Shown here piece by piece: positions 1 to 64,000 of a DNA stretch of 64,000 nt (within the stretch, counting starts at the first letter, position 1; each line of letters begins with the position of its first letter). Both the position numbers and the translations under genes were made by a program. The notes under the pieces are model-generated. The model did not search any database. It saw only the letters and a program-made list of their open reading frames with translations, and had not been told where the DNA came from. Origin of the DNA: Actinophytocola xinjiangensis. GTDB taxonomy: Bacteria; Actinomycetota; Actinomycetes; Mycobacteriales; Pseudonocardiaceae. The DNA is taken from positions 682,001 to 746,000 of the forward strand of contig NZ_MSIF01000001.1 in the NCBI RefSeq assembly GCF_001921215.1, in the 5' to 3' direction.

Positions 1-233
1 GCGAGGACGCGTTCCTGGCCGGGTTTGGTGGCCCAGCCGCAGCGGTACATCATCCACCGGAACGACGGCTTGATCCAGGTCATGCGCTCCAGCTTGAACG
101 GCGGGACGAACCGGCCCGCCTCGACCGCCGGGCCGGCGATGGCCGGCGAGTAGGCCTGGTAGACGGTGATCGTGTCCTCGTCGTGGACGGCACGGATCTG
201 TCGAGGAGGCGGTGTCGGGTCAGGGTTCCCCAT
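1..233 (-). CDS. DUF4291 family protein, partial at the window start
   Basis: Only the N-terminal 77 or so codons are inside the window; the 3' end lies to the left. The leftward frame from an ATG at 233-231 reads MGNPDPTPPPRQIRAVHDED and then ITVYQAYSPAIA, a PPFKLERMTWIKPSF block and GWATKPGQERVLA. That run matches, from memory, the conserved N-terminus of DUF4291 proteins of actinobacteria. The family's biochemical function is unknown to me. It runs in the same direction as the MFS gene upstream of it, with a 32-base gap, so it may belong to that transcription unit. The call is firm for the family; nothing can be said on function. Confidence 0.8.
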   Translation of the reverse strand, partial: MGNPDPTPPPRQIRAVHDEDTITVYQAYSPAIAGPAVEAGRFVPPFKLERMTWIKPSFRWMMYRCGWATKPGQERVL

Positions 234-265
234 CGCAGGCACGGTACGGAGACCTCGCTCGGCGG

Positions 266-1486
266 TCATGTCGTTTTCGCGGGCACCGGGCGCCGGCCGG
301 TCCGCAGGGTCCGGTCACGCAGCACCACCACCGGCGTGACGGCGGCCAGGACGGCGGCGACGGCGATCGTCACACCGGTCCCGGTGGTGGCGGCCAGAAC
401 ACCGACGATCGCGTTGGCCGGGAGCATCGGGACCAGCTGGACCAGGATCAGCAGGCTCTGGAAACGGGAGGTCATCGCCGGGGGCGTCAGGCCGAGGTAG
501 GTCGGGAAGACGTGCGCGGTGAACACGACGACCCCGGAGCCGACGACGGTCGTCGCGGCGGCGGCCAGTGGCCACACCGGCGCGAGCGCCAGCAACCCGA
601 GGCCGGTCGCGACGACCAGTGGGCCGATCGTCATCGGCAGGTGGGGACGCGCGGCGGTCCCGCGCCAGGCGAACCAGGCACTGGTCGCCAGGCCGCCGAC
701 CACCCAGCACGCCTCGACCCAGCCGGTCTCGCCCGCTGACCAGCCGCGTTCCCGGGCGGCCAGCGGGATTCCCAGCAGGACGGTCGGAAGCACGCCGCCG
801 GCGACGATCGCCACGGCCAGCAGGAGGTTCGGCACGCCCTCGGTGGCCCGCGCGGTGCGCAGACCATCGACGATGCTCCGGAACCCGGCCGACGCGGCGG
901 GGTCGCGGTCACCGGAGTGCTCCCGTGGCGGCCGGACCAGCAGCAGGGTGATCATCAGCGCCAGGAACCCGACCAGGTCGAGCAGGGCCACCCCCGCCAG
1001 GCCCAACGGCCCGACCAGCAGTCCACCGAGCGGCGGCGCGGTGATGCGGGCCACCTGGTTGGACATCCCGGCCCGGGCCACCGCCGCGCCCAGCCGGTGG
1101 TCGTCGACGAACAGGCGGGGGAACGTGCCGGCCGCCGGGCGGGCGAACGCGAACACGGTGCCGGTGAGCGTCGCCGCCGCCACGAGCAGCCACGGCTCGG
1201 GGCCCCACAGGGCCGAGGTCACCGCCAGCGTCGTGCAGACCAGGATCATCGCGATCTCCGTGGCGATCAGCACCCGGCGCGGGCCGAACCGGTCGGCGAC
1301 CGCACCGCCGACCAGGCACAGCAGCACCGCGGGGAGCACGGACGCGATCGCCACCGTCGCGGCGGGTCCGGGACCGTGGCCGCTCGCGGTCCAGGTCAGT
1401 GCGAAGGCGAGCAGTCCGGCGCCCAGCTCGGACCCGAGCGAGGCGACGATCCAGGAGTGGAACCCTCGGGGAAAGCGCATGGTCAC
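266..1486 (-). CDS. MFS transporter
   Basis: A 406-residue, strongly hydrophobic protein with roughly twelve predicted membrane segments. It has an MFS-like loop between helices 2 and 3 (GGAVADRFGPRRVLIATE, residues about 60-77), the usual G-x-x-x-D-R-x-G-x-R-R pattern. It most resembles small actinobacterial drug or metabolite exporters of the MFS_1/MFS_3 type; substrate unknown. The ATG at 1486-1484 overlaps the TGA of the upstream MerR gene (ATGA), so the two are translationally coupled. A second ATG lies six bases downstream and is a possible alternative start. Coupling to a MerR regulator suggests an efflux pump induced by its own substrate; that is inference. Confidence 0.9.
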   Translation of the reverse strand: MTMRFPRGFHSWIVASLGSELGAGLLAFALTWTASGHGPGPAATVAIASVLPAVLLCLVGGAVADRFGPRRVLIATEIAMILVCTTLAVTSALWGPEPWLLVAAATLTGTVFAFARPAAGTFPRLFVDDHRLGAAVARAGMSNQVARITAPPLGGLLVGPLGLAGVALLDLVGFLALMITLLLVRPPREHSGDRDPAASAGFRSIVDGLRTARATEGVPNLLLAVAIVAGGVLPTVLLGIPLAARERGWSAGETGWVEACWVVGGLATSAWFAWRGTAARPHLPMTIGPLVVATGLGLLALAPVWPLAAAATTVVGSGVVVFTAHVFPTYLGLTPPAMTSRFQSLLILVQLVPMLPANAIVGVLAATTGTGVTIAVAAVLAAVTPVVVLRDRTLRTGRRPVPAKTT

Positions 1487-2526
1487 TGCTGGGGCATCAC
1501 GAGGGCGGCGAAGTCGGGCTGGCCGGGATCACGCCACAGCAGCGGCCGTCCGTTCGCCCGGACCTCGCACACCAGGTCGACCCCGAACGCGGCGCCGGCG
1601 ATGACGGCCACCGCCGAGGCGGACAGCTCCAGCGTGACCGGGTCACCGCGGTGCCGGCCGGTGACCCGGCGCCGGCCGATGGTCAGCACGGCCTTCCCGT
1701 CGGCGGCGACCACGCGAACCGGTTCCTCGGCCGGTCCGGTGAGGGCCTGCCTGGCCACCACGATCCGGCTCACGCGGACCGCGTCGATCTCCAGAACCTG
1801 GTCCACGCTGGGAAAGCGGTCCGGTGCCGGCTCGACGGACAGTTCGGTGCCGTCCTCGTCGCGCAGGACGACCCGCGACGGCCGGGCGACGACCAGGTCG
1901 ACGGTGGCGCGCCCGTGGAGCCAGTCCAGGGTCGGGCCGGTGGCGATCTGCGCCCGGGTGGGCGGGCCGGTGACCACGGCGGGAAGCGCGGTCCGCGCCA
2001 GCAGGAGGTACCGGTTGGTGGCGACGACGGCGACCCCGCCGGCGGTGAGGTCGATCAGTACTCCGTCCAGATCGGTGCCGTCGCCGGGCCGCCCGCTGGC
2101 CGCCATCACCTGCCGGATCGCCGTGGCGAGGACGTCGGCGTCCAGCCGCGCCCGGGTGTCCGGTTCGGCCCCGGTCGCCCGCAGGCTCCGGCGCAGTTCG
2201 GCGACGACCCGTTCGGCGGCCTCGGACCGGGAGCGGGTGTCGCTGACCCACTCGTCGAGCAGCCGCTCGCTCATGTCGGGGGTGGCGTCGAGCAGTTCCC
2301 GGATCCGGTCGAGGGACAGTCCCGCGTCGCGCAGCCGGCGGATCCAGATCGCCCGCTGCCACTGCGAGGGCGTGTAGTAGCGGTAGCCGGTGCGGTCGTC
2401 GACGTCCGCCGGCACCAGCAGCCCGTTCTCGCCGTAGGACCGGATCGCGCTGACGCTCAGCCCGACGGAGCGGGCGAAGCTGCTGATGGTCTGCAGCGGC
2501 GGCTGCCGGGGAGCGGAGTGGGACAT
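1483..2526 (-). CDS. MerR-family regulator fused to a DnaN-like (sliding clamp) domain
   Basis: A 347-residue protein. Residues 10-80 are a MerR winged-helix domain (SVSAIRSYGENGLLVPADVD, then TGYRYYTPSQW), followed by the dimerisation helix. From about residue 125 the chain stops looking like a MerR ligand domain and looks like DNA polymerase III beta subunit: VVATNRYLLLART matches the clamp's VVATDRYRL segment, RFPSVDQVL matches its FPDY-x-x-VLP segment, and the tail FAALVMPQQ matches its VMP C-terminus. Proteins with this fusion are, to my knowledge, annotated in actinobacteria as beta-subunit family proteins, but the role of the clamp part is not established. It could be a dimerisation or ligand module rather than a working clamp. 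The gene is leaderless from a MerR-type promoter and coupled to the MFS exporter, so autoregulation and control of efflux are likely. Confidence 0.85.
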   Translation of the reverse strand: MSHSAPRQPPLQTISSFARSVGLSVSAIRSYGENGLLVPADVDDRTGYRYYTPSQWQRAIWIRRLRDAGLSLDRIRELLDATPDMSERLLDEWVSDTRSRSEAAERVVAELRRSLRATGAEPDTRARLDADVLATAIRQVMAASGRPGDGTDLDGVLIDLTAGGVAVVATNRYLLLARTALPAVVTGPPTRAQIATGPTLDWLHGRATVDLVVARPSRVVLRDEDGTELSVEPAPDRFPSVDQVLEIDAVRVSRIVVARQALTGPAEEPVRVVAADGKAVLTIGRRRVTGRHRGDPVTLELSASAVAVIAGAAFGVDLVCEVRANGRPLLWRDPGQPDFAALVMPQQ

Positions 2527-2533
2527 GCCGGGA

Positions 2534-2564
2534 ATCGTCGACTCTCACCCCGCCTGAGAGTCAA
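2534..2564 (-). promoter_or_regulatory. MerR-type promoter with operator dyad
   Basis: On the minus strand a -35 TTGACT (2564-2559) and a -10 GACGAT (2539-2534) are separated by 19 bases, the long spacer typical of MerR-controlled promoters. The spacer is covered by a perfect inverted repeat GACTCTCA-7-TGAGAGTC (2540-2562). The predicted transcription start falls at or next to the ATG at 2526, giving a leaderless mRNA. This is the expected autoregulatory site of the adjoining MerR protein. Confidence 0.7.
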
Positions 2565-2591
2565 CCCGGATAAAGGTGGGTTAAACGGCGG

Positions 2592-2621
2592 TTGCGGCCT
2601 TCGTGACGGGAACGGTAGTTA
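2592..2621 (+). promoter_or_regulatory. Candidate promoter of the secreted subtilase gene
   Basis: TTGCGG (2592-2597) and TAGTTA (2616-2621) are separated by 18 bases and lie 27 bases upstream of the GTG start. A purine-rich GAGGAGA ribosome site sits just before the start. The motif match is moderate and the call is by eye only. Confidence 0.35.
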
Positions 2622-2648
2622 GGAACTGCCCGACATTGAGGAGATCTG

Positions 2649-5600
2649 GTGGGTCGACGAAGAGTGTGGCGCGGTGGAACCGGGGTCGCGCTGGCGGTCA
2701 CGCTGGCCGCGGGTCTGGTCACCGCGACGGGGCAGGGGGCGGTGGCCGAACCAGGCGCCACCGTCGGACGGGGAGAGCCGGTCTCGGTCACGCTGGTCAG
2801 CGGGGACCGGGTGGAACTGTGGGGAAGCGGCCCGACGGCGCCGCTGCGGATCGAGCCGGCGCGGCGGCCACGCCCGGTTCCGTTCCAGGACTACTGGCAC
2901 GACGGGGACCGCTACGTCGTTCCCGCCGACGCCGCCAAGCTGGTCAGCGACGGCGTGCTGGACCGCGCGCTGTTCAACGTCACCGGACTGGTGCGCCAGC
3001 GCTACGACGACGCGCACACCACGGCGGTGCCGCTGCTGGTCGAGCACAGCGGCGCGCGGGCGGCGGTGATGTCGACCGGCACCACGGTGCGTCGCGCCCT
3101 GCCCGAACTCGACCTGACAGCGCTGGACCAGGACAAGGCCAGCGCCGGGGACTTCTACGACCGGCTCACCGCGCCGACCACGCTGCGCACCACCGGGATC
3201 CAGAAGATCTGGCTGAACAAGCGGGTTCGCGCGACCCTGGACCAGAGCGTGCCGCAGATCGGCGCGCCGGCCGCCTGGGAACGCGGGCTGACCGGGGCCG
3301 GGGCACGGGTCGCCGTACTGGACAGCGGGATCGACACCGATCACCCGGACCTGGCCGGCAAGGTCGCGGCCAGCAAGGACTTCTCCGGCTCCGACGGGAT
3401 CGAGGACCGGCTCGGTCACGGCACGCACGTCGCGTCGATCATCACCGGGTCGGGGGCGGCCTCGGGCGGGCGGTACCAGGGGGTGGCCCCGGACGTCAGC
3501 CTCGCGGTCGGCAAGGTGCTCGACGACTCCGGCTGGGGCACCGAGGACGGCGTGCTCGCCGGGATGCGGTGGGCGGCCGCCGAGTCCGGCGCGAAGATCG
3601 TCAACATGAGTCTGGGCAGCGGGCCCAGCGACGGCCAGGACCCGGTGTCGCTCGCGGTGAACACGCTCAGCCGCGAGTACGGGACGTTGTTCGTCGTCTC
3701 CGCCGGCAACTACGGGTCGCCGGGAACGGTGTCCTCCCCGGCGACCGCCGACGACGCGCTCGCCGTCGGCAGTGTGTCCAAACAGGACGAAGTGAGTGAC
3801 TTCTCCAGCCAGGGGCCCCGGCTGGGCGACAACGCGGTCAAGCCGGAGATCAGCGCCCCGGGCGGGCAGATCGTGGCGGCCAGCCCGGCCGGTGTGCCGC
3901 CGCTGGGCGAACCGGTCGGCGACGCCTACCAGCGACTCGACGGCACCTCGATGGCCGCCCCGCACGTCGCCGCCGCCGCGGCGATCCTGGCCCAACAGCA
4001 CCCCGACTGGACCGCGCCCGCGCTGAAGTCGGCGCTGGTCAGCAGCGCGCGGGAGGTTGCCGGCGCCGGCGTGTTCCAGGTCGGTGCCGGCCGGCTCGAC
4101 CTGGACCGGGCGACCGCGACCCCGGTCGTGGCCACCGGTGCGGTGTCGGCGTACCTGCCGTGGCCCAACACCGGGACGCAGGTGCGCCGGACGGTCACCT
4201 GGACCAACGCCGGTGACGCGCCGGTCACCCTGACGCTGCGGGCCGACGTGACCGGTGCGAACGGCGAGCCGGCCCCGGCCGGGCTGGTCACGCTGGCCGA
4301 GGACACGGTGACCGTGCCGGCCGGTGGCAGCGCGCCGGTCGACGTGCTCGTCACCGGGCAGGAGGACGGGGCGGGGACCTACTCCGGGGTCCTGGTGGCC
4401 ACCGACGGCACGGTCGGCACCCGCACCGCGATCTCGGTGTACCAGCAGGAACAGCGGTTCTCGTTCACGGCGAACCTGCTGGACCGCGACGGCGCCGCCC
4501 CCGGGGCGGACTTCTGGGCGCTGGCCCACATTTTCGACGTGGAGACCGGCGACATGTACCTGGCCTACTCGGGTGAGACGATCAGCCTGCCCCGAGGCCG
4601 GTACTCCGTCCACACCACAACCAACACCCGCGACCCGGACCACGAGACCGTCTACACGGTCATCAGTCATCCCGACCTGTCCCTGGACCGGGACGTCACG
4701 CAGGTGTTCGACGCCAGGCTCGGGCAGCCGGTCACGGCCGAGCCGGACAACCCCGAGGCCAACGGTGGAACCCACTCGATCGAGGCCCTGACACGCCTCG
4801 GTGACTGCGACTGCATGTTCTCCCTCGCCTACGAGGCCGACCCCCGGTTCGCCCTGGGGTACGCGGCGACCCTGCCGGGCACGGCCTCGGACGGCTACGC
4901 CCTGGCCCAGAGTCGCCGGGCGACGGAGCCGGAGTTGGAGATGGTGGCCGACGACGGCGAACGGTTCGACGTCAACCTCCAGTTGCTGTACGGCGATCCG
5001 CCGACCGAACAGTCCTCGCTGAGGGCCGTGTACGGCGGCTCGGGCACACCGGAGGACCTGGCGAAGATCGACGCCGCCGGCAAGCTGGTGGTGATCGAGT
5101 TCGACCCGTACCTCGGCCGGGACGAGTGGCTGCGGCGCGGGGTCAACGTCGCCGAGGCCGGGGGAAAGCTGGCCCTGATCCGCTTCGTGGACCAGGGGGC
5201 CGAACCACTGCCGCCGGACCCGGTCGACGCCGAGCCGGTGCCGGCCTTCTACGGCGAGGGCAACCCCACGGTGGACCGGCTGGTCGAGTTGGTCAAACGG
5301 GGTGAGTCCACCGTCGACTACGTCAGCCGGGCGAGTACCGACCTGCGCTACGAGCTGGCCCACGGCGTGGCGCGGCAGGTGACGGGGCCGGTCACGTACC
5401 GGCCGAGGACCAGTGAGCTGGCCACCATGCGGGCGGCCTACCACGACAACGCGCCGGCCACGGTCGCCTACGGTGCCTTCACGACGATGTTCGACCGCCC
5501 CATCGGCCCCGGGTGGACCGCGCGGACGGCGGCCCAGCAGGTGCGGACGGAGTACTTCACGCCGGGTGAGTGGGACCTGTTCTGGAGCACCGGCCCGGAC

Positions 5601-6338
5601 TCACTGGGCGAGACGGTGACGCTGGCCGCCGGCCAGCCGCCGACCCGGATCGCGTGGAACAAGGCGGTGATCGGCCCGACGTTGCGCGGCACCACCATCA
5701 ACACCCTGCAGGAGGACCCGCACCCGTGGTCCTGGCGCCACGACGGGCAGCTCAGCGTGAAACTGCCGATGTACGGCGACTCGGCCGGCCGGGCGAGAAT
5801 GGTCGACCCGTTCCGGGACGCCACCGGGTCGGTCACCGTGTACCGGGACGGCGAGGAGATCGGGAACTCCCCGGTGACCGAGGTCGTGGAGTACCCGGTG
5901 CCGGACGCGGACTCGTCCTACCGGGTGGTGGCCGAGGCCCGTCAGTCGAACGCGGCCTGGCCACTGTCCACTGTGGTCACGGCGGACTGGGTGTTCCGCT
6001 CGTCGGCGGCCGGCGAGGGCGCGGCGTTGCCGATGCTCACCGCCCGGTTCGACCCGTCGGTGGACGTCCGCAACCGGGCGCCCGGCAACCAGCGGGTCAG
6101 CTTCCCTGCCTACGTGGAACGGCAGGACGGCCCGGCCCGGATCACCTCGCTGTCGGTGGACGTCTCCTACGACGACGGGGCGACCTGGCGGCCGGCCGAG
6201 GTTCGTCGTGTCGACGGCCACTGGACGGTGTCCGTGCGGCACCCGGCGAAGGGCTACGCCTCCCTGCGGGCCCGAACGTCCGATGTGGACGGTAACCGAC
6301 TGGCGCAGACGATCATCCGCGCCTATCAGATCGGCTGA
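2649..6338 (+). CDS. Secreted subtilisin-like serine protease (S8), 1229 aa
   Basis: An exported endopeptidase. Residues 1-33 form a Sec signal peptide (basic MGRRRVWR, hydrophobic core, likely cleavage after AVA). A propeptide-like region runs to about residue 200. The S8 catalytic domain follows with Asp225 (VLDSGIDTDHPDL), His257 (GHGTHVASI), the oxyanion Asn in SAGN, and Ser434 (GTSMAAPH). The triad is complete, so it should be active. About 750 residues follow the catalytic domain, with beta-rich segments and a PA-domain-like stretch (VVIEFDPYLGRDEW, near residue 815); no membrane anchor is seen. The GTG start is chosen for the GAGGAGA ribosome site upstream. Transcription is divergent from the MerR gene and closed by a strong hairpin. 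Confidence 0.92.
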   Translation: MGRRRVWRGGTGVALAVTLAAGLVTATGQGAVAEPGATVGRGEPVSVTLVSGDRVELWGSGPTAPLRIEPARRPRPVPFQDYWHDGDRYVVPADAAKLVSDGVLDRALFNVTGLVRQRYDDAHTTAVPLLVEHSGARAAVMSTGTTVRRALPELDLTALDQDKASAGDFYDRLTAPTTLRTTGIQKIWLNKRVRATLDQSVPQIGAPAAWERGLTGAGARVAVLDSGIDTDHPDLAGKVAASKDFSGSDGIEDRLGHGTHVASIITGSGAASGGRYQGVAPDVSLAVGKVLDDSGWGTEDGVLAGMRWAAAESGAKIVNMSLGSGPSDGQDPVSLAVNTLSREYGTLFVVSAGNYGSPGTVSSPATADDALAVGSVSKQDEVSDFSSQGPRLGDNAVKPEISAPGGQIVAASPAGVPPLGEPVGDAYQRLDGTSMAAPHVAAAAAILAQQHPDWTAPALKSALVSSAREVAGAGVFQVGAGRLDLDRATATPVVATGAVSAYLPWPNTGTQVRRTVTWTNAGDAPVTLTLRADVTGANGEPAPAGLVTLAEDTVTVPAGGSAPVDVLVTGQEDGAGTYSGVLVATDGTVGTRTAISVYQQEQRFSFTANLLDRDGAAPGADFWALAHIFDVETGDMYLAYSGETISLPRGRYSVHTTTNTRDPDHETVYTVISHPDLSLDRDVTQVFDARLGQPVTAEPDNPEANGGTHSIEALTRLGDCDCMFSLAYEADPRFALGYAATLPGTASDGYALAQSRRATEPELEMVADDGERFDVNLQLLYGDPPTEQSSLRAVYGGSGTPEDLAKIDAAGKLVVIEFDPYLGRDEWLRRGVNVAEAGGKLALIRFVDQGAEPLPPDPVDAEPVPAFYGEGNPTVDRLVELVKRGESTVDYVSRASTDLRYELAHGVARQVTGPVTYRPRTSELATMRAAYHDNAPATVAYGAFTTMFDRPIGPGWTARTAAQQVRTEYFTPGEWDLFWSTGPDSLGETVTLAAGQPPTRIAWNKAVIGPTLRGTTINTLQEDPHPWSWRHDGQLSVKLPMYGDSAGRARMVDPFRDATGSVTVYRDGEEIGNSPVTEVVEYPVPDADSSYRVVAEARQSNAAWPLSTVVTADWVFRSSAAGEGAALPMLTARFDPSVDVRNRAPGNQRVSFPAYVERQDGPARITSLSVDVSYDDGATWRPAEVRRVDGHWTVSVRHPAKGYASLRARTSDVDGNRLAQTIIRAYQIG
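5965..5975 (+). repeat. Copy 1 of the 11-mer TGTCCACTGTG
   Basis: Identical 11-mers occur at three places in this window, all on the plus strand inside coding sequence. This copy lies in the subtilase C-terminal region, encoding Leu-Ser-Thr-Val with the rare codon ACT. See the corresponding finding. Confidence 0.6.
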
Positions 6339-6343
6339 GTGAC

Positions 6344-6374
6344 ACCGGGGCCGGCGGAATTCGCCGGCCCCGGT
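6344..6374 (+). terminator. Strong hairpin terminator after the subtilase gene
   Basis: A 31-base near-perfect inverted repeat starting five bases after the stop codon: 13 GC-rich pairs (ACCGGGGCCGGCG against CGCCGGCCCCGGT) closed by a short AT-containing loop. There is no clear U-tract, which is common in high-GC actinomycetes. It separates the protease gene from the WXG gene downstream. Confidence 0.75.
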
Positions 6375-6471
6375 TCCGCCATGATCGAGTCGTCGGTTTT
6401 CCGGTTTTACCGCGCGTTACCCGGCGGTATGCGACATCATTCCTTCAGTTGTCACATTGCTGGAGGGGTGC

Positions 6472-7602
6472 ATGTCGTTCTACGTGGATGCGGCGGCCGT
6501 CGCGGGGCTGTCCGCCCTGGTGACGCGAAACGGTGGCGGTGCACAGCTGTTCGCCAACTACAACAAGGGGTCCGGACCGAACGAGTTCGGCGAGGGGGTA
6601 CTGATCAACCTCTGCGCGCAGTCGCTGGACCGGTGGCAGCAGCTCGCCCGGGACAACTCCCAGCGGGGCGCCGACCTGCTCCTCGGGTGCGGACACCAAC
6701 TGGAGCACGCCGCCGAGCTCTACGCCGGCGTCGACCACGAGTACGCGGCCAAGCTCGACGCGACCTACCCGCACGGCGGTGGCGCCGCCCCGCTGGAGCC
6801 GGGTCAGGTACGCGCGGCCGACTCCGCCGGCGAGTTCACCGACTGGGAGAACCCGTCGTCGAACCCGCGAGACCCGAGCAAGGAGTACCAGGGGCCGCCG
6901 ACACTGGGCGAGGCCGACGCGGCGGGCTCGGGCTGGAACATCGACCTGGAGGGCGAGGTCGACCGCGTCACCGGCGCGGTGTCCCTGGCCAGGCAGATCC
7001 GCGACGTGCTCCGGGCCATCCTCGGGCTCGATCCCTTCGACGTGGCGCTCACGCTGATCGCCGGCCACTGGGAGCTGCTGCTCTACCAGGCGCGGTGCGT
7101 CGAGGACCTGGACCCCGGGTTCACCAGGATCCGGGAGAACCTGGACCGGGGCCGGTTCGCCGTGCAGGACCGGTGGGAGGGGAACGCGGCCGGCGCGTTC
7201 GAGGTGTGGATGCTCAACTACTGCCTGGCCGCCGACGAGCTCGCCACCTTCGGCCGGGAGGCCGGCTGGAAGATGAGGAACTTCGCGGAGGCCGCGTACC
7301 ACCAGTTCCAGGCGCTGAACATCGCGATCGACTTCCTGATCGACCTGGTGCTCGACCTCGTGCTCGCGGGCGGCGGCACGATGATCGGTGGGGCGCTGTC
7401 GGTACTGCGTGGCGAGAACCCCATCGAGGCGATCGGGTCGATCGTGGCCGCCTACGGGCAGGTGTCCACGATCCTCGACGCCATCCGGGTACTGGGGCAC
7501 GAGTTGGTGTCGATCTCGGACGTGGTCGCCGGCAACGGCGAGGCCGTCGCGCGCAGCTGGCCGAGCAATCCCAGCGAGTACGTCCACCCGGAGTTCCGGT
7601 GA
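6472..7602 (+). CDS. WXG100-like protein, possible type VII secretion substrate
   Basis: A 376-residue protein without a Sec signal. A W-x-G turn (W235-E-G237 in DRWEGNAAGAF) sits between helical segments, the hallmark of WXG100/ESX-type helical hairpins. A hydrophobic stretch follows at about residues 283-312 (AIDFLIDLVLDLVLAGGG), which could be a membrane or pore helix. The start is the ATG after TGGAGGGG; an in-frame start 15 bases upstream falls in that ribosome site and is rejected. The next gene overlaps it by four bases, so the pair is coupled. No EccC ATPase or other T7SS gene is in the window, so export would depend on a system elsewhere. Role unknown; an EspB-like or polymorphic-toxin-carrier role is possible. 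Confidence 0.65.
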   Translation: MSFYVDAAAVAGLSALVTRNGGGAQLFANYNKGSGPNEFGEGVLINLCAQSLDRWQQLARDNSQRGADLLLGCGHQLEHAAELYAGVDHEYAAKLDATYPHGGGAAPLEPGQVRAADSAGEFTDWENPSSNPRDPSKEYQGPPTLGEADAAGSGWNIDLEGEVDRVTGAVSLARQIRDVLRAILGLDPFDVALTLIAGHWELLLYQARCVEDLDPGFTRIRENLDRGRFAVQDRWEGNAAGAFEVWMLNYCLAADELATFGREAGWKMRNFAEAAYHQFQALNIAIDFLIDLVLDLVLAGGGTMIGGALSVLRGENPIEAIGSIVAAYGQVSTILDAIRVLGHELVSISDVVAGNGEAVARSWPSNPSEYVHPEFR

Positions 7603-7979
7603 CCGAGCTGCCGGAGAACCCCTGGGCCACCCGGCAGGGCCGCCTCGCCAGGGCCGAGCAGTTCCGGCGGCTCGCCTCGGGGGAGGGCGAACTGGCCGAG
7701 TTCGCCAAGGAGGTACTGGCCGGCCGGGTGGAGCCGCACGCGCTCGTCCGCTCCCCGGTCCTGAGCGACGAGGTGATGCGCACTCTCCATGCCCAGGTCG
7801 AGCGCTGGCACGCGCTGTCGGACAGGGAACGCGAGGAGATCGTGGCCGGGGCCGAGGAACGGACCCGGGCGCGGATCGAGGCACTGGCCGAGGCCGCCGA
7901 GTCCGCCGGGTCCGCTGACGAACCGGGACCACCGGAGGAGGACCCGCCGGCCGGGCCGGTGCTGCGCGACGCCTGGTAG
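7599..7979 (+). CDS. Small acidic helical protein coupled to the WXG gene
   Basis: A 126-residue protein starting at a GTG that overlaps the TGA of the WXG gene (GTGA). It is rich in Glu, Ala and Arg. A long amphipathic helix (LSDREREEIVAGAEERTRAR, about residues 70-89) is followed by a Pro/Glu-rich acidic tail. No known domain is recognised. Strict coupling to the WXG protein suggests a binding partner or chaperone for it. The stop lies one base from the end of the convergent aldehyde dehydrogenase gene. Confidence 0.6.
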   Translation: MTELPENPWATRQGRLARAEQFRRLASGEGELAEFAKEVLAGRVEPHALVRSPVLSDEVMRTLHAQVERWHALSDREREEIVAGAEERTRARIEALAEAAESAGSADEPGPPEEDPPAGPVLRDAW

Positions 7980-7980
7980 G

Positions 7981-9390
7981 TCAGTCGATGGCCAGGGTGA
8001 CGGTCCGGGGTTCGGTGAAGAAGTCCCTGCTGAACACGCCGCCCTCGCGGCCGATGCCGGAGTCGCCCGCGCCGCCGAACGGCGCCCGCAGGTCACGCAC
8101 GAAGAAGCAGTTGACCCAGACCGTCCCGCCGCGCAGCGCGGCCGCCACCCGGTGCGCGCGGTTGAGATCGGTGGTGAACAGCATCGCGTTGAGGCCGTAG
8201 GAGGTGTCGTTGGCCAGGCGTACCGCCTCCTGCTCGGTATCGAAGGGGGCGATCACGGCGACCGGGCCGAAGATCTCCTCCCGCCACAGCGGGCTGGCCG
8301 GTGGCACGCCGGTCAGCAGCGCCGGGGGGACGGTCCAGTCGTCGGTGGCCGGGAGCGGATGCCCGGCCATGGCCAGGTACGCGGTGACCTTCCGGTGGTG
8401 CTCGGCCGAGGAGAGCGGGCCGACCCGGGTCGCCGGGTCGCGCGGGTCACCCACCGGCATGGCCGCCGCCCGGTCGGCCAGCAGCCGGTGGAACTCGTCG
8501 TGGACCGGGCGCTGCACCAGGATCCTGGTGCCCGCCAGGCACATCTGGCCGGCGTTGCCGAACGCGGCGTGCGCGGCGTGATCGGCGGCGACCGCCAAGT
8601 CGGCGTCGGCGAACACCACCGAGGCGCCCTTGCCGCCCAGCTCCATGCTCACCGGGGTCAGGTTCGCCGAGGCGGCGGTGGCCACCGCCCGGCCGGTCGC
8701 CGACTCGCCGGTGAACGTCACCCGGTCGACGCCGGGGTGGGAGACCAGCCACTCGCCGGCGGCGTTCGGGCCCGGTCCGTGCACGACGTTGAGCACCCCC
8801 GGCGGGAAACCGGCCTCCAGCGCCAGGCGCGCCAGCGCGGTGGCCGACGCCGGGCTCTGCTCGGCCGGCTTGAGCACGACGGTGTTGCCCCAGGCCAGTG
8901 CCGGTGCGATCTTCCACGAGCCCAGCATGAGCGGGAAGTTCCACGGCGCGACGGCCGCGACCACACCGGCCGGGGGATAGCGGGTGTGGACGAGGTGGCC
9001 GCCGTCGGCGGGGAACACCTCGGCCGGACACAGCCGCGCGTGGTCGGCGAAGAAGCGGAAGTTGGCCGCCGCGCGGGGCACGTCCCTGGTCAGCACCTCG
9101 TGCCGGGGGCGGCCCATGTCCGAGGTGTCGGCCGTGGCCAACTCCTCGCCGTCGCGCACGATCAGGTCGGCCAGCCGGTGCAGCAGCCGGCCCCGTTCGG
9201 CGAAACCGAGCCGGGGCCAGTGGCCGTGGTCGGCCTCCTGCCGGGCGGCGCGGACCGCGCGGTCGACGTCGGCCGGGCCGGCGAGGGCGGCGCTGGCCCA
9301 CGCGCGTCTGGTCCACGGGTCCACCGACGCGAACCGCGCGCCGTCGGCCGACTCGGTCTCCCGGCCGGCGATGACGTGGGGGACGAACAC
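7981..9390 (-). CDS. Aldehyde dehydrogenase, 2-hydroxymuconate-semialdehyde type
   Basis: A 469-residue NAD(P)-dependent aldehyde dehydrogenase. The PWNFPLML segment, the general-base Glu in MELGGKGASVVF and the catalytic Cys in NAGQMCLAGTRI are all present. In catechol meta-cleavage the homologue oxidises 2-hydroxymuconate semialdehyde (or the 5-carboxymethyl analogue) to the dicarboxylate. Assignment to this subfamily rests mainly on the neighbours: it is the last gene of a four-gene operon after a 4-oxalocrotonate tautomerase and a 2-oxo-acid hydratase/decarboxylase. The start is a GTG four bases after the tautomerase stop. No extradiol dioxygenase is in the window, so its true substrate here is open. 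Confidence 0.85.
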   Translation of the reverse strand: MFVPHVIAGRETESADGARFASVDPWTRRAWASAALAGPADVDRAVRAARQEADHGHWPRLGFAERGRLLHRLADLIVRDGEELATADTSDMGRPRHEVLTRDVPRAAANFRFFADHARLCPAEVFPADGGHLVHTRYPPAGVVAAVAPWNFPLMLGSWKIAPALAWGNTVVLKPAEQSPASATALARLALEAGFPPGVLNVVHGPGPNAAGEWLVSHPGVDRVTFTGESATGRAVATAASANLTPVSMELGGKGASVVFADADLAVAADHAAHAAFGNAGQMCLAGTRILVQRPVHDEFHRLLADRAAAMPVGDPRDPATRVGPLSSAEHHRKVTAYLAMAGHPLPATDDWTVPPALLTGVPPASPLWREEIFGPVAVIAPFDTEQEAVRLANDTSYGLNAMLFTTDLNRAHRVAAALRGGTVWVNCFFVRDLRAPFGGAGDSGIGREGGVFSRDFFTEPRTVTLAID

Positions 9391-9394
9391 GGCG

Positions 9395-9580
9395 TCACCG
9401 GTCCGCGAGGATCGTGCCGCCGGCGATCACCTCGGCCGGTTCGACCTCGACGATCCAGGCGCGGACCGACGTCCTCGGTGTGCCGGTCGACGTCTCGACG
9501 GCGTCGGCCAGTGCCGCGAGCAGGGCGCGTTTCTGTTCGGCCGTGCGGCCGGCGGCCATGGTGACCTGGATGAACGGCAT
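9395..9580 (-). CDS. 4-oxalocrotonate tautomerase family enzyme
   Basis: A 61-residue protein of the small hexameric 4-OT type. Pro directly follows the initiator Met and becomes the catalytic N-terminal base. The conserved Arg in the GRTAEQK segment and the VRAWIVEV strand with its second Arg are present. The family interconverts 2-hydroxymuconate and 2-oxohex-3-enedioate, or related enol/keto acids. A GAGGAG ribosome site precedes the ATG. It lies between the hydratase/decarboxylase and aldehyde dehydrogenase genes in the order expected for the oxalocrotonate branch of meta-cleavage. Confidence 0.88.
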   Translation of the reverse strand: MPFIQVTMAAGRTAEQKRALLAALADAVETSTGTPRTSVRAWIVEVEPAEVIAGGTILADR

Positions 9581-9589
9581 GGGTACTCC

Positions 9590-10285
9590 TCAGCTGATCG
9601 TCACGAGCAGATCCCGGCCGCCGCCGCGTACGCGGACCTCGCCGCGCCGCGCCGGGACGGCGGCCGTGGGGGAGCCGAGCAGCACGACCTCCCCGGCGCG
9701 CAGGCCGCCGACCTCGCCGGCCAGCCACGCCAGGTGCGGTCCGGCCGGGTCCAGCTCGCCGGCGCCGGCCGGCTCGTCGTCGACGAACAGCTGGAGCGGC
9801 CCGGGTGTCACCGCCTCGCCGGCGACCACCGCCGCACCGCCGGAGGCGTTGTCGGCGATCACGTCGGCGATGGTGAACCGGTAGGCGCGCCACACGCTGT
9901 CCAGGACGTCGAGGGCGAGCACGTACTTCTCGACGGCGTCGGCCGCCCGCCGGGCGTCGGTCCCCGGCGGCACGTCCGCGCCGAGCACCGCCGCCAGCTC
10001 CGGCTCGATCCGGGGTTGGATGAACCGGTCGAGCCGGACCGTGGCCGGCGCGCGCAGCAGGTCGGACTGGCCGAGGTGGCCCCGGATGGGCTCGGACATC
10101 CCCATCTGCTCCTGCTTGGCGCGGCTGACCAGGCCGAGCTTCCAGCCCACCCGCGCCTGGCCGAAGACCTCGCGCTGCACCTGGTAGGCCTGCTCGACCG
10201 TCAACCGGGCCGGCGGCGCGTCGACCGCCGTCCTGGTGCGCCGGGCCGTGCGGATGGTGTCCCGCACCGTCTCCACGGCGATCAC
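9590..10285 (-). CDS. 2-oxo-acid hydratase / 4-oxalocrotonate decarboxylase family
   Basis: A 231-residue member of the fumarylacetoacetase-like family that holds 2-keto-4-pentenoate hydratase and 4-oxalocrotonate decarboxylase. The Lys of GWKLGLVSRAKQ, the metal-ligand segment RIEPELAAVLG and the D-x-I-A-D-N-A-S-G-G block are all present. Decarboxylase and hydratase cannot be told apart by eye. With the tautomerase and semialdehyde dehydrogenase beside it, decarboxylation of 2-oxohex-3-enedioate to 2-hydroxypenta-2,4-dienoate is the simplest reading. The GTG start overlaps the methyltransferase stop (GTGA). No 4-hydroxy-2-oxovalerate aldolase follows, so a five-carbon unsaturated 2-oxo acid could accumulate and serve as a precursor. 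Confidence 0.82.
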   Translation of the reverse strand: MIAVETVRDTIRTARRTRTAVDAPPARLTVEQAYQVQREVFGQARVGWKLGLVSRAKQEQMGMSEPIRGHLGQSDLLRAPATVRLDRFIQPRIEPELAAVLGADVPPGTDARRAADAVEKYVLALDVLDSVWRAYRFTIADVIADNASGGAAVVAGEAVTPGPLQLFVDDEPAGAGELDPAGPHLAWLAGEVGGLRAGEVVLLGSPTAAVPARRGEVRVRGGGRDLLVTIS

Positions 10286-11250
10286 CCGGCCCTGCGGGCG
10301 AGCATCAGCAGGGCGCCGGGCATCGTCGGGCGCACCTCGCGGGCGACGGTGAACCCGGCGTCGGCCAGCACCGCGTGCCAGCCGGGCGCGTCCAGCAGTC
10401 GCTGGCCCATGAGGGCGTGGACCAGCGTGAACTCGGGGCTGAACAGCTGGCCGGGTTCGGTCGTCGCCGGGGTGACCTCGGCGATCAGCAGGTGCGCGCC
10501 GGCCGGCAGTCGCCGGGCCAGGCCGCGCAGGTGGTCGACCAGCGCCGCGCGTCCGGCGGCGAGGATCTCGTGCAGCAGGAAGAAGGTGACGACCAGGTCG
10601 GTGGCGGCGATTCCGGGGAGCGCGGCGAGGTCACCGGCGTCGAGCTGGCGCACCGACACGGTGCCGGCGGCGCCGGCCGCGCTGATCTCCCGTTCGGCCT
10701 CCGCGCAGGCCCGGGAGTCCTCGTCGACCCCGGTCCCGGTGGCGCCGAACCGGCGGCAGATCTCCAGCAGGAACCGGGCGTTGCCGCAGCCGAGGTCGAG
10801 CACCCTGGTCACGCGCGTTCCGTCGAGCAGATCGAGGGCCTGGGGGACCAGGTCGCGGGCGCCGACCAGCGCCGACCCGACCGCCACGCCGCTGCCGTCG
10901 CGGCCGGCGTGGTCGTCGGTGCCGCGCGCGCCGGTGACGAACTCGGCGATCGACCGCATCGGCAGGCCGTAGCCCCGGCTGAGCCACACGAGGTAGCCGA
11001 TGTCGGCGCGGATCGCGTCGCCGAGCGGGGTGAACCGATGTCGGTCGCCGCACTCCTCGACGATCCCGCGCGCCGCCAGGTAGTCCAGCAGCGGTGCGCC
11101 CAGACCGTGGGAATCGGGGGCGAGCCGGCCGGTGGCGGCCAGCTCCGCAAGCAGTCCCGCCGTTTCCAGAGAGGCGAGAGTCGCGCACAGGGAAAACCCG
11201 GAAAACAGGTCGAAGGCGGGTCGGGCAGCAGTGTTCAAATCGATGACCAC
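10282..11250 (-). CDS. SAM-dependent methyltransferase
   Basis: A 322-residue class I methyltransferase: an N-terminal helical, winged-helix-like part (residues 1-90), then the SAM fold with motif I VLDLGCGNARFLLEI. The GTG at 11250 is chosen because the protein-like sequence starts there and the upstream DNA is AT-rich regulatory sequence; a longer frame reaches 11355. It is the first gene of the operon with the meta-cleavage-type enzymes and divergent from the ACP operon. It could O-methylate the hydroxymalonyl-ACP made by the FkbH set, although it is longer than and not obviously like FkbG, or it could methylate the aromatic or peptide intermediate. Confidence 0.75.
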   Translation of the reverse strand: MVIDLNTAARPAFDLFSGFSLCATLASLETAGLLAELAATGRLAPDSHGLGAPLLDYLAARGIVEECGDRHRFTPLGDAIRADIGYLVWLSRGYGLPMRSIAEFVTGARGTDDHAGRDGSGVAVGSALVGARDLVPQALDLLDGTRVTRVLDLGCGNARFLLEICRRFGATGTGVDEDSRACAEAEREISAAGAAGTVSVRQLDAGDLAALPGIAATDLVVTFFLLHEILAAGRAALVDHLRGLARRLPAGAHLLIAEVTPATTEPGQLFSPEFTLVHALMGQRLLDAPGWHAVLADAGFTVAREVRPTMPGALLMLARRAG

Positions 11251-11461
11251 GACCTCGACGTTAGCGCCTCGGTGATTGTCAAACAATTTAGCGTTGCTGG
11301 ACGAACGCTTCGCGATCGATGAAGGCGCGAAATGCCCGGGACTCTTAAGCAACACCGGACGATCCGTTGTGAAACCGTTGAAGAATGGTGTTTCGAGAGG
11401 TTACTACCAGCGAAAAGTGAAGTCAACCGGTGAAATAGTTCCGGAAGTCCGGTAGGAAGGG
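11251..11461. promoter_or_regulatory. Divergent control region of the two main cluster operons
   Basis: This gene-free stretch between the methyltransferase and ACP genes is much more AT-rich than its surroundings. It holds three small dyads: ATTGT-3-ACAAT (11275-11287), AGCGTT-8-AACGCT (11290-11309) and CCGGA-2-TCCGG (11441-11452). The last lies just before the ACP ribosome site AGGAAGG. The first two lie close to the methyltransferase start. Binding of the cluster's own LysR or LuxR regulator is plausible but unproven. No confident -35/-10 pair was settled on. Confidence 0.5.
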
Positions 11462-11776
11462 ATGGCGACGGCAATTCTTGACGAATATTTGGGGGCCGCC
11501 TTGCAGAGTCCGCCCGAAGGCCGCGTGTCCAATGATGTCGAGTTGGAAATCATGCGCTATCTGGAATCGGAATTCGAGGATTCGGGGATCGATCGTTGCG
11601 CCGATATCTTCGCGCTCGGGTATGTCAACTCGCTGTTCGCCCTCGAACTGGTGACGTTCGTGGAACGCAGATTCGACATCACCATCGGAACCGACGACCT
11701 CGACCTGGACAACTTTCGCAGCGTCGAGGCGATGGCCCGGCTGGTCGGGACCATCCGGGCGGCGGCGGGACGATGA
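11462..11776 (+). CDS. Discrete acyl carrier protein, FkbJ type
   Basis: A 104-residue carrier protein. Ser57 in LGYVNSLFALELVTF is the phosphopantetheine site (VNS instead of the usual DSL), and the DDLDLDNFRSVEAMARLV tail matches, from memory, the ACPs of methoxymalonyl-ACP pathways (FkbJ, AsmE). The family carries a glyceryl unit that is oxidised to hydroxymalonyl and then O-methylated. It leads an eleven-gene operon and overlaps the acyl-CoA dehydrogenase gene by four bases. Codons at the 5' end are unusually AT-rich for this window (ATT, GAA, TAT, TTG), probably to keep the mRNA start unstructured. Confidence 0.88.
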   Translation: MATAILDEYLGAALQSPPEGRVSNDVELEIMRYLESEFEDSGIDRCADIFALGYVNSLFALELVTFVERRFDITIGTDDLDLDNFRSVEAMARLVGTIRAAAGR

Positions 11777-12867
11777 ACGCCCTCGCCCAGGACCTGCGCC
11801 GCTTCGCCGAGGACCACGCGGCGGCCGCCGGTGAGTGGGACCGGGCCGGCGCACTGCCCGACGAGGTGGTGCGCGCGGTCGCCGCCCGGGGCTGGCTCGG
11901 CGCGGCGGTGCCCGACACCCACGGCGGCCGGCGGCTCGACCCGGTCTCCTTCGGCGAGCTGTGCGCGGGACTCGGTGGCGTGTGCTCGTCGCTGCGCGGT
12001 CTGCTGACCGTCCAGTCGATGGTGGCCGACGTGATCGCCCGCCGGGGCGAGGACCACCACCGCGCCTGGCTGCCCGACCTGGCCGCCGGCCGCGTGATCG
12101 CCGCCCTGGCGGCCACCGAGGACGGCGCCGGCAGCGACCTGGCCGCCGTGGGCACCCGCGTCGAACCGGTCCCCGGCGGTCTGCGGATCAGCGGACGCAA
12201 GCGCTGGGTCACCTTCGGCGAGACCGCCGGCCTCTACCTGGTCCTCGGCGTCACCCCGAGGGGCCCGACCGCGGTCCTGGTGCCCCGCGACGCCGGCGGG
12301 ATCACCGTGGAGCCGGTGCGCGGCCAGCTCGGGCTGCGCGCGGCGATGATCGCCCACGTCACGTTCGACGGCGTCGTGGTGCCGGCCGCGCACCGGCTCG
12401 GCGCTGCCGGCGCCGGGCTGACCCACGTGGTCGCCGCCGCGCTCGACCACGGCCGGTACAGCGTCGCCTGGGGCTGTGTCGGCATGGCCCGCGCCTGCCT
12501 GGACCTCTCCGCCCGGCACGCGGTGGCCCGCTCCGGTCGCCTCGCCCAGCACCAGCTGGTCCGCCGGCTGGTCACCGACATGGTCGCCGGCGTGACCACG
12601 GCCCGGCTGCTGTGCGAACACGCCGCCGGGCACCCCCGCCCGGACCGCACGATGCTGGCCAAGTACGTCGCCGCGCGCACCGCGGCCCAGGTCACCCGCG
12701 ACGCCGTCCAGGTGCTGGGCGCCGCCGGCTGCGCGCCGGGACATCCGGCCGAGCGGTTCTTCCGGGACGCCAAGCTCATGCAGCTGATCGAGGGCACCGA
12801 CGAGATCTGCCAGACCCACGTCTGCGACGCCGAGTTCCGCCGGCACGCGACCCGGGGAGCGGCCTGA
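11773..12867 (+). CDS. Acyl-CoA dehydrogenase-like flavoprotein, FkbI type
   Basis: A 364-residue acyl-CoA dehydrogenase with the flavin-binding ATEDGAGSDLAAV region, the C-terminal four-helix bundle and the FFRDAKLMQLIEGTDEI motif. In methoxymalonyl-ACP biosynthesis FkbI-type enzymes oxidise the carrier-bound C3 unit. Position directly after the FkbJ-type ACP and near FkbH supports this. The ATG overlaps the ACP stop (ATGA) and its own TGA overlaps the next ATG (TGATG). Acting on the ACP-bound unit rather than a CoA ester is inferred from the context. Confidence 0.87.
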   Translation: MNALAQDLRRFAEDHAAAAGEWDRAGALPDEVVRAVAARGWLGAAVPDTHGGRRLDPVSFGELCAGLGGVCSSLRGLLTVQSMVADVIARRGEDHHRAWLPDLAAGRVIAALAATEDGAGSDLAAVGTRVEPVPGGLRISGRKRWVTFGETAGLYLVLGVTPRGPTAVLVPRDAGGITVEPVRGQLGLRAAMIAHVTFDGVVVPAAHRLGAAGAGLTHVVAAALDHGRYSVAWGCVGMARACLDLSARHAVARSGRLAQHQLVRRLVTDMVAGVTTARLLCEHAAGHPRPDRTMLAKYVAARTAAQVTRDAVQVLGAAGCAPGHPAERFFRDAKLMQLIEGTDEICQTHVCDAEFRRHATRGAA

Positions 12868-13859
12868 TGCGGGTCAAGCGGATCGCCACCCACCTGCCGG
12901 CCACGACCGTCGCGGTGTCCGGGCTGGCGCGGACCGAGGACCTCGACGAGCAGGCCGCCGCGACGCTCGACCGGCTCGGCGTGCACGAGGTACGCGACGC
13001 CGGCACGGCCACCGAGGTCGACCTGGCCCACGCCGCCGCCGTCACCGCCTGCGCCGACGCCGGGGTCGACCCGGCCGGGCTGGACGCGGTGATCCTGGTG
13101 CAGGGCCGGGCGCCGCAGTACCTGCTGTCCTCCGAGGCGGCCCGGCTCCAGCACGCCGTCGGGGCCGACCGGGCGTTCACCGTCGGGGTCGGCGACCTGG
13201 GCTGCGTGTCCTCCTCGGCGGCGCTCACGGTCGCACGCGGCCTGTTCGCCGCCCACCCCGGGTGGCGCTCGGCGCTGGTCGCCATGGGCGTGCGCACGGC
13301 GGCACCGGCGCGGTACCGGGCGCCGATGACCGTGCTCGGCGACGGTGGCCAGGCCGCCGTGCTGACCCCGGACGACGGCCCGTGGCGGCTGGTGGACCAG
13401 GATCTGCGGGTCAACGGCGGGTACGCCGACCTGTTCCGCATCCGCTACCGCGAGACCGGTGCACCCGGCTGGCGCGAGGAGTGCACCGACCTGCCGGGCT
13501 ACTCCTTCCGCCTGGCAGTGGAAAGCCGTGCCCAGCTGACCGGGATGACCAGGGAACTGTTGGCGCGCAACGGATGCGGGCCCGGTGACGTGGCCTGGCT
13601 GATGCAGAACCTGTCCGCCGGTGCCATCGCGTTCTGGCAGCGGGCGCTGGGCGTGGAGCTGCTGGGGGTGTGCGCGGCCAACCTGCGCCGCTACGGCCAC
13701 CTCGGCCCCGCCGACGTGCTGCTCAACCTCGACCACGCCGCGCCGCTGCTGCGGGCCGGCGACCGCGTCCTCGTCCTGAACAGCAGCCCGGTCGCGGCCT
13801 GGAGCTGCGCGCTGTTCGAGTACGTGCCCGACCGAACCCCGGAGAGGACACCCCGATGA
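12867..13859 (+). CDS. KAS III-like condensing or acyl-transfer enzyme with altered active site
   Basis: A 330-residue thiolase-fold protein of FabH size. The nucleophile Cys113 lies in GDLGCVSSSAAL, as in KAS III. The usual catalytic His (in HQAN) is replaced in AWLMQNLSAG, and the usual Asn region reads RYGHLGPADVLLNL, giving a His and an Asp in a new place. Such changes occur in KAS III relatives that transfer acyl groups instead of making C-C bonds (CerJ, for instance). It sits between the acyl-CoA dehydrogenase and FkbH genes with overlaps on both sides. It may move an acyl unit between the discrete ACP and the assembly line; this is inference. Confidence 0.75.
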   Translation: MRVKRIATHLPATTVAVSGLARTEDLDEQAAATLDRLGVHEVRDAGTATEVDLAHAAAVTACADAGVDPAGLDAVILVQGRAPQYLLSSEAARLQHAVGADRAFTVGVGDLGCVSSSAALTVARGLFAAHPGWRSALVAMGVRTAAPARYRAPMTVLGDGGQAAVLTPDDGPWRLVDQDLRVNGGYADLFRIRYRETGAPGWREECTDLPGYSFRLAVESRAQLTGMTRELLARNGCGPGDVAWLMQNLSAGAIAFWQRALGVELLGVCAANLRRYGHLGPADVLLNLDHAAPLLRAGDRVLVLNSSPVAAWSCALFEYVPDRTPERTPR

Positions 13860-14899
13860 CAACCGCGATCAAGTGCGTGGTCTGGGACCTGGACGACACG
13901 GTGTGGGACGGGGTCCTGCTGGAGGGCGACCGGCCGGCGGTCCGGCCCGGCGTCGCGGACACGATCCGCGCCCTCGACGAACGCGGCATCCTGCACGCCG
14001 TCGCCAGCCGTGGCGACCGGGACCGGGCCACCGCGCACCTGCGTGCCGTCGGCCTGCTCGACCTGTTCGTGCACCTGGAGGTCGGCTGGGACGCCAAGTC
14101 GGACGCGGTGGCCCGCACGGCGACCGAGCTGAACCTCGGCCTGGACACTGTCGCCTTCGTCGACAACGACCCGTCCGAGCGCGACGAGGTGCACGCCGTG
14201 CTGCCGATGGTGCGCTGCTACCCCGAGACCGCCGCCGCCCGGCTGCCCGCCCTGGCGGAGTTCACCCCGGACGGGATCACCGGCGAGTCGCGGGCGCGCC
14301 GCACGATGTACCAGGCGGAGCGGCGCCGCCGGGCCGACGAGCAGACCGCCGGCGCGCACCGCGCCGAGTTCCTCGCCGGGCTGGGGCTGGTCATGACCGT
14401 GCGCCGGGCGCGCGAGGAGGACCTGCTGCGCGTGCGGGAGTTGACCGTGCGCACCCACCAGCTCAACACCACCGGCCGGACCTACCCGCTCGACGAGCTG
14501 CGCGCGCTGTGCGCCGACCCCGGCCATGAGGTGCTGGTCGCGACCCTCAGGGACCGCTACGGCTCCTACGGCACCATCGGCCTGGCGGTCAGCGAGATCA
14601 CCGGCACCGACCACGTACTGACGCTGCTGCTGACCTCGTGCCGGGTGATGTCCCGGGGAGCGGGCGGCGCGCTGCTGCACCACGTCGTTGACCGGGCGCG
14701 CCGGGCCGGGCGGGTGGCGCGCGCGGAGTTCGTGCCCACCGAGGTCAACCGGATCATGATGGTGAACCTGCGGTTCGCCGGGTTCGCGGCGGTCGGCGAG
14801 CGTGACGGGGTGGTTCTGCTGGAGGCCACCGCGCCCGGCGCGCCGCCACCGGCCCACGTGCTGATCGAGGACGCCGACACCAGGGCGGCGCGGTCGTGA
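13856..14899 (+). CDS. FkbH-like glyceryl-loading enzyme
   Basis: A 347-residue protein. The N-terminal half is a HAD-type phosphatase domain (WDLDDTVWDGVLLEG, then VDNDPSERDEV), and the C-terminal half (about residues 175-340) is a GNAT-like domain. This is the FkbH architecture. These enzymes take 1,3-bisphosphoglycerate, dephosphorylate it and load a glyceryl unit on a carrier protein, the first step to hydroxymalonyl/methoxymalonyl-ACP or to tetronates. The ATG follows GGAGAGGA and overlaps the previous stop. The FkbH gene overlaps NRPS 1, whose first domain is a carrier domain with no cognate adenylation domain; loading of that carrier by FkbH is an alternative role. Confidence 0.88.
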   Translation: MTTAIKCVVWDLDDTVWDGVLLEGDRPAVRPGVADTIRALDERGILHAVASRGDRDRATAHLRAVGLLDLFVHLEVGWDAKSDAVARTATELNLGLDTVAFVDNDPSERDEVHAVLPMVRCYPETAAARLPALAEFTPDGITGESRARRTMYQAERRRRADEQTAGAHRAEFLAGLGLVMTVRRAREEDLLRVRELTVRTHQLNTTGRTYPLDELRALCADPGHEVLVATLRDRYGSYGTIGLAVSEITGTDHVLTLLLTSCRVMSRGAGGALLHHVVDRARRAGRVARAEFVPTEVNRIMMVNLRFAGFAAVGERDGVVLLEATAPGAPPPAHVLIEDADTRAARS

Positions 14900-17800
14900 C
14901 CGGTCCCGACCTGGTGGCGCTGCTGCGCGCGGCCGTCGCCAGCACGACCAGGACCGAGCCGGCGTCCGTCGGCGAGGACAGCTCGCTGCGCGCGCTGGGC
15001 GTGAACTCCATGCGGGCCCTGCGTATCGCCGCCCGGCTCGAACGGGAACTCGGCGCCCCCGTCGCCCCGTGGCCGCTGCTGGAGCACGACCGGCTCGGCG
15101 ACGCGGCGGCGGCGATCGTGCCCGGGACCGACGAGCCCCCGCGGCACCGGCCGGGACCGTGGCGGCCGTTGTCGCACGCCGAACAGTCCCAGTGGTACCT
15201 CGACTGGTCGGAACCGGGAGCGACACGCTACGTGTTCTCGGGGGCGATCCGACTGCGCGGCCCGGTCGATCCCGCCGCCCTGGGCGCCGCGCTGAGCGCC
15301 GTGGTGCGCCGGCACGAGCCGCTGCGCACCCGCTACGGGACCGGGCCCGACGGCGTGCCGCGCGCGGTCGCCGCCGACCCGTACCCGGTGGCGCTGCCGG
15401 TGACCGGCGAGCCGCTCGACCAGGTGGTGCGCGCGGAGCGGGAGACACCGTTCGACCTCACCGGCGGCCGGCTGCTGCGGGCCCGGCTGGTGCGCCTCGC
15501 GCCGGAGGACCACGCGCTGGTGCTGGCCGCGCACCACATCGCCGTCGACGGCTGGTCGTTCGGCGTGCTGCTGCGCGAACTCGGCGGACGGTCGCCGGAG
15601 CTGACCGCCGGCTACCCGGACGCGGTCGCGGCCGAGGCGGCGACCTGGCGCGCGGACGGCCCGCGTCAGCGGGAGTGGTGGCGCGGCTACCTCGCCGACG
15701 CGCCGCCCGCGCTGGACGTGCCGGGCGACCTGCCGGTCGGGCCCGGCGCCACCGGAGCGGGGCGGGTGCTGCGGTTCGCGGTGGAGCCGGCCGTCACCGC
15801 CGCCGTCCGCGCGTTGCCGGCGACCCCGTACGCCGTGCTGTTCACCGCCTTCGCCGTCGTGCTGCACCGGCGCGCCGGTCGGGACGACCTGCTCGTCGGG
15901 ACCCCGCTGGCCAACCGGGCGCGGCCACGCTTCCACGACCTGATCGGCATGTTCGTCAACACCGTGGTGCTGCGCTCCCGCGCCGGCCGGGACACGACCT
16001 TCGCCGCGTTGCTGCGCGCCACCCGCGACGGGCTGCTCGGCGCGATGACCCACCAGGAGGTGCCGCTTCCCGAGATCACCGCCGCGGCCCAGGGCGCCGC
16101 GCGGGATCCGCTGGTGCGCGTGATGTTCGACCTGCACTCGTTCCCGCCCGGCGAGCTGGCGCTGCCCGGCGTCGAGGTCCTGGCCGGCGACGGCGGCCCA
16201 CTGACCCTCAACTCGTTCGAGACCCCGGGCAGCCAGGCCAAGTTCGACCTCACGCTGACCATGGAGGACACCGGCGAGGCCCTGCTCGGCGCCCTGGAGT
16301 ACCGCACCGACCGCTACACCCGGCGCTGGGCCGACGGGTTCGTCGAGGACCTGCTGGCCGTGCTCACCGAGGCGACCCGCGACCCGGACACCCGCGTCCG
16401 CGACCTGGCCGCCGGCCGGGGCGAACCGTCCGTGGTGCGCGGCGAGCCGGCCCCGCCGGGGGAGTGGACGGTGCACGGGCTGGTCGGCGGGCGGCCGGAG
16501 GCGGTCGCGGTCGTCGACGGCGACGAGGCGCTCGACTACGCCGAGCTGGACCGGCGGGCCGGCGAACTCGCCGGGAGGCTGCGCGCTCTCGGGGTCGGCG
16601 CCGGCACCACGGTCGCGCTGCTCGCCGAACGCTCCGCCGGTCTGGTCGTCGACGTGCTGGCCGTGCTCCGCGCCGGGGGCGCGTTCCTGCCGCTGGACCC
16701 GCGCCACCCGGTCGACCGGATGCACGCGATGCTCGCCGACGGGGACGCGTCGCTGCTGCTCACCCGCGAGCACCTCACCGCGCGGGCCGGGCGTGGCGCC
16801 GGGCGCGACCTGGGCGCCGGCCGGCGGGTGATCACCTTGCGCCACACGGAGTCCACGCGCCGGGACGCCGGCCAGGCGGACACCGCGTACGTGCTGTTCA
16901 CCTCGGGCTCCACCGGGCGGCCCAAGGGTGTCGCGGTGTCCCACCGGTCCCTGGCGGTCGCCGCGCTGACCTGGCGACGGGAGTTCGGGCTGGGCGAGGG
17001 CGACGTGGTCGCCCAGATCGCCGGCTGCGCCTTCGACGTGTTCTGCGGCGAGCTGGTCCGCGCGCTGGGCACCGGGGCGCGGCTGGCGATCGTGCCCGAC
17101 GACGTGGTGCTCGACCCGGTCCGGTTGCACGCCCTGCTGCGGGACGCCGGGGTGACCTGCGCGGAGTTCGTGCCCTCGGTCCTGGCACCGCTGGTCGACC
17201 TCGGCCGCGAGCTGCCATCGCTGCGGCGGGTGGTGATCGGGGTGGAGCCGTGGACGGCCGGTGAGCAGGCCCGGCTGCGTGCCCTGCTGCGGCCGGAGGC
17301 GGTGGTGCACAACACCTACGGCCTGACCGAGGCCACCATCGACTCGACCGGCGAGATCCTCACCGGGACCGACGGTCTCCCGGCGGAGCACCGGTTCCCG
17401 GTCGGCTGGCCGTTCTCCTCGACCACGGTGTACGTGCTCGACGAGAGCCGGCGGCCGGTGACGGTCGGGCTGGCGGGCGAGGTGTGGATCGGCGGCACCG
17501 GCGTGGCGCAGGGCTACGTCGGCCGGGCCGCGCACACCGCCGACCGGTTCCGGCCCGACCCCTTCGGCGACCCCGGCACCCGGATGTACCGGACCGGCGA
17601 CCGGGGCCGGCTGCTGCCGGACGGGCGGCTGGTGCTGCTGGGCCGGCTCGACCGCCAGCACAAGGTGCGGGGCACCCGGGTGGACCTGGAGGAGGTGGAG
17701 GCGGTGTTGGCCGGCGCGCCCGGTGTGCGCCGCGCGGTGGTGGTGCCCGAACCCGCCGGCCTGGTCGCCTACCTGGTGCGCGAGCCGTCCGCCGCGACCG

Positions 17801-18288
17801 AACCCCGCGAGGTCGCCGCGCATGCCGCGCGCTGGCTGCCCAGGACCGTGTGCCCGGTGCGCTACGCCGTACTCGACCGGCCCCCGCTGACGCCCAACGG
17901 CAAGATCGACGTCGCGGCCCTGGCCGGGGTGCCCACCCAGCCGGTCGCGGCGCCCGCTCCGGCCCGCCCGGCGAGCACCACCGAGCGCGAGATCGCCCGG
18001 CTGTGCGCCGAGGTCATCGAGGGCGGGCCGGTCGGGGAGGTGGACCCGGCGGCGGACTTCTTCGAGCTGGGCGGGCACTCGCTGCTGCTGGCCCGCTGGA
18101 TCGGCCTGGTGCGCGACCGCTTCGCTGTCGACCTGCCGATCCGCGAGGTCCTGCTCAGACCGACCGTGGCCAGGGTGGCCGAACTGGTGGAGGCCGGCGC
18201 CCCGGCCGCCAGGACACCGACGGCCGGCCACACCCGTATCCGCTGGTCCGCCCGACCACAGCGAGGTGGCGACGATGAACGACCGTGA
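14896..18288 (+). CDS. NRPS 1, domains T-C-A-T, A domain with ornithine-like code
   Basis: A 1130-residue synthetase. Carrier domain 1 (residues 5-75) has Ser38 in LGVNSMRAL and no adenylation partner. The condensation domain (about 90-490) has HHIAVDGWS with His213/His214. The adenylation domain (about 510-1010) has the FTSGSTGRPKGVAV core. Carrier 2 has Ser1062 in ELGGHSLLLA. Specificity residues read by eye against GrsA are D-V-G-E-V-G-T-I-D, one or two changes from the DVGEIGSID code of ornithine domains; the acidic pocket residues fit a basic side chain, so ornithine (or lysine) is likely. The first carrier must be loaded in trans, by FkbH, a KAS III-like protein or another enzyme. The GTG start overlaps the FkbH stop. 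Confidence 0.9.
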   Translation: MTGPDLVALLRAAVASTTRTEPASVGEDSSLRALGVNSMRALRIAARLERELGAPVAPWPLLEHDRLGDAAAAIVPGTDEPPRHRPGPWRPLSHAEQSQWYLDWSEPGATRYVFSGAIRLRGPVDPAALGAALSAVVRRHEPLRTRYGTGPDGVPRAVAADPYPVALPVTGEPLDQVVRAERETPFDLTGGRLLRARLVRLAPEDHALVLAAHHIAVDGWSFGVLLRELGGRSPELTAGYPDAVAAEAATWRADGPRQREWWRGYLADAPPALDVPGDLPVGPGATGAGRVLRFAVEPAVTAAVRALPATPYAVLFTAFAVVLHRRAGRDDLLVGTPLANRARPRFHDLIGMFVNTVVLRSRAGRDTTFAALLRATRDGLLGAMTHQEVPLPEITAAAQGAARDPLVRVMFDLHSFPPGELALPGVEVLAGDGGPLTLNSFETPGSQAKFDLTLTMEDTGEALLGALEYRTDRYTRRWADGFVEDLLAVLTEATRDPDTRVRDLAAGRGEPSVVRGEPAPPGEWTVHGLVGGRPEAVAVVDGDEALDYAELDRRAGELAGRLRALGVGAGTTVALLAERSAGLVVDVLAVLRAGGAFLPLDPRHPVDRMHAMLADGDASLLLTREHLTARAGRGAGRDLGAGRRVITLRHTESTRRDAGQADTAYVLFTSGSTGRPKGVAVSHRSLAVAALTWRREFGLGEGDVVAQIAGCAFDVFCGELVRALGTGARLAIVPDDVVLDPVRLHALLRDAGVTCAEFVPSVLAPLVDLGRELPSLRRVVIGVEPWTAGEQARLRALLRPEAVVHNTYGLTEATIDSTGEILTGTDGLPAEHRFPVGWPFSSTTVYVLDESRRPVTVGLAGEVWIGGTGVAQGYVGRAAHTADRFRPDPFGDPGTRMYRTGDRGRLLPDGRLVLLGRLDRQHKVRGTRVDLEEVEAVLAGAPGVRRAVVVPEPAGLVAYLVREPSAATEPREVAAHAARWLPRTVCPVRYAVLDRPPLTPNGKIDVAALAGVPTQPVAAPAPARPASTTEREIARLCAEVIEGGPVGEVDPAADFFELGGHSLLLARWIGLVRDRFAVDLPIREVLLRPTVARVAELVEAGAPAARTPTAGHTRIRWSARPQRGGDDERP

Positions 18289-21200
18289 GCTGGCGGCGAC
18301 CCTCGTCCCGGCCCTGCCGTTCCAGGAACGGCTCCTGCTCTCCGAACGGCTGACGGCCGACCGCGCCGTGCACCCGATCCCCGTGCGGCTGCGGCTGTCG
18401 GGCCCGCTGGACCCCGACGCCCTGCGCGCCGCGCTGGCCGGCTGCGTCCGGCGGCACGAGGCGCTGCGCACCGGCTTCGAGACCGTCGACGGCCGGCCGC
18501 ACCAGGTCGTGGTCGACGCGCCGGGGCTGCCGGTCCCGCTGCGCACCGTGGACCTCACCGAGGACCCCGGGCGCCTGGACGGGCTCGCCGCCGAGGAGGC
18601 CGGCCGGCCGTTCGACCCGACGGCGATCCCGCAGGCCCGCGCGGTGCTCGTGACGCTCGGACCCGACGAGCACGAGCTGCTGCTGACCGTGCACCACGCG
18701 GTGTGCGACGGCAGCTCGATCGAACAGCTGGTGGCCGAGCTGGTCGCCGGCTACGGCGGCGAGGACGTGCCGCCGCCCCGGACCGGCCTGCTCGACTGGA
18801 CCGCGCGCCGCCTCCACGACGCCGGCTCACCGGCCGCCACCGCCGACCTCGACCACTGGCTGGACCGGCTCGACGGCGTGGCGACCGTGCTGGAACTGCC
18901 GGCCGACCGGCCGCGCACCACGTCGGTCGAGTCGGTGGCGCACCGGGTCACCGTCGAGTCCGCCCTGGTGGATCGGCTGCGCGCCCTCGGCCGCGCCGAG
19001 CGCACCGGCTTCGCCGCCACCCTGCTCGCCGGCCTGGCCGCCGTGCTGCACGCGCACACCGGCCAGGACGACTTCTGCGTCGGCGTTCCGCTCTCGCTGC
19101 GCGACGACCCGGCGCTCGACCGCACCGTCGGCCCGCTGCTGACCACGGTCGCCGTGCGGCTGCGGGTCGCCGGCACCTTCCGCGAGCTGGTCCGCGCCAC
19201 CGGCCGGGCGCTGCGTGAGGCGCAGGCGCACACCACCGTGCCGTTCGAGCGGGTGCTGGACTCCCTGGCGCTGCCCCGTTCGGGCGGGCTGGCCCCGCTG
19301 TTCCAGGTGATGTTCACCCACGAGCGCGTCCGGCGGCGGCAGTGGGACACCGGCGGGGTGCGCGTGCGCGCCGACATCGCCGGGGCCACCGCCGCCCGCA
19401 ACGACCTGACCGTCGCGGTCACCGAACTGGACGACCGGCTCGACGTCCTCGTCGAGCACCGCGCCGACATCTTCGACCCCGACCGGCTGGGCCGCCTCGC
19501 CGGACACCTGCGCACCGTGCTGGCCGCCGCGGCCGGCGCCCCCGACCGTCCGGTCGTGCGGCTGCCGCTGCTCGACGCCACCGAGCGGGACCTGGTGCTG
19601 CGCCGGTGGAACGACACCGACGCGCCCGTGCCGGCCACGACGGCCGCCGCGCTGTTCGCCGCGTGCGTCGCCCGTGACCCGGACGCGCCCGCGATCCACA
19701 CCGGCGGCACCACAGTGACCTACGGGGAACTGGACGTCGAGGTCGAGACGCTCGCCCGCCACCTGGCGGACCTGGGCGCCGGCCGGGAGACGCTCGTCGG
19801 CGTCGGTCTGCCCCGGGGCCGGGACGCGATCGTGGCGCTGCTGGCCGTGCACCGGGCGGGCGCGGCCTATCTGCCGCTGGACCCGTCCTACCCGCCCGCG
19901 CGCCTGGCGGCGATCGTGACCGGCAGCCGGTGCGCGACGGTCGTGACCCGCCCAGGGGTGCTGCCCCCGCTGCCGGTCACCGAGGTCCACCTCGACGCGC
20001 ACCCACCCGGCCGGACCGTCCCGGTGGCGCCCGCCCCGGACGACCTGGCCTACGTCATCCACACCTCCGGCTCCACCGGCGTGCCCAACGGGGTCGCGGT
20101 GACCCACCGGTCGCTGGTCGCGCGGGTGCTCGACGACGGGTGCGCGGACTTCGGGCCCGGCCAGGCGGTGCTCAACCTGGCGTCGCTGTCGTTCGACGCG
20201 TCGGTCAGCGAGGTGTGGGCGCCGCTGTGCAACGGCGGCGCGATCGTCGTGCCCCGGGTCGACCAGCCGTTCCTCGACCAGGTCCGCGAGGGCGTGACCG
20301 GGGCCCCGGTGACCACCCTGCAACTGGTCTCCCCCCAGCTCCCGCTGGTCCTGGACTCCGCGCCCGAACTGTTCGACGGCGTGTCCCAGGTGGTCGTCGG
20401 CGGCGACCTGCTCTCGCCCGGGCACGCGGCCGGCCTGCTCGCCCGCCGGCCCGGTGTGCGGTTCACCCACGTCTACGGGCCGACCGAGTGCACGCTGTTC
20501 GCCCTGACCGACTCGCCGGCCGAGATCGACCCCGGCCGCTCGACCGTGCCGCTGGGCCGGCCGCTGGCCAACACCCGGATCTACCTGCTCGACGCCGGGG
20601 CCCGGCCGGTGCCCCTCGGCTCGCCGGGGGAGATCCACCTGGCCGGGGTCGGGGTGGCGCGCGGCTACCTGCACCAGCCGGCGTTGACCGCGCGCCGGTT
20701 CCTGCCCGACCCGTTCGGCCCGCCGGGCACCCGGATGTACCGCACCGGCGACCTCGGCCGGTTCCTGCCCGACGGGCGGGTGGAGTTCCTCGGCCGGGTC
20801 GACCACCAGGTGAAGATCCGGGGGTTCCGGGTGGAGGTCGGCGAGGTGGAGGCGACGCTGTGCGCGCACCCGGGCGTACGCGAGGCCGCGGTCGTGGTCC
20901 GCGACGGGCGGCTGGTCGCCCACGTCGTCCCGGCCGGCGCCGACCCGCCCGACACCGAGCTGCTGCGCGGGCACTGCCGCACCACCCTGCCCGAGCACCT
21001 GGTGCCGGCGGCGTTCAGCGTGCTGGACCGGTTGCCCTTGACCCGCAACGGAAAGGTCGACCGCGCCGCGCTGCCCGCGCCAGCGGTACCGGTGGCCGGC
21101 GGGTCGGCGCGCACCCCGGTCGAACGCGAACTGGCCGCGCTGTGGGCGCGGGTGCTCGACGTGCCGGACGTGCCCGACGACACCAACTTCTTCCTGGCCG

Positions 21201-21344
21201 GCGGCGACTCGATCAGGATCGCCAAGCTCTACGACCTGGTCGACGCCACCTGGCCGGGCCGGCTGCGGCTCGCCGAGCTGTTCGAGCTCGGCACCGTGCG
21301 CACGCAGGCGGCCGCCGTGCTCGACCGCGAGGAGAGGGACACCG

Positions 21345-21352
<8 letters not shown>
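18275..21352 (+). CDS. NRPS 2, domains C-A-T
   Basis: A 1025-residue single module. The condensation domain (about 1-430) has HHAVCDGSS. The adenylation domain (about 450-930) has the core HTSGSTGVPNGVAV, with Asn for the usual Lys of PKG. The carrier domain has GGDSIRIAKL. Specificity residues read as D-A-S-Q-V-G-V-L-F; Asp235 is kept, so an alpha-amino acid is expected, but I cannot match the code to a known substrate and a non-proteinogenic residue is possible. The ATG at 18275 is preferred because GAGG lies eight bases upstream; a GTG nine bases earlier is in frame. The gene overlaps NRPS 1 and the next synthase at both ends. Confidence 0.88.
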
Positions 21353-27445
<6,093 letters not shown>

Positions 27446-27449
<4 letters not shown>

Positions 27450-28312
27450 CCGAGACGACCGCCGTGATCGGCGCCGGCACCATGGGCACCGGCGTCGCCC
27501 AGTGCCTGGCCGAGGCCGGCTACCGGGTCGTGGTGCACGATCCCGTGCCCGGCGCGCTCGACGCCGCCCGCGCCCGCCTGGACGCCGGCCTGCGCACCCG
27601 AGCCCTGCTGCGCGGCCGGACCGGCGGCGCCGCCCCGGCCGCCGTGCGCGCGGCGATCGAGTGGACGGCGGCGACCGAACCGTTGGCCGGCGTGGGTTTC
27701 GTCATCGAGTGCGGGCCCGAGCGCCTGGACGTCAAGCGCGCGATCCTCGGCGTGGTCGACGCGGTGTGCGCGCCGGAGACCGTGGTCGCGTCCAACACCT
27801 CCGCCATCCCGATCACCCGGATCGCCAGCTGGACCGCGCACCCGGAACGGGTGCTGGGCATGCACTTCATGAACCCCGCGCCGGTCAAGGACACCGTCGA
27901 GGTGATCCGGGCCGAGCACACCACCGACGCCGTGCTCGACGCGGCGCTCACCCTGCTGGCGCGCCTGGGGAAACGCGGTGTCGTGGTGCGCGACGCGCCG
28001 GGGTTCGTGTCCAACCGGGTGCTGATGCCCACCGTCAACGAGGCCGCGTTCCTGGTGCACGAGGGCGTCGCCGACGCCGCCGCCGTCGACGAGGTGTTCC
28101 AGCGGTGCCTCGGCCACCCGATGGGCCCGCTGGCCACCGCCGACCTCATCGGCCTTGACGTCGTCCTCGACTCGCTCGACGTGCTCCACGAGCACTACCG
28201 GGACCCCAAGTTCCGGCCATGTCCGCTGCTGTCCCGGCTCGTCCACGCCGGGTACCACGGCCGCAAGACCGGCCGGGGATTCCACACCTACCGCCGGGGA
28301 GGCACGCCATGA
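27446..28312 (+). CDS. 3-hydroxyacyl-CoA dehydrogenase-like enzyme, FkbK type
   Basis: A 288-residue NAD-dependent dehydrogenase with the Rossmann motif GAGTMGTGVAQCLAEAGYRV, the NTSAIPI segment and the GMHFMNPAP catalytic block. FkbK-type relatives oxidise carrier-bound glyceryl units on the way to hydroxymalonyl-ACP, completing the set with FkbH, FkbI and FkbJ. The ATG at 27446 is preferred because GGAGGGG lies eight bases upstream and it overlaps the synthase stop (ATGA); an ATG six bases earlier is in frame. A purely catabolic role is unlikely in the middle of this operon. Confidence 0.87.
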
Positions 28313-28479
28313 CCGACACCCAGGTCGTGCGCAACGACGAGGAGCAGTACTCGATCTGGCCGGCCGGGGACGCCCCACCGCCGGGCTGGCACCCCGTGGG
28401 GTTCGCCGGCAGCGAGCAGGAGTGCCTGGACCACATCGCCTCGGTGTGGACCGACATCCGGCCGCGGAGCGCTCGGTGA
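28309..28479 (+). CDS. MbtH-like NRPS accessory protein
   Basis: A 56-residue protein with the family's fixed positions: NDEEQYSIWPAG, PPGWHPVGF, and C-L-D-H-I-x-x-V-W-T-D-I-R-P at the end. MbtH proteins bind adenylation domains and help them fold and act. A GGGGAGG ribosome site precedes the ATG, which overlaps the upstream stop. It is slightly shorter than the usual 60-70 residues but has the complete core. It probably serves one or more of the three A domains encoded just upstream. Confidence 0.95.
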   Translation: MTDTQVVRNDEEQYSIWPAGDAPPPGWHPVGFAGSEQECLDHIASVWTDIRPRSAR

Positions 28480-28483
28480 CCTC

Positions 28484-29560
28484 ATGCGGGGAACCCTGGA
28501 CCTCGACCTGTACCTCGACGCCGTCGGCACCTACCTGCCGCCGGCCGTCTCCGCCGCCGACGCCGTCGCGCAGGGCCGCTACGACCCGGCCGACCACGCC
28601 GACGACGGCTACGACCACGTCCTCGTCGAGGACAGCCGCTCGCCCGCCGAGATGGCCGTGCTGGCCGGTCGGGCGGCGCTGGCCACGGCGCGGCACACCG
28701 GCCCGGTCGACCTCGTGCTGCACGGGTCGAGCTACTACCAGGGGCAGGACTTCTGGACCCCGGCGACCTACGTCCGCCGCGAGCTGGTCGGCGGCACCGG
28801 GCCGGCGTTCGAGGTGCGGTCGGCGTCCAACAGCGGGATGGCCGCGCTCGACCTGGCCGCCGCCTACCTCGCCGCCGGTCCGGGGCGCGCGGCCGCGCTG
28901 ATCACCGTCGCCGACCGGTTCGCCCTGCCCGGTTTCGACCGCTGGGCCTCCGACGGCGGCGTCGTCTACGCCGACGGCGCGGCGGCCGTGCTGCTCTCCC
29001 GCACCGGCGGTGTCGCCCGGGTCCTGGCCGTCACCTCCAGCTCCGATCCGGAGCTGGAGTCGCTGGGTCGTGACGTCGACCGGTTCCTGCCGGCGCCGGA
29101 CCCGGCCGCCGGCCCGCTGGACCTGCGCGGGTTCAAGGCCAGGTACCTACGCCGCGCGGGGTTCGATGAGCTGCGCGCACGATTGTGGGCGGGGCTGCGG
29201 ACGAACGTGGCCGCCACCGCGCGCGCGGCGCGGGTCGACCTCGCCGCCGTGGACCGGTACCTGGTGCCCAACGTCGGCCGCGACCTGCTCGAGTGGGAGT
29301 TCCTCGAACCCCTCGGCATCGGCGTGGATCGCACGGCCTGGGACAACGCCCGCCGCATCGGCCACCTCGGCGCGGCCGACCAGTTCGCCAACCTGGCGGA
29401 CATGATCGAACGTGGTGTGCTCACCGCTGGGCAGCATGTGCTGTTGATCGGTGTCGGGCTCGGCTTCAGCTGGACCAGCGCGCTGCTGCGCGTCGAACCA
29501 GGCGACCGGCCCGGTGCCGCACCACCCCGCCCTGCCCACCAAGGAGGCACTGGCCATTGA
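28484..29560 (+). CDS. KAS III-like protein with Ser in place of the active-site Cys
   Basis: A 358-residue thiolase-fold protein. The nucleophile position reads SASNSGMAAL, so Ser115 replaces Cys. The usual HQAN motif reads YLVPNVGRDL (His lost), and the usual GNTGAAS region reads RIGHLGAADQFANL, sharing the odd GHLG-x-AD pattern with the first KAS III-like protein of this operon. Ser nucleophiles are known in some KAS III relatives (DpsC). These features fit an acyltransferase or a selectivity factor more than a normal condensing enzyme. It lies between the MbtH and LysR genes in the same operon. Confidence 0.72.
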   Translation: MRGTLDLDLYLDAVGTYLPPAVSAADAVAQGRYDPADHADDGYDHVLVEDSRSPAEMAVLAGRAALATARHTGPVDLVLHGSSYYQGQDFWTPATYVRRELVGGTGPAFEVRSASNSGMAALDLAAAYLAAGPGRAAALITVADRFALPGFDRWASDGGVVYADGAAAVLLSRTGGVARVLAVTSSSDPELESLGRDVDRFLPAPDPAAGPLDLRGFKARYLRRAGFDELRARLWAGLRTNVAATARAARVDLAAVDRYLVPNVGRDLLEWEFLEPLGIGVDRTAWDNARRIGHLGAADQFANLADMIERGVLTAGQHVLLIGVGLGFSWTSALLRVEPGDRPGAAPPRPAHQGGTGH

Positions 29561-30501
29561 ACTTCGTACGCCTAGAGGTGTTCAAGGAGGTCGCCCGGCA
29601 TGGATCCCTTACCCGCGCGGCCAAGGAGTTGACCTACACCACCTCGGCCGTGTCCCAGCACATGTCCGCCCTGGAACGGGAACTGGGCGCCGTGCTGTTC
29701 GAGCGCCTGCCGCGCGGCGTGCGCCTCACCAAGCCCGGTGAGGCGTTGCTCTCGCACGTCGAGCGCATCCTGGAGGAGTACCGGGCCGCCCGCCAGACCG
29801 TGCGCACGATCACCTCGGTCGCCCACGGCCGCGTGCGGCTGGGCGCGTTCGCCGCGGCGAACGCGACCGTGGTCGCCACGGCGGTCGCCCGGTTCCGGTC
29901 GGTCTACCCGCGCACGGAGGTCGAGCTGCGGCGCGTCGAGCCGGACGAGGCGGTCGGGCTGATGGCGGTGCGCGAGTTGGACCTCGCCATCACCTACGCC
30001 TACCCCGAGGAGCGGCTGCCCAGCCCGGACGGCATGCACCTGCAACCGCTGCTGGAGGACCGGCTGCACGTGCTGCTGCCGCGTACCCACCTGATGGCCG
30101 GCGAGCACGAGGTGCGGCTGGCGGAGATGGTGGGGGAGAAGTGGGTGCGCTGCGCGGACAAGCGGTCGGCGAACGTGCTGACCAGCGCGTGTCTGGCCGC
30201 CGGGTTCGTGCCCGAGGTCGCGCTGTGCTGTGACGACGAGACCGACCTGCCTGGCCTGACCGCGGCCGGGGTCGGCGTGGCGCTGATCTCGGGGCTGTCC
30301 AGGGCGGCGCACCGCTCGGACGTGGTGGTCCGGCCCATCGCCGGCGACCCCGTCGTGCGGCAGGTCTACGCGATGTCCCCGAACGGGGCGCCGGCACCGC
30401 GATCGGTCACCGCGATGCTGACGATGCTCGCCAACGCCGCCACCGATCGCGAGATGTCCGAGACGGCCAGGCTGATCTGCGGCCCGCGCCGGGGCGACTG
30501 A
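29557..30501 (+). CDS. LysR-family transcriptional regulator
   Basis: A 314-residue regulator: an N-terminal winged helix-turn-helix (GSLTRAAKELTYTTSAVSQH, about residues 18-37), a linker helix, then the periplasmic-binding-like effector domain from about residue 90. The start is taken as TTG, which overlaps the preceding TGA and has AAGGAGG nine bases upstream, the best ribosome site in the area. It ends the long biosynthetic operon, so it likely rises with it. LysR proteins often answer to aromatic acids or muconates (CatR, BenM), which fits the ring-cleavage enzymes here. Its effector is unknown. Confidence 0.9.
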   Translation: MNFVRLEVFKEVARHGSLTRAAKELTYTTSAVSQHMSALERELGAVLFERLPRGVRLTKPGEALLSHVERILEEYRAARQTVRTITSVAHGRVRLGAFAAANATVVATAVARFRSVYPRTEVELRRVEPDEAVGLMAVRELDLAITYAYPEERLPSPDGMHLQPLLEDRLHVLLPRTHLMAGEHEVRLAEMVGEKWVRCADKRSANVLTSACLAAGFVPEVALCCDDETDLPGLTAAGVGVALISGLSRAAHRSDVVVRPIAGDPVVRQVYAMSPNGAPAPRSVTAMLTMLANAATDREMSETARLICGPRRGD

Positions 30502-30505
30502 CCGG

Positions 30506-30536
30506 GGTGAGGTCCGGGGGCTCCTCGGGCCTCACC
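30506..30536. terminator. Bidirectional terminator between convergent operons
   Basis: An 11-pair stem (GGTGAGGTCCG against CGGGCCTCACC, one G-T pair) with a 9-base loop lies between the LysR stop and the end of the UbiD gene, and contains the UbiD stop codon. It separates the rightward biosynthetic operon from the leftward aromatic operon. Confidence 0.7.
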
Positions 30537-31977
30537 GCTCCAGCAGCGCCCGCACCCGCTCCCGCACCCCCGCCGGGTAGGCACCGGCGAACGAGCTGTG
30601 CGCCGGTCGGTGCTCCAGCAGGCAGTCGTACACCGCTCTCGGTCCGACCTTCGCGGCCTTCTCCCGCTCGGTGTAGCAGGCCAGGATCGGCAGGATCGGC
30701 CCGGCGTTCACCCCGACCCGGTCCACCGGGTGCTGGCGGGTGCCCACCGCCCACAGCAGCTCGGCGGGATCGGCCGGGTCGACGTCGTCGTCGAGCACGA
30801 ACAGCTTCGGCACGGTGAAGCCGAACTTCGTCGGCCACACCACCTCGCCGATGCGCGCGCACAGCGTCGTGGAGTCCAGCCCGGCCCGCCGCCAGTCCGC
30901 CGGCACGGTCACCACCATCCAGTGGTTGGCCGTCTCGAACGGGCACCACACCGTGGTGACCGGCAGGCCGGCCGCGCGCAGCAGACCCAGCGCCTCGGCG
31001 GCGAAGCACACCCCGGCCGCCGTGTGGTAGTCGTCGACCGGCCGGCCCTCGGCGATCACCGGCCACACCGGGTCGTCCCGGTGGGTGATGGCGGTGATCG
31101 TGTACACGGGCTCGCGGCCCGTGCCGGAGACCAGGTAGCCGGGGAACTCGCCGAACGGGCCCTCGTCGGCGTCCCGGCCGGGGGACACGTGACCCTCGAT
31201 CACCACCTCGGCGGTGGTCGGGACGGCCAGGTCCACCGTCGCGCAGCGGACCAGCTCCACCGGTTGGTCGTAGAACGCCCCGAGGTAGCCGACCTCGTCG
31301 ACGTCGCGCGCCAGCGGCATGCTGGACACGAACGGCGTCGCCGGCGGCCCGCCCTGGAACAGCGCGAACGGCATCGGCTCGCCCCGGTCGGCCCACTGGC
31401 GCCAGATCACGCCCAGGTGCTGGGAGGGCACGAACAGCCCGGTCATCCGGTGCCCGTCGAGCTTCTGCACGCGCGAGATCGACCAGTTCGTCCACGACCC
31501 GTCCGGGGTACGGACCACGATCGTGCCCCAGGTGTTCACGTACGGTCCGCCGTCGCCGTCGTGCACCACCGGCACCGGCCACCGGTCGAGGTCGGCCTCG
31601 GCCCCCAGCGCCACGTGCCGCTGGCACGGCCCGTCGGCCACGATCCTGGGCGGGACCGGCGGCAGGTCCCGCACCCGCGCCAGCCGGTCGACGATCGCCG
31701 CCGGCGCGGTCGCCGGGTCGAGGCCGAGCGAGAGCGCGACCCGCGCCAGCGGGAGGTCCGCGCGGCTGGACAGCGCGGCCGGTGCGCCGAGCAGCCGCGC
31801 GCCGGGCACCGCGCACGCCGGCCGGGTGAACAGCGGTGCGGGAGAACGGTTCTCGTAGCCGTGCCGGGTGTAGGCGGCGACCTCCAGGTCGGGGTCGATC
31901 GGCTCGTCGACGACCCGCAGGTCGCCGAGGGCGGCCAGGGCGTCCAGGTGGTCGCGCAGGTCAGGGATGCCGGTCAT
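30532..31977 (-). CDS. UbiD-family prenyl-FMN-dependent decarboxylase
   Basis: A 481-residue reversible decarboxylase. The signature DEGPFGEFPGY with the two acidic catalytic positions and the N-terminal RDHLDALAALGDL pattern are present. Length and sequence recall the Fdc1 (ferulic/cinnamic acid decarboxylase) branch and secondary-metabolite relatives such as TtnD more than ubiquinone UbiD; this is by eye. It needs prenylated FMN, and a UbiX is encoded 5 kb away in the same cluster. It is last in the operon after the flavin reductase, with a GGAGG site before its ATG. With caffeate it would give 4-vinylcatechol; other aryl or acrylic acids are possible. Confidence 0.88.
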   Translation of the reverse strand: MTGIPDLRDHLDALAALGDLRVVDEPIDPDLEVAAYTRHGYENRSPAPLFTRPACAVPGARLLGAPAALSSRADLPLARVALSLGLDPATAPAAIVDRLARVRDLPPVPPRIVADGPCQRHVALGAEADLDRWPVPVVHDGDGGPYVNTWGTIVVRTPDGSWTNWSISRVQKLDGHRMTGLFVPSQHLGVIWRQWADRGEPMPFALFQGGPPATPFVSSMPLARDVDEVGYLGAFYDQPVELVRCATVDLAVPTTAEVVIEGHVSPGRDADEGPFGEFPGYLVSGTGREPVYTITAITHRDDPVWPVIAEGRPVDDYHTAAGVCFAAEALGLLRAAGLPVTTVWCPFETANHWMVVTVPADWRRAGLDSTTLCARIGEVVWPTKFGFTVPKLFVLDDDVDPADPAELLWAVGTRQHPVDRVGVNAGPILPILACYTEREKAAKVGPRAVYDCLLEHRPAHSSFAGAYPAGVRERVRALLER

Positions 31978-32476
31978 GGTCCTCCGTCGGGAAGTCCGCT
32001 ATGGCGGTGAAACCGCCCTGGTAGAACAGCAGCGGCGCGCCGGTGCCGATCGCCGTGCCGGTGACCAGGCCCAGGACCAGCACGTGGTCGCCGCCGTCGT
32101 GCCGGCTCCACGGCTCACAGTCCACATAGGCCAGACAGCCGGCCAGTCGCCGGCCGCCCCCGTCGCCGCGCCAGGCCACCTCCGACAGGCGCCGCCCGCC
32201 GGCGAAGTGCACGGCCAGGTCGCGCTGGCCGGCGGCGAGGATGTTCACCGTGAACGGGACCGCGCCCAGCGCCCGGCCCGCCCGGCTGGCCCGGTCCACC
32301 GACACCAGCACCAGCGGCGGGCGCAGCGACACCGAGGCGAACGCGTTCACCGTGAGACCGCGCACGCCGTCGGGGCCCGGATAGGTGATGACCGTGACCC
32401 CGCTGGCGAACCGGCCGAGCAGGGTGCGGAACCGGGTGGGGTCGACGGTCCCGCCTCGGTGGTCAGTCCTGGGCAC
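31961..32476 (-). CDS. Flavin reductase (DIM6/NTAB family)
   Basis: A 171-residue flavin reductase domain protein with LLGRFASGVTVITY at the N-terminus and LTVNAFASVSLRPPLVLVSVD as the flavin-binding region. It would supply reduced FAD to the two-component HpaB-type hydroxylase encoded two genes upstream, as HpaC or SgcE6 do. The GTG start lies 14 bases inside the end of the dioxygenase gene, and its own end overlaps the UbiD start, so the operon is tightly coupled. Confidence 0.9.
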   Translation of the reverse strand: MPRTDHRGGTVDPTRFRTLLGRFASGVTVITYPGPDGVRGLTVNAFASVSLRPPLVLVSVDRASRAGRALGAVPFTVNILAAGQRDLAVHFAGGRRLSEVAWRGDGGGRRLAGCLAYVDCEPWSRHDGGDHVLVLGLVTGTAIGTGAPLLFYQGGFTAIADFPTEDHDRHP

Positions 32477-33221
32477 GGGCCAGCACGAAGTCGTGGCCGG
32501 CCTCGAGGGTGTGCTCGCCCGGCGCGGGTCGCAGTACCAGTTCGTCCTTCACCCCACCGGCGACGTCGCTGTCCAGCCACGGGTCACCGGCGAAGTACAG
32601 CTGGGTGGTGAGCGTCCGGTGGCCCGGCGCGGAGATCTTGAAGTGCACGTGCGCCGGCCGCCAGGCATGCATGCCCAGCAGGGCGAACAGCCGCCCGGAC
32701 GGCCCCGCCGAGGGCACCTGGTAGGCGCCGGGGACCACGGTGGCGATGTCGTAGCGGCCCTCGTCGTCGGCGACCACCCTGGCGCGCAGGTTGTGCTCGG
32801 GCAGCGCCGGCACGAAGTGCGAGTAGCCGCCGGCCATGTCCGCCTGCCAGGTGTCCAGGACCGCGCCCGGCAGCGGCCCGCCGTCGGCCGACCGCACCCG
32901 CCCGGTCAGCCGCAGCCGCTCGCCCGGCTCGTCGTCCTGCTGGGGCAGCGCGCACGGCGAGTACAGCAGCGGCGCGTCCGGCACGTGGAACGGGCCCTCG
33001 ACCGCCCCGGCGCTGGCCCCGGGGCCAGCGCCGTTGTGGGTCTCCACGGTGGACTCGAAGAGGATGTCGAGCAGCAGGTGCCACTCCGCGGCGTCACCCA
33101 GCTCGACGACGAACTCCTTGAGGTCGTGGTACTCCCCGTAGGTGATGCCGTGGCGCACCAGGGAGTCCCGCAGGTGCGCGATCAGTTCCGCGGCGAAGGT
33201 CGCCACCCGCTGGGAGGTCAT
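32463..33221 (-). CDS. Intradiol ring-cleavage (catechol 1,2-) dioxygenase
   Basis: A 252-residue non-haem Fe(III) dioxygenase. Family markers in order are EGPFHVPDAPL, LDTWQADMAGGYSHF (first Tyr ligand), GRYDIATVVPGAYQVPSAGP (second Tyr) and RPAHVHFKI (two His ligands). It cleaves a catechol between the hydroxyls to a cis,cis-muconate. The N-terminal dimerisation region of catechol and hydroxyquinol dioxygenases is present. The ATG overlaps the hydroxylase stop (ATGA). An intradiol enzyme inside an NRPS cluster is unusual; a caffeoyl, vinyl or alkyl catechol from the neighbouring enzymes is the likely substrate, not proven. Confidence 0.9.
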   Translation of the reverse strand: MTSQRVATFAAELIAHLRDSLVRHGITYGEYHDLKEFVVELGDAAEWHLLLDILFESTVETHNGAGPGASAGAVEGPFHVPDAPLLYSPCALPQQDDEPGERLRLTGRVRSADGGPLPGAVLDTWQADMAGGYSHFVPALPEHNLRARVVADDEGRYDIATVVPGAYQVPSAGPSGRLFALLGMHAWRPAHVHFKISAPGHRTLTTQLYFAGDPWLDSDVAGGVKDELVLRPAPGEHTLEAGHDFVLARAQD

Positions 33222-34747
33222 GTCCGCTCCTTGCCGTCGAGGTGACCGTCGAGGTGACCGTCGCCGCCACCGGCGAGGTCCGGGACGGTCCAGCCGTCCA
33301 GGTCGTACTCGGCCAGGCAGCGTTCGACCAGGTCGTCGAACTCGCCGAGCCGTCCGCTGTTCTCCATGGCCGTCACCAGGTCCACCCGCACGGCCTCGTG
33401 GTTGCCCGCGTAGTTGCGCTCGTACAGCTCGTGCCGGCCACCGAACTCGGTGCCGGTGGCGTCCCACAACAGCTTCATCACCTTCACCCGCTCCACGGCG
33501 GTGGTGCCGCCGCTGCCCCGCAGGTACTTGTCCAGGTAGGGCCGCACCGCCGGGTTCGCGAAGTCCCGCGCGCTGGAGTTGACGTAGATCAGCCCACTGC
33601 CGACGTCCTGCTGGACGATCTCCCGGATCCTCGGGTAGCCCACGGTCATGAACCACCGGTAGGCCATGCCGTACTCGGGGTTGGGCAGCACGGACCCGTC
33701 GTGCCATGGCACCGGGTCGCGGGCCATCGCGGTGCCCAGCCCGGCGAACAGGTTGCGCCAGGCCAGCACCTCGCCGAGCCGGGCCCGGACCCCGCGGAAC
33801 CCGCCGGTGCCGGTGATCCGCAGCGCCTTGGCCAGCAGCCCGGCGACGAACTCCAGCTTCACCGTCAGCCGCACACAGCCCTGGAAGGTGAACCGGGGCA
33901 GGAAACCGGAGGCGGGGAAGAACGAGTTCGCCCGCTCCACGTCGCGGTGGACGAACACGTCCTCCCACGGCACCAGCACCCGGTCCAGCACGAAGATCGT
34001 GTCGTTCTCGTCCATTCTGGACGAGAGCGGGTAGTCGAAAGGGCTCGCCGAGGCGGTGGCGGCGGTGTAGGAAGGCCGGCAGATCAGCTTCACGCCCGGC
34101 GCGCCGACCGGCACGGTGAACACCACCGCGAACTCCGGGCTGCTGATCGCCAACCCGTGGTGGGCCACGAAGTTGTAGTGCGTGATGGCCGATCCGGTCG
34201 CCACCACCTTGGCGCCGCTGACCACCAGCCCCGCGTCGGTCTCCCGTTCCACGTGGACGAACGTGTCGCCGACCTGGTCGGCCGGCAGGCCACGGTCCAC
34301 CGGCGGGTGGATGATCGCGTGGTTCCAGTACAGGACCTCCTCCTGGGAGCGGCGGTACCAGCGCAGCGCGTTCTCCTCGAACGGCGCGTAGAACGGCGCG
34401 TTGGCGCCCAGCGTGCCGAGGAAGCTGGCCTTGTAGTCGGGGCTACGGCCCATCCAGCCGTAGGTCATCCGCGCCCAAGCGGTGATCGCCTCCTTGTCCC
34501 GCACCAGGTCGGCGGCGTCGCGGGCGGCGCGGAAGAACGCGTGGGTCCGCCCGCCGCTGCCGGTGTCGGTCGGCGCGGTGAGCCGCCCGGCGGTCGCCGG
34601 GTCGTGCAGCGCGTCGTAGAGCCGGGCGATCATCCGCACCGGGTTGCGGAAGGCCGGGTGGGTGGTCACGTCGGCGACCCGTTCCCCGTCCAGCCACACC
34701 TCGCGCCCGTCGCGCAGGCTCTCCACGTACTCGTCGCCGGTCAGCAC
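33218..34747 (-). CDS. HpaB-type FAD-dependent aromatic 3-hydroxylase
   Basis: A 509-residue 4-hydroxyphenylacetate 3-monooxygenase family protein. The N-terminal MTGDEYVESLRDGREV-like start, VTTHPAFRNPVR, YGWMGRSPDYKASF and VGSGLIYVNSSARDF blocks are close, from memory, to Sam5, the p-coumarate 3-hydroxylase of Saccharothrix espanaensis. It should hydroxylate a phenol ortho to its OH, turning p-coumarate into caffeate, or a beta-tyrosyl unit as SgcC does. It uses reduced FAD from the flavin reductase downstream. The GTG start overlaps the end of the ammonia-lyase gene (GTGCTGA). Confidence 0.9.
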   Translation of the reverse strand: MLTGDEYVESLRDGREVWLDGERVADVTTHPAFRNPVRMIARLYDALHDPATAGRLTAPTDTGSGGRTHAFFRAARDAADLVRDKEAITAWARMTYGWMGRSPDYKASFLGTLGANAPFYAPFEENALRWYRRSQEEVLYWNHAIIHPPVDRGLPADQVGDTFVHVERETDAGLVVSGAKVVATGSAITHYNFVAHHGLAISSPEFAVVFTVPVGAPGVKLICRPSYTAATASASPFDYPLSSRMDENDTIFVLDRVLVPWEDVFVHRDVERANSFFPASGFLPRFTFQGCVRLTVKLEFVAGLLAKALRITGTGGFRGVRARLGEVLAWRNLFAGLGTAMARDPVPWHDGSVLPNPEYGMAYRWFMTVGYPRIREIVQQDVGSGLIYVNSSARDFANPAVRPYLDKYLRGSGGTTAVERVKVMKLLWDATGTEFGGRHELYERNYAGNHEAVRVDLVTAMENSGRLGEFDDLVERCLAEYDLDGWTVPDLAGGGDGHLDGHLDGKERT

Positions 34748-36369
34748 GCCGGCACCGCCACGGTCGTGGTCACCTCGCGTCGCAGGGTCCCGGCGCGGAT
34801 CAGTTCGGCCACGGCGGCCACGTCGCCGTCCAGGCGCCGGTCGCCGGAGACGAACGGGGACACCGACCGGATCAGCTCGTGCGCCCGGCGTACCGCCGGT
34901 GCCGCCAGCTCCACCCCGCGCAGCTCGACCGCCTGTGCCAGCGCCAGCAGGTGGATGGCGGCGACCTGGCGGGTCAGCTCGACCACGGTGCGGGCGTCGC
35001 GCGCGGCGATGGTGCCCATGCTGACCTTGTCCTGGTTGTGCGCCTCGGTGGAGCGGGAGAACACGGTGGCGGGACCGGAGTGCTTGAGCGCCTCGGCGGT
35101 GATCGCCGAGCAGGCGATCTGCATGCCCTTGAACCCGTGCTCGACCCCGGCGTCCTCGTGGTCGTCGGGGTGCGGGACGGCGAGGTTGGCCGGCAGGCCG
35201 GCGTTGAACTTCTCGTCCACCACCAGTTCGAGTTGGCGGTCGAGCAGGTCGGCGACGTTGGCGACGGCGACCTTGAGGCTGTCCATGGCCTGGCCGAGGT
35301 GTCCGGCGTAGAAGTTGCCGCCGTGGTGGACCTGCCCGGCCGCCCCGGCGAACAGCGGGTTGTCGGTACTGGAGTTGATCTCGGTGCGGACCCACCGGCC
35401 CGCCCAGTCCAGCGTGTCCCGCAGCACTCCGGTCACGTGCGGGGCGCAGCGGATCGAGTACTTGTCCTGGATGCGTTCGTCCTGCCGCACGTAGCCGCGT
35501 CCGTCCAGCGACTCGGTGCGGGTCAGGATGTCCTCGTAGGAGGTGGTCAGCGCGGAGCCGTCGAGCAGGGCGCGGATCGTGGCGGCGCTGGTGGTCTGCC
35601 CGGGGTGGGGCTTGCTGTCGTGGACGAACGGGTGGAAGTGCGAGGCGTTGCCGCGCAACGCCTCGCAGGCCATGGCGGTGGCCAGGTCGGCGACGAAGGC
35701 GAGTTCGGTGGCGTCGGCGCAGGCCAGCGCGGCGAACGCGGCGGTGAACGACGTGCCGTTGATCAGCGCCAGACCTTCCTTGGGCTCCAACGAGAGCGGG
35801 GCGAGCCCTTCGTCGGCCAGGGCGTCGGCCGCCGGACGCGTCCGGCCACGGTGGCCGACCTCGACCTCGCCGATCAGCGCGCCCGCGACGTAGCACAGGG
35901 GCACCAGGTCGCCGCTGGCGCCGAGCGAGCCCAGCTCCGGGATCCGGGGCGTGATCCCGCGTTCCACCAGACGCAACAGCAGCTCGACCAGCTCCGGGCG
36001 GACCCCGGACGCGCCCCTGGCCAGCGAGTTGGCCCGGATCAGCAGGGTCGCCCTGGCCACATCGTCCTCGGCGAGCGGTCCGGCGCCGTTGAGGTGGTAG
36101 AGCACCAGGTTGCGTTGCAGCCGGGCGGCCCGCTCGGGGGCGACGTGCCGTTCGACGCTGTCGCCGAAGCCCGTGGTGACCCCGTAGACCGGGATCCGCT
36201 TGTCGACCAGTGCCCGCCGCAGCTCCAGCGACGAGACCATCGCCGCGACCGCGTCGTCGGCCACGCGCAGGGTGATCGTGTCGGACGTCCTGGCCACGGC
36301 CAGGACGTCCTCGATGGTGAGATGGTGCCCGTCGAGCACCATGGTGGCGCCCGGTCCTGGTTCGGTCAT
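34741..36369 (-). CDS. MIO aromatic amino acid ammonia-lyase or aminomutase
   Basis: A 542-residue member of the HAL/PAL/TAL family. The MIO triad Ala151-Ser152-Gly153 lies in ELGSLGASGDL, the catalytic Tyr is Tyr62 (VYGVTTGFG), and DKYSIRCAP and the EAHNQDKVS block are present. The selectivity site reads NLVLYHLNGAG (Tyr91-His92); in known enzymes a His here favours tyrosine, so tyrosine is a reasonable guess over phenylalanine or histidine. Deamination would give p-coumarate; 2,3-aminomutation would give beta-tyrosine, and the two cannot be separated by eye. It is first in the operon with hydroxylase, dioxygenase, flavin reductase and decarboxylase. AAGGAG precedes the ATG. Confidence 0.88.
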   Translation of the reverse strand: MTEPGPGATMVLDGHHLTIEDVLAVARTSDTITLRVADDAVAAMVSSLELRRALVDKRIPVYGVTTGFGDSVERHVAPERAARLQRNLVLYHLNGAGPLAEDDVARATLLIRANSLARGASGVRPELVELLLRLVERGITPRIPELGSLGASGDLVPLCYVAGALIGEVEVGHRGRTRPAADALADEGLAPLSLEPKEGLALINGTSFTAAFAALACADATELAFVADLATAMACEALRGNASHFHPFVHDSKPHPGQTTSAATIRALLDGSALTTSYEDILTRTESLDGRGYVRQDERIQDKYSIRCAPHVTGVLRDTLDWAGRWVRTEINSSTDNPLFAGAAGQVHHGGNFYAGHLGQAMDSLKVAVANVADLLDRQLELVVDEKFNAGLPANLAVPHPDDHEDAGVEHGFKGMQIACSAITAEALKHSGPATVFSRSTEAHNQDKVSMGTIAARDARTVVELTRQVAAIHLLALAQAVELRGVELAAPAVRRAHELIRSVSPFVSGDRRLDGDVAAVAELIRAGTLRREVTTTVAVPAC

Positions 36370-36555
36370 CGACGCTCCTTGTCCTCGCCGAAAAGTCTTG
36401 TCACCGGTGCGCCCGGCTGTCGTCGGCCCCAGGACCCATTCACATTTCCTTAAACCTTTTCCGTGGCGTCCGTCGAGGTCGGGGCCGTAACCTCGAAATG
36501 GCCAGGGCGACACATCGGGTCCAATTAGTTGGCCAAGTGAAATGGGGTCGACCGA
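36370..36555. promoter_or_regulatory. Divergent control region, ammonia-lyase operon / LuxR operon
   Basis: An AT-richer stretch between two divergent operons. CCAATTAGTTGG (36521-36532), a dyad with 4-base arms, lies 24 bases before the LuxR start and is a candidate operator. On the minus strand a CTTTTCGGCGAGGACAAGGAG leader precedes the ammonia-lyase ATG. No convincing -35/-10 pair was fixed for either direction. Confidence 0.4.
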
Positions 36556-37176
36556 ATGACGGCACCACCCGGGGAAATCAGGGTCCTGGTCAACGAACGC
36601 GAGTCCGTGGTCCGGTCGGCCATCGCCCGGCTCGGTGGGATCGTCTGTGCCGGCGCGGTCGGGGACCCGGCCGACGTCGTCGGGGCGGTGGCCGCGACCG
36701 GTGCGCGGGTCGTGGTCTACGACGAGGCGGGCCTGGGGCACCAGGCCGTGTCCGAGTCGCTGGCCGGCCTGGTCGCCCCCCGCGCGGTGGTGCTGGCCGG
36801 TGACGGTGTCCCGCCCGCGCGGCACCTGGCCGGCGGTGCCTTCGGCCTGGTGCCGCGCACGGCCGCCCCGGCGGAACTGGGGCTGGCGATCCGGGCGGTG
36901 GCCGGGGGCGGGATGTACCTGGCGGCCGACCACGCCGGGCGCCTGCTGGAGACCCTGACCGGTGGTTCCGGCGTTCGCGGGCTGACCCTGCGCCAGCACG
37001 AGGTGCTCGACCTGCTGGCCACCGGCGCCTCCAACGCCGAGATCGCCTCGGTGCTCTCGGTGAGCGAGAAAACCGTGAAATCACATGTGTCGGGCATTCT
37101 CAACCGGCTCAACCTGCGCAACCGCACCCAGGTGCTGGCCTACCTGATGAGCTGCGAACGGATCCCGGTCCGATGA
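36556..37176 (+). CDS. LuxR-family (NarL-type) regulator with atypical receiver
   Basis: A 206-residue regulator. The C-terminal LuxR helix-turn-helix (LTLRQHEVLDLLATGASNAEIASVLSVSEKTVKSHV, about residues 140-175) is complete. The N-terminal 120 residues look like a response-regulator receiver, but the usual acidic pair at its start reads VLVNERESVV; an Asp56 (VVVYDEAG) may be the phosphorylation residue. Such orphan atypical receivers are common in antibiotic clusters and may answer to end products. No sensor kinase is nearby. Its stop overlaps the UbiX start, so it is co-transcribed with the cofactor gene and probably controls the divergent ammonia-lyase operon. Confidence 0.85.
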   Translation: MTAPPGEIRVLVNERESVVRSAIARLGGIVCAGAVGDPADVVGAVAATGARVVVYDEAGLGHQAVSESLAGLVAPRAVVLAGDGVPPARHLAGGAFGLVPRTAAPAELGLAIRAVAGGGMYLAADHAGRLLETLTGGSGVRGLTLRQHEVLDLLATGASNAEIASVLSVSEKTVKSHVSGILNRLNLRNRTQVLAYLMSCERIPVR

Positions 37177-37784
37177 GCGGCCCCCGCCGGATCGTCGTCG
37201 GCGTGACCGGCGCGACCGGGACGGTGTACGCGGTGCGGCTGTTGACGGCGTGCCGTTCGGCCGGCCTGGAGACCCATCTCGTGGTGTCCTCGTCGGGCGA
37301 GCTGACCAGGGCGACCGAGACCGACCTGAGCCGTGCGGACCTGCACGGGCTGGCCGACGTGGTGCACCGGCCCGGCGACTTCACCGCCCCGGTGGCCAGC
37401 GGTTCGTTCCCCACGATGGGCATGGTGGTCGCGCCGTGCTCGGTGCGCACGCTCTCGGCGATCGCCTACGGCACCACCGACAACCTGCTCACCCGCGCGG
37501 CCGACGTGACCCTCAAGGAGCGCCGGCGGCTGGTGCTGCTGTTCCGCGAGACGCCGTTGACCATGGGCCACATCCGGGCGATGGCGGCGGCGACCGAGTC
37601 GGGCGCGGTGGTTTTCCCCCCGGTACCGGCGTTCTACACCCGACCGGACTCGCTGGCCGACGTCGTCGAGCACACCGTCGCCCGGGTTCTTGACCAATTT
37701 GGACTGTCCACTGTGCTCGATGTGCCGCGGTGGGGCCTGTCCGGCGTGGACGGAAGGAATTATCAGCGTTCGTCCTCGGCGTAA
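37173..37784 (+). CDS. UbiX-family flavin prenyltransferase
   Basis: A 203-residue flavoprotein with the N-terminal VVGVTGATGTVYAVRLL Rossmann motif, GSFPTMGMVVAPCSVRTLS and the RRLVLLFRETPLTMGHIR block typical of UbiX/Pad1. It joins dimethylallyl phosphate to FMN to make the prenyl-FMN cofactor that UbiD enzymes need. Pairing with the UbiD decarboxylase in the same cluster is strong functional evidence for both calls. It is coupled to the LuxR gene by an ATGA overlap. Confidence 0.93.
   Translation: MSGPRRIVVGVTGATGTVYAVRLLTACRSAGLETHLVVSSSGELTRATETDLSRADLHGLADVVHRPGDFTAPVASGSFPTMGMVVAPCSVRTLSAIAYGTTDNLLTRAADVTLKERRRLVLLFRETPLTMGHIRAMAAATESGAVVFPPVPAFYTRPDSLADVVEHTVARVLDQFGLSTVLDVPRWGLSGVDGRNYQRSSSA
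37705..37715 (+). repeat. Copy 3 of the 11-mer TGTCCACTGTG
   Basis: Lies near the 3' end of the UbiX gene, encoding Leu-Ser-Thr-Val in the same frame as copy 1 and sharing the preceding C with it (12 identical bases). Confidence 0.6.
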
Positions 37785-37792
37785 TCAGTCGG

Positions 37793-37822
37793 TTGCCCAC
37801 CGTGACATCGTTTCGTTATGCT
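37793..37822 (+). promoter_or_regulatory. Candidate promoter of the MFS exporter gene
   Basis: TTGCCC (37793-37798) and TATGCT (37817-37822) are separated by 18 bases. The in-frame ATG at 37818 falls inside this -10 box, which argues that translation starts further down at the GTG preceded by GAGGGG. Confidence 0.5.
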
Positions 37823-37865
37823 TGAAGATCACATTGACCACGACGTGTTGAGGGGTTTCTTTCTC

Positions 37866-39152
37866 GTGGATGAATCGACGGCGGATGACACCGGCACGGT
37901 GGGAACTGGGACCGAGGACGGGGTTGAGCCAACCACTTCCGCACCCGGTCGCCTGCCCGCCGCCTTCTACCGGCTGTTCTCCGCGGCCGTGGTCAGCGGC
38001 CTCGGCGACGGGCTGCGGTACACGGCCCTGCCGCTGCTGGCCGCGAGCATCAGCGACCGGCCGAGCGTCGTCGCGACGGTGACCGTGGCCGGCATGCTGC
38101 CCTGGCTGCTGTTCGGGCTGCTGGCCGGAGTCCTCGCGGACCGGGCCGACCGGCGTTCGCTGATGTGGATCACCGACTTCACGCGGTCGCTGCTGATCGC
38201 CGGGTTCGCGCTGCTGGTCGCCACGAGCACGATGTCGATCTGGCTGATCGCCGTCTTCGCGTTCGTCATCGGCTGTGCGCAGGTCATGTTCGACACCGCC
38301 GCCGGCGCGTTCCTGCCGGCCGTCGTCGCGCCGGAACAACTCGGCGCGGCCAACGGCCGGTTGATGTCGGCGCAGGTGCTGACCTCCCAGTTCATCGGCC
38401 CGCCGATCGCCGGCCTGCTGTTCGCGGTGTCGGTGGTGTGGCTGTTCGTCATCGACTCCATCGGGTTCCTGGTGGCCGCCGTGCTGGTGCTGACGCTGCG
38501 CGTGGCCAGGCAGGGCCCGGCGACCAGCGGCGGCTCGGTCGGCTCCGACCTGATGGACGGCCTGCGCTGGCTCAACCGGCACCGCGTGCTGCGCGACCAG
38601 TCGGTGCTCTACGTGGCGATGGCGTTCGTCAGTGGCGCCCTGCTCGGCGTGTTCGTGCTCTACGTCAAGCAGGACCTCGACCTCGGCGGCTTCGGCTACG
38701 GCCTGCTGATGGCGTGCTTCGCGCTGGGCAACCTCGTGGTGGCGCCGCTGGTGCCGAGGATCCGGGGCGCGGTCGGCGACCGGGTCTCGCTGTCGGCGTC
38801 GGTGGTCACCGTGGTGGTGACGCTCACGGCGCTCGGCACGCTGCCGCACCCGGTCGTCGCCGGCCTCGCGCTGCTGCTGTTCGGCGGGGCTGTGATGAAC
38901 TGGATGGTCGTCACGGTCACCATGCGCCAGGAGATGGTGCCCGACCAGCTGCTCGGCCGGGTGACCAGCACCTACCGCATGCTGGGCTTCGCGGCCAACC
39001 CGTTCGGCGCGCTGGCCGGCGGGGCGATCGCCACGGCCGTCGGCATCCGGTCGATGCTGCTGGTCGGCGCTGCGGTGGTCGTGGTGTCCGCGCTGGCGTT
39101 CCGCCGGGGCCTGGACAGCCAGCAGATCCTGGATGACGAACCGGCCGGCTGA
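37866..39152 (+). CDS. MFS exporter, EntS/DHA3-like
   Basis: A 428-residue, twelve-helix major facilitator protein with LAGVLADRADRRSLMWITD between helices 2 and 3 and QVMFDTAAGAFLPAVV in the helix 4-5 region, as in EntS-like and macrolide-type exporters. The start is placed at GTG 37866, ten bases after GAGGGG; a longer frame from an ATG at 37818 would begin inside the predicted promoter. It lies between the UbiX and aminotransferase genes in the cluster and likely exports the cluster product, giving self-protection. Confidence 0.87.
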   Translation: MDESTADDTGTVGTGTEDGVEPTTSAPGRLPAAFYRLFSAAVVSGLGDGLRYTALPLLAASISDRPSVVATVTVAGMLPWLLFGLLAGVLADRADRRSLMWITDFTRSLLIAGFALLVATSTMSIWLIAVFAFVIGCAQVMFDTAAGAFLPAVVAPEQLGAANGRLMSAQVLTSQFIGPPIAGLLFAVSVVWLFVIDSIGFLVAAVLVLTLRVARQGPATSGGSVGSDLMDGLRWLNRHRVLRDQSVLYVAMAFVSGALLGVFVLYVKQDLDLGGFGYGLLMACFALGNLVVAPLVPRIRGAVGDRVSLSASVVTVVVTLTALGTLPHPVVAGLALLLFGGAVMNWMVVTVTMRQEMVPDQLLGRVTSTYRMLGFAANPFGALAGGAIATAVGIRSMLLVGAAVVVVSALAFRRGLDSQQILDDEPAG

Positions 39153-39155
39153 CCG

Positions 39156-40193
39156 ATGGCCGTGCGGATCAGACCCGAGCTGGCCCAGACCCCCGGCTAC
39201 ACCCCGGCGCCCGTGCCGCCCGACGCGATCCTGTTGGCCAACAACGAGGTTCCCGGCCCGCCGCTGCCCGGCGTGCCCGAGGCGGTCGCGGCCGCGACCG
39301 GGACGCTGCACCGCTATCCGGACGCGACCTCGACCCCGCTGGCCGCCGGCCTGGCGCGCCACCTGGGGGTGGCGCCGGACCGGGTGGTCGTCGGCGCCGG
39401 GTCGGCCGGCGTGTGCCTGCGGGTCCTCCAGGCCCTGTGCGAACCCGGCGACGAGGTGGCCTTCGGCTGGCGTTCCTTCGAGCTGTACCCGCTGCTGGCC
39501 CGGACGGTCGGCGCCGTGCCGCGACCGGTTCCGCTCAGCGGTGACCGGCTCGACCTGGACGCCCTGGCGTCGGCGACCGGCCGGCGGACGCGGGTGGTCC
39601 TGCTGTGCAACCCGAACAACCCCACCGGTACGGCCGTCACCGGGCACGAGCTGACCCGCTTCCTGGCCGCCGTGCCGCCCCACGTCCTGGTCGTGGTGGA
39701 CGAGGCGTACCGGGAGTTCGCGACCCCGGGCGCCGTGCCCGACGCCGTGGTGTCGAGCGGGCGGCATCCCCGGGTCGCGGTACTGCGCACGTTCTCCAAG
39801 GCCTACGGCCTGGCCGCGCTGCGGGTCGGCTACGGGGTACTGCCGGTCGAGGTCGCCGACGCCGTGCGCCGCGTCGCCCCACCCTTCGGCGTCAGCACGG
39901 TCGCCGAGGCCGCCGCCTCGGCCGCCCTGGCCGCGCACCCGGTGATGCTGGCCCGCTGCCGGGAACTGGCCGCCGAACGCGACCGGGTGCGCACGGCGTT
40001 GCTGGCGGCCGGGCACCGTGTTCCGGTCAGCCAGGCCAACTTCCTCTGGCTCCCGCTGGGCGAGCGGACCTCGGAGTTCGTCGCCCACTGCCGGGACCGG
40101 GGCATCGTCGTGCGCGGCTACGCCGGTGAGGGCGTCCGGGTCACCGTCGGCACCGCGTCCGACAACGACGCCTTCCTGGCCGCCGCCACCTGA
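39156..40193 (+). CDS. PLP-dependent aminotransferase, HisC/Pat-like
   Basis: A 345-residue fold-type I class II aminotransferase. CNPNNPTGT, VVVDEAYREF and the PLP-lysine segment RTFSKAYGLAALRVGY are all present. Family members act on histidinol phosphate or aromatic 2-oxo acids. Starting three bases after the MFS stop, it is probably part of the cluster, where it could aminate a 2-oxo acid to give an NRPS building block, possibly one from the meta-cleavage-type branch. A housekeeping aromatic aminotransferase is the alternative. Confidence 0.85.
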   Translation: MAVRIRPELAQTPGYTPAPVPPDAILLANNEVPGPPLPGVPEAVAAATGTLHRYPDATSTPLAAGLARHLGVAPDRVVVGAGSAGVCLRVLQALCEPGDEVAFGWRSFELYPLLARTVGAVPRPVPLSGDRLDLDALASATGRRTRVVLLCNPNNPTGTAVTGHELTRFLAAVPPHVLVVVDEAYREFATPGAVPDAVVSSGRHPRVAVLRTFSKAYGLAALRVGYGVLPVEVADAVRRVAPPFGVSTVAEAAASAALAAHPVMLARCRELAAERDRVRTALLAAGHRVPVSQANFLWLPLGERTSEFVAHCRDRGIVVRGYAGEGVRVTVGTASDNDAFLAAAT

Positions 40194-40197
40194 GCGC

Positions 40198-42978
40198 TCA
40201 TTCCTCGGCCAGCAGGGTCGCCAGCGGAAGACGGCGCAGGACCAGGGCCGGCACGACGGCCGCGAGTCCGGCGACCACGACGGCCGCGACGGCGATCCCG
40301 GCGGCGAGCCACACCATGCGCGGACGGATCTCGCCGGCGAACACCGAGACGCCGAGCAGCCCGAGCCCCGAACCCAGGACGGCGCCGACGGCTCCCATGG
40401 CCAGACCCTCGTACCCGACCAGTCGCAGCAGGGCGTGGTTGGACCAGCCGCTGGCCCACAGCGTCGCGAGCTCGGCGGCGCGTTCCCGGATGTTGATGTA
40501 GAGCAGGTCGGCGATCATCAGCACACCGAGGCTCACGGCGGTGATCGCGGCGACCAGGTCGACCGTGCGCACCCGCAGGGCCACGGCGTCGCCGAGCAGG
40601 GTGCCGACGACGTCGTCGGTGAACGCGAACGCCAGCACGACGAGCACCGTGAGCGCGCCGACGCCGACGGCCAGCGCGGTGACGCCCAGCGCGGTGCGCC
40701 CGGGGACCCGCCACAGGTTGCCCAACGCCAACCCGAGAACGCTGGTTCGGTGGCGTACCCGCCGGACCCTGGCCGGTGGACGCAGCGCGGCCAGCGGCCG
40801 GGATCTCGCGGCGAGCAGCGCGGGTGCGACGGCGGCGAGCACGGCGATCCCCAACGCGACCGGCACGGCGATGAGCGCGTGCTGGAGGGTGATCGGTGCG
40901 CCGGCCGTGTCGGCCAGGCCCATCGCCAGCGCGCCGGACAGCACCCCCGCGATCAGCCCGACGCCGACCACCTCGGCGAGCACGACCCCGGCCAGGCGCC
41001 GGGCCGGCCAGCCAAGACAGGTCAGCACCGCCAGCTCGCGGCGGCGGTCGCGGACCGCGGCGGTGACCGCGTTGGCCAGGAACAGCGTGCACACCACCAG
41101 GATCAGCCCGAACAGGACGAGGCTCTTGCGGTCGGCGGCCTGCACGATCGCCACCGCGGCGCCCTTGCGTGACCAGTCCTCGGTCAGTGTCAGCCCCGGC
41201 CGCCCACCACCGGCGGACAGGGCCACGGTGAGCGGCTGCGGGGACGAGCCGAGGGTGACGTCGACGTCCAGACCGGTGGTGGTGGCGATCCGCTCGGCGG
41301 TCGTGCGCAGCAACTCCTGGCTGCGTTCGTCGACGCCGGTCACCCCGGCCACCCGGACCCGGACCGCGCTGACCGGCTCGTCCTCGCGCCACAGGCTCGT
41401 GATCGCGCTGAGCGAGTCGAGGTTGGTGAGGATGAGCGGCGGGGTGTTCAGGTAGTCGGCGGGATTGCTGTTGGGCCGCAACGCCTCCCCGCCGAGGAGG
41501 TCGCGCGACCGCTGGTCGGCGCCGACGGCCCGGGGGGCCTGGTAGGTCTCCAGCGGGACGGTGGTGAGCGGGGAGAAGTCGCTGATCCGGGCCGGGTCGA
41601 ACTTGCCGACCTGGGTGTACTCCGGCTTCCGTCGCGACGAGGACATGGTTCCGCCCAGCCTGGTCAGCCGGCGGAACCCCTTCTCCGCGACCAGCCTCGG
41701 TGGCAGGTCGAAGTACACGCCGACGTCCCGGATCGTCCAGGCCTCCGGATCCGGCGTGCGCACCTCGGGACGCAGCACCCCGTCGGCGCCGGTGTGGTAG
41801 CTGGGTGGGCCGACCCGGTACATGATGCTGGCGTCGGCGTACGCCACGTCGGCGTCGAGCCACGGGTTGCTCGAGACCCGGACCGGCTCGCCCGCGGACG
41901 CGCCCTTCACGTCGGCCAGTCGCGGTACCCAGTCGTCCCATTCCCGGTCGACGGCCGTCTCCGCCAGCTCAGGACCCAGGCTCTCGACCGACAGCTCCAC
42001 CTGTTCGTCCAGGTACCGGGCGTTGGCGGTGAGCGCCGGGATGCCGGTGAAGTACTGGTCCCGCTCGTCGGTGGACCGGGGGTCACGTGTGCGGGCGGGG
42101 CGGTCGGTCGGGGACAGGTACCGGCCGGAGACGATCGCGTCGTCCAGACCCACCAGCTCGGCCTCGGCGGCCGGGTCGATGGCCGCGGCGAGCACCATCA
42201 CGTTCCAGGTGACCGTGACGACGAGCCGGTCACCCGGCGGTGCGCCGCGGTCGGCGATGGCGTTGAGGTACTGGCCGTTCTCGTTGACCCAGTACGGTTC
42301 CACCCTGGTCCGTTCCCGGGCGGTCGTGCCGTCGGCGGTCTCCCAGTCCTCGTAGGGCCGGACACAGACCTGCCGGAACTCCTCGGCCGAGACCACCTCC
42401 CGTACGGTCACGCAGCCTTCCATCCCGCCGACCCAGTACGTGCCGTCGGCCCATTTGCCGTAGTCGCTGTCCTCCGCGACCAGCCGGTTGCGGCTGAGGT
42501 AGACGTAGCGTGGCGCGTCGTCGAGCACGGTGAGTCCGTGGTTGGCGATCACGCTCGGGGTGATCCGGAACAGCTGCCGGCGGGCGGTGGGATCCACCTG
42601 GTCGGTGAGGTCGACGGTCTGGTTGAGCTGGAGCTTGACGTAGCCGAGCATGGCGATCGGCGCCGCGACCTCGACGTTGCCGGCCGCGCGGATCTGGTCC
42701 AGCTGTGCCAGCGAGATGCCGCCGTAGCTGCCGGACAGCGAGTTCGGGGCGATGAGCCCGCGTTCGCGCTCCAGGTCGTTGCGGCTTCCCCGGGGGCGCA
42801 CCAGGATGTCGTAGGCCGAGCGCGCGTGGGCGGCGACCGTGCTCTCGACCTGGAGGCGCTGCACGGCCGCCCCCGCGCTGAGCACGGTGAACCCGGTGGT
42901 GGCGACGAGGACACCGGCGAGCAGCGCGACGGTGCGCCGTGGCCGGCCGCGCAGTTGGGCGAACACGAACCGCAGCAC
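40198..42978 (-). CDS. FtsX/MacB-type ABC transporter permease, 926 aa
   Basis: A large permease with an N-terminal membrane helix (residues 17-36), a long extracellular domain (about 40-620), three helices and an FtsX domain (about 625-760), and a second FtsX core near the C-terminus (about 800-920). This is the fused double-FtsX form common in actinobacteria. The partner ATPase normally sits beside it, but none is found here. The GTG start is leaderless from a promoter covered by a 17-base palindrome. Its 3' end faces the aminotransferase stop four bases away. Role unknown: peptide or lipid export, or cell-envelope signalling. Confidence 0.87.
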   Translation of the reverse strand: MLRFVFAQLRGRPRRTVALLAGVLVATTGFTVLSAGAAVQRLQVESTVAAHARSAYDILVRPRGSRNDLERERGLIAPNSLSGSYGGISLAQLDQIRAAGNVEVAAPIAMLGYVKLQLNQTVDLTDQVDPTARRQLFRITPSVIANHGLTVLDDAPRYVYLSRNRLVAEDSDYGKWADGTYWVGGMEGCVTVREVVSAEEFRQVCVRPYEDWETADGTTARERTRVEPYWVNENGQYLNAIADRGAPPGDRLVVTVTWNVMVLAAAIDPAAEAELVGLDDAIVSGRYLSPTDRPARTRDPRSTDERDQYFTGIPALTANARYLDEQVELSVESLGPELAETAVDREWDDWVPRLADVKGASAGEPVRVSSNPWLDADVAYADASIMYRVGPPSYHTGADGVLRPEVRTPDPEAWTIRDVGVYFDLPPRLVAEKGFRRLTRLGGTMSSSRRKPEYTQVGKFDPARISDFSPLTTVPLETYQAPRAVGADQRSRDLLGGEALRPNSNPADYLNTPPLILTNLDSLSAITSLWREDEPVSAVRVRVAGVTGVDERSQELLRTTAERIATTTGLDVDVTLGSSPQPLTVALSAGGGRPGLTLTEDWSRKGAAVAIVQAADRKSLVLFGLILVVCTLFLANAVTAAVRDRRRELAVLTCLGWPARRLAGVVLAEVVGVGLIAGVLSGALAMGLADTAGAPITLQHALIAVPVALGIAVLAAVAPALLAARSRPLAALRPPARVRRVRHRTSVLGLALGNLWRVPGRTALGVTALAVGVGALTVLVVLAFAFTDDVVGTLLGDAVALRVRTVDLVAAITAVSLGVLMIADLLYINIRERAAELATLWASGWSNHALLRLVGYEGLAMGAVGAVLGSGLGLLGVSVFAGEIRPRMVWLAAGIAVAAVVVAGLAAVVPALVLRRLPLATLLAEE

Positions 42979-42984
42979 GGGCCC

Positions 42985-43014
42985 ACTCTGACGTCATGCA
43001 TTGTGACAATGCAA
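42985..43014 (-). promoter_or_regulatory. Promoter and 17-bp palindromic operator of the FtsX permease
   Basis: The perfect palindrome TGCATTGT-G-ACAATGCA occupies 42997-43013. On the minus strand it overlaps a -35 TTGCAT (43014-43009); after an 18-base spacer comes a weak -10 CAGAGT (42990-42985) and, six bases on, the GTG start, so the mRNA would be leaderless. Overlap with the -35 and spacer points to repression. No regulator gene is adjacent. Confidence 0.65.
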
Positions 43015-43058
43015 GACCGCGTGCCCGGCCGAGACCCAGCCGTGATGCCAGGAGCGGG

Positions 43059-43868
43059 TCACAGCGAGTTGCGGTAGGGCGGCATGAACCGGTGGCGGGG
43101 CATCTGATCGGCGAGAACACCACCGTCGACCACCAGCGTGGTGCCGGTGACGTAGCGGGCCGCGTCGGAGGACAGGTAGACCACCGCGCCGGCGACGTCC
43201 GATGGCTCCCCGTACCCGCCGGCGAGCGGGATCCGCTCCTCCCAGGCGGCCTCGAACTCCCCACGGGCCAGGGCGAAACCCTCGTCGATCGGGGTGGCGA
43301 TCATGCCGGGCGCGACCGCGTTGACGGTGATCCGGTGCCGGCCCAGCTCCGCGGCCAGCGAGCGGGTGACCAGTTCGACCGCCCCCTTGGACGCGTTGTA
43401 GTGCGCCAGGCCGGCCTCGGCCATGAGGCCGTTCTTCGACGAGATGTTCACGATCCGCCCCGGCCGGCCGTCGGCGATCATGTGCTCGGCGATCCGCTGC
43501 GACAGGAAGAACACGGCGTCCACGTTGACCGCCATGATCGCCCGCCACGCGGCCGGCGTGATCTCGTTGAAATGGTCCAGCCGGGCCACGCCCGCGTTGT
43601 TCACCAGGACGTCGACCGGGCGGGTCGCCCACAGCAGGTCGGCCAGGTCGGCGAGGCCCTCGGTGTCGGCGAGGTCGAACGGGACCACCGTGCACGTCCG
43701 GCCACAGGCCTCGACCAGCGCCCGGGTGTCATCGGTCGGCGGGCCACCGGGCCGGTCGACGACCGTGACGTCCGCGCCGGCCCCGGCCAGCGCCACCGCG
43801 ATCGCCTGACCGAGCCCACGCGCGCCACCGGTCACCACGGCCGACCGTCCACTGAGGTCGAACGTCAT
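43059..43868 (-). CDS. Short-chain dehydrogenase/reductase
   Basis: A 269-residue classical SDR: TGGARGLGQAIA cofactor motif, NNAG, catalytic Ser in VNISSKNG, and YNASK with Tyr and Lys. FabG and sugar-alcohol dehydrogenases look alike, so the substrate is open. It ends a four-gene leftward operon with overlaps of the ATGA type, after an amidohydrolase and an enolase-superfamily enzyme. Oxidation of a hydroxy-acid or sugar-acid intermediate is a fair inference. Confidence 0.9.
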   Translation of the reverse strand: MTFDLSGRSAVVTGGARGLGQAIAVALAGAGADVTVVDRPGGPPTDDTRALVEACGRTCTVVPFDLADTEGLADLADLLWATRPVDVLVNNAGVARLDHFNEITPAAWRAIMAVNVDAVFFLSQRIAEHMIADGRPGRIVNISSKNGLMAEAGLAHYNASKGAVELVTRSLAAELGRHRITVNAVAPGMIATPIDEGFALARGEFEAAWEERIPLAGGYGEPSDVAGAVVYLSSDAARYVTGTTLVVDGGVLADQMPRHRFMPPYRNSL

Positions 43869-44707
43869 GACAACCCCAGCAGTGACAGCGAGTCCCGCTC
43901 GATGAGCCGTTCGATCTCGTCGCGATCCAGCGGCGGGAGACCGGGGATCCCCGGGACCGCCCCCACCTCGCGCAACCCGTCGATCGACGCGTTCACCGTG
44001 GTGAACGGGTAGTCGCTGCCGAACAGCAGCTTGCCCCACACCCCGTAGTCCTGCACCAGCCGCAGGCTGTGCCACAGCTGGAACGGCCGGTAGTGCAACG
44101 CCGACACGTCGGCGTACACGTGCGGGTGCTTGCGGATCACCGCGACGCACTCACCCTCGAACGGGTGCCCGAGATGCGCCAGCACCATCCGCAGCTCCGG
44201 ATGCCGGATGGCGACCTCGTCCAGGTGCACCGGGAACGCGTAGCGCAGCGGCGCGGCTGACACGAACGTCGTGCCGGTGTGCACGAGCAGCGGCAGCCCG
44301 TTGGTCGAGGCGTAGGCATACAGGTCGTCGTACTCCGGTGCGGCGGGGTCGAACCCCGCGTACATCGGCATCAGCTTGATGCCGCGCAGCCCGAGGTCCC
44401 GGTGCCCGTGCTCCAGTTCCTCCCGCCAGCCCGGCTGGGTCGGGTCCAGCGACAGGTACCCGACCAGCTGGTCCGGATGGGCCCCCACGTACTCCGCGAC
44501 CGCCGCGTCGTCCACCCACAGCCCGGACCGCCTGGCCTTGCCGCCCACGACGATCGTCCGCGTGCCGGCGGGCGCGCTCGCCGCGTACTCCGCCCACCGC
44601 ACGGTCAGGTCGACGTGCCCGCCGTGCGCGCGCGCCGACTCCGCCGCGAACGGGTCACCGACGTGGTCCGGGCAGGTGAACAGGTGCGAGTGGACGTCCA
44701 CGATCAT
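43865..44707 (-). CDS. Amidohydrolase-2 family TIM-barrel enzyme
   Basis: A 280-residue metal-dependent hydrolase or lyase. It starts MIVDVHSHLF (metal-binding H-x-H), has LLVHTGTTF and LAHLGHPFEGE with further His ligands, and ends with FGSDYPF and its metal Asp. The family includes lactonases, hydratases and decarboxylases. In this operon with a dehydratase-type enolase homologue, a sugar-acid lactonase or hydratase is likely. Both ends overlap neighbours by four bases. Confidence 0.85.
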   Translation of the reverse strand: MIVDVHSHLFTCPDHVGDPFAAESARAHGGHVDLTVRWAEYAASAPAGTRTIVVGGKARRSGLWVDDAAVAEYVGAHPDQLVGYLSLDPTQPGWREELEHGHRDLGLRGIKLMPMYAGFDPAAPEYDDLYAYASTNGLPLLVHTGTTFVSAAPLRYAFPVHLDEVAIRHPELRMVLAHLGHPFEGECVAVIRKHPHVYADVSALHYRPFQLWHSLRLVQDYGVWGKLLFGSDYPFTTVNASIDGLREVGAVPGIPGLPPLDRDEIERLIERDSLSLLGLS

Positions 44708-45891
44708 GTCCGGTTCCGTTTCTCCCAGCCGTCGGCGAACATGTTCCAGAAGCGGTGGGTCGGCGGGTGCTCGGCGAACACCTCGTCCACCAGCTCCACC
44801 CCCAGACCCGGCCGCTCCGGCAGCTCGACGTACCCGTCGACGACCGGCAGCGCGCCCCGCACGGCCTGAGCCACGTACGGTTCGAGCAGCCCGTCGAAGG
44901 TCTCCAGGACGGTGAAGTTCGGGATGCCGAGCACCGCGTGCACCGATGCGGTGGTGCACAGCGGCGAGTTGGAGTTGTGCGGCGCCACCGTCATCGCGTG
45001 CACGTCGGCCATCGCGGCGAGCTTGCGGACCTCGGTGAACCCCCCGGCCATCGACAGGTCCGGCTGGATGATGTCGACCGCGTTCGTGTCGAACAGGCGG
45101 GCGTACTCGTAGCGGTTGTGGAAGTGCTCGCCGCCCGAGATCGGGAACGCGGCGCGGGCCCGCAGCTCGGCGTAGCGCTCGATGTGGGTCCACGGCAGCG
45201 GTTCCTCGAACCAGCCGAGGTCGAACGGCTCCAGCGCCGCCACCAGCCTGGCCGCCGTGTGGAACGCGAACCGCGCGTGCCCCTCGACGAACAGGTCGAC
45301 GTCGGGCCCGACCGCCTCCCGCACGGCCGCGACGATGTCCAGCGAGAGCCGGAACTCCGGCCGGGACAGCTCGCCGAGCCCCGCGCCGAACGGGTCGAAC
45401 TTCAGCGCGCCGTACCCGGCGGCCACGGTCTCCCGCGCCCGTTCGGCGAACGCGGCCGGCTCCCGGTCGCCGGTGTACCAGCCGTTGGCGTACACCCGCA
45501 CCCGGTCGCGGCACGCGCCACCGGTCAGCCGGTACACCGGCACGCCCAACGCCTTGCCCATCAGGTCGTGCAGCGCCTGGTCCACACCGGACACGACGAT
45601 GCCGCCGATGTCGCCGCCGCGCAGGAAGTCGCCCTGGTACAGCCGCAGCCACAGCTCCTCGACGTCGAACGGGTCGGCGCCGACGAGGTGGCGGGCCCCC
45701 ATCGCCTCGGCGAGCTGGCAGGTCTCGCGTACCCGGTACGGGTGGGTGATCTCGCCGACTCCGGTCAGGCCCTCGTCGGTGTGCACCCGGACGTACCCGA
45801 AGTCGCGCCACGCCGTGCCGAGCATGAGGGTCTCGACCCGGGTGATCCGCCCGGCCGGTCCGGCCGGGCGGGTGGAGTTGACCGTCAGCAC
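44704..45891 (-). CDS. Mandelate racemase/muconate lactonizing (enolase) superfamily enzyme
   Basis: A 395-residue enolase-superfamily protein. The KFDPFG Lys, the metal ligands in DLFVEGHARF, GWFEEPLPW and ISGGEHFHNR, and the late His in VAPHNSNSPL are present. The pattern recalls D-galactonate/D-gluconate-type acid sugar dehydratases. Muconate cycloisomerase was considered because of the intradiol dioxygenase 11 kb away, but the HAR and EHFHNR motifs and the operon context favour sugar-acid dehydration. The GTG start lies just inside the end of the aminotransferase gene. Confidence 0.82.
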   Translation of the reverse strand: MLTVNSTRPAGPAGRITRVETLMLGTAWRDFGYVRVHTDEGLTGVGEITHPYRVRETCQLAEAMGARHLVGADPFDVEELWLRLYQGDFLRGGDIGGIVVSGVDQALHDLMGKALGVPVYRLTGGACRDRVRVYANGWYTGDREPAAFAERARETVAAGYGALKFDPFGAGLGELSRPEFRLSLDIVAAVREAVGPDVDLFVEGHARFAFHTAARLVAALEPFDLGWFEEPLPWTHIERYAELRARAAFPISGGEHFHNRYEYARLFDTNAVDIIQPDLSMAGGFTEVRKLAAMADVHAMTVAPHNSNSPLCTTASVHAVLGIPNFTVLETFDGLLEPYVAQAVRGALPVVDGYVELPERPGLGVELVDEVFAEHPPTHRFWNMFADGWEKRNRT

Positions 45892-47243
45892 GGCAGCGCC
45901 CCGGCCATGGTCGACGCGCCGGAGACGTCGGTCGTCGGGTCGGCGAGCTGGGCCCGGACGGCGATCTCGGTCGCGGCCAGCAGACGGTCGACGTCGTCGT
46001 CGGTGTGCGCGTAGGACAGGTGGCTGCGCTTGAGGTTGAGCGGCAGCTCGAAGATCCCGTGGTCCAGCAGCCGGCGGCGGTAGCCGACGAACATCCCGGT
46101 GTCGTTGGCCAGCAGGTCGTCGTAGCTGCGGGGAGCCTTGGCCAGGAAGTAGGTGACGAACACCGAGCCGTACCCGGCGACGACCGCCGGCACGCCCAGC
46201 CCCGCGTACAGCGCGCTCAGCTCGGTGCGGACCCGCTCGCCGAGCCGGAACACGTGCTCGTGCACCGGTTCGGCGCGCAGTTTGTCCAGTGTGGCCAGTG
46301 CGGCGGCGACCACGGCCGGGTGCCCGTTGTAGGTGCCGGCGAAGAACACCGGCGCCCCGGGGCGGGAGCTGAACAGGTCCATCAGATCGGCGCGCCCCCC
46401 GATCGCGCCGATCGGGTAGCCGTTGGCGATGGCCTTGCCCATGGTGGTCAGGTCCGGCCGGATCCCGGCGATCCGCTGCCAGCCGCCGAGGTCGTGCCGT
46501 ACGCCGGTGATCACCTCGTCGAACACCAGCACGCTGCCGTGGCTGGTGCACTCCTCCCGCAACGCCGCCAGGAACTCCTGGTCCGGCAGCAGGCAGCCGA
46601 CGTTGTGCGGCACCGGCTCCACGATCACCGCGGCGATGTCGGCGCCGTGGGTGGCGAACGTCTCGCGCACCTGCGCCACGTCGTTGAACCGCAGGACCAG
46701 CGTCGACTCCAGGACCTCGGGCAGGATGCCGGTGGAGATCGGGTCGTGCCGGCCGACGCGGTCGGGTGCGGAGATCACGTTGAGGCTGACCGAGTCGTGC
46801 CAGCCGTGGTAGCAGCCCTGGAACTTCACCACCAGCCGGCGTCCGGTCGCGGCCCGTGCCACGCGCAGCGCGTGGAAGGTCGCCTCCGAGCCGGTGCTGG
46901 TGAGCAGCACCCGCTCGAAGCTGGGCATCAGCTCGGCGAGGGTCTCGGCGAGCCGGACCTCGCCCTCGGTGACACCGACGCCGCACAGGTCCAGTTCGCG
47001 GGCCGTCTCGGTGACGGCGGCGTCCACGTCGGGGTCGGCGTGGCCGAGCAGCGGTGGGCCGAAAGCGGCGTGGTAGTCGGTGTACTCGCGCCCCGTCGTG
47101 TCCCAGAAGCGCGAGCCCCTGGCCCGGGCGATCACCAGATCGCCGAGGCCGGGAACGTTGCGCTGCCCACTGTTGACGCCGCCGGGGATGAGCCGACGGG
47201 CCCGTTCGGGCAGGGGAGTGGACGGGGTCTGCTGGTGGATCAC
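45885..47243 (-). CDS. Class III aminotransferase, glutamate-1-semialdehyde mutase-like
   Basis: A 452-residue PLP enzyme with the N-terminal LIPGGVNSGQRNVPG pattern of HemL-like proteins, STGSEATFHALRVAR, the VFDEVITGVR cofactor-binding Asp block and the PLP-lysine segment TTMGKAIANGYPIGA. The start is the GTG after GAGGAG, not the earlier in-frame codon 72 bases upstream. It opens the leftward operon regulated, by position, by the divergent IclR protein. An HemL housekeeping role is unlikely here; transamination of an amino-sugar or oxo-acid catabolite is more plausible. Confidence 0.85.
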   Translation of the reverse strand: MIHQQTPSTPLPERARRLIPGGVNSGQRNVPGLGDLVIARARGSRFWDTTGREYTDYHAAFGPPLLGHADPDVDAAVTETARELDLCGVGVTEGEVRLAETLAELMPSFERVLLTSTGSEATFHALRVARAATGRRLVVKFQGCYHGWHDSVSLNVISAPDRVGRHDPISTGILPEVLESTLVLRFNDVAQVRETFATHGADIAAVIVEPVPHNVGCLLPDQEFLAALREECTSHGSVLVFDEVITGVRHDLGGWQRIAGIRPDLTTMGKAIANGYPIGAIGGRADLMDLFSSRPGAPVFFAGTYNGHPAVVAAALATLDKLRAEPVHEHVFRLGERVRTELSALYAGLGVPAVVAGYGSVFVTYFLAKAPRSYDDLLANDTGMFVGYRRRLLDHGIFELPLNLKRSHLSYAHTDDDVDRLLAATEIAVRAQLADPTTDVSGASTMAGALPC

Positions 47244-47395
47244 GTGGTTCTCCTCGATGTCACCGCCGGACCAGCCCCGATCCAGGGTGACGCGGATGTC
47301 ATTCCGCCGCGACATGCGCTTTACGAAACACTATTCGGTCTTGTCGAACAGTACGGCGATCGTAAGGTGCCGAAAGAACCAGGTCAACGGATTGC

Positions 47396-47425
47396 TTGAA
47401 GATTTGTGCGGCATAGCCTTAAGGT
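47396..47425 (+). promoter_or_regulatory. Candidate leaderless promoter of the IclR gene
   Basis: TTGAAG (47396-47401) and TAAGGT (47420-47425) with an 18-base spacer end eight bases before the ATG, so transcription should start at or near it. The divergent space from 47244 holds repeated CGAA/TTCG words that may be IclR half-sites; no clear operator was defined. Confidence 0.45.
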
Positions 47426-47433
47426 GTTCGGCT

Positions 47434-48228
47434 ATGACGAACAGCGAGGAGTCCCGGTACTGGGTACGCAGCGTCGCACGCGCCGCGGACGTCCTGGAGG
47501 TGCTGGCCGACGGCGCCCTGGGCAAGGGGCTGAGTGTGACCCAGATCGCGAGTGCCTGCGGCCTGTCCAAGAGCTCCGCGTTCGCGACCCTGCACACCCT
47601 GCAACAGCGCGGCCTGGTCGCCGACGACGGCGAGGGCATGAACCGGCGCTACCGGCTCGGCATGGCCCTGGCCCGCCTCGGTGACCGCGCCCGCGACCAG
47701 CTCTCGCTGCGCGACGTGGCCCGCCCGGTCCTGGTCGAGCTGACCGCCGCCACCGGCCTGACGTCACGGCTCGCGGTGTCCGAGAGCGACCACGCGGTGG
47801 TGATCGACCAGGTGACCAACGGCGAACGCGTCCAGGTGGACCTGCGGATGGGCATCCGCGAACTGCCGCACTGCACCGGGCTGGGCAAGGCGCTGCTCGC
47901 CGAACTCGACGACCACCAGGTCACCGACCTCATCGAGCGGGTCGGGATGCCACGGCGGACCGGCCGCACCATCACCCAGCTCGACCAGTTACTGGCCCAC
48001 CTGCGCGACATCCGCGAGACGGGCTACGCGTTCGACGACGAGGAGGACGCCACCGGGGTGTTCTGCATCGGCTCCGCGCTGCGCGACCACACCGGCGCGT
48101 GCGCGGGCGCCATCAGCATCACCGGACTGAAGATCGGGCTGCCGACCTGGCAGTACCAGGAGCTGGGCCGGCAGGTGCGGGACGCCGCCGTGATCATCTC
48201 CGAACGACTGGGTCACCGCCCCGCTTGA
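47434..48228 (+). CDS. IclR-family transcriptional regulator with a TTA codon
   Basis: A 264-residue regulator: winged helix (VTQIASACGLSKSSAFATLHTL, about residues 34-55) and the IclR effector domain with the HCTGLGKALLAEL block. Residue 186 is encoded by TTA (47989-47991), a codon nearly absent from this window and read in actinomycetes by the developmentally timed bldA tRNA. It lies between the leftward aminotransferase operon and the rightward beta-helix/ABC operon, so it probably controls both and answers to a sugar-acid catabolite. IclR proteins may repress or activate; the direction is unknown. Confidence 0.9.
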   Translation: MTNSEESRYWVRSVARAADVLEVLADGALGKGLSVTQIASACGLSKSSAFATLHTLQQRGLVADDGEGMNRRYRLGMALARLGDRARDQLSLRDVARPVLVELTAATGLTSRLAVSESDHAVVIDQVTNGERVQVDLRMGIRELPHCTGLGKALLAELDDHQVTDLIERVGMPRRTGRTITQLDQLLAHLRDIRETGYAFDDEEDATGVFCIGSALRDHTGACAGAISITGLKIGLPTWQYQELGRQVRDAAVIISERLGHRPA

Positions 48229-48254
48229 CGCCGTGTTCGAGACCTGTTTAGAGT
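48225..48254 (+). promoter_or_regulatory. Promoter of the beta-helix / ABC transport operon
   Basis: TTGACG (48225-48230, overlapping the IclR stop) and TAGAGT (48249-48254) are separated by 18 bases. The resulting leader of about 170 bases up to the first beta-helix gene contains no recognised riboswitch or other element. Confidence 0.55.
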
Positions 48255-48429
48255 TCCGCCACCAATCGGGCGTACAGCTGGCCCTCCGCGATGTCACAGC
48301 CCCGACCGCGGAAGGTTCGGTCAGCAGCTCCGCCGCCTGCACGCCTCGCGTGTTCGCCCGGCCTTCCTTTCCCCGTCGCCGCCCCTCGCGCGGCCGTGGG
48401 GCCGGATCGCGTGAAAGCCGAGGCGTTCG

Positions 48430-50475
48430 ATGACGAGTCAGATTCGTGCTGTGCCAACGGTTTCCGGTCTGTCGTCGGTGCCAGGTGTGTCCGACGGCAC
48501 GGTCGTGCGGGTCGCCGGGTACCACCAGCCGGGCGACGGCGGTGGCATGCTCGTGCGCTGGGACGCGCGCTCCGCCGCCCCGGTCAACGGCGGCACCGTC
48601 CTACCCGGACAGAAGCGGGGCCGCTGGCTCCAGCTGCACGAGGGCGTGGTCGACCTCCGCACGTTCGGCCTGTTCGACGCGACGCGGCCAGCCGACGACG
48701 CGCTCGCCGCGCTGGTGAACGACCCGGCCGTACACCGTGTCGAGGGACACACGGACCTGTTGTTCCAGCGGCGGCACACGTTCACCCGTTCCGGGCTGGA
48801 GCTGGACTTCGGCGGCCACACCGTTCGCACCGACGGTATCGAGCGCAACACCCACGACAACCCGTTCGGCGCGGTGATGTTCTTCCGGGGCACGGTCACC
48901 GACAGCACGGTGACGCACACGCTCACCGCCGTGCTGCCCGACCAGGACGACGTGTTCGAGGTCGGCGACTCGGCGCGGTTCGCCGTCGGCCAGTGGTGGA
49001 CCGCCGTGGTGAACACCCTCGCCGGCGGTGACGAACGGGAGCTGCAGAAGCTCGTCCAGGTCACCCAGGTCGTGGACGCCACCCGCATCCGGGTGAACTA
49101 CCGCATCGGCTGGGAACTGGGCGTGGGACGCACCATCACCTGGACGCGGGTCGAGCCGGTCGAGCGGGTGCACGTGCGGAACATGGTCTTCGTCGGCGCC
49201 CCGCCCTACGACGGCCCACCGAACGGCGAACTGCCCGACGACCGCGAGTACACCGGATCGCACCCGGTCGCCTACGAGTACGCGGTCCGCTGCGACGTCT
49301 CGGACGTCCACGCCACCCGAACCTGGTGGCCGGTGGTGATGCGCCGCTGGTGCACGTTCTTCCGCACCGAACGCAGCTCGCTGACCAACCCGCCGACCGT
49401 GTTCTACGGCGGCGCCGGCTACCTCACCCAACAGATCTACTGCCTGTACGGGCGCGTCGCCGACTGCCACACCGCCAACGCCCGCCACCTCAACGACTGG
49501 ACCGCGTCGGCCTACGGCATCGTCGAGAACTGCCACGGCGACGGCGACGACGCCGGCGGCAACCCGTTCACCACACACGGCCAGTACGAGCACGACCTGG
49601 TGTTCGTCGGCAACTCCGGGCTGATGGACATCGCGAACTCCGGGGCGCAGTGGGGGATCAGCGCCAAGCGGATCACGGTCAAACGGCACGTCTGCTCGTG
49701 GTTCGTGGCCAACACCAGGATCACCGACCTGACGCTGGAGGACGTGCACGTCGTGCCGAGGTCGACCTTCGACCCCGGCGGCACGCTGACCGTCAACGCC
49801 GACGGCGTCCAACTGCGGGGCTGCTCGGCCAGCACGTTCGCCGTGGCGCAGCGCTCCAACCGCTCCGCCCGGCCCAACGTGATCGCCGACTGCGCCTTCG
49901 ACCTGCCACCCGACCAGGTACTCGTCCAGACCCCGGTCACCAACACCGTCCACTTCGTCCGGTGCCGCTTCGGCAACGCCACCGGTGCCGTGCTGCGTGG
50001 CCCGGGCGCCGTGCACTTCACCGACACCGTGGTCGACGGCGGCGAGGGCGCCGCGCCGATGCTCGTCGGCTCGGCCGAGGTCGTGGTGTCCGGCGGCCGG
50101 TTCACCAACACCGGCCTCAAGCTCACCGCCGTGCGTGACCAGCGCCTGGTCGTCGGCGGCGGCGCGGTCCTCGACGGCACCAACACCGACCGCGCGCTGC
50201 TCTCGCGCGCCGAGGGCGCCGGCACGATCGTCTGGCAGCTCGGCGACTACCGCAGCACCGCCGCCGACGGCACCGCGCACGTCGCGATCACCAGTGGCGC
50301 CAACCGGTACAGCGCCCTCGGCGCCGACTTCACCGGCGGCGCGCTGAGGTTCGCCGACGCGGCCTTCGCCGACGGCTCCCACCTGCTGCACACCCACTGC
50401 ACCGAACAGAACGTCACGCGGTCCGTTCCCCCCGACGGCCCCCGTGTGCACACCACCCCGAACCTGACCTTCTGA
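48430..50475 (+). CDS. Beta-helix protein 1, tailspike/pectate-lyase-like, no signal peptide
   Basis: A 681-residue protein. An N-terminal cap-like domain (GYHQPGDGGGMLVRW, GRWLQLHEGVVDLRTFGLFD) of the kind found before pectate-lyase-3 and phage tailspike helices is followed by repeated short beta-rung sequences to the C-terminus. A central block (GGAGYLTQQIYCLYG, ARHLNDWTASAYG, THGQYEHDL, ANSGAQWG) is almost identical in the next gene. Polysaccharide lyase or hydrolase activity is inferred from fold type and neighbours, not from recognised catalytic residues. No signal peptide is visible, and an in-frame TGA 18 bases upstream of the ATG rules out an N-terminal extension. GAGG precedes the start. 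Confidence 0.75.
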   Translation: MTSQIRAVPTVSGLSSVPGVSDGTVVRVAGYHQPGDGGGMLVRWDARSAAPVNGGTVLPGQKRGRWLQLHEGVVDLRTFGLFDATRPADDALAALVNDPAVHRVEGHTDLLFQRRHTFTRSGLELDFGGHTVRTDGIERNTHDNPFGAVMFFRGTVTDSTVTHTLTAVLPDQDDVFEVGDSARFAVGQWWTAVVNTLAGGDERELQKLVQVTQVVDATRIRVNYRIGWELGVGRTITWTRVEPVERVHVRNMVFVGAPPYDGPPNGELPDDREYTGSHPVAYEYAVRCDVSDVHATRTWWPVVMRRWCTFFRTERSSLTNPPTVFYGGAGYLTQQIYCLYGRVADCHTANARHLNDWTASAYGIVENCHGDGDDAGGNPFTTHGQYEHDLVFVGNSGLMDIANSGAQWGISAKRITVKRHVCSWFVANTRITDLTLEDVHVVPRSTFDPGGTLTVNADGVQLRGCSASTFAVAQRSNRSARPNVIADCAFDLPPDQVLVQTPVTNTVHFVRCRFGNATGAVLRGPGAVHFTDTVVDGGEGAAPMLVGSAEVVVSGGRFTNTGLKLTAVRDQRLVVGGGAVLDGTNTDRALLSRAEGAGTIVWQLGDYRSTAADGTAHVAITSGANRYSALGADFTGGALRFADAAFADGSHLLHTHCTEQNVTRSVPPDGPRVHTTPNLTF

Positions 50476-50487
50476 GGAGACCCCGCG

Positions 50488-52596
50488 ATGAACCCCTCTC
50501 GTCGTGCATTACTCGTGGCCGGTGGCACCGGCGGCATCGCCCTGCTCACCCCCGCCGTGGCCAGCGCCGCCGGCCGGGGCGAGGCCAGAAATGTCCAGGG
50601 CGTCGACACGGTCGCCGATCTCCTTGCCCTGGACGGGAACAAGACCCCGGACGGCACTCTGGTCCAGGTCGCCGGGTACCACCGGCCCGGTGACGGCGGC
50701 GGCATGCTGGTCCGCTGGGCGGCGGGCGACACCGCGACACCCAACGGCGGCACCGTGATCGGCACGGGAGGCAGGGGCCGCTGGCGTCAGCTGCACGACG
50801 GCACCGGCGACTTCCGCACCTTCGGCCTGTTCGACGCGAAGCAGCCGGCCGACGACGCGCTCGACGCACTGGTGAACAACCCCGCCATCGGCCGGATCGA
50901 GGCACATACCGACCTGCTGTTCACCCGCCGCCACACCATCGGCCGGTCCGATGTGGAGCTGGACTTCGGCGGCAACACCGTCCGCACCGACGGCATCGAG
51001 GAGAACTCGCACGACAACCCGTTCGGCGCGGTGCTCTTCTTCCGGGGCACGGTCACCGACACGGTCGTCACCGCGACCCTGTCCGCCGACCTGCCGGAAC
51101 TGTCCGACGTGTTCGAGGTGCCCGACTCGGCGGCGTTCGCCGTCGACCAGTGGTGGGCGGCCGAGGTGAACAAGACCACCGGCGCGTGGGAGCGCGAGCT
51201 GCAGAAGCTGGTGCAGGTCACCCAGATCGTCGACGGCACCCACATCCGGGTGAACTACCTCAACGGCTGGCCGCTCAAGGCCGGCCGCACGATCACCTGG
51301 ACGCGGGTCGAGCCGGTTCAGCGGGCGCACGTGCGGAACATGGTGTTCGTCGGCACCGGCACCGACCAGTACAGCGGCGCGCACCCGGTGGCCTACGAGT
51401 ACGCCACCTGGTGCGACGTGTCCGGGATCGACGCCACCGGCACGTTCTGGCCGGTCGTCATGCGCCGCTGGTGCACCCACTTCCAAACGCGGAGCTGCTC
51501 GCTGACCAACCCGAAGTCGGTCACCTACGGCGGCGCCGGCTACCTCACCCAACAGATCTACTGCCTCTACGGGCACGTCGCCGACTGCCACACCTCCAAC
51601 GCCCGCCACCTCAACGACTGGACCGCGTCGGCCTACGGGCTGGTCGAGAACTGCCACGGCGACGGCGACGACCAGGGCCCGTTCGTCACCCACGGCCAGT
51701 ACGAGCACGACCTCGTCTACGTCGGCAACTCCGGGCTGATGACCTTCGCGAACTCCGGCGCGGCCTGGGGTTCGGCCGCGAAGCGGATCACCGTCAAGCG
51801 GCACGTGTGCTCGTGGTTCGTCGCCAGGGTCAAGGTCACCGACCTGACGCTGGAGGACGTGCGGGTCATCCGCAAGGCCGGCCTGGACGGGTCAGGGATG
51901 ATCTGGATCAACGCCGACGGCGCCCAGCTGCGGGGCTGCTCGGCCGACAACCAGCTGATCATCTCCCAGGCGTCCGCACTGTCCGCGCGGCCCACCGTCA
52001 TCGAGGGCTGCGACTTCACCATCGCCGACGGCACCGAGATCGTCCAGGCGTCGGTCACCAGGCCGGTGCACCTGGTCCGCACGGTCCTGTCGAACCTGAA
52101 CGGCAACGCGTTCAACGGGACCGGTGAGCTGCACCTGACCGGCAGCACCCTCACCGGCCGGGACGGCGGCGCGCCGGTCACGGTCGCGGCCTCCACGGTC
52201 ACCGTCGACGGCGCCACCCTGACCGGCACCGGCCTGCGGCTGAGCGGCAAGGCCGACCAGCGCCTGCACGTCGGCGGCGGGTCGGTCCTGCGCGGCACCA
52301 ACAGCGCCAAGGCGTTCCTGTCCCGCGCCGACGCGGCCGGCACCGTCCGCTGGGAACTGCGCGACTACCGCAGCGTCGCCGCCGACGCCGACACCGCGCA
52401 CGTGGAGATCACCGCCGGCGCCAACGCCTACTCCTCGGTCGGCGCGCAGCTGTCCGGCGGGAAGCTCACCCTCGCCGGTGGCGCGTTCGGCGACGGGTCG
52501 TACCTGCAGCACACGGCGTGCGTCGAGGAGGGCGTCGCCCGCGACGTGCCGGCCGACGGGCCACGCGTCCAGACCTCGGGGAACCTCCTTGTCTGA
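50488..52596 (+). CDS. Beta-helix protein 2, secreted paralogue with a Tat-like signal
   Basis: A 702-residue paralogue of the preceding protein, similar over the whole length; the match is closest across the central block and the N-terminal GYHRPGDGGGMLVRW domain. Unlike its partner it starts with a twin-arginine-like signal (NPSRRALLVAGGTGGIALLT, cleavage near ASA). Tat export would suit a folded, cofactor- or metal-containing enzyme. GAGGAG precedes the ATG, 12 bases after the previous stop. The likely role is extracellular attack on a polysaccharide whose fragments enter by the ABC system downstream; a binding role is also possible. Confidence 0.78.
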   Translation: MNPSRRALLVAGGTGGIALLTPAVASAAGRGEARNVQGVDTVADLLALDGNKTPDGTLVQVAGYHRPGDGGGMLVRWAAGDTATPNGGTVIGTGGRGRWRQLHDGTGDFRTFGLFDAKQPADDALDALVNNPAIGRIEAHTDLLFTRRHTIGRSDVELDFGGNTVRTDGIEENSHDNPFGAVLFFRGTVTDTVVTATLSADLPELSDVFEVPDSAAFAVDQWWAAEVNKTTGAWERELQKLVQVTQIVDGTHIRVNYLNGWPLKAGRTITWTRVEPVQRAHVRNMVFVGTGTDQYSGAHPVAYEYATWCDVSGIDATGTFWPVVMRRWCTHFQTRSCSLTNPKSVTYGGAGYLTQQIYCLYGHVADCHTSNARHLNDWTASAYGLVENCHGDGDDQGPFVTHGQYEHDLVYVGNSGLMTFANSGAAWGSAAKRITVKRHVCSWFVARVKVTDLTLEDVRVIRKAGLDGSGMIWINADGAQLRGCSADNQLIISQASALSARPTVIEGCDFTIADGTEIVQASVTRPVHLVRTVLSNLNGNAFNGTGELHLTGSTLTGRDGGAPVTVAASTVTVDGATLTGTGLRLSGKADQRLHVGGGSVLRGTNSAKAFLSRADAAGTVRWELRDYRSVAADADTAHVEITAGANAYSSVGAQLSGGKLTLAGGAFGDGSYLQHTACVEEGVARDVPADGPRVQTSGNLLV

Positions 52597-53848
52597 GCGT
52601 CGAACCGTCACGCTGGCGCTGGTCGGCGCCGGGAACCGGGGCCAGACCTACGCCTCGTGGATCGCCCGGCACGCCGACCGGGCGCGGCTGGTCGCGGTCG
52701 CCGAACCGGACCCGGCGCGCCGCGCGGCCGTCGCGGCGCACCACCCGGGGGTGACCGGGTTCGGTGCGTGGCAGGACCTGCTCGCGGCCGGCGTCGACGT
52801 GGACGCCGTGATCATCGCGACCCAGGACGCCGAGCACGCCGCCCCGGCGATCGCGTTCGCCCGCGCCGGCCGGGACCTGCTGCTGGAGAAGCCGATCGCG
52901 CCGACCGAGCGGGAGTGCCGGGAGGTGGTGGCCGCGGTGACCGAGGCCGGGGTGCGCCTGGCGGTGTGCCACGTCCTGCGCTACACCCCGTACACCGAGC
53001 TGCTGGTGGACGTGCTGCGCTCCGGGGTGGTCGGCGAGATCATGAGCGTCGAGCACCTCGAACCGGTCGGCTGGTGGCACGCCGCCCACTCCTACGTGCG
53101 CGGCCCGTGGCGCAGCGAGACGCTGGCCAGCCCCATGCTGCTCGCCAAGTCCTGCCACGACCTGGACTGGCTCTCGTACGTGACCGGACGCCGGGTGGCC
53201 AGGGTCGCGAGCTTCGGCGACCTCGGCCACTTCCGGCCGGACAAACGCCCGGAGCGGGCGGCCGACCGGTGCCTGGACTGCGTGCTCGAACCGGACTGCC
53301 CGTACTCCGCGCCGAAGCTGTACTTCCCGGTACTGCGGGAGCGCGGCGCGGTGTGGCCGGTGTCGGCGATCACCGACGCCACCGACGAGGCCGGGCTCAC
53401 CGAGGCGCTGCGCACCGGCCCGTACGGCCGGTGCGTGTACGCCTGCGACAACGACGTAGTCGACCACCAGGTGCTGGCCATCGAGTTCGACGGCGGCGCG
53501 ACCGGCACGTTCACCATGACCGCGTTCACCGAGCAGACCCACCGCCAGACCAGGATCTTCGGCAGCCACGGCCGGATCGTCGGCGACGGCGAACGACTGT
53601 CGGTCCTGGACTTCCGCACCGGGCGGACCGTCGTCCACGAGACCGGCCCCACCGGCGACGCCAACGCCGGCGACGGGCACGGCGGCGGTGACGACGGCGT
53701 GATGGCCGCGTTCGTCGGGTCCGTCGCCACCGGCGACGAGGAGTTCCGCCGCTCCGGGCCCGCCGACTCGCTCGCCGCCCACCTCGCCGTGTTCGCCGCC
53801 GAACACGCCCGACACACGGGCACGGTCGTCGCCGTGCCCACGCCATGA
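52589..53848 (+). CDS. Gfo/Idh/MocA-family oxidoreductase
   Basis: A 419-residue NAD(P)-dependent sugar dehydrogenase: LVGAGNRGQTYASW Rossmann motif, LLLEKPIAPTEREC with the catalytic Lys, and SCHDLDWLSYVTG in the substrate domain. A Cys-rich insert (DRCLDCVLEPDCPYSA) could bind a metal. A TTG start overlapping the stop of the second beta-helix gene is inferred because no ATG or GTG fits; GGGGAA lies upstream. It likely oxidises the imported sugar or sugar acid. Confidence 0.85.
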   Translation: MSERRTVTLALVGAGNRGQTYASWIARHADRARLVAVAEPDPARRAAVAAHHPGVTGFGAWQDLLAAGVDVDAVIIATQDAEHAAPAIAFARAGRDLLLEKPIAPTERECREVVAAVTEAGVRLAVCHVLRYTPYTELLVDVLRSGVVGEIMSVEHLEPVGWWHAAHSYVRGPWRSETLASPMLLAKSCHDLDWLSYVTGRRVARVASFGDLGHFRPDKRPERAADRCLDCVLEPDCPYSAPKLYFPVLRERGAVWPVSAITDATDEAGLTEALRTGPYGRCVYACDNDVVDHQVLAIEFDGGATGTFTMTAFTEQTHRQTRIFGSHGRIVGDGERLSVLDFRTGRTVVHETGPTGDANAGDGHGGGDDGVMAAFVGSVATGDEEFRRSGPADSLAAHLAVFAAEHARHTGTVVAVPTP

Positions 53849-53877
53849 CTTCCGCCCCGAATCCGAGAGGAAAGACC

Positions 53878-55101
53878 ATGAAGCTCCGCGCGATCGCGGC
53901 CGCCGTGGTGGCCGCACTCGCCGCCACCACCTCGGCCTGTGGCTCGGCCGAGGACACCCCGCAGGACGTCACGATGTGGGTGTACCCGGTCGTGCCGGAC
54001 GAGGCGCAGCACCGCGCCTTCTGGGACGAGCAGATCGAGGCCTTCACGAAGGACCACGCGAACATCGACGTGAAGGTCGAGATCTACCCGTGGGCCAAGC
54101 GGGAGGAGTCGCTGACCACCGCCATCGCCGGGAACAAGGCGCCCGACCTGGTCTACCTGATCCCCGACCAGATCCCCAAGTTCGCCAAGCTGGTGCAGCC
54201 GGTCGACCAGTACCTGCCCGACGAGGTGAAGGGCGACTACCGGGACAACGTCCGGGAGTCGGTCACCATGGACGGCAAGCTGATGGGCGCGCCGATCCTG
54301 ATGGGCGCCAACCCGTTGATGTGCAACAAGAAGGTCCTCGACGCCGCCGGCGTGTCCGCCCCGGCGACGTGGGACGACCTGCTGGAGATCGCCCCGACGC
54401 TCAAGGCCAAGGGCTTCGACGTCACCAACTACTACGCCGACCCGTCCGCGACGCTCAACCAGTCGTTCTACCCGCTGCTGTGGGAGGCCGGCGGTGACGT
54501 GTTCGACGAGGACGGCGGCAAGGTCGCGTTCGACGGCGACGCGGGGGTCAGGGCGCTGACGTTCCTCAAGACCCTGGTCGACGAGGGGTACACCGAGAAG
54601 GAGCTGATCACCGGCATCCCGGCGTTCGAGCAGACCCGCCTGGCGCAGGGCAAGGTCGCCTGCACCTGGCAGCAACTGCCGGCGGACGTGGAGTCGTTCT
54701 GGGGCGCGGACGCCATCACCATCCACCCGCCGCTCAAGGACGAGGAGCAGGTCGGCTACGGCTCGATCGGCGCACTGTCGATGATGAAGCAGTCCGGTGC
54801 CAAGGACGCCGCGGGGGAGTGGCTCGCGTTCGTGAGCAGCCCCGAGGTCACCAAGGCCTACGACCTGGCCGGCAACTACTTCTCGCCCTACCAGTCGACC
54901 GGCGCGCTCTACACCGACGGCCCGCAGGCCGAGGTCGAGAAGACGCTCGACCAGATGGTCGGTGCCCCGCTGCACGACAAGGCCCGTGACGTGATGGGTC
55001 TGCTCGCGCCGGAGATCCAGGCCGCGCTGATCGGGCAGAAGAGCCCCGAGCAGGCCCTGGCGGACGCCGCCGAGGCGGCGAACGGCCTGATCGGCCAGTG
55101 A
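53878..55101 (+). CDS. ABC transporter sugar-binding lipoprotein
   Basis: A 407-residue extracellular solute-binding protein (family 1). The signal MKLRAIAAAVVAALAATTSAC ends in a lipobox, with lipidation at the Cys followed by GSAED. The ATG at 53878 is chosen over one 33 bases upstream because GAGAGGAAAG lies right before it. Carbohydrate specificity is implied by the family and by the MalF/MalG-type permeases that follow. A hairpin directly after the gene probably keeps its mRNA in excess over the permease part. Confidence 0.92.
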   Translation: MKLRAIAAAVVAALAATTSACGSAEDTPQDVTMWVYPVVPDEAQHRAFWDEQIEAFTKDHANIDVKVEIYPWAKREESLTTAIAGNKAPDLVYLIPDQIPKFAKLVQPVDQYLPDEVKGDYRDNVRESVTMDGKLMGAPILMGANPLMCNKKVLDAAGVSAPATWDDLLEIAPTLKAKGFDVTNYYADPSATLNQSFYPLLWEAGGDVFDEDGGKVAFDGDAGVRALTFLKTLVDEGYTEKELITGIPAFEQTRLAQGKVACTWQQLPADVESFWGADAITIHPPLKDEEQVGYGSIGALSMMKQSGAKDAAGEWLAFVSSPEVTKAYDLAGNYFSPYQSTGALYTDGPQAEVEKTLDQMVGAPLHDKARDVMGLLAPEIQAALIGQKSPEQALADAAEAANGLIGQ

Positions 55102-55107
55102 CGCCGG

Positions 55108-55135
55108 CGGCCGGGCCGGCCAGCCGGCCCGGCCG
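55108..55135 (+). terminator. Intergenic hairpin between binding protein and permease genes
   Basis: GGCCGGGCCGGC (55109-55120) pairs with GCCGGCCCGGCC (55123-55134), extended one pair at the base, with a very tight loop. Such stems after binding-protein genes act as partial terminators or 3' stabilisers, giving more binding protein than permease. Confidence 0.6.
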
Positions 55136-55163
55136 TCACCCAACCCACCCGTGAGGATCACCG

Positions 55164-56069
55164 ATGACGGTCACCGCACCAGCGCCACCGCGGCCCCGCT
55201 CCGGGCAACCGCCCCGACCCAGGAAGAGGTACCTGCGACCGGAGGCACTGCTGGGCCTCGGGTTCGTGCTGCCGGTCTTCCTGCTGTTCCTGGTGTTCCG
55301 GTTCGGCCCGGCCATCGTCGGTGTCCTGCTCAGCTTCTTCGAGTACACCCTCGGGGACAGCCCCCGGTTCACCGGGTTCGACAACTTCGTCCGGATGTTC
55401 GACGACCCGCTGTTCTGGCAGGCGCTGAAGGTGACCGTCATCTTCACCGTGCTCTACCTGCCGCTGTCGATCGCCACGTCGCTGGGGCTCGCGCTGCTGG
55501 TGCGGCGCTCGTTCCGGGGGTCGAAGCTGTTCCGGTCGGTGTTCTTCCTGCCGGTGATCACCAGCCTGGTGCTGGCGGCGACCATCTTCACCTGGCTGTT
55601 CTCCTCCTCCGGGCCGCTGGGCAAGCTGATCGGCGACTCGTGGCTCGCCTCGACCACGCTGGTGATCCCGGCGCTGGTCATCGTGTCGGTGTGGTCGCGT
55701 TTCGGCTACGGGATGCTGATCATCCTGGCCCGGTTGCAGGACGTGCCGCGTGAGCTGGAGGAGGCGGCGCTGGTCGACGGCGCCGGGCCGTGGGCGCGGT
55801 TCCGGCACGTGGTCCTGCCGCAGCTGCGCCCGGCGCTGTTCTTCCTCGCGGTGATCGAGACGACCACGTCCTTCCAGGTGTTCGACCTGGTCTACGTGAT
55901 GACCGGCGGCGGCCCGGCGCGGTCGAGCTACACGCTGGTCATGGCCCTCTACGACCAGGGCTTCCAGTACTTCGACCTCGGTTACGCCTCCGCGCTGGGC
56001 GTGGCCCTGTTCGTGCTGACGCTGTTCGTCGCGCTGATCCAGCGTGTGCTGATGGGGAGGTCGAAGTGA
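55164..56069 (+). CDS. Sugar ABC transporter permease, MalF type
   Basis: A 301-residue permease with six predicted helices and the EAA loop near residues 195-215 (ELEEAALVDGAGPWARFRHV). It pairs with the next permease and the lipoprotein upstream. No ATPase gene is in the operon; in actinomycetes such importers often share the MsiK ATPase encoded elsewhere. Confidence 0.93.
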   Translation: MTVTAPAPPRPRSGQPPRPRKRYLRPEALLGLGFVLPVFLLFLVFRFGPAIVGVLLSFFEYTLGDSPRFTGFDNFVRMFDDPLFWQALKVTVIFTVLYLPLSIATSLGLALLVRRSFRGSKLFRSVFFLPVITSLVLAATIFTWLFSSSGPLGKLIGDSWLASTTLVIPALVIVSVWSRFGYGMLIILARLQDVPRELEEAALVDGAGPWARFRHVVLPQLRPALFFLAVIETTTSFQVFDLVYVMTGGGPARSSYTLVMALYDQGFQYFDLGYASALGVALFVLTLFVALIQRVLMGRSK

Positions 56070-56896
56070 CCAACGCCCTGCGACCACGACTCGGCGGGAA
56101 GATCCTGCGTGGCGTGTTCCTCGCCGTCGCCTCGGTGATCACGATCTTCCCGTTCTACGCGATGATCGTGCTGAGCCTCAAACCGGTGGCGGCGGTGGAG
56201 TTCCCGCGCAGCCTGGTGCCGTGGCCGATCGACACCTCCTCCTACGACCGGGTGCTCGGCGGCGGCGACATTCCCCTGTGGACACTGAACACGCTGATCT
56301 ACTCGGTGGTCAGCGTGGTGCTGGTGCTGCTGCTCTCGTCGCTGGCCGGGTACGCGTTCGCCAAGAAACGCTTCCCCGGCAAGGAGACGATGTTCTGGTC
56401 GTTCCTCGCCATGGTGATGGTGCCCTACCACGTCACGCTGATCCCACTGTTCGTACTGATCGCCGAGGCCGGTGGCGTGGACACCTACTGGGGCCTGATC
56501 GTGCCCACCCTGGCCAACGCGCAGGCGGTGTTCCTGATGCGCCAGTTCATCGGCACGCTGCCCGACGAGCTGTTCGAGGCGGCCAAGATCGACGGCGCGT
56601 CGGAGTGGCGGATCTTCGCCACGATCGTGCTGCCGCTGTGCAAACCGATCCTGGCGACGCTGGGCCTGTTCGTGTTCCTGTGGCACTGGAACGACTTCCT
56701 GTGGCCGCTGCTGGTCGGCAAGAGCACCGACATGCGGACCCTCACCGTGGGGATCGCGGCGTTGCAGGAGGAGAACGTGCCGCTGAACGTGGTGCTGGCC
56801 GGCGCCACGATCGCCTTCGTGCCGATCTTCGCCGCCTACCTGGTCGGCCAGCGCTACCTCACCGAGGGCGTGACCATGTCCGGAATCAAGGGATGA
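56066..56896 (+). CDS. Sugar ABC transporter permease, MalG type
   Basis: A 276-residue permease with six helices and an EAA loop (ELFEAAKIDGASEWRIFATI, about residues 172-191). The GTG start overlaps the stop of the first permease and follows GGGGAGG. It forms the membrane pore of the importer with the MalF-type subunit. Confidence 0.93.
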   Translation: MTNALRPRLGGKILRGVFLAVASVITIFPFYAMIVLSLKPVAAVEFPRSLVPWPIDTSSYDRVLGGGDIPLWTLNTLIYSVVSVVLVLLLSSLAGYAFAKKRFPGKETMFWSFLAMVMVPYHVTLIPLFVLIAEAGGVDTYWGLIVPTLANAQAVFLMRQFIGTLPDELFEAAKIDGASEWRIFATIVLPLCKPILATLGLFVFLWHWNDFLWPLLVGKSTDMRTLTVGIAALQEENVPLNVVLAGATIAFVPIFAAYLVGQRYLTEGVTMSGIKG

Positions 56897-57921
56897 GGAT
56901 GTTCGACTCCGAAACCGCGCTGGAAGACGCGCTCACGACCCCGTCGGCCGCCCTGGCCGAATCGCTGGCCACCGGCTCCGGGGACCTGGTGGTGCTCGGC
57001 GCCGGCGGCAAGATGGGTCCGACGCTGGCCCGGCTGGCCCGCCGGGGCCTGGACGCCGCCGGCCGAGGCGACGACACGGTCTGGGCGGTTTCCCGCTGGT
57101 CGGACCCGGCGGCCGCGACATCGCTTTCGTCCCACGGCGTCCGCACGGTGGCCTTCGACCTGCTGGGCGACCCGGACCTGTCGGCACTGCCCGACGGCGC
57201 CGACGTGGTGTTCATGGTGGGCGCCAAGTTCGGCACCACCGGCGCGCCGCACCTGGCGTGGGCGGTCAACGCGGCGCTCCCGGCGCGGGTGGCGCAGCGC
57301 TACCGGGACGCGCGGATCGCGTCGTTCTCCACCGGCAACGTGTACCCGCTGGTCGACCTGGCGTCGGGCGGCAGTGTGGAGACCGACCCGGTCGGCCCGG
57401 TGGGGGAGTACGCGATGAGCTGCCTCGGCCGGGAGCGGGTGTTCGAGCACGCCGCCGCGCAGGGCGTCGCGGTGAGCGTCCTGCGGCTCAACTACGCGGT
57501 CGACCTGCGGTACGGGGTGCTGGCCGACATCGGCCAGACCGTGCTCGCCGGCGAACCGGTGGACGTGACGACCGGCCACGTGAACGTGGTGTGGCAGCGT
57601 TACGCCAACGAGGTCGCGCTGCGGTCGCTGGCGCACGCCACCGCGCCCGACCCGTTCGTGCTCAACCTGACCGGCCCGGAGACCGCGTCGGTGCGCCGGA
57701 TCGCCGCCGTGTTCGCCGACCGGTTCGGCACCGACGTCACGTTCACCGGCTCCGAGGCGCCGACCGCGCTGCTCAACGACGCCACGCGCTGCCACCGCCT
57801 GTTCGGCTACCCGGACGTGCCGCTCGGGGTGCTGATCGACCGGCAGGCGGACTGGCTGGCCCGTGGCCTGCCGCTGGCCGGCAAGCCGACGAAGTTCGCC
57901 GTTCGGGACGGGAGGTTCTGA
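56893..57921 (+). CDS. NAD-dependent epimerase/dehydratase-like protein, atypical active site
   Basis: A 342-residue extended-SDR-like protein: VLGAGGKMGPTLARLARRG nucleotide motif, VVFMVGAKFG, SFSTGNVYPL. The place of the catalytic YxxxK reads EYAMSCLGRE, with Cys instead of Lys, so normal SDR chemistry is doubtful. Starts with the ATG overlapping the permease stop (ATGA); an ATG six bases later is possible. It may act as a reductase or binding protein for a sugar-acid intermediate in this pathway. Confidence 0.78.
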   Translation: MRMFDSETALEDALTTPSAALAESLATGSGDLVVLGAGGKMGPTLARLARRGLDAAGRGDDTVWAVSRWSDPAAATSLSSHGVRTVAFDLLGDPDLSALPDGADVVFMVGAKFGTTGAPHLAWAVNAALPARVAQRYRDARIASFSTGNVYPLVDLASGGSVETDPVGPVGEYAMSCLGRERVFEHAAAQGVAVSVLRLNYAVDLRYGVLADIGQTVLAGEPVDVTTGHVNVVWQRYANEVALRSLAHATAPDPFVLNLTGPETASVRRIAAVFADRFGTDVTFTGSEAPTALLNDATRCHRLFGYPDVPLGVLIDRQADWLARGLPLAGKPTKFAVRDGRF

Positions 57922-57922
57922 C

Positions 57923-58915
57923 ATGTCGCTCGCCCCGCTGCTGTCCGGCACGGTCATCCCGGCCCATCCACTGGCGCTCACCGCGTCGCGGCACCTGGAC
58001 GAACGTCGCCAGCGCGCGCTGACCCGCTACTACCTGGCGTCCGGGGTCGGCGGTCTGGCCGTCGGCGTGCACACCACCCAGTTCGCCATCCGCGAGGCCG
58101 GGCTGTTGGGTCCGGTGCTGGAGCTGGCGGCCGGGACGATCCGGGAGTCCGGCCGGTCGGGCGAGGTCGTGGCGGTCGCCGGCGCGTGCGGCCCGGTGGA
58201 CCAGGCGGTCGCCGAGGCGAGTCTGGCCGCCGACCTCGGCTACGACGCGGTCCTGCTCTCGCCGGTGGTCGACGGCGCGGACGAGGCGGCGCTGCTGGCC
58301 AGGGCGCGGGCGGTGGGGGAGGTGCTGCCGGTGATCGGGTTCTACCTGCAGACCGCGATCGGCGGCCCGGTGCTGTCCCGCGAGTTCTGGCGGGCACTGG
58401 CCGACCAGCCGACGACCGCGGCGATCAAGGTCGCGCCGTTCGACCGCTACCGCACGCTGGACGTCATCCACGGGGTGGCGGCGGCCGACCGCCGCGACGA
58501 GGTCGCCCTGTACACCGGCAACGACGACCACATCATCGGCGACCTGGTGGCGACCATGCCGGGCGGTCTGCGGTTCCGGGGCGGGCTGCTGGGCCAGTGG
58601 GCGGTGTGGACGCGGGCGGCGGTGGCGATGTTCGCGCGGCTGCGCACCGACCCGGCCGGTGTCGCCGCGCTGGCCCCGGGCCTGACCGACGCGAACGCGG
58701 CCGTGTTCGACGCGGCCCACGGGTTCGCGGGCTGTATCGCCGGGGTGCACGAGGTGTTGCGCCGCCAGGGTCTGCTCGACGGCATCTGGTGTCTCGACCC
58801 GGACGAGACCCTGTCTCCCGGTCAGGCCGACGAGCTGTCCCGGGTCACCGCCGCCTACCCGTGGCTGGTCGACGACGAGTTCGTGGCGGAGCACCGCGAT
58901 GACTGGCTGTCCTGA
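57923..58915 (+). CDS. DapA-family aldolase/dehydratase
   Basis: A 330-residue TIM-barrel class I lyase of the dihydrodipicolinate synthase/KDG aldolase superfamily. The Schiff-base Lys lies in TAAIKVAPFD and the partner Tyr in PVIGFYLQTAIGG. With sugar-acid dehydrogenases and importer genes around it, aldol cleavage of a 2-keto-3-deoxy sugar acid or a related dehydratase role is likely, not lysine biosynthesis. GGAGG lies eight bases before the ATG. Confidence 0.83.
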   Translation: MSLAPLLSGTVIPAHPLALTASRHLDERRQRALTRYYLASGVGGLAVGVHTTQFAIREAGLLGPVLELAAGTIRESGRSGEVVAVAGACGPVDQAVAEASLAADLGYDAVLLSPVVDGADEAALLARARAVGEVLPVIGFYLQTAIGGPVLSREFWRALADQPTTAAIKVAPFDRYRTLDVIHGVAAADRRDEVALYTGNDDHIIGDLVATMPGGLRFRGGLLGQWAVWTRAAVAMFARLRTDPAGVAALAPGLTDANAAVFDAAHGFAGCIAGVHEVLRRQGLLDGIWCLDPDETLSPGQADELSRVTAAYPWLVDDEFVAEHRDDWLS

Positions 58916-59852
58916 CACGCTGGTCTGCGTGCCTTCGGCGGTGCGTGCGGCCGTGTTCCCGTCCGGTGTCGGCGATGCCCGCCTGCTGGACGACCCGGCC
59001 GGGCTCGCGGACGCCCTGCCGGGCACGGAGATCCTGGTGACCGGCTGGGGCCTGCCGGCCCTGGGCGCGGAGCTGTTGGACCGCGCGCCGAACCTGCGGC
59101 TGGTGGCCCATCTCGGCGCGTCGGTGAAGTTCCTGGTCACCGAGGAGCTGTTCGCCCGGGGGGTGCGGGTGACCCAGGCCGGTCAGGCGATGGCCCGCCC
59201 GGTGGCGGAGGTGGCGCTGGCGTTCACGCTGTCGCTGCTGCACCAGCTCCCGCGTTTCGACCACGCCCTGCACACCGGCGCGCGGTGGGCGGCGGCAGAG
59301 CAGGCACCGGCCCGCCACGAGATCCTCGACTGCCCGATCGGTGTGGTCGGCGCGTCGCGCACCGGCCGGGCCTACCTCGACCTGGTGCGAGCGCTGGGCG
59401 CCCGCGTGTCGATCAGCGACCCACACTGCACCGACGAACCGGTGCTGCCGCTGGAGGACCTGCTGACGTCCAGTCGCATCGTCGCCCTGCACGCCCCGGT
59501 GTTGCCGGAAACCCACCACCTGCTGGGCGCCCGCGAACTGGCCCTGTTGCCCGACGGCGCCGGTGTGGTGAACACCGCCCGCTCCTGGCTGGTGGACGAG
59601 CGGGCGCTGCTGGCCGAACTCCGCACCGGCCGTCTCGACGCGGCCCTCGACGTCTTCGACGACGAGCCACTGCCGCCGGATCACGAGTTCCGCCGCCTGC
59701 CGAACGTGCTGTTGACCCCACACCAGGCCGCGGGCACGGTCGAGGGCCGTGTCCGCCAGGGCCGGATCGTCCTGGCCGAGATCGACCGCTACCGAGCCGG
59801 CCAACCCCTGCGCCACGAGGTGACTCCCGACCAGCTGCCGAGAATCGGGTGA
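58899..59852 (+). CDS. D-2-hydroxyacid dehydrogenase family protein
   Basis: A 317-residue dehydrogenase: GVVGASRTGRAYLDLV Rossmann motif, Arg in VVNTARSWLVDE, Asp/Glu in DVFDDEPLP and the catalytic His in LLTPHQAAGT. Reduces or oxidises a 2-hydroxy acid such as glycerate or tartronate-type products of the locus. Overlaps the DapA-family gene by 17 bases and the following GNAT gene by four. Confidence 0.88.
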   Translation: MTGCPDTLVCVPSAVRAAVFPSGVGDARLLDDPAGLADALPGTEILVTGWGLPALGAELLDRAPNLRLVAHLGASVKFLVTEELFARGVRVTQAGQAMARPVAEVALAFTLSLLHQLPRFDHALHTGARWAAAEQAPARHEILDCPIGVVGASRTGRAYLDLVRALGARVSISDPHCTDEPVLPLEDLLTSSRIVALHAPVLPETHHLLGARELALLPDGAGVVNTARSWLVDERALLAELRTGRLDAALDVFDDEPLPPDHEFRRLPNVLLTPHQAAGTVEGRVRQGRIVLAEIDRYRAGQPLRHEVTPDQLPRIG

Positions 59853-60745
59853 CCACCTTCCGCACGGCCCGCCCCGAGGACACCCCGGCCCTGCGGTCGT
59901 TGTGGCACACCGTCTTCCCCGACGCCGACCACGTCGTTCCCCTCTACGAACAGGACCGGGGCCGCGCCGCCCGCACCTTCCTGGCCTGCGAGGGCGAAAC
60001 CCCGGTGGCGGTGGTGTACTGGCTGCCCCGCCCGATCCGTGACCTGACCGGTGCGGCGCGGCGCGTCGGCTGCGTGTCCAGCGTGGCGACCCTGCCCCGG
60101 GCGCGCGGCCAGGGCCTGGTCCGCCACCTGCTCACCCTGGCCACCACCTCCATGACAGCCGCCGGCTGCGCCTGGTCGCTCCTGTTCACCGCGACGCCCG
60201 CCGTCTACCCGAACTGGACGGTGTTCGACCGCGTCACCGTCCACGGAACCTTCGCCCGGCCCTCCCCCCAGCCCGGCTGGACCACCCGGGAGGCGTCCCT
60301 GTCCGAATGGCCCGTCCTGGCCGGCCTGTACACCCGCCACAACGCGACCCGCCCCCTCACCACGTCCCGCACCCCCGACGACTGGACCACCCGCGTCCCC
60401 ATCTGGTACGCCGAGCACCAGATCCTGCTGGCCAGCCACCACGACACCCCCACGGCCTACGCGATCATCCACTGGCCAACGGCGACCGTCACCGAGTACG
60501 CCGCACCGACCGACGCCGGCGCCGCCGCGCTGTTCACCGCCGTGGCCCGCGCCGCCAGCGACCGCCAGGTGACCGCGGGCCGCCTGCTGGCCCCGCCTCC
60601 CAGCACGATCGGCGAGCTGTTCACCACGTGGACCACCGCCCACGACCACACCGGCCTGGCCCGCCCGCTCACCGCCGGGGCCACCGAGGTCAGGTCGATC
60701 GTCGAGGCGCCAACAGCGGTCCACTGGACGGCCGACTACTTCTGA
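59849..60745 (+). CDS. GNAT-family acetyltransferase
   Basis: A 298-residue protein with an N-terminal GNAT domain (SSVATLPRARGQGLVRHLLTLA, the acetyl-CoA pyrophosphate loop, about residues 72-93) and a second, degenerate GNAT-like half. The GTG start overlaps the previous stop (GTGA), so it is the last gene of the sugar operon. Its substrate is unknown; acetylation of an amino-sugar catabolite is one option. Confidence 0.78.
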   Translation: MTTFRTARPEDTPALRSLWHTVFPDADHVVPLYEQDRGRAARTFLACEGETPVAVVYWLPRPIRDLTGAARRVGCVSSVATLPRARGQGLVRHLLTLATTSMTAAGCAWSLLFTATPAVYPNWTVFDRVTVHGTFARPSPQPGWTTREASLSEWPVLAGLYTRHNATRPLTTSRTPDDWTTRVPIWYAEHQILLASHHDTPTAYAIIHWPTATVTEYAAPTDAGAAALFTAVARAASDRQVTAGRLLAPPPSTIGELFTTWTTAHDHTGLARPLTAGATEVRSIVEAPTAVHWTADYF

Positions 60746-60831
60746 GGACCGCCGGGAAACCGAGGTGGTCCGCCGATCTCGTGCCGGAGTGGACGTCGCG
60801 CCGAGACGCGGGGTCTGGTGGACTGGTCGGT

Positions 60832-61590
60832 GTGATCGTCTTCGCGCAGGTGAGCGACCTGCATCTGGACGGAAGTGAACGCGCGGCGGAGCGGACGCGC
60901 CGGGTCATCGACTACGTGAACGCCCTCGAGTTGGACGCGGTGCTGGTGACCGGGGATCTCGCCGACCACGGGCGGCCCGAGGAGTACGCCGAACTGACCG
61001 TCGCGCTGAAGTCACCGCATCCGATGATGCTTCTCCCGGGCAACCACGACCGTCGGGAGGCCTATCGCGAGGGGTTGCTCGGTGAGCCGGCCGATGGTGG
61101 GCCGATCAATGTGGTCCAGCGGGTCGGCGACGTGAACTTCCTGCTCGCCGACTCGACGATTCCCGGTCGGAGCAACGGGTTCCTGGCCGAGGAGACGCTG
61201 GCCTGGGTGGACTCGACGCTGGCCGCCGACGCGGCGTCGCCCGCGTTCGTCTGCTTCCACCACCCGCCGGTGGCACTGCACAGCCCGCTGGTCGACGTGA
61301 TCAGGCTGGACAACGCGGCGAGGCTCGCCGAGGTGCTGGGCGGGCACCGCAACGTGGTCGCGGTGCTGTGCGGGCACGCGCACACCGCGGCGACGAGCAC
61401 GTTCGCCGGTGTTCCGCTCCTGGTCGCCCCGGGCGTGGTGTCCACACTGACGCTGCCCGCCGAACCCCGCCCGGACGTCGACCTCGACCTGCCGCCCGCC
61501 CTCTACCTGCACGTCCTGGACGACGAGCGGCGGCTCACCACCCACTGCCGGGTTGTCGTCCAGGACGCGCCCCGCACTTTGACCCCCTGA
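60832..61590 (+). CDS. Metallophosphoesterase, CpdA-like
   Basis: A 252-residue calcineurin-type phosphoesterase with all five metal motifs: QVSDLHLDG, VTGDLADHG, LPGNHDRR, CFHHPP and CGHAHT. Relatives include cyclic-nucleotide phosphodiesterases (CpdA, Rv0805). The GTG start is inferred from the first motif's usual position; no strong ribosome site is seen. It appears to be a single-gene unit. Confidence 0.9.
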   Translation: MIVFAQVSDLHLDGSERAAERTRRVIDYVNALELDAVLVTGDLADHGRPEEYAELTVALKSPHPMMLLPGNHDRREAYREGLLGEPADGGPINVVQRVGDVNFLLADSTIPGRSNGFLAEETLAWVDSTLAADAASPAFVCFHHPPVALHSPLVDVIRLDNAARLAEVLGGHRNVVAVLCGHAHTAATSTFAGVPLLVAPGVVSTLTLPAEPRPDVDLDLPPALYLHVLDDERRLTTHCRVVVQDAPRTLTP

Positions 61591-61750
61591 CCGTCAACCC
61601 TTGTTTGGTTCACGTTATCCGAATGTTGTGATACATGTCCTAATCGGGTGGCCAGGTGAGGGTCGGTGGCGCATAGTCGCGTGACCCCGACCCCGGGTAC
61701 GCAACGGTGTCCCCCGCGCCGCGTGCCCCGAACCCTGTACTGGAGCGCTC
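61591..61750 (+). promoter_or_regulatory. Leader region of the M23 peptidase gene
   Basis: The first 60 bases are AT-rich (TTGTTTGGTTCACGTTATCC, then ATGTTGTGATACATG) and likely hold the promoter; the remaining 100 bases are a GC-rich leader. Cell-wall hydrolase genes of actinomycetes often carry a c-di-AMP riboswitch here, but I could not find its conserved segments. Nothing more specific is supported. Confidence 0.3.
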
Positions 61751-62797
61751 ATGGGTGCTCGCCGTCGACAGACGCGAGCCACGTTGGCCGTCCTGATCGC
61801 CTCGACGACGGTCACCTCGATGCTGATCGTTCCCTCCGCGGCCGCGCAGCCCTCGTTGGACGACCAGTTGGCCGCCGCCGAGGCGGAACTGGACGCGGCA
61901 CAGGCCCGGCTGGCCAAGACCTTCCAGGCGTTCGCCACGGCCGACCAGCGGCACAAGGACGCCGCGAAGGCCGCGCAGGCCGCCGCAGGAGCGGTGACCA
62001 AGACCCGCGCCGAGGCCACCGCCGCCACCGAGCACGAGCGCCGAACGCGGCTGGAGTTCGACGAGTTCGCCGCCGCGAGCTACCAGCAGCGCAGCTCCAT
62101 CGGCTCGATCCGCGCCTACCTCGGCGCCAAGAGTCCCGGTGACCTGCTGGACCGAGCCTCGATGGTCCGGGTCCTGGCCGGCGAGTACGTCGACGTCATG
62201 GACACCACCAGCAAGGCGGTGGACCGCAAGTCCACCGCCGACCGGCAGGCCCAGTCAGCCCTAGAGAGCGCGGTGACCAACCGGGACGCCGCCGCGAAGG
62301 CCAAGACCGAGGCCGAGCGCGCCTACCGCACCGCCGTCGACATCCAGGACGCGGCCAAGGCCGAGACGGCCCGCCTGGCCGAGCGGCGCGCCCAGCTCAG
62401 CGGCGGCGGTTCGGGCGAGGTCGTCCTCCCCGCCCAGGGCACCTTCACCTCCGGCTACGGCGCCCGGGGTGGTGCCATCCACTTCGGCATCGACATCGCC
62501 AACAGCATCGGCACCCCGATCCTGTCGGCGATGGCCGGCGAGGTCATCGACTCCGGCCCGGCGAGCGGGTTCGGCCTGTGGGTGCGGGTGCAGCACCCCT
62601 CGGGCGAGATCACCGTCTACGGCCACATCGACCAGTCGCTGGTCAGCGTCGGTCAGCAGGTGGCGGCCGGTGAGCAGATCGCCACCATGGGCAACCGCGG
62701 CCAGTCCACCGGCCCGCACCTGCACTTCGAGGTCCACGAGAACGGCAACAAGATCGACCCGCTGCCGTGGCTGCGTGGCCACGGGATCAACCTCTAA
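61751..62797 (+). CDS. Secreted M23 family peptidase with coiled coil
   Basis: A 348-residue exported cell-wall hydrolase. A Sec signal (MGARRRQTRATLAVLIASTT, cleavage near AAAQ) is followed by a long Ala/Glu-rich coiled coil (about residues 36-225) and a LytM/M23 domain with the metal-binding H-x-x-x-D (HFGIDIAN) and GPHLHFEVHENG. The coiled coil resembles that of RipA- or EnvC-like regulators or hydrolases of division. Both motifs are intact, so endopeptidase activity on peptidoglycan is expected. Confidence 0.92.
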   Translation: MGARRRQTRATLAVLIASTTVTSMLIVPSAAAQPSLDDQLAAAEAELDAAQARLAKTFQAFATADQRHKDAAKAAQAAAGAVTKTRAEATAATEHERRTRLEFDEFAAASYQQRSSIGSIRAYLGAKSPGDLLDRASMVRVLAGEYVDVMDTTSKAVDRKSTADRQAQSALESAVTNRDAAAKAKTEAERAYRTAVDIQDAAKAETARLAERRAQLSGGGSGEVVLPAQGTFTSGYGARGGAIHFGIDIANSIGTPILSAMAGEVIDSGPASGFGLWVRVQHPSGEITVYGHIDQSLVSVGQQVAAGEQIATMGNRGQSTGPHLHFEVHENGNKIDPLPWLRGHGINL

Positions 62798-63666
62798 CGA
62801 AGCAGCTGCCGGACCTGGACGGGAGACACGTCCCATGGCGCGGCCGTGTTGATGACCGTCAACTGGCCCGAGGTGTCGAGGAAGAACACGCCGGTCCGTT
62901 CCTGCTGGACGGGGAAGGCCCAGGTGCCGCCGGGCTGCGCCGGCTGTGGGCCGCGGGTCACCGCGACCGGCCCTGGCAGCTCGCCCTTGAGCGCCTCGAT
63001 CGGCTCCAGGGTGCCGGTCGGGGCCCAGTCGAGCCGGGGGGTGCTGGTCTCGACGCTGCCCGCGTCGCCGGTCGCGGCGGCGAACACGATGACATCGGCC
63101 ATGGCCACCCACTCCCGGAGCTGGTCGCTGGTGGGCGGCGGGAGCGTGGCGGGCAGGCCGGCGAGCGCGCGGGCGAACCACTGGGCCGCGAACTCGTGGT
63201 CGTGGACACCGACGTGGCCGAACAGCGTCGGCGCGTCACCGCCGTCGCGCAGGACGAAGACGCCGCCGGAGCGGGCCTTGCGGTCGCCGGACGCGTGGGC
63301 GGCGTCGACGAGGAAGTAGGACGACTCCGGCTTGGTGATCGACAGCTTGTCCGGTGCGGGGTCGCCCTTGAGCGTGGCCGTGACCTCGATCGTCGCGGTC
63401 TGCGGACCGTAGGCGTCGCCGGCGCCGTCGGCCGGGGTGGTGTCGGTGATCGTGCCGGTGACGATCAGGTCCGCGTCGGCGACCAGCGCCGGGATCGGCT
63501 CGGCCGGATTAGTCGCCCGGTCGCCGCTGTCGCCGCTGCCACTGCTGTCGACCGGCCGCTGGGCGGTCGCGGTTTCGGTCCGCATCGGTTGCTCCTTCTG
63601 GTCTGCCGAACAGGCGCTGGCCGTGGTCACCACGAGGATCGCGGCCAGGACGCTCGTCCGCTTCAC
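62794..63666 (-). CDS. Lipoprotein of unknown function
   Basis: A 290-residue predicted lipoprotein: MKRTSVLAAILVVTTASAC with lipidation at the Cys, then a Ser/Gly/Asp-rich linker and a mixed alpha/beta body. Segments such as ADLIVTGTITDTTP and ADVIVFAAATGDAG suggest two related beta-barrel-like halves. No known domain is recognised. The GTG start overlaps the stop of the upstream calpain-like gene (TAGTG), so the two form an operon. The 3' end overlaps the M23 gene by four bases from the other strand. Confidence 0.7.
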   Translation of the reverse strand: MKRTSVLAAILVVTTASACSADQKEQPMRTETATAQRPVDSSGSGDSGDRATNPAEPIPALVADADLIVTGTITDTTPADGAGDAYGPQTATIEVTATLKGDPAPDKLSITKPESSYFLVDAAHASGDRKARSGGVFVLRDGGDAPTLFGHVGVHDHEFAAQWFARALAGLPATLPPPTSDQLREWVAMADVIVFAAATGDAGSVETSTPRLDWAPTGTLEPIEALKGELPGPVAVTRGPQPAQPGGTWAFPVQQERTGVFFLDTSGQLTVINTAAPWDVSPVQVRQLLR

Positions 63667-64000
63667 TAGTCCCAGTCCTCGACGTAGCGGACCTTGTAGA
63701 ACTCCTCGGAGAAGTCGTCCATGTTCATGACGATCCGCCCGTCAGGGTAGGCCTCGCCACCCGCCTCCTTGACGCCGTTGATGATGGCGTCGTTGTTCGA
63801 GGCCCACGGGTTCATCATCTCGACGTACTGCACGCCGTCGCGCTCGTACATGTTGGTCACCATCAGCGCGTGGCCGCCGTCGATCCCGATCCGGCCGCGC
63901 ACGCTCGCGGTGACCGGCCGCCCGTCGTCGAGGGCCTCGCGCATCTCGTTGTACGAGTCGCCCGGCGACTTGTTGTCGCCGAAGAACAGGTCGGTGGAGG
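63666..64000 (-). CDS. Calpain-like (C2 family) cysteine protease, C-terminal part
   Basis: Only the last 111 codons are in the window; the gene begins to the right. GGHALMVTNMYE supplies the catalytic His and EMMNPWASNN the catalytic Asn of papain/calpain-fold proteases, and the SPGDSYNEMREALDDGRPVT stretch is the usual preceding segment. The Cys half is outside. It is coupled to the lipoprotein gene downstream. Bacterial calpain-like domains often end large secreted or WXG-type toxins, so the full protein may be a polymorphic toxin or an envelope protease. Confidence 0.75.
   Translation of the reverse strand, partial: STDLFFGDNKSPGDSYNEMREALDDGRPVTASVRGRIGIDGGHALMVTNMYERDGVQYVEMMNPWASNNDAIINGVKEAGGEAYPDGRIVMNMDDFSEEFYKVRYVEDWD

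What the first reader, a model, noticed from the sequence alone, without database searches (positions are those of the whole stretch)
7981..40193. Unrecognised hybrid NRPS/PKS cluster that carries two aromatic-cleavage gene sets
Seen: three megasynthases, an FkbH/I/J/K-type extender set, two odd KAS III proteins, MbtH, a thioesterase, regulators and an exporter, flanked by an operon of meta-cleavage-type enzymes and an operon with MIO lyase, HpaB hydroxylase, intradiol dioxygenase, flavin reductase and UbiD. Known: each family is individually common. Inference: I recall no characterised cluster with this whole combination, so the product is probably a new scaffold containing an ornithine-like residue, a polyketide C2 unit and fragments of a cleaved aromatic ring.
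Basis: partly seen in the sequence, partly recalled or inferred. Interest (0 to 1): 0.85.

Follow-up and report, generated by a model that had tools for sequence, protein, structure and literature searches.

The report
NRPS-PKS cluster with borrowed phenol-degradation trio
A bacterium carries an antibiotic-style assembly line that probably builds an unusual peptide containing one glycerol-derived carbon unit, and beside it sits a set of aromatic-degrading enzymes that seems to have been cut short so that it makes a ring-opened tyrosine fragment instead of burning it; the product is unknown.

Summary
The gene inventory is essentially right. A complete FkbJ-I-H-K set serves a three-protein NRPS-PKS line (ACP-C-A-T / C-A-T / KS-ACP-C-A-T-TE) whose only PKS module lacks an acyltransferase (AT). 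Both "odd KAS III" proteins carry a Cys/Ser...His...Asp site like non-condensing acyltransferases. One, KAS3a, belongs to a clade found near AT-less KS-ACP proteins in 11 of 14 related loci (one locus has AT-containing modules instead) and near FkbH/I/K in 11 of 14, so it may do the missing AT's job. "Two aromatic-cleavage sets" does not hold. The left wing has no ring-cleaving enzyme: an alpha-keto-acid C-methyltransferase homologue with meta-pathway-like dehydrogenase and hydratase/decarboxylase homologues. The right wing has one: its flavin reductase-HpaB-dioxygenase trio matches a catabolic operon of related genomes, but lacks CatB/CatC and shares an operon with tyrosine ammonia-lyase and a bagremycin-type UbiD. 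Predicted chemistry: tyrosine, coumarate, 4-vinylphenol, 4-vinylcatechol, 3-vinylmuconate. No fetched locus held the core with a wing, and open-paper searches gave no such combination; MIBiG could not be searched. Whether the cleaved ring enters the peptide is unproven. Verdict: new variant of a known kind, moderately interesting.

The parts
7981..9390 (-). left wing: aldehyde dehydrogenase of the 2-aminomuconate/2-hydroxymuconate semialdehyde type; VRDLR motif kept
9590..10285 (-). left wing: 4-oxalocrotonate decarboxylase / 2-oxopent-4-enoate hydratase homologue (231 aa, short)
10282..11286 (-). left wing: alpha-keto-acid C-methyltransferase homologue (2-ketoarginine MT, MppJ)
11462..11776 (+). 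FkbJ-type discrete ACP
   Evidence: same type of small ACP, judged by eye, in 13 of 14 related loci
11773..12867 (+). FkbI-type acyl-CoA dehydrogenase homologue
12867..13859 (+). KAS3a: KAS III-like protein with C113-N248-H278-D283; proposed trans-acyltransferase
13856..14899 (+). FkbH (glyceryl loading)
   Evidence: TIGR01686 238.6 bits, over cut-off 146.65
14896..18288 (+). NRPS1: ACP-C-A-T; A pocket DVGEVITIDK (Orn-like, motif mapping)
18266..21352 (+). NRPS2: C-A-T; A pocket DASQVGVLFK
21345..27449 (+). PKS-NRPS3: KS-(no AT)-ACP-C-A-T-TE; A pocket DAFVVAAIMK
27440..28312 (+). FkbK-type 3-hydroxyacyl-CoA dehydrogenase homologue
28309..28479 (+). MbtH-like protein
28484..29560 (+). KAS3b: DpsC/CerJ/ChlB3-like, Ser115...His294...Asp299; proposed starter acyltransferase
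29557..30501 (+). LysR-type regulator
30532..31977 (-). right wing: UbiD decarboxylase, BagN/FevL-like; nearest PDB entry 6da6
31961..32476 (-). right wing: flavin reductase
32463..33221 (-). right wing: catechol 1,2-dioxygenase-type intradiol enzyme; iron-ligand motifs kept (roles recalled), several otherwise invariant positions changed
33218..34747 (-). right wing: HpaB-type monooxygenase, 65-69% identical to those of catabolic FlavRed-HpaB-CatA operons
34741..36342 (-). right wing: tyrosine ammonia-lyase, BagA-like, ASG (MIO) motif and HL selectivity pair (by eye)
36607..37176 (+). LuxR-type regulator
37173..37784 (+). UbiX flavin prenyltransferase (partner of UbiD)
37989..39152 (+). MFS exporter
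39156..40193 (+). HisC-like aminotransferase, possibly part of the cluster

Best explanation
A hybrid NRPS-PKS cluster with a tyrosine ring-opening side operon.
(1) FkbH loads a glyceryl group on the discrete ACP (FkbJ, 11462-11776); FkbK and FkbI oxidise it to hydroxymalonyl-ACP (known chemistry of these families, recalled; inferred here).
(2) KAS3a, a non-condensing KAS III-type acyltransferase with Cys-His-Asp, moves this unit to the carrier behind the AT-less KS of PKS-NRPS3 (inferred from active site and gene neighbourhoods).
(3) KAS3b, a Ser-His-Asp relative of DpsC, loads a starter acyl group on the N-terminal ACP of NRPS1 (inferred).
(4) The line joins starter, an Orn-like residue, a second residue, a hydroxylated C2 unit and a third residue; the TE releases the chain. 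Pfam shows no KR or DH in the PKS module, so an alpha-hydroxy-beta-keto unit is expected.
(5) The right wing converts tyrosine to p-coumarate (TAL), 4-vinylphenol (UbiD/UbiX), 4-vinylcatechol (HpaB plus flavin reductase) and 3-vinylmuconate (intradiol enzyme). It is a catabolic trio without CatB/CatC, so the muconate should persist as a precursor, perhaps the starter acyl group.
(6) The left wing modifies a 2-oxo acid, perhaps the precursor of the second or third residue. Steps 3, 5 (final use) and 6 are the least certain.
For: Domains and families. No AT: about 160 residues separate KS and ACP in PKS-NRPS3 and Pfam finds none. KAS3a clade: 15 matches besides the window's in 298 genomes of the order. 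14 of the 15 keep Cys-Asn-His-Asp; the other (L059) has a canonical FabH pattern. For those 14, within about 20 kb: a KS-ACP protein that Pfam shows without AT in 11, FkbH+FkbI+FkbK in 11, an FkbJ-type ACP, by eye, in 13. Control: 0 of 29 KAS3b-relative loci have FkbH within 1.5 kb. KAS3b aligns to DpsC, CerJ and ChlB3 with nucleophile, His and Asp in register; its nearest relative (L039, 53-54% identity) stands beside an NRPS with two carrier domains that by eye begins with an ACP. TAL and UbiD belong to BagA- and BagN-like groups, for which tyrosine to coumarate to p-vinylphenol is described (PMC6692506, passages). The HpaB-intradiol pair is adjacent in 11 of 29 intradiol-relative loci. All 11 have FlavRed-HpaB-CatA; 9 of 11 also CatB, 8 of 11 CatC. 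The window has neither; its only CatB match is a 28% superfamily hit at 44704-45891 in another operon.
Against: Of the 14 KAS3a loci, G118:C34 has an ordinary modular PKS with three AT domains nearby and no AT-less KS-ACP found; G008's KS is cut off by the contig end, so AT is undetermined; G197 shows no KS (contig ends 12 kb away). Six of the 11 AT-less proteins are KS-ACP-reductase, not KS-ACP-C as here. KAS3a's phmmer hits in the PDB are FabH and other KAS III (PqsD, CorB), not CerJ, ChlB3 or DpsC; its model resembles FabH, DpsC, ChlB3, CerJ and the tetronate enzyme AbyA1 about equally (TM 0.71-0.82 among the 50 listed), so the fold does not decide between transfer and condensation. G204 has the KS-ACP but no FkbH/I/K in 100 kb and no FkbJ seen in the 40 kb read for it; G014 has FkbI and FkbJ but no FkbH or FkbK on its 59-kb contig; G076 has FkbK and FkbJ, no FkbH and only weak FkbI. 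KAS3b has Asn where DpsC has His266. No ligase for a muconate was recognised in 7981-40193. The left-wing enzymes score below their equivalog cut-offs. The wings may be neighbours only: no second genome with the core plus a wing was found, so joint inheritance cannot be shown. A-pocket codes rest on recalled numbering.
Confidence: 0.42

Rival explanations
1. Two neighbouring but separate systems: an NRPS-PKS cluster (left wing to LysR) and an independent tyrosine/vinylphenol-derived pathway or detoxification operon with its own LuxR, UbiX and exporter.
For: The right-wing operon converges on LysR and has its own regulator, UbiX and MFS beside it. Its trio is homologous to a catabolic operon of related genomes. 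No fetched locus couples the two.
Against: Only 30 bp lie between LysR and UbiD. CatB/CatC are missing from the window, so the wing by itself would not feed central metabolism; whether CatB/CatC exist elsewhere in the genome was not searched. The core run itself holds no exporter.
Confidence: 0.35
2. KAS3a is not a transferase but a condensing or offloading enzyme acting on the glyceryl/hydroxymalonyl unit, as KAS III-like enzymes do in tetronate pathways (recalled).
For: Structural similarity to AbyA1, titled a tetronic acid condensing enzyme. FkbH and a KAS III-like gene also adjoin in tetronate clusters (recalled).
Against: His and Asn of condensing FabH are replaced by an Asn...His...Asp pattern in the window and 14 of 14 clade members. 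An AT-less KS-ACP protein stands near 11 of 14.
Confidence: 0.2
3. The PKS carrier is acylated by an AT encoded elsewhere, or FkbH acts on it directly; KAS3a transfers something else, e.g. onto a hydroxyl or amine.
For: The genome has 92 KS matches, so other PKSs could lend an AT. CerJ transfers malonyl to a sugar hydroxyl (PMC9573744, passages). In G118:C34 KAS3a and FkbH/I/J/K occur with AT-containing PKS modules.
Against: The association of KAS3a with AT-less KS-ACP proteins recurs in 11 of 14 loci of several genera.
Confidence: 0.28
4. One reading: two cleaved-ring precursors, one from each wing, are both built into the product.
For: The ALDH keeps motifs of muconate-semialdehyde dehydrogenases.
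Against: No extradiol dioxygenase among the annotated cluster genes; none over the catechol 2,3-dioxygenase cut-off in the genome.
Confidence: 0.1

Closest known systems
FkbG/H/I/J/K methoxymalonyl-ACP and zwittermicin-type hydroxymalonyl-ACP pathways (recalled)
   Same: FkbH, FkbI, FkbJ-type ACP and FkbK present
   Different: No FkbG-type O-methyltransferase and no AT recognised among the genes of 7981-40193; instead a KAS III-like protein sits between FkbI and FkbH and the KS module lacks an AT
CerJ / ChlB3 / DpsC KAS III-like acyltransferases
   Same: KAS3b aligns well and keeps nucleophile, His and Asp; KAS3a keeps Cys...His...Asp
   Different: KAS3a is not matched to them by sequence; KAS3b has Asn for the DpsC His266
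Bagremycin / ferroverdin p-vinylphenol branch (BagA, BagM, BagN)
   Same: TAL, UbiX and UbiD of similar groups
   Different: No aminohydroxybenzoate genes recognised among the annotated genes (not searched for as such); here the pathway continues through a monooxygenase and ring cleavage
Catechol ortho-cleavage operon FlavRed-HpaB-CatA-CatB-CatC of related genomes
   Same: HpaB 66-69% identical, intradiol enzyme and flavin reductase homologous, adjacent
   Different: CatB and CatC absent; TAL and UbiD in the same operon; gene order changed
Foxicin cluster (NRPS-PKS with an FkbH domain)
   Same: NRPS-PKS with glyceryl chemistry (PMC5318452, passages)
   Different: FkbH fused in the synthase, AT-containing modules; no FkbI/FkbK/KAS III in the passages seen

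Membership tests
Hybrid NRPS-PKS biosynthetic gene cluster | NRPS and PKS domains in one co-directional assembly line with release domain | tested here: met
FkbH/I/J/K extender-unit pathway | FkbH domain over curated cut-off | tested here: met
FkbH/I/J/K extender-unit pathway | discrete ACP plus FkbI and FkbK homologues | tested here: met
FkbH/I/J/K extender-unit pathway | product is hydroxymalonyl- or methoxymalonyl-ACP | not testable with these tools
   needs enzyme assay
CerJ/ChlB3-type KAS III-like acyltransferase (KAS3a) | Cys-His-Asp catalytic triad | tested here: met
   triad as described in PMC9573744 (passages)
CerJ/ChlB3-type KAS III-like acyltransferase (KAS3a) | recognised by sequence as a CerJ/ChlB3/DpsC relative | tested here: not met
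   only FabH-type and other KAS III hits at E 0.001
CerJ/ChlB3-type KAS III-like acyltransferase (KAS3a) | fold nearer to CerJ/ChlB3/DpsC than to FabH | tested here: inconclusive
   similar scores for both
DpsC/CerJ/ChlB3 group (KAS3b) | best sequence match and nucleophile-His-Asp in register | tested here: met
DpsC/CerJ/ChlB3 group (KAS3b) | Ser-His-His of DpsC | tested here: not met
   the first His is Asn263
KAS3a as partner of AT-less KS modules | AT-less KS-ACP protein near every clade member | tested here: not met
   11 of 14; G118:C34 has AT-containing modules, G008 undetermined, G197 none found
BagA/BagM/BagN p-vinylphenol branch | TAL + UbiD + UbiX of these groups | tested here: met
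   TAL and UbiD match these models best; UbiX matches BagM/FevK at 201 bits, behind general UbiX models; TAL, UbiD and UbiX all lie below the 'exception' cut-offs
Catechol ortho-cleavage (catABC) operon | CatA-type dioxygenase with CatB and CatC | tested here: not met
   no CatC and only a 28% superfamily match to CatB in the window
meta-cleavage operon (left wing) | extradiol ring-cleaving dioxygenase | tested here: not met
A known MIBiG cluster | high-similarity reference cluster | not testable with these tools
   MIBiG/antiSMASH not on hand

The most novel reading that the evidence does not exclude
KAS3a and its clade are a previously undescribed kind of trans-acyltransferase that hands an FkbH-made hydroxymalonyl unit from a discrete ACP to AT-less KS modules; in this cluster a degradation trio stripped of its lactonising enzymes supplies a vinylmuconate building block, so that an ortho-cleaved tyrosine ring is carried into a peptide.
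Probability: 0.23. Interest if true: 0.75.

Novelty: new variant of a known kind. Interest (0 to 1): 0.5.

Why it matters
If right, it answers how AT-less KS-ACP proteins in these clusters receive a glycerol-derived extender unit, and gives a sequence marker (FkbJ-FkbI-KAS3a-FkbH) for finding more of them. It would also show ortho-cleavage enzymes recruited from aromatic degradation to make, not destroy, a precursor. Both points can be tested with purified enzymes.

Tried and rejected
Left wing as a ring-cleaving set: rejected, no extradiol enzyme recognised in it; the genome's best candidate is on another contig beside another ALDH.

FkbJ absent: I first concluded this from a motif scan and my gene caller; both missed it, one search found it. 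I also tested whether the NRPS1 N-terminal ACP is an FkbJ: a small profile (built from 4 sequences, because my pattern caught 4 of the 14 regions) scored it like other carriers, so it is not specially FkbJ-like.

"AT-less in 13 of 14": my first count rested on KS alignments.

A close relative of the whole cluster: not found. KAS3b in 397 genomes of the order gave at best 48% identity (29 loci besides the window's were read, short flanks). One scan of genome contigs gave 5 loci, best 54%; none held FkbH or the wings' genes, apart from one weak MFS match. UbiD: 2 of 394 genomes of the class and 19 of 390 of the family, own included; of the 20 matches besides the window's none has the intradiol enzyme or TAL within about 10 kb, less where contigs end; one (L119) has HpaB and flavin reductase homologues (37-38%) about 5-7 kb away. 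Plasmids: 3 records with UbiD relatives below 60% identity, not followed up.

Cluster borders from relatives: the S8 protease 2811-6338 has orthologues (70-75%) in 4 of 5 same-genus genomes; in the stretches fetched around them only general NRPS, ALDH, MFS and permease matches to window genes appear, besides copies of the protease itself. The ABC-type gene 40198-42978 has only weak partial matches in 4 of 5. So borders are not set.

Structure as a judge of KAS3a function: uninformative.

Literature searches giving nothing on point; they cover open-access papers only, and their terms were narrow. Searches gave background.
Full report
Gene content. The core runs on the + strand from 11462 to 30501 as one tightly packed series: FkbJ-type ACP, FkbI, KAS3a, FkbH, NRPS1, NRPS2, PKS-NRPS3, FkbK, MbtH, KAS3b, LysR. 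Neighbouring ends overlap by 1-23 nt, or are 4 nt apart (MbtH/KAS3b) (coordinates; starts are the caller's choice). My caller missed the ACP at 11462-11776; it appeared when the genome was searched with a relative's ACP, and Pfam confirms a phosphopantetheine site.

Assembly line. NRPS1 is ACP-C-A-T, NRPS2 C-A-T and PKS-NRPS3 KS-ACP-C-A-T-TE. The KS keeps its Cys and both His motifs; all three C domains keep HHxxxDG; the TE keeps GxSxG (by eye on the sequence). KS and ACP are separated by about 160 residues, too few for an AT; Pfam finds linker domains at the KS end (RhiE-like, CurL-like) but no AT. The A pockets, read by motif mapping with recalled GrsA numbering, are DVGEVITIDK, DASQVGVLFK and DAFVVAAIMK. 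The first resembles recalled ornithine codes; the others match nothing that I recall.

The two KAS III proteins. KAS3b aligns best with DpsC, then CerJ and ChlB3, with Ser115, His294 and Asp299 in register; Ser is also present in 26 of 34 relatives read. The DpsC His266 is Asn here. PMC9573744 (passages) describes Cys-His-Asp in CerJ and ChlB3 as acyl-transferring and Ser-His-His in DpsC. KAS3a finds only FabH-type and other KAS III PDB sequences, but at the places of the condensing His and Asn of FabH it has Asn248 and His278, with Asp283 five residues on, as in CerJ. Of 15 matches besides the window's (298 genomes of the order), 14 share Cys-Asn-His-Asp; the fifteenth, L059, has the canonical FabH pattern. 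In an alignment of the window with the 14, the four residues are invariant. A model (pLDDT 87) fits FabH, DpsC, ChlB3, CerJ and AbyA1 about equally, so it does not settle the function.

KAS3a neighbourhoods. FkbI and FkbH flank KAS3a within 1.5 kb in 8 of the 15 matches. For the 14, stretches of up to 20 kb on each side were read. A match to the window's KS lies in 13 of 14. Pfam on the proteins themselves shows KS and ACP without AT in 11 of 14: G293, G132 (two loci), G014, G118:C55, G204, G283, G076, G264, G295 and G215. Five of these continue with a C domain, as in the window; six end in a reductase domain. The other three: G118:C34 has a modular PKS with three AT domains, a counterexample; G008's KS is cut by the contig end; G197 shows no KS, with a contig end 12 kb away. 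FkbH, FkbI and FkbK are all present in 11 of 14, and an FkbJ-type ACP, judged by eye, in 13 of 14. Also against strict coupling: G204 has no FkbH, FkbI or FkbK in 100 kb; G014 lacks FkbH and FkbK on its 59-kb contig; G076 lacks FkbH and has only weak FkbI matches. As a control, none of 29 KAS3b-relative loci has FkbH within 1.5 kb. How often an AT-less KS lies near an arbitrary KAS III gene was not measured. The simplest reading is that KAS3a does for these AT-less modules what an AT would do; this is inference.

KAS3b neighbourhoods. The nearest relative, in Streptantibioticus ferralitis (L039, 53-54%), is followed by an NRPS with two carrier domains, one of which by eye stands before its C domain, as in NRPS1. 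A starter-loading role is therefore proposed. L040 (Nocardia sp. CDC159) also has NRPS and KS genes beside its KAS3b relative.

Right wing. TAL-HpaB-intradiol-flavin reductase-UbiD overlap by 4-17 nt on the minus strand. TAL scores 717 bits with the NCBIfam BagA/FevW model and 407 with tyrosine 2,3-aminomutase, keeps ASG and has HL at the selectivity site (recalled meaning). UbiD scores 633 bits with BagN/FevL; its nearest PDB sequence is 6da6, a UbiD-like decarboxylase. In bagremycin biosynthesis such enzymes make p-vinylphenol from tyrosine (PMC6692506, passages; there the TAL is called FevV/BagA). The intradiol enzyme keeps the Tyr, Tyr, His, His motifs (ligand roles recalled).

Origin of the trio. 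The intradiol enzyme has relatives at E 1e-40 or better in 76 of 397 genomes of the order, own included, the best 50% identical. Of the 29 loci that this call handed over besides the window's, 11 have an HpaB 65-68% identical beside the dioxygenase. Fetched neighbourhoods of about 6-8 kb each side show flavin reductase, HpaB and CatA in 11 of 11, CatB in 9 of 11 and CatC in 8 of 11 (family names for sample genes, with a PcaR/PcaU-type regulator in L205). L209 and L213 are near-copies, so these counts are not fully independent. None of the 11 shows TAL or UbiD. The window has no CatC, and its only CatB match is a 28% superfamily hit in a different operon at 44704-45891. Against 10 of these relatives (L213 left out), the window's HpaB keeps 251 of 274 invariant positions but the dioxygenase only 64 of 85, with changes such as YY to FH in the GPYY motif. 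The ring-cleaving step thus looks more altered than the hydroxylation, as a new ring substituent could require; faster drift would look the same. The own genome has no second close CatA; two weaker intradiol relatives exist elsewhere, one beside CoA-transferase and protocatechuate-type genes (identification by eye). CatB and CatC elsewhere in the genome were not searched for.

Left wing. The methyltransferase is nearest to 8ftv (methyltransferase), 2-ketoarginine methyltransferase and MppJ and keeps two His that in MppJ bind the metal (role recalled). The hydratase/decarboxylase homologue keeps the E.E and Lys motifs in the alignment (roles recalled). The ALDH keeps VRDLR and FR, aligned with 2-aminomuconate-semialdehyde dehydrogenase. 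All three thus belong to families that act on 2-oxo or muconate-type acids, but no ring-cleaving enzyme goes with them. One weak hydratase paralogue exists elsewhere. The best extradiol candidate in the genome is on another contig beside another ALDH. One speculative use is a C-methylated 2-oxo acid that becomes an amino acid for the line.

Is it one cluster? The left wing shares a divergent region of about 175 bp with the core (11286 to 11462, by the chosen starts); the right wing converges on LysR with 30 bp between. No fetched locus has the core with either wing, so shared inheritance is untested. UbiD relatives in the family (18 other genomes of 390) occur without the trio's dioxygenase or TAL nearby. 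I hold the core at about 0.75, KAS3a as transferase at about 0.45 (0.5), the right wing making vinylmuconate at about 0.5 and its incorporation at about 0.3.

Novelty. Open-paper searches with terms for ring-cleavage enzymes in NRPS clusters, vinylcatechol, and FkbH with KAS III or hydroxymalonyl gave nothing on point. MIBiG was not available. I rate it a new variant of a known kind: each part is known; the KAS3a association and the truncated degradation trio are the unusual points.

Noticed in passing
43059-48228: An operon with SDR, amidohydrolase, MR_MLE-family enzyme and class III aminotransferase beside an IclR-like regulator (by eye); looks like sugar-acid or amino-acid catabolism, and its MR_MLE protein is the only (28%) CatB match in the window.
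   Followed up: partly
48487-52596: Two large tandem paralogous proteins (662 and 693 aa) followed by Gfo/Idh-, solute-binding- and ABC-permease-like genes; identified by eye only.
   Followed up: no
2811-6338: S8 peptidase-type protein with orthologues of 70-75% identity in 4 of 5 same-genus genomes, without orthologous window neighbours in the stretches fetched.
   Followed up: partly
6457-7979: A 381-aa protein without a Pfam match and a 126-aa partner just upstream of the cluster.
   Followed up: no
L082-L118 (UbiD relatives): UbiD of the BagN-like group occurs in 18 other genomes of the family, often beside UbiX and sometimes near PKS genes; several may be uncharacterised clusters.
   Followed up: partly
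L075-L076, L079-L080, L155-L156, L161-L166: A second type of cluster with KAS3a, FkbJ, FkbK and (five of six loci) FkbI and FkbH, an AT-less KS-ACP-reductase protein and separate A and carrier proteins.
   Followed up: partly
L039:11258-15565: The NRPS beside the nearest KAS3b relative (Streptantibioticus ferralitis) has a nitroreductase-family domain behind its A domain.
   Followed up: no
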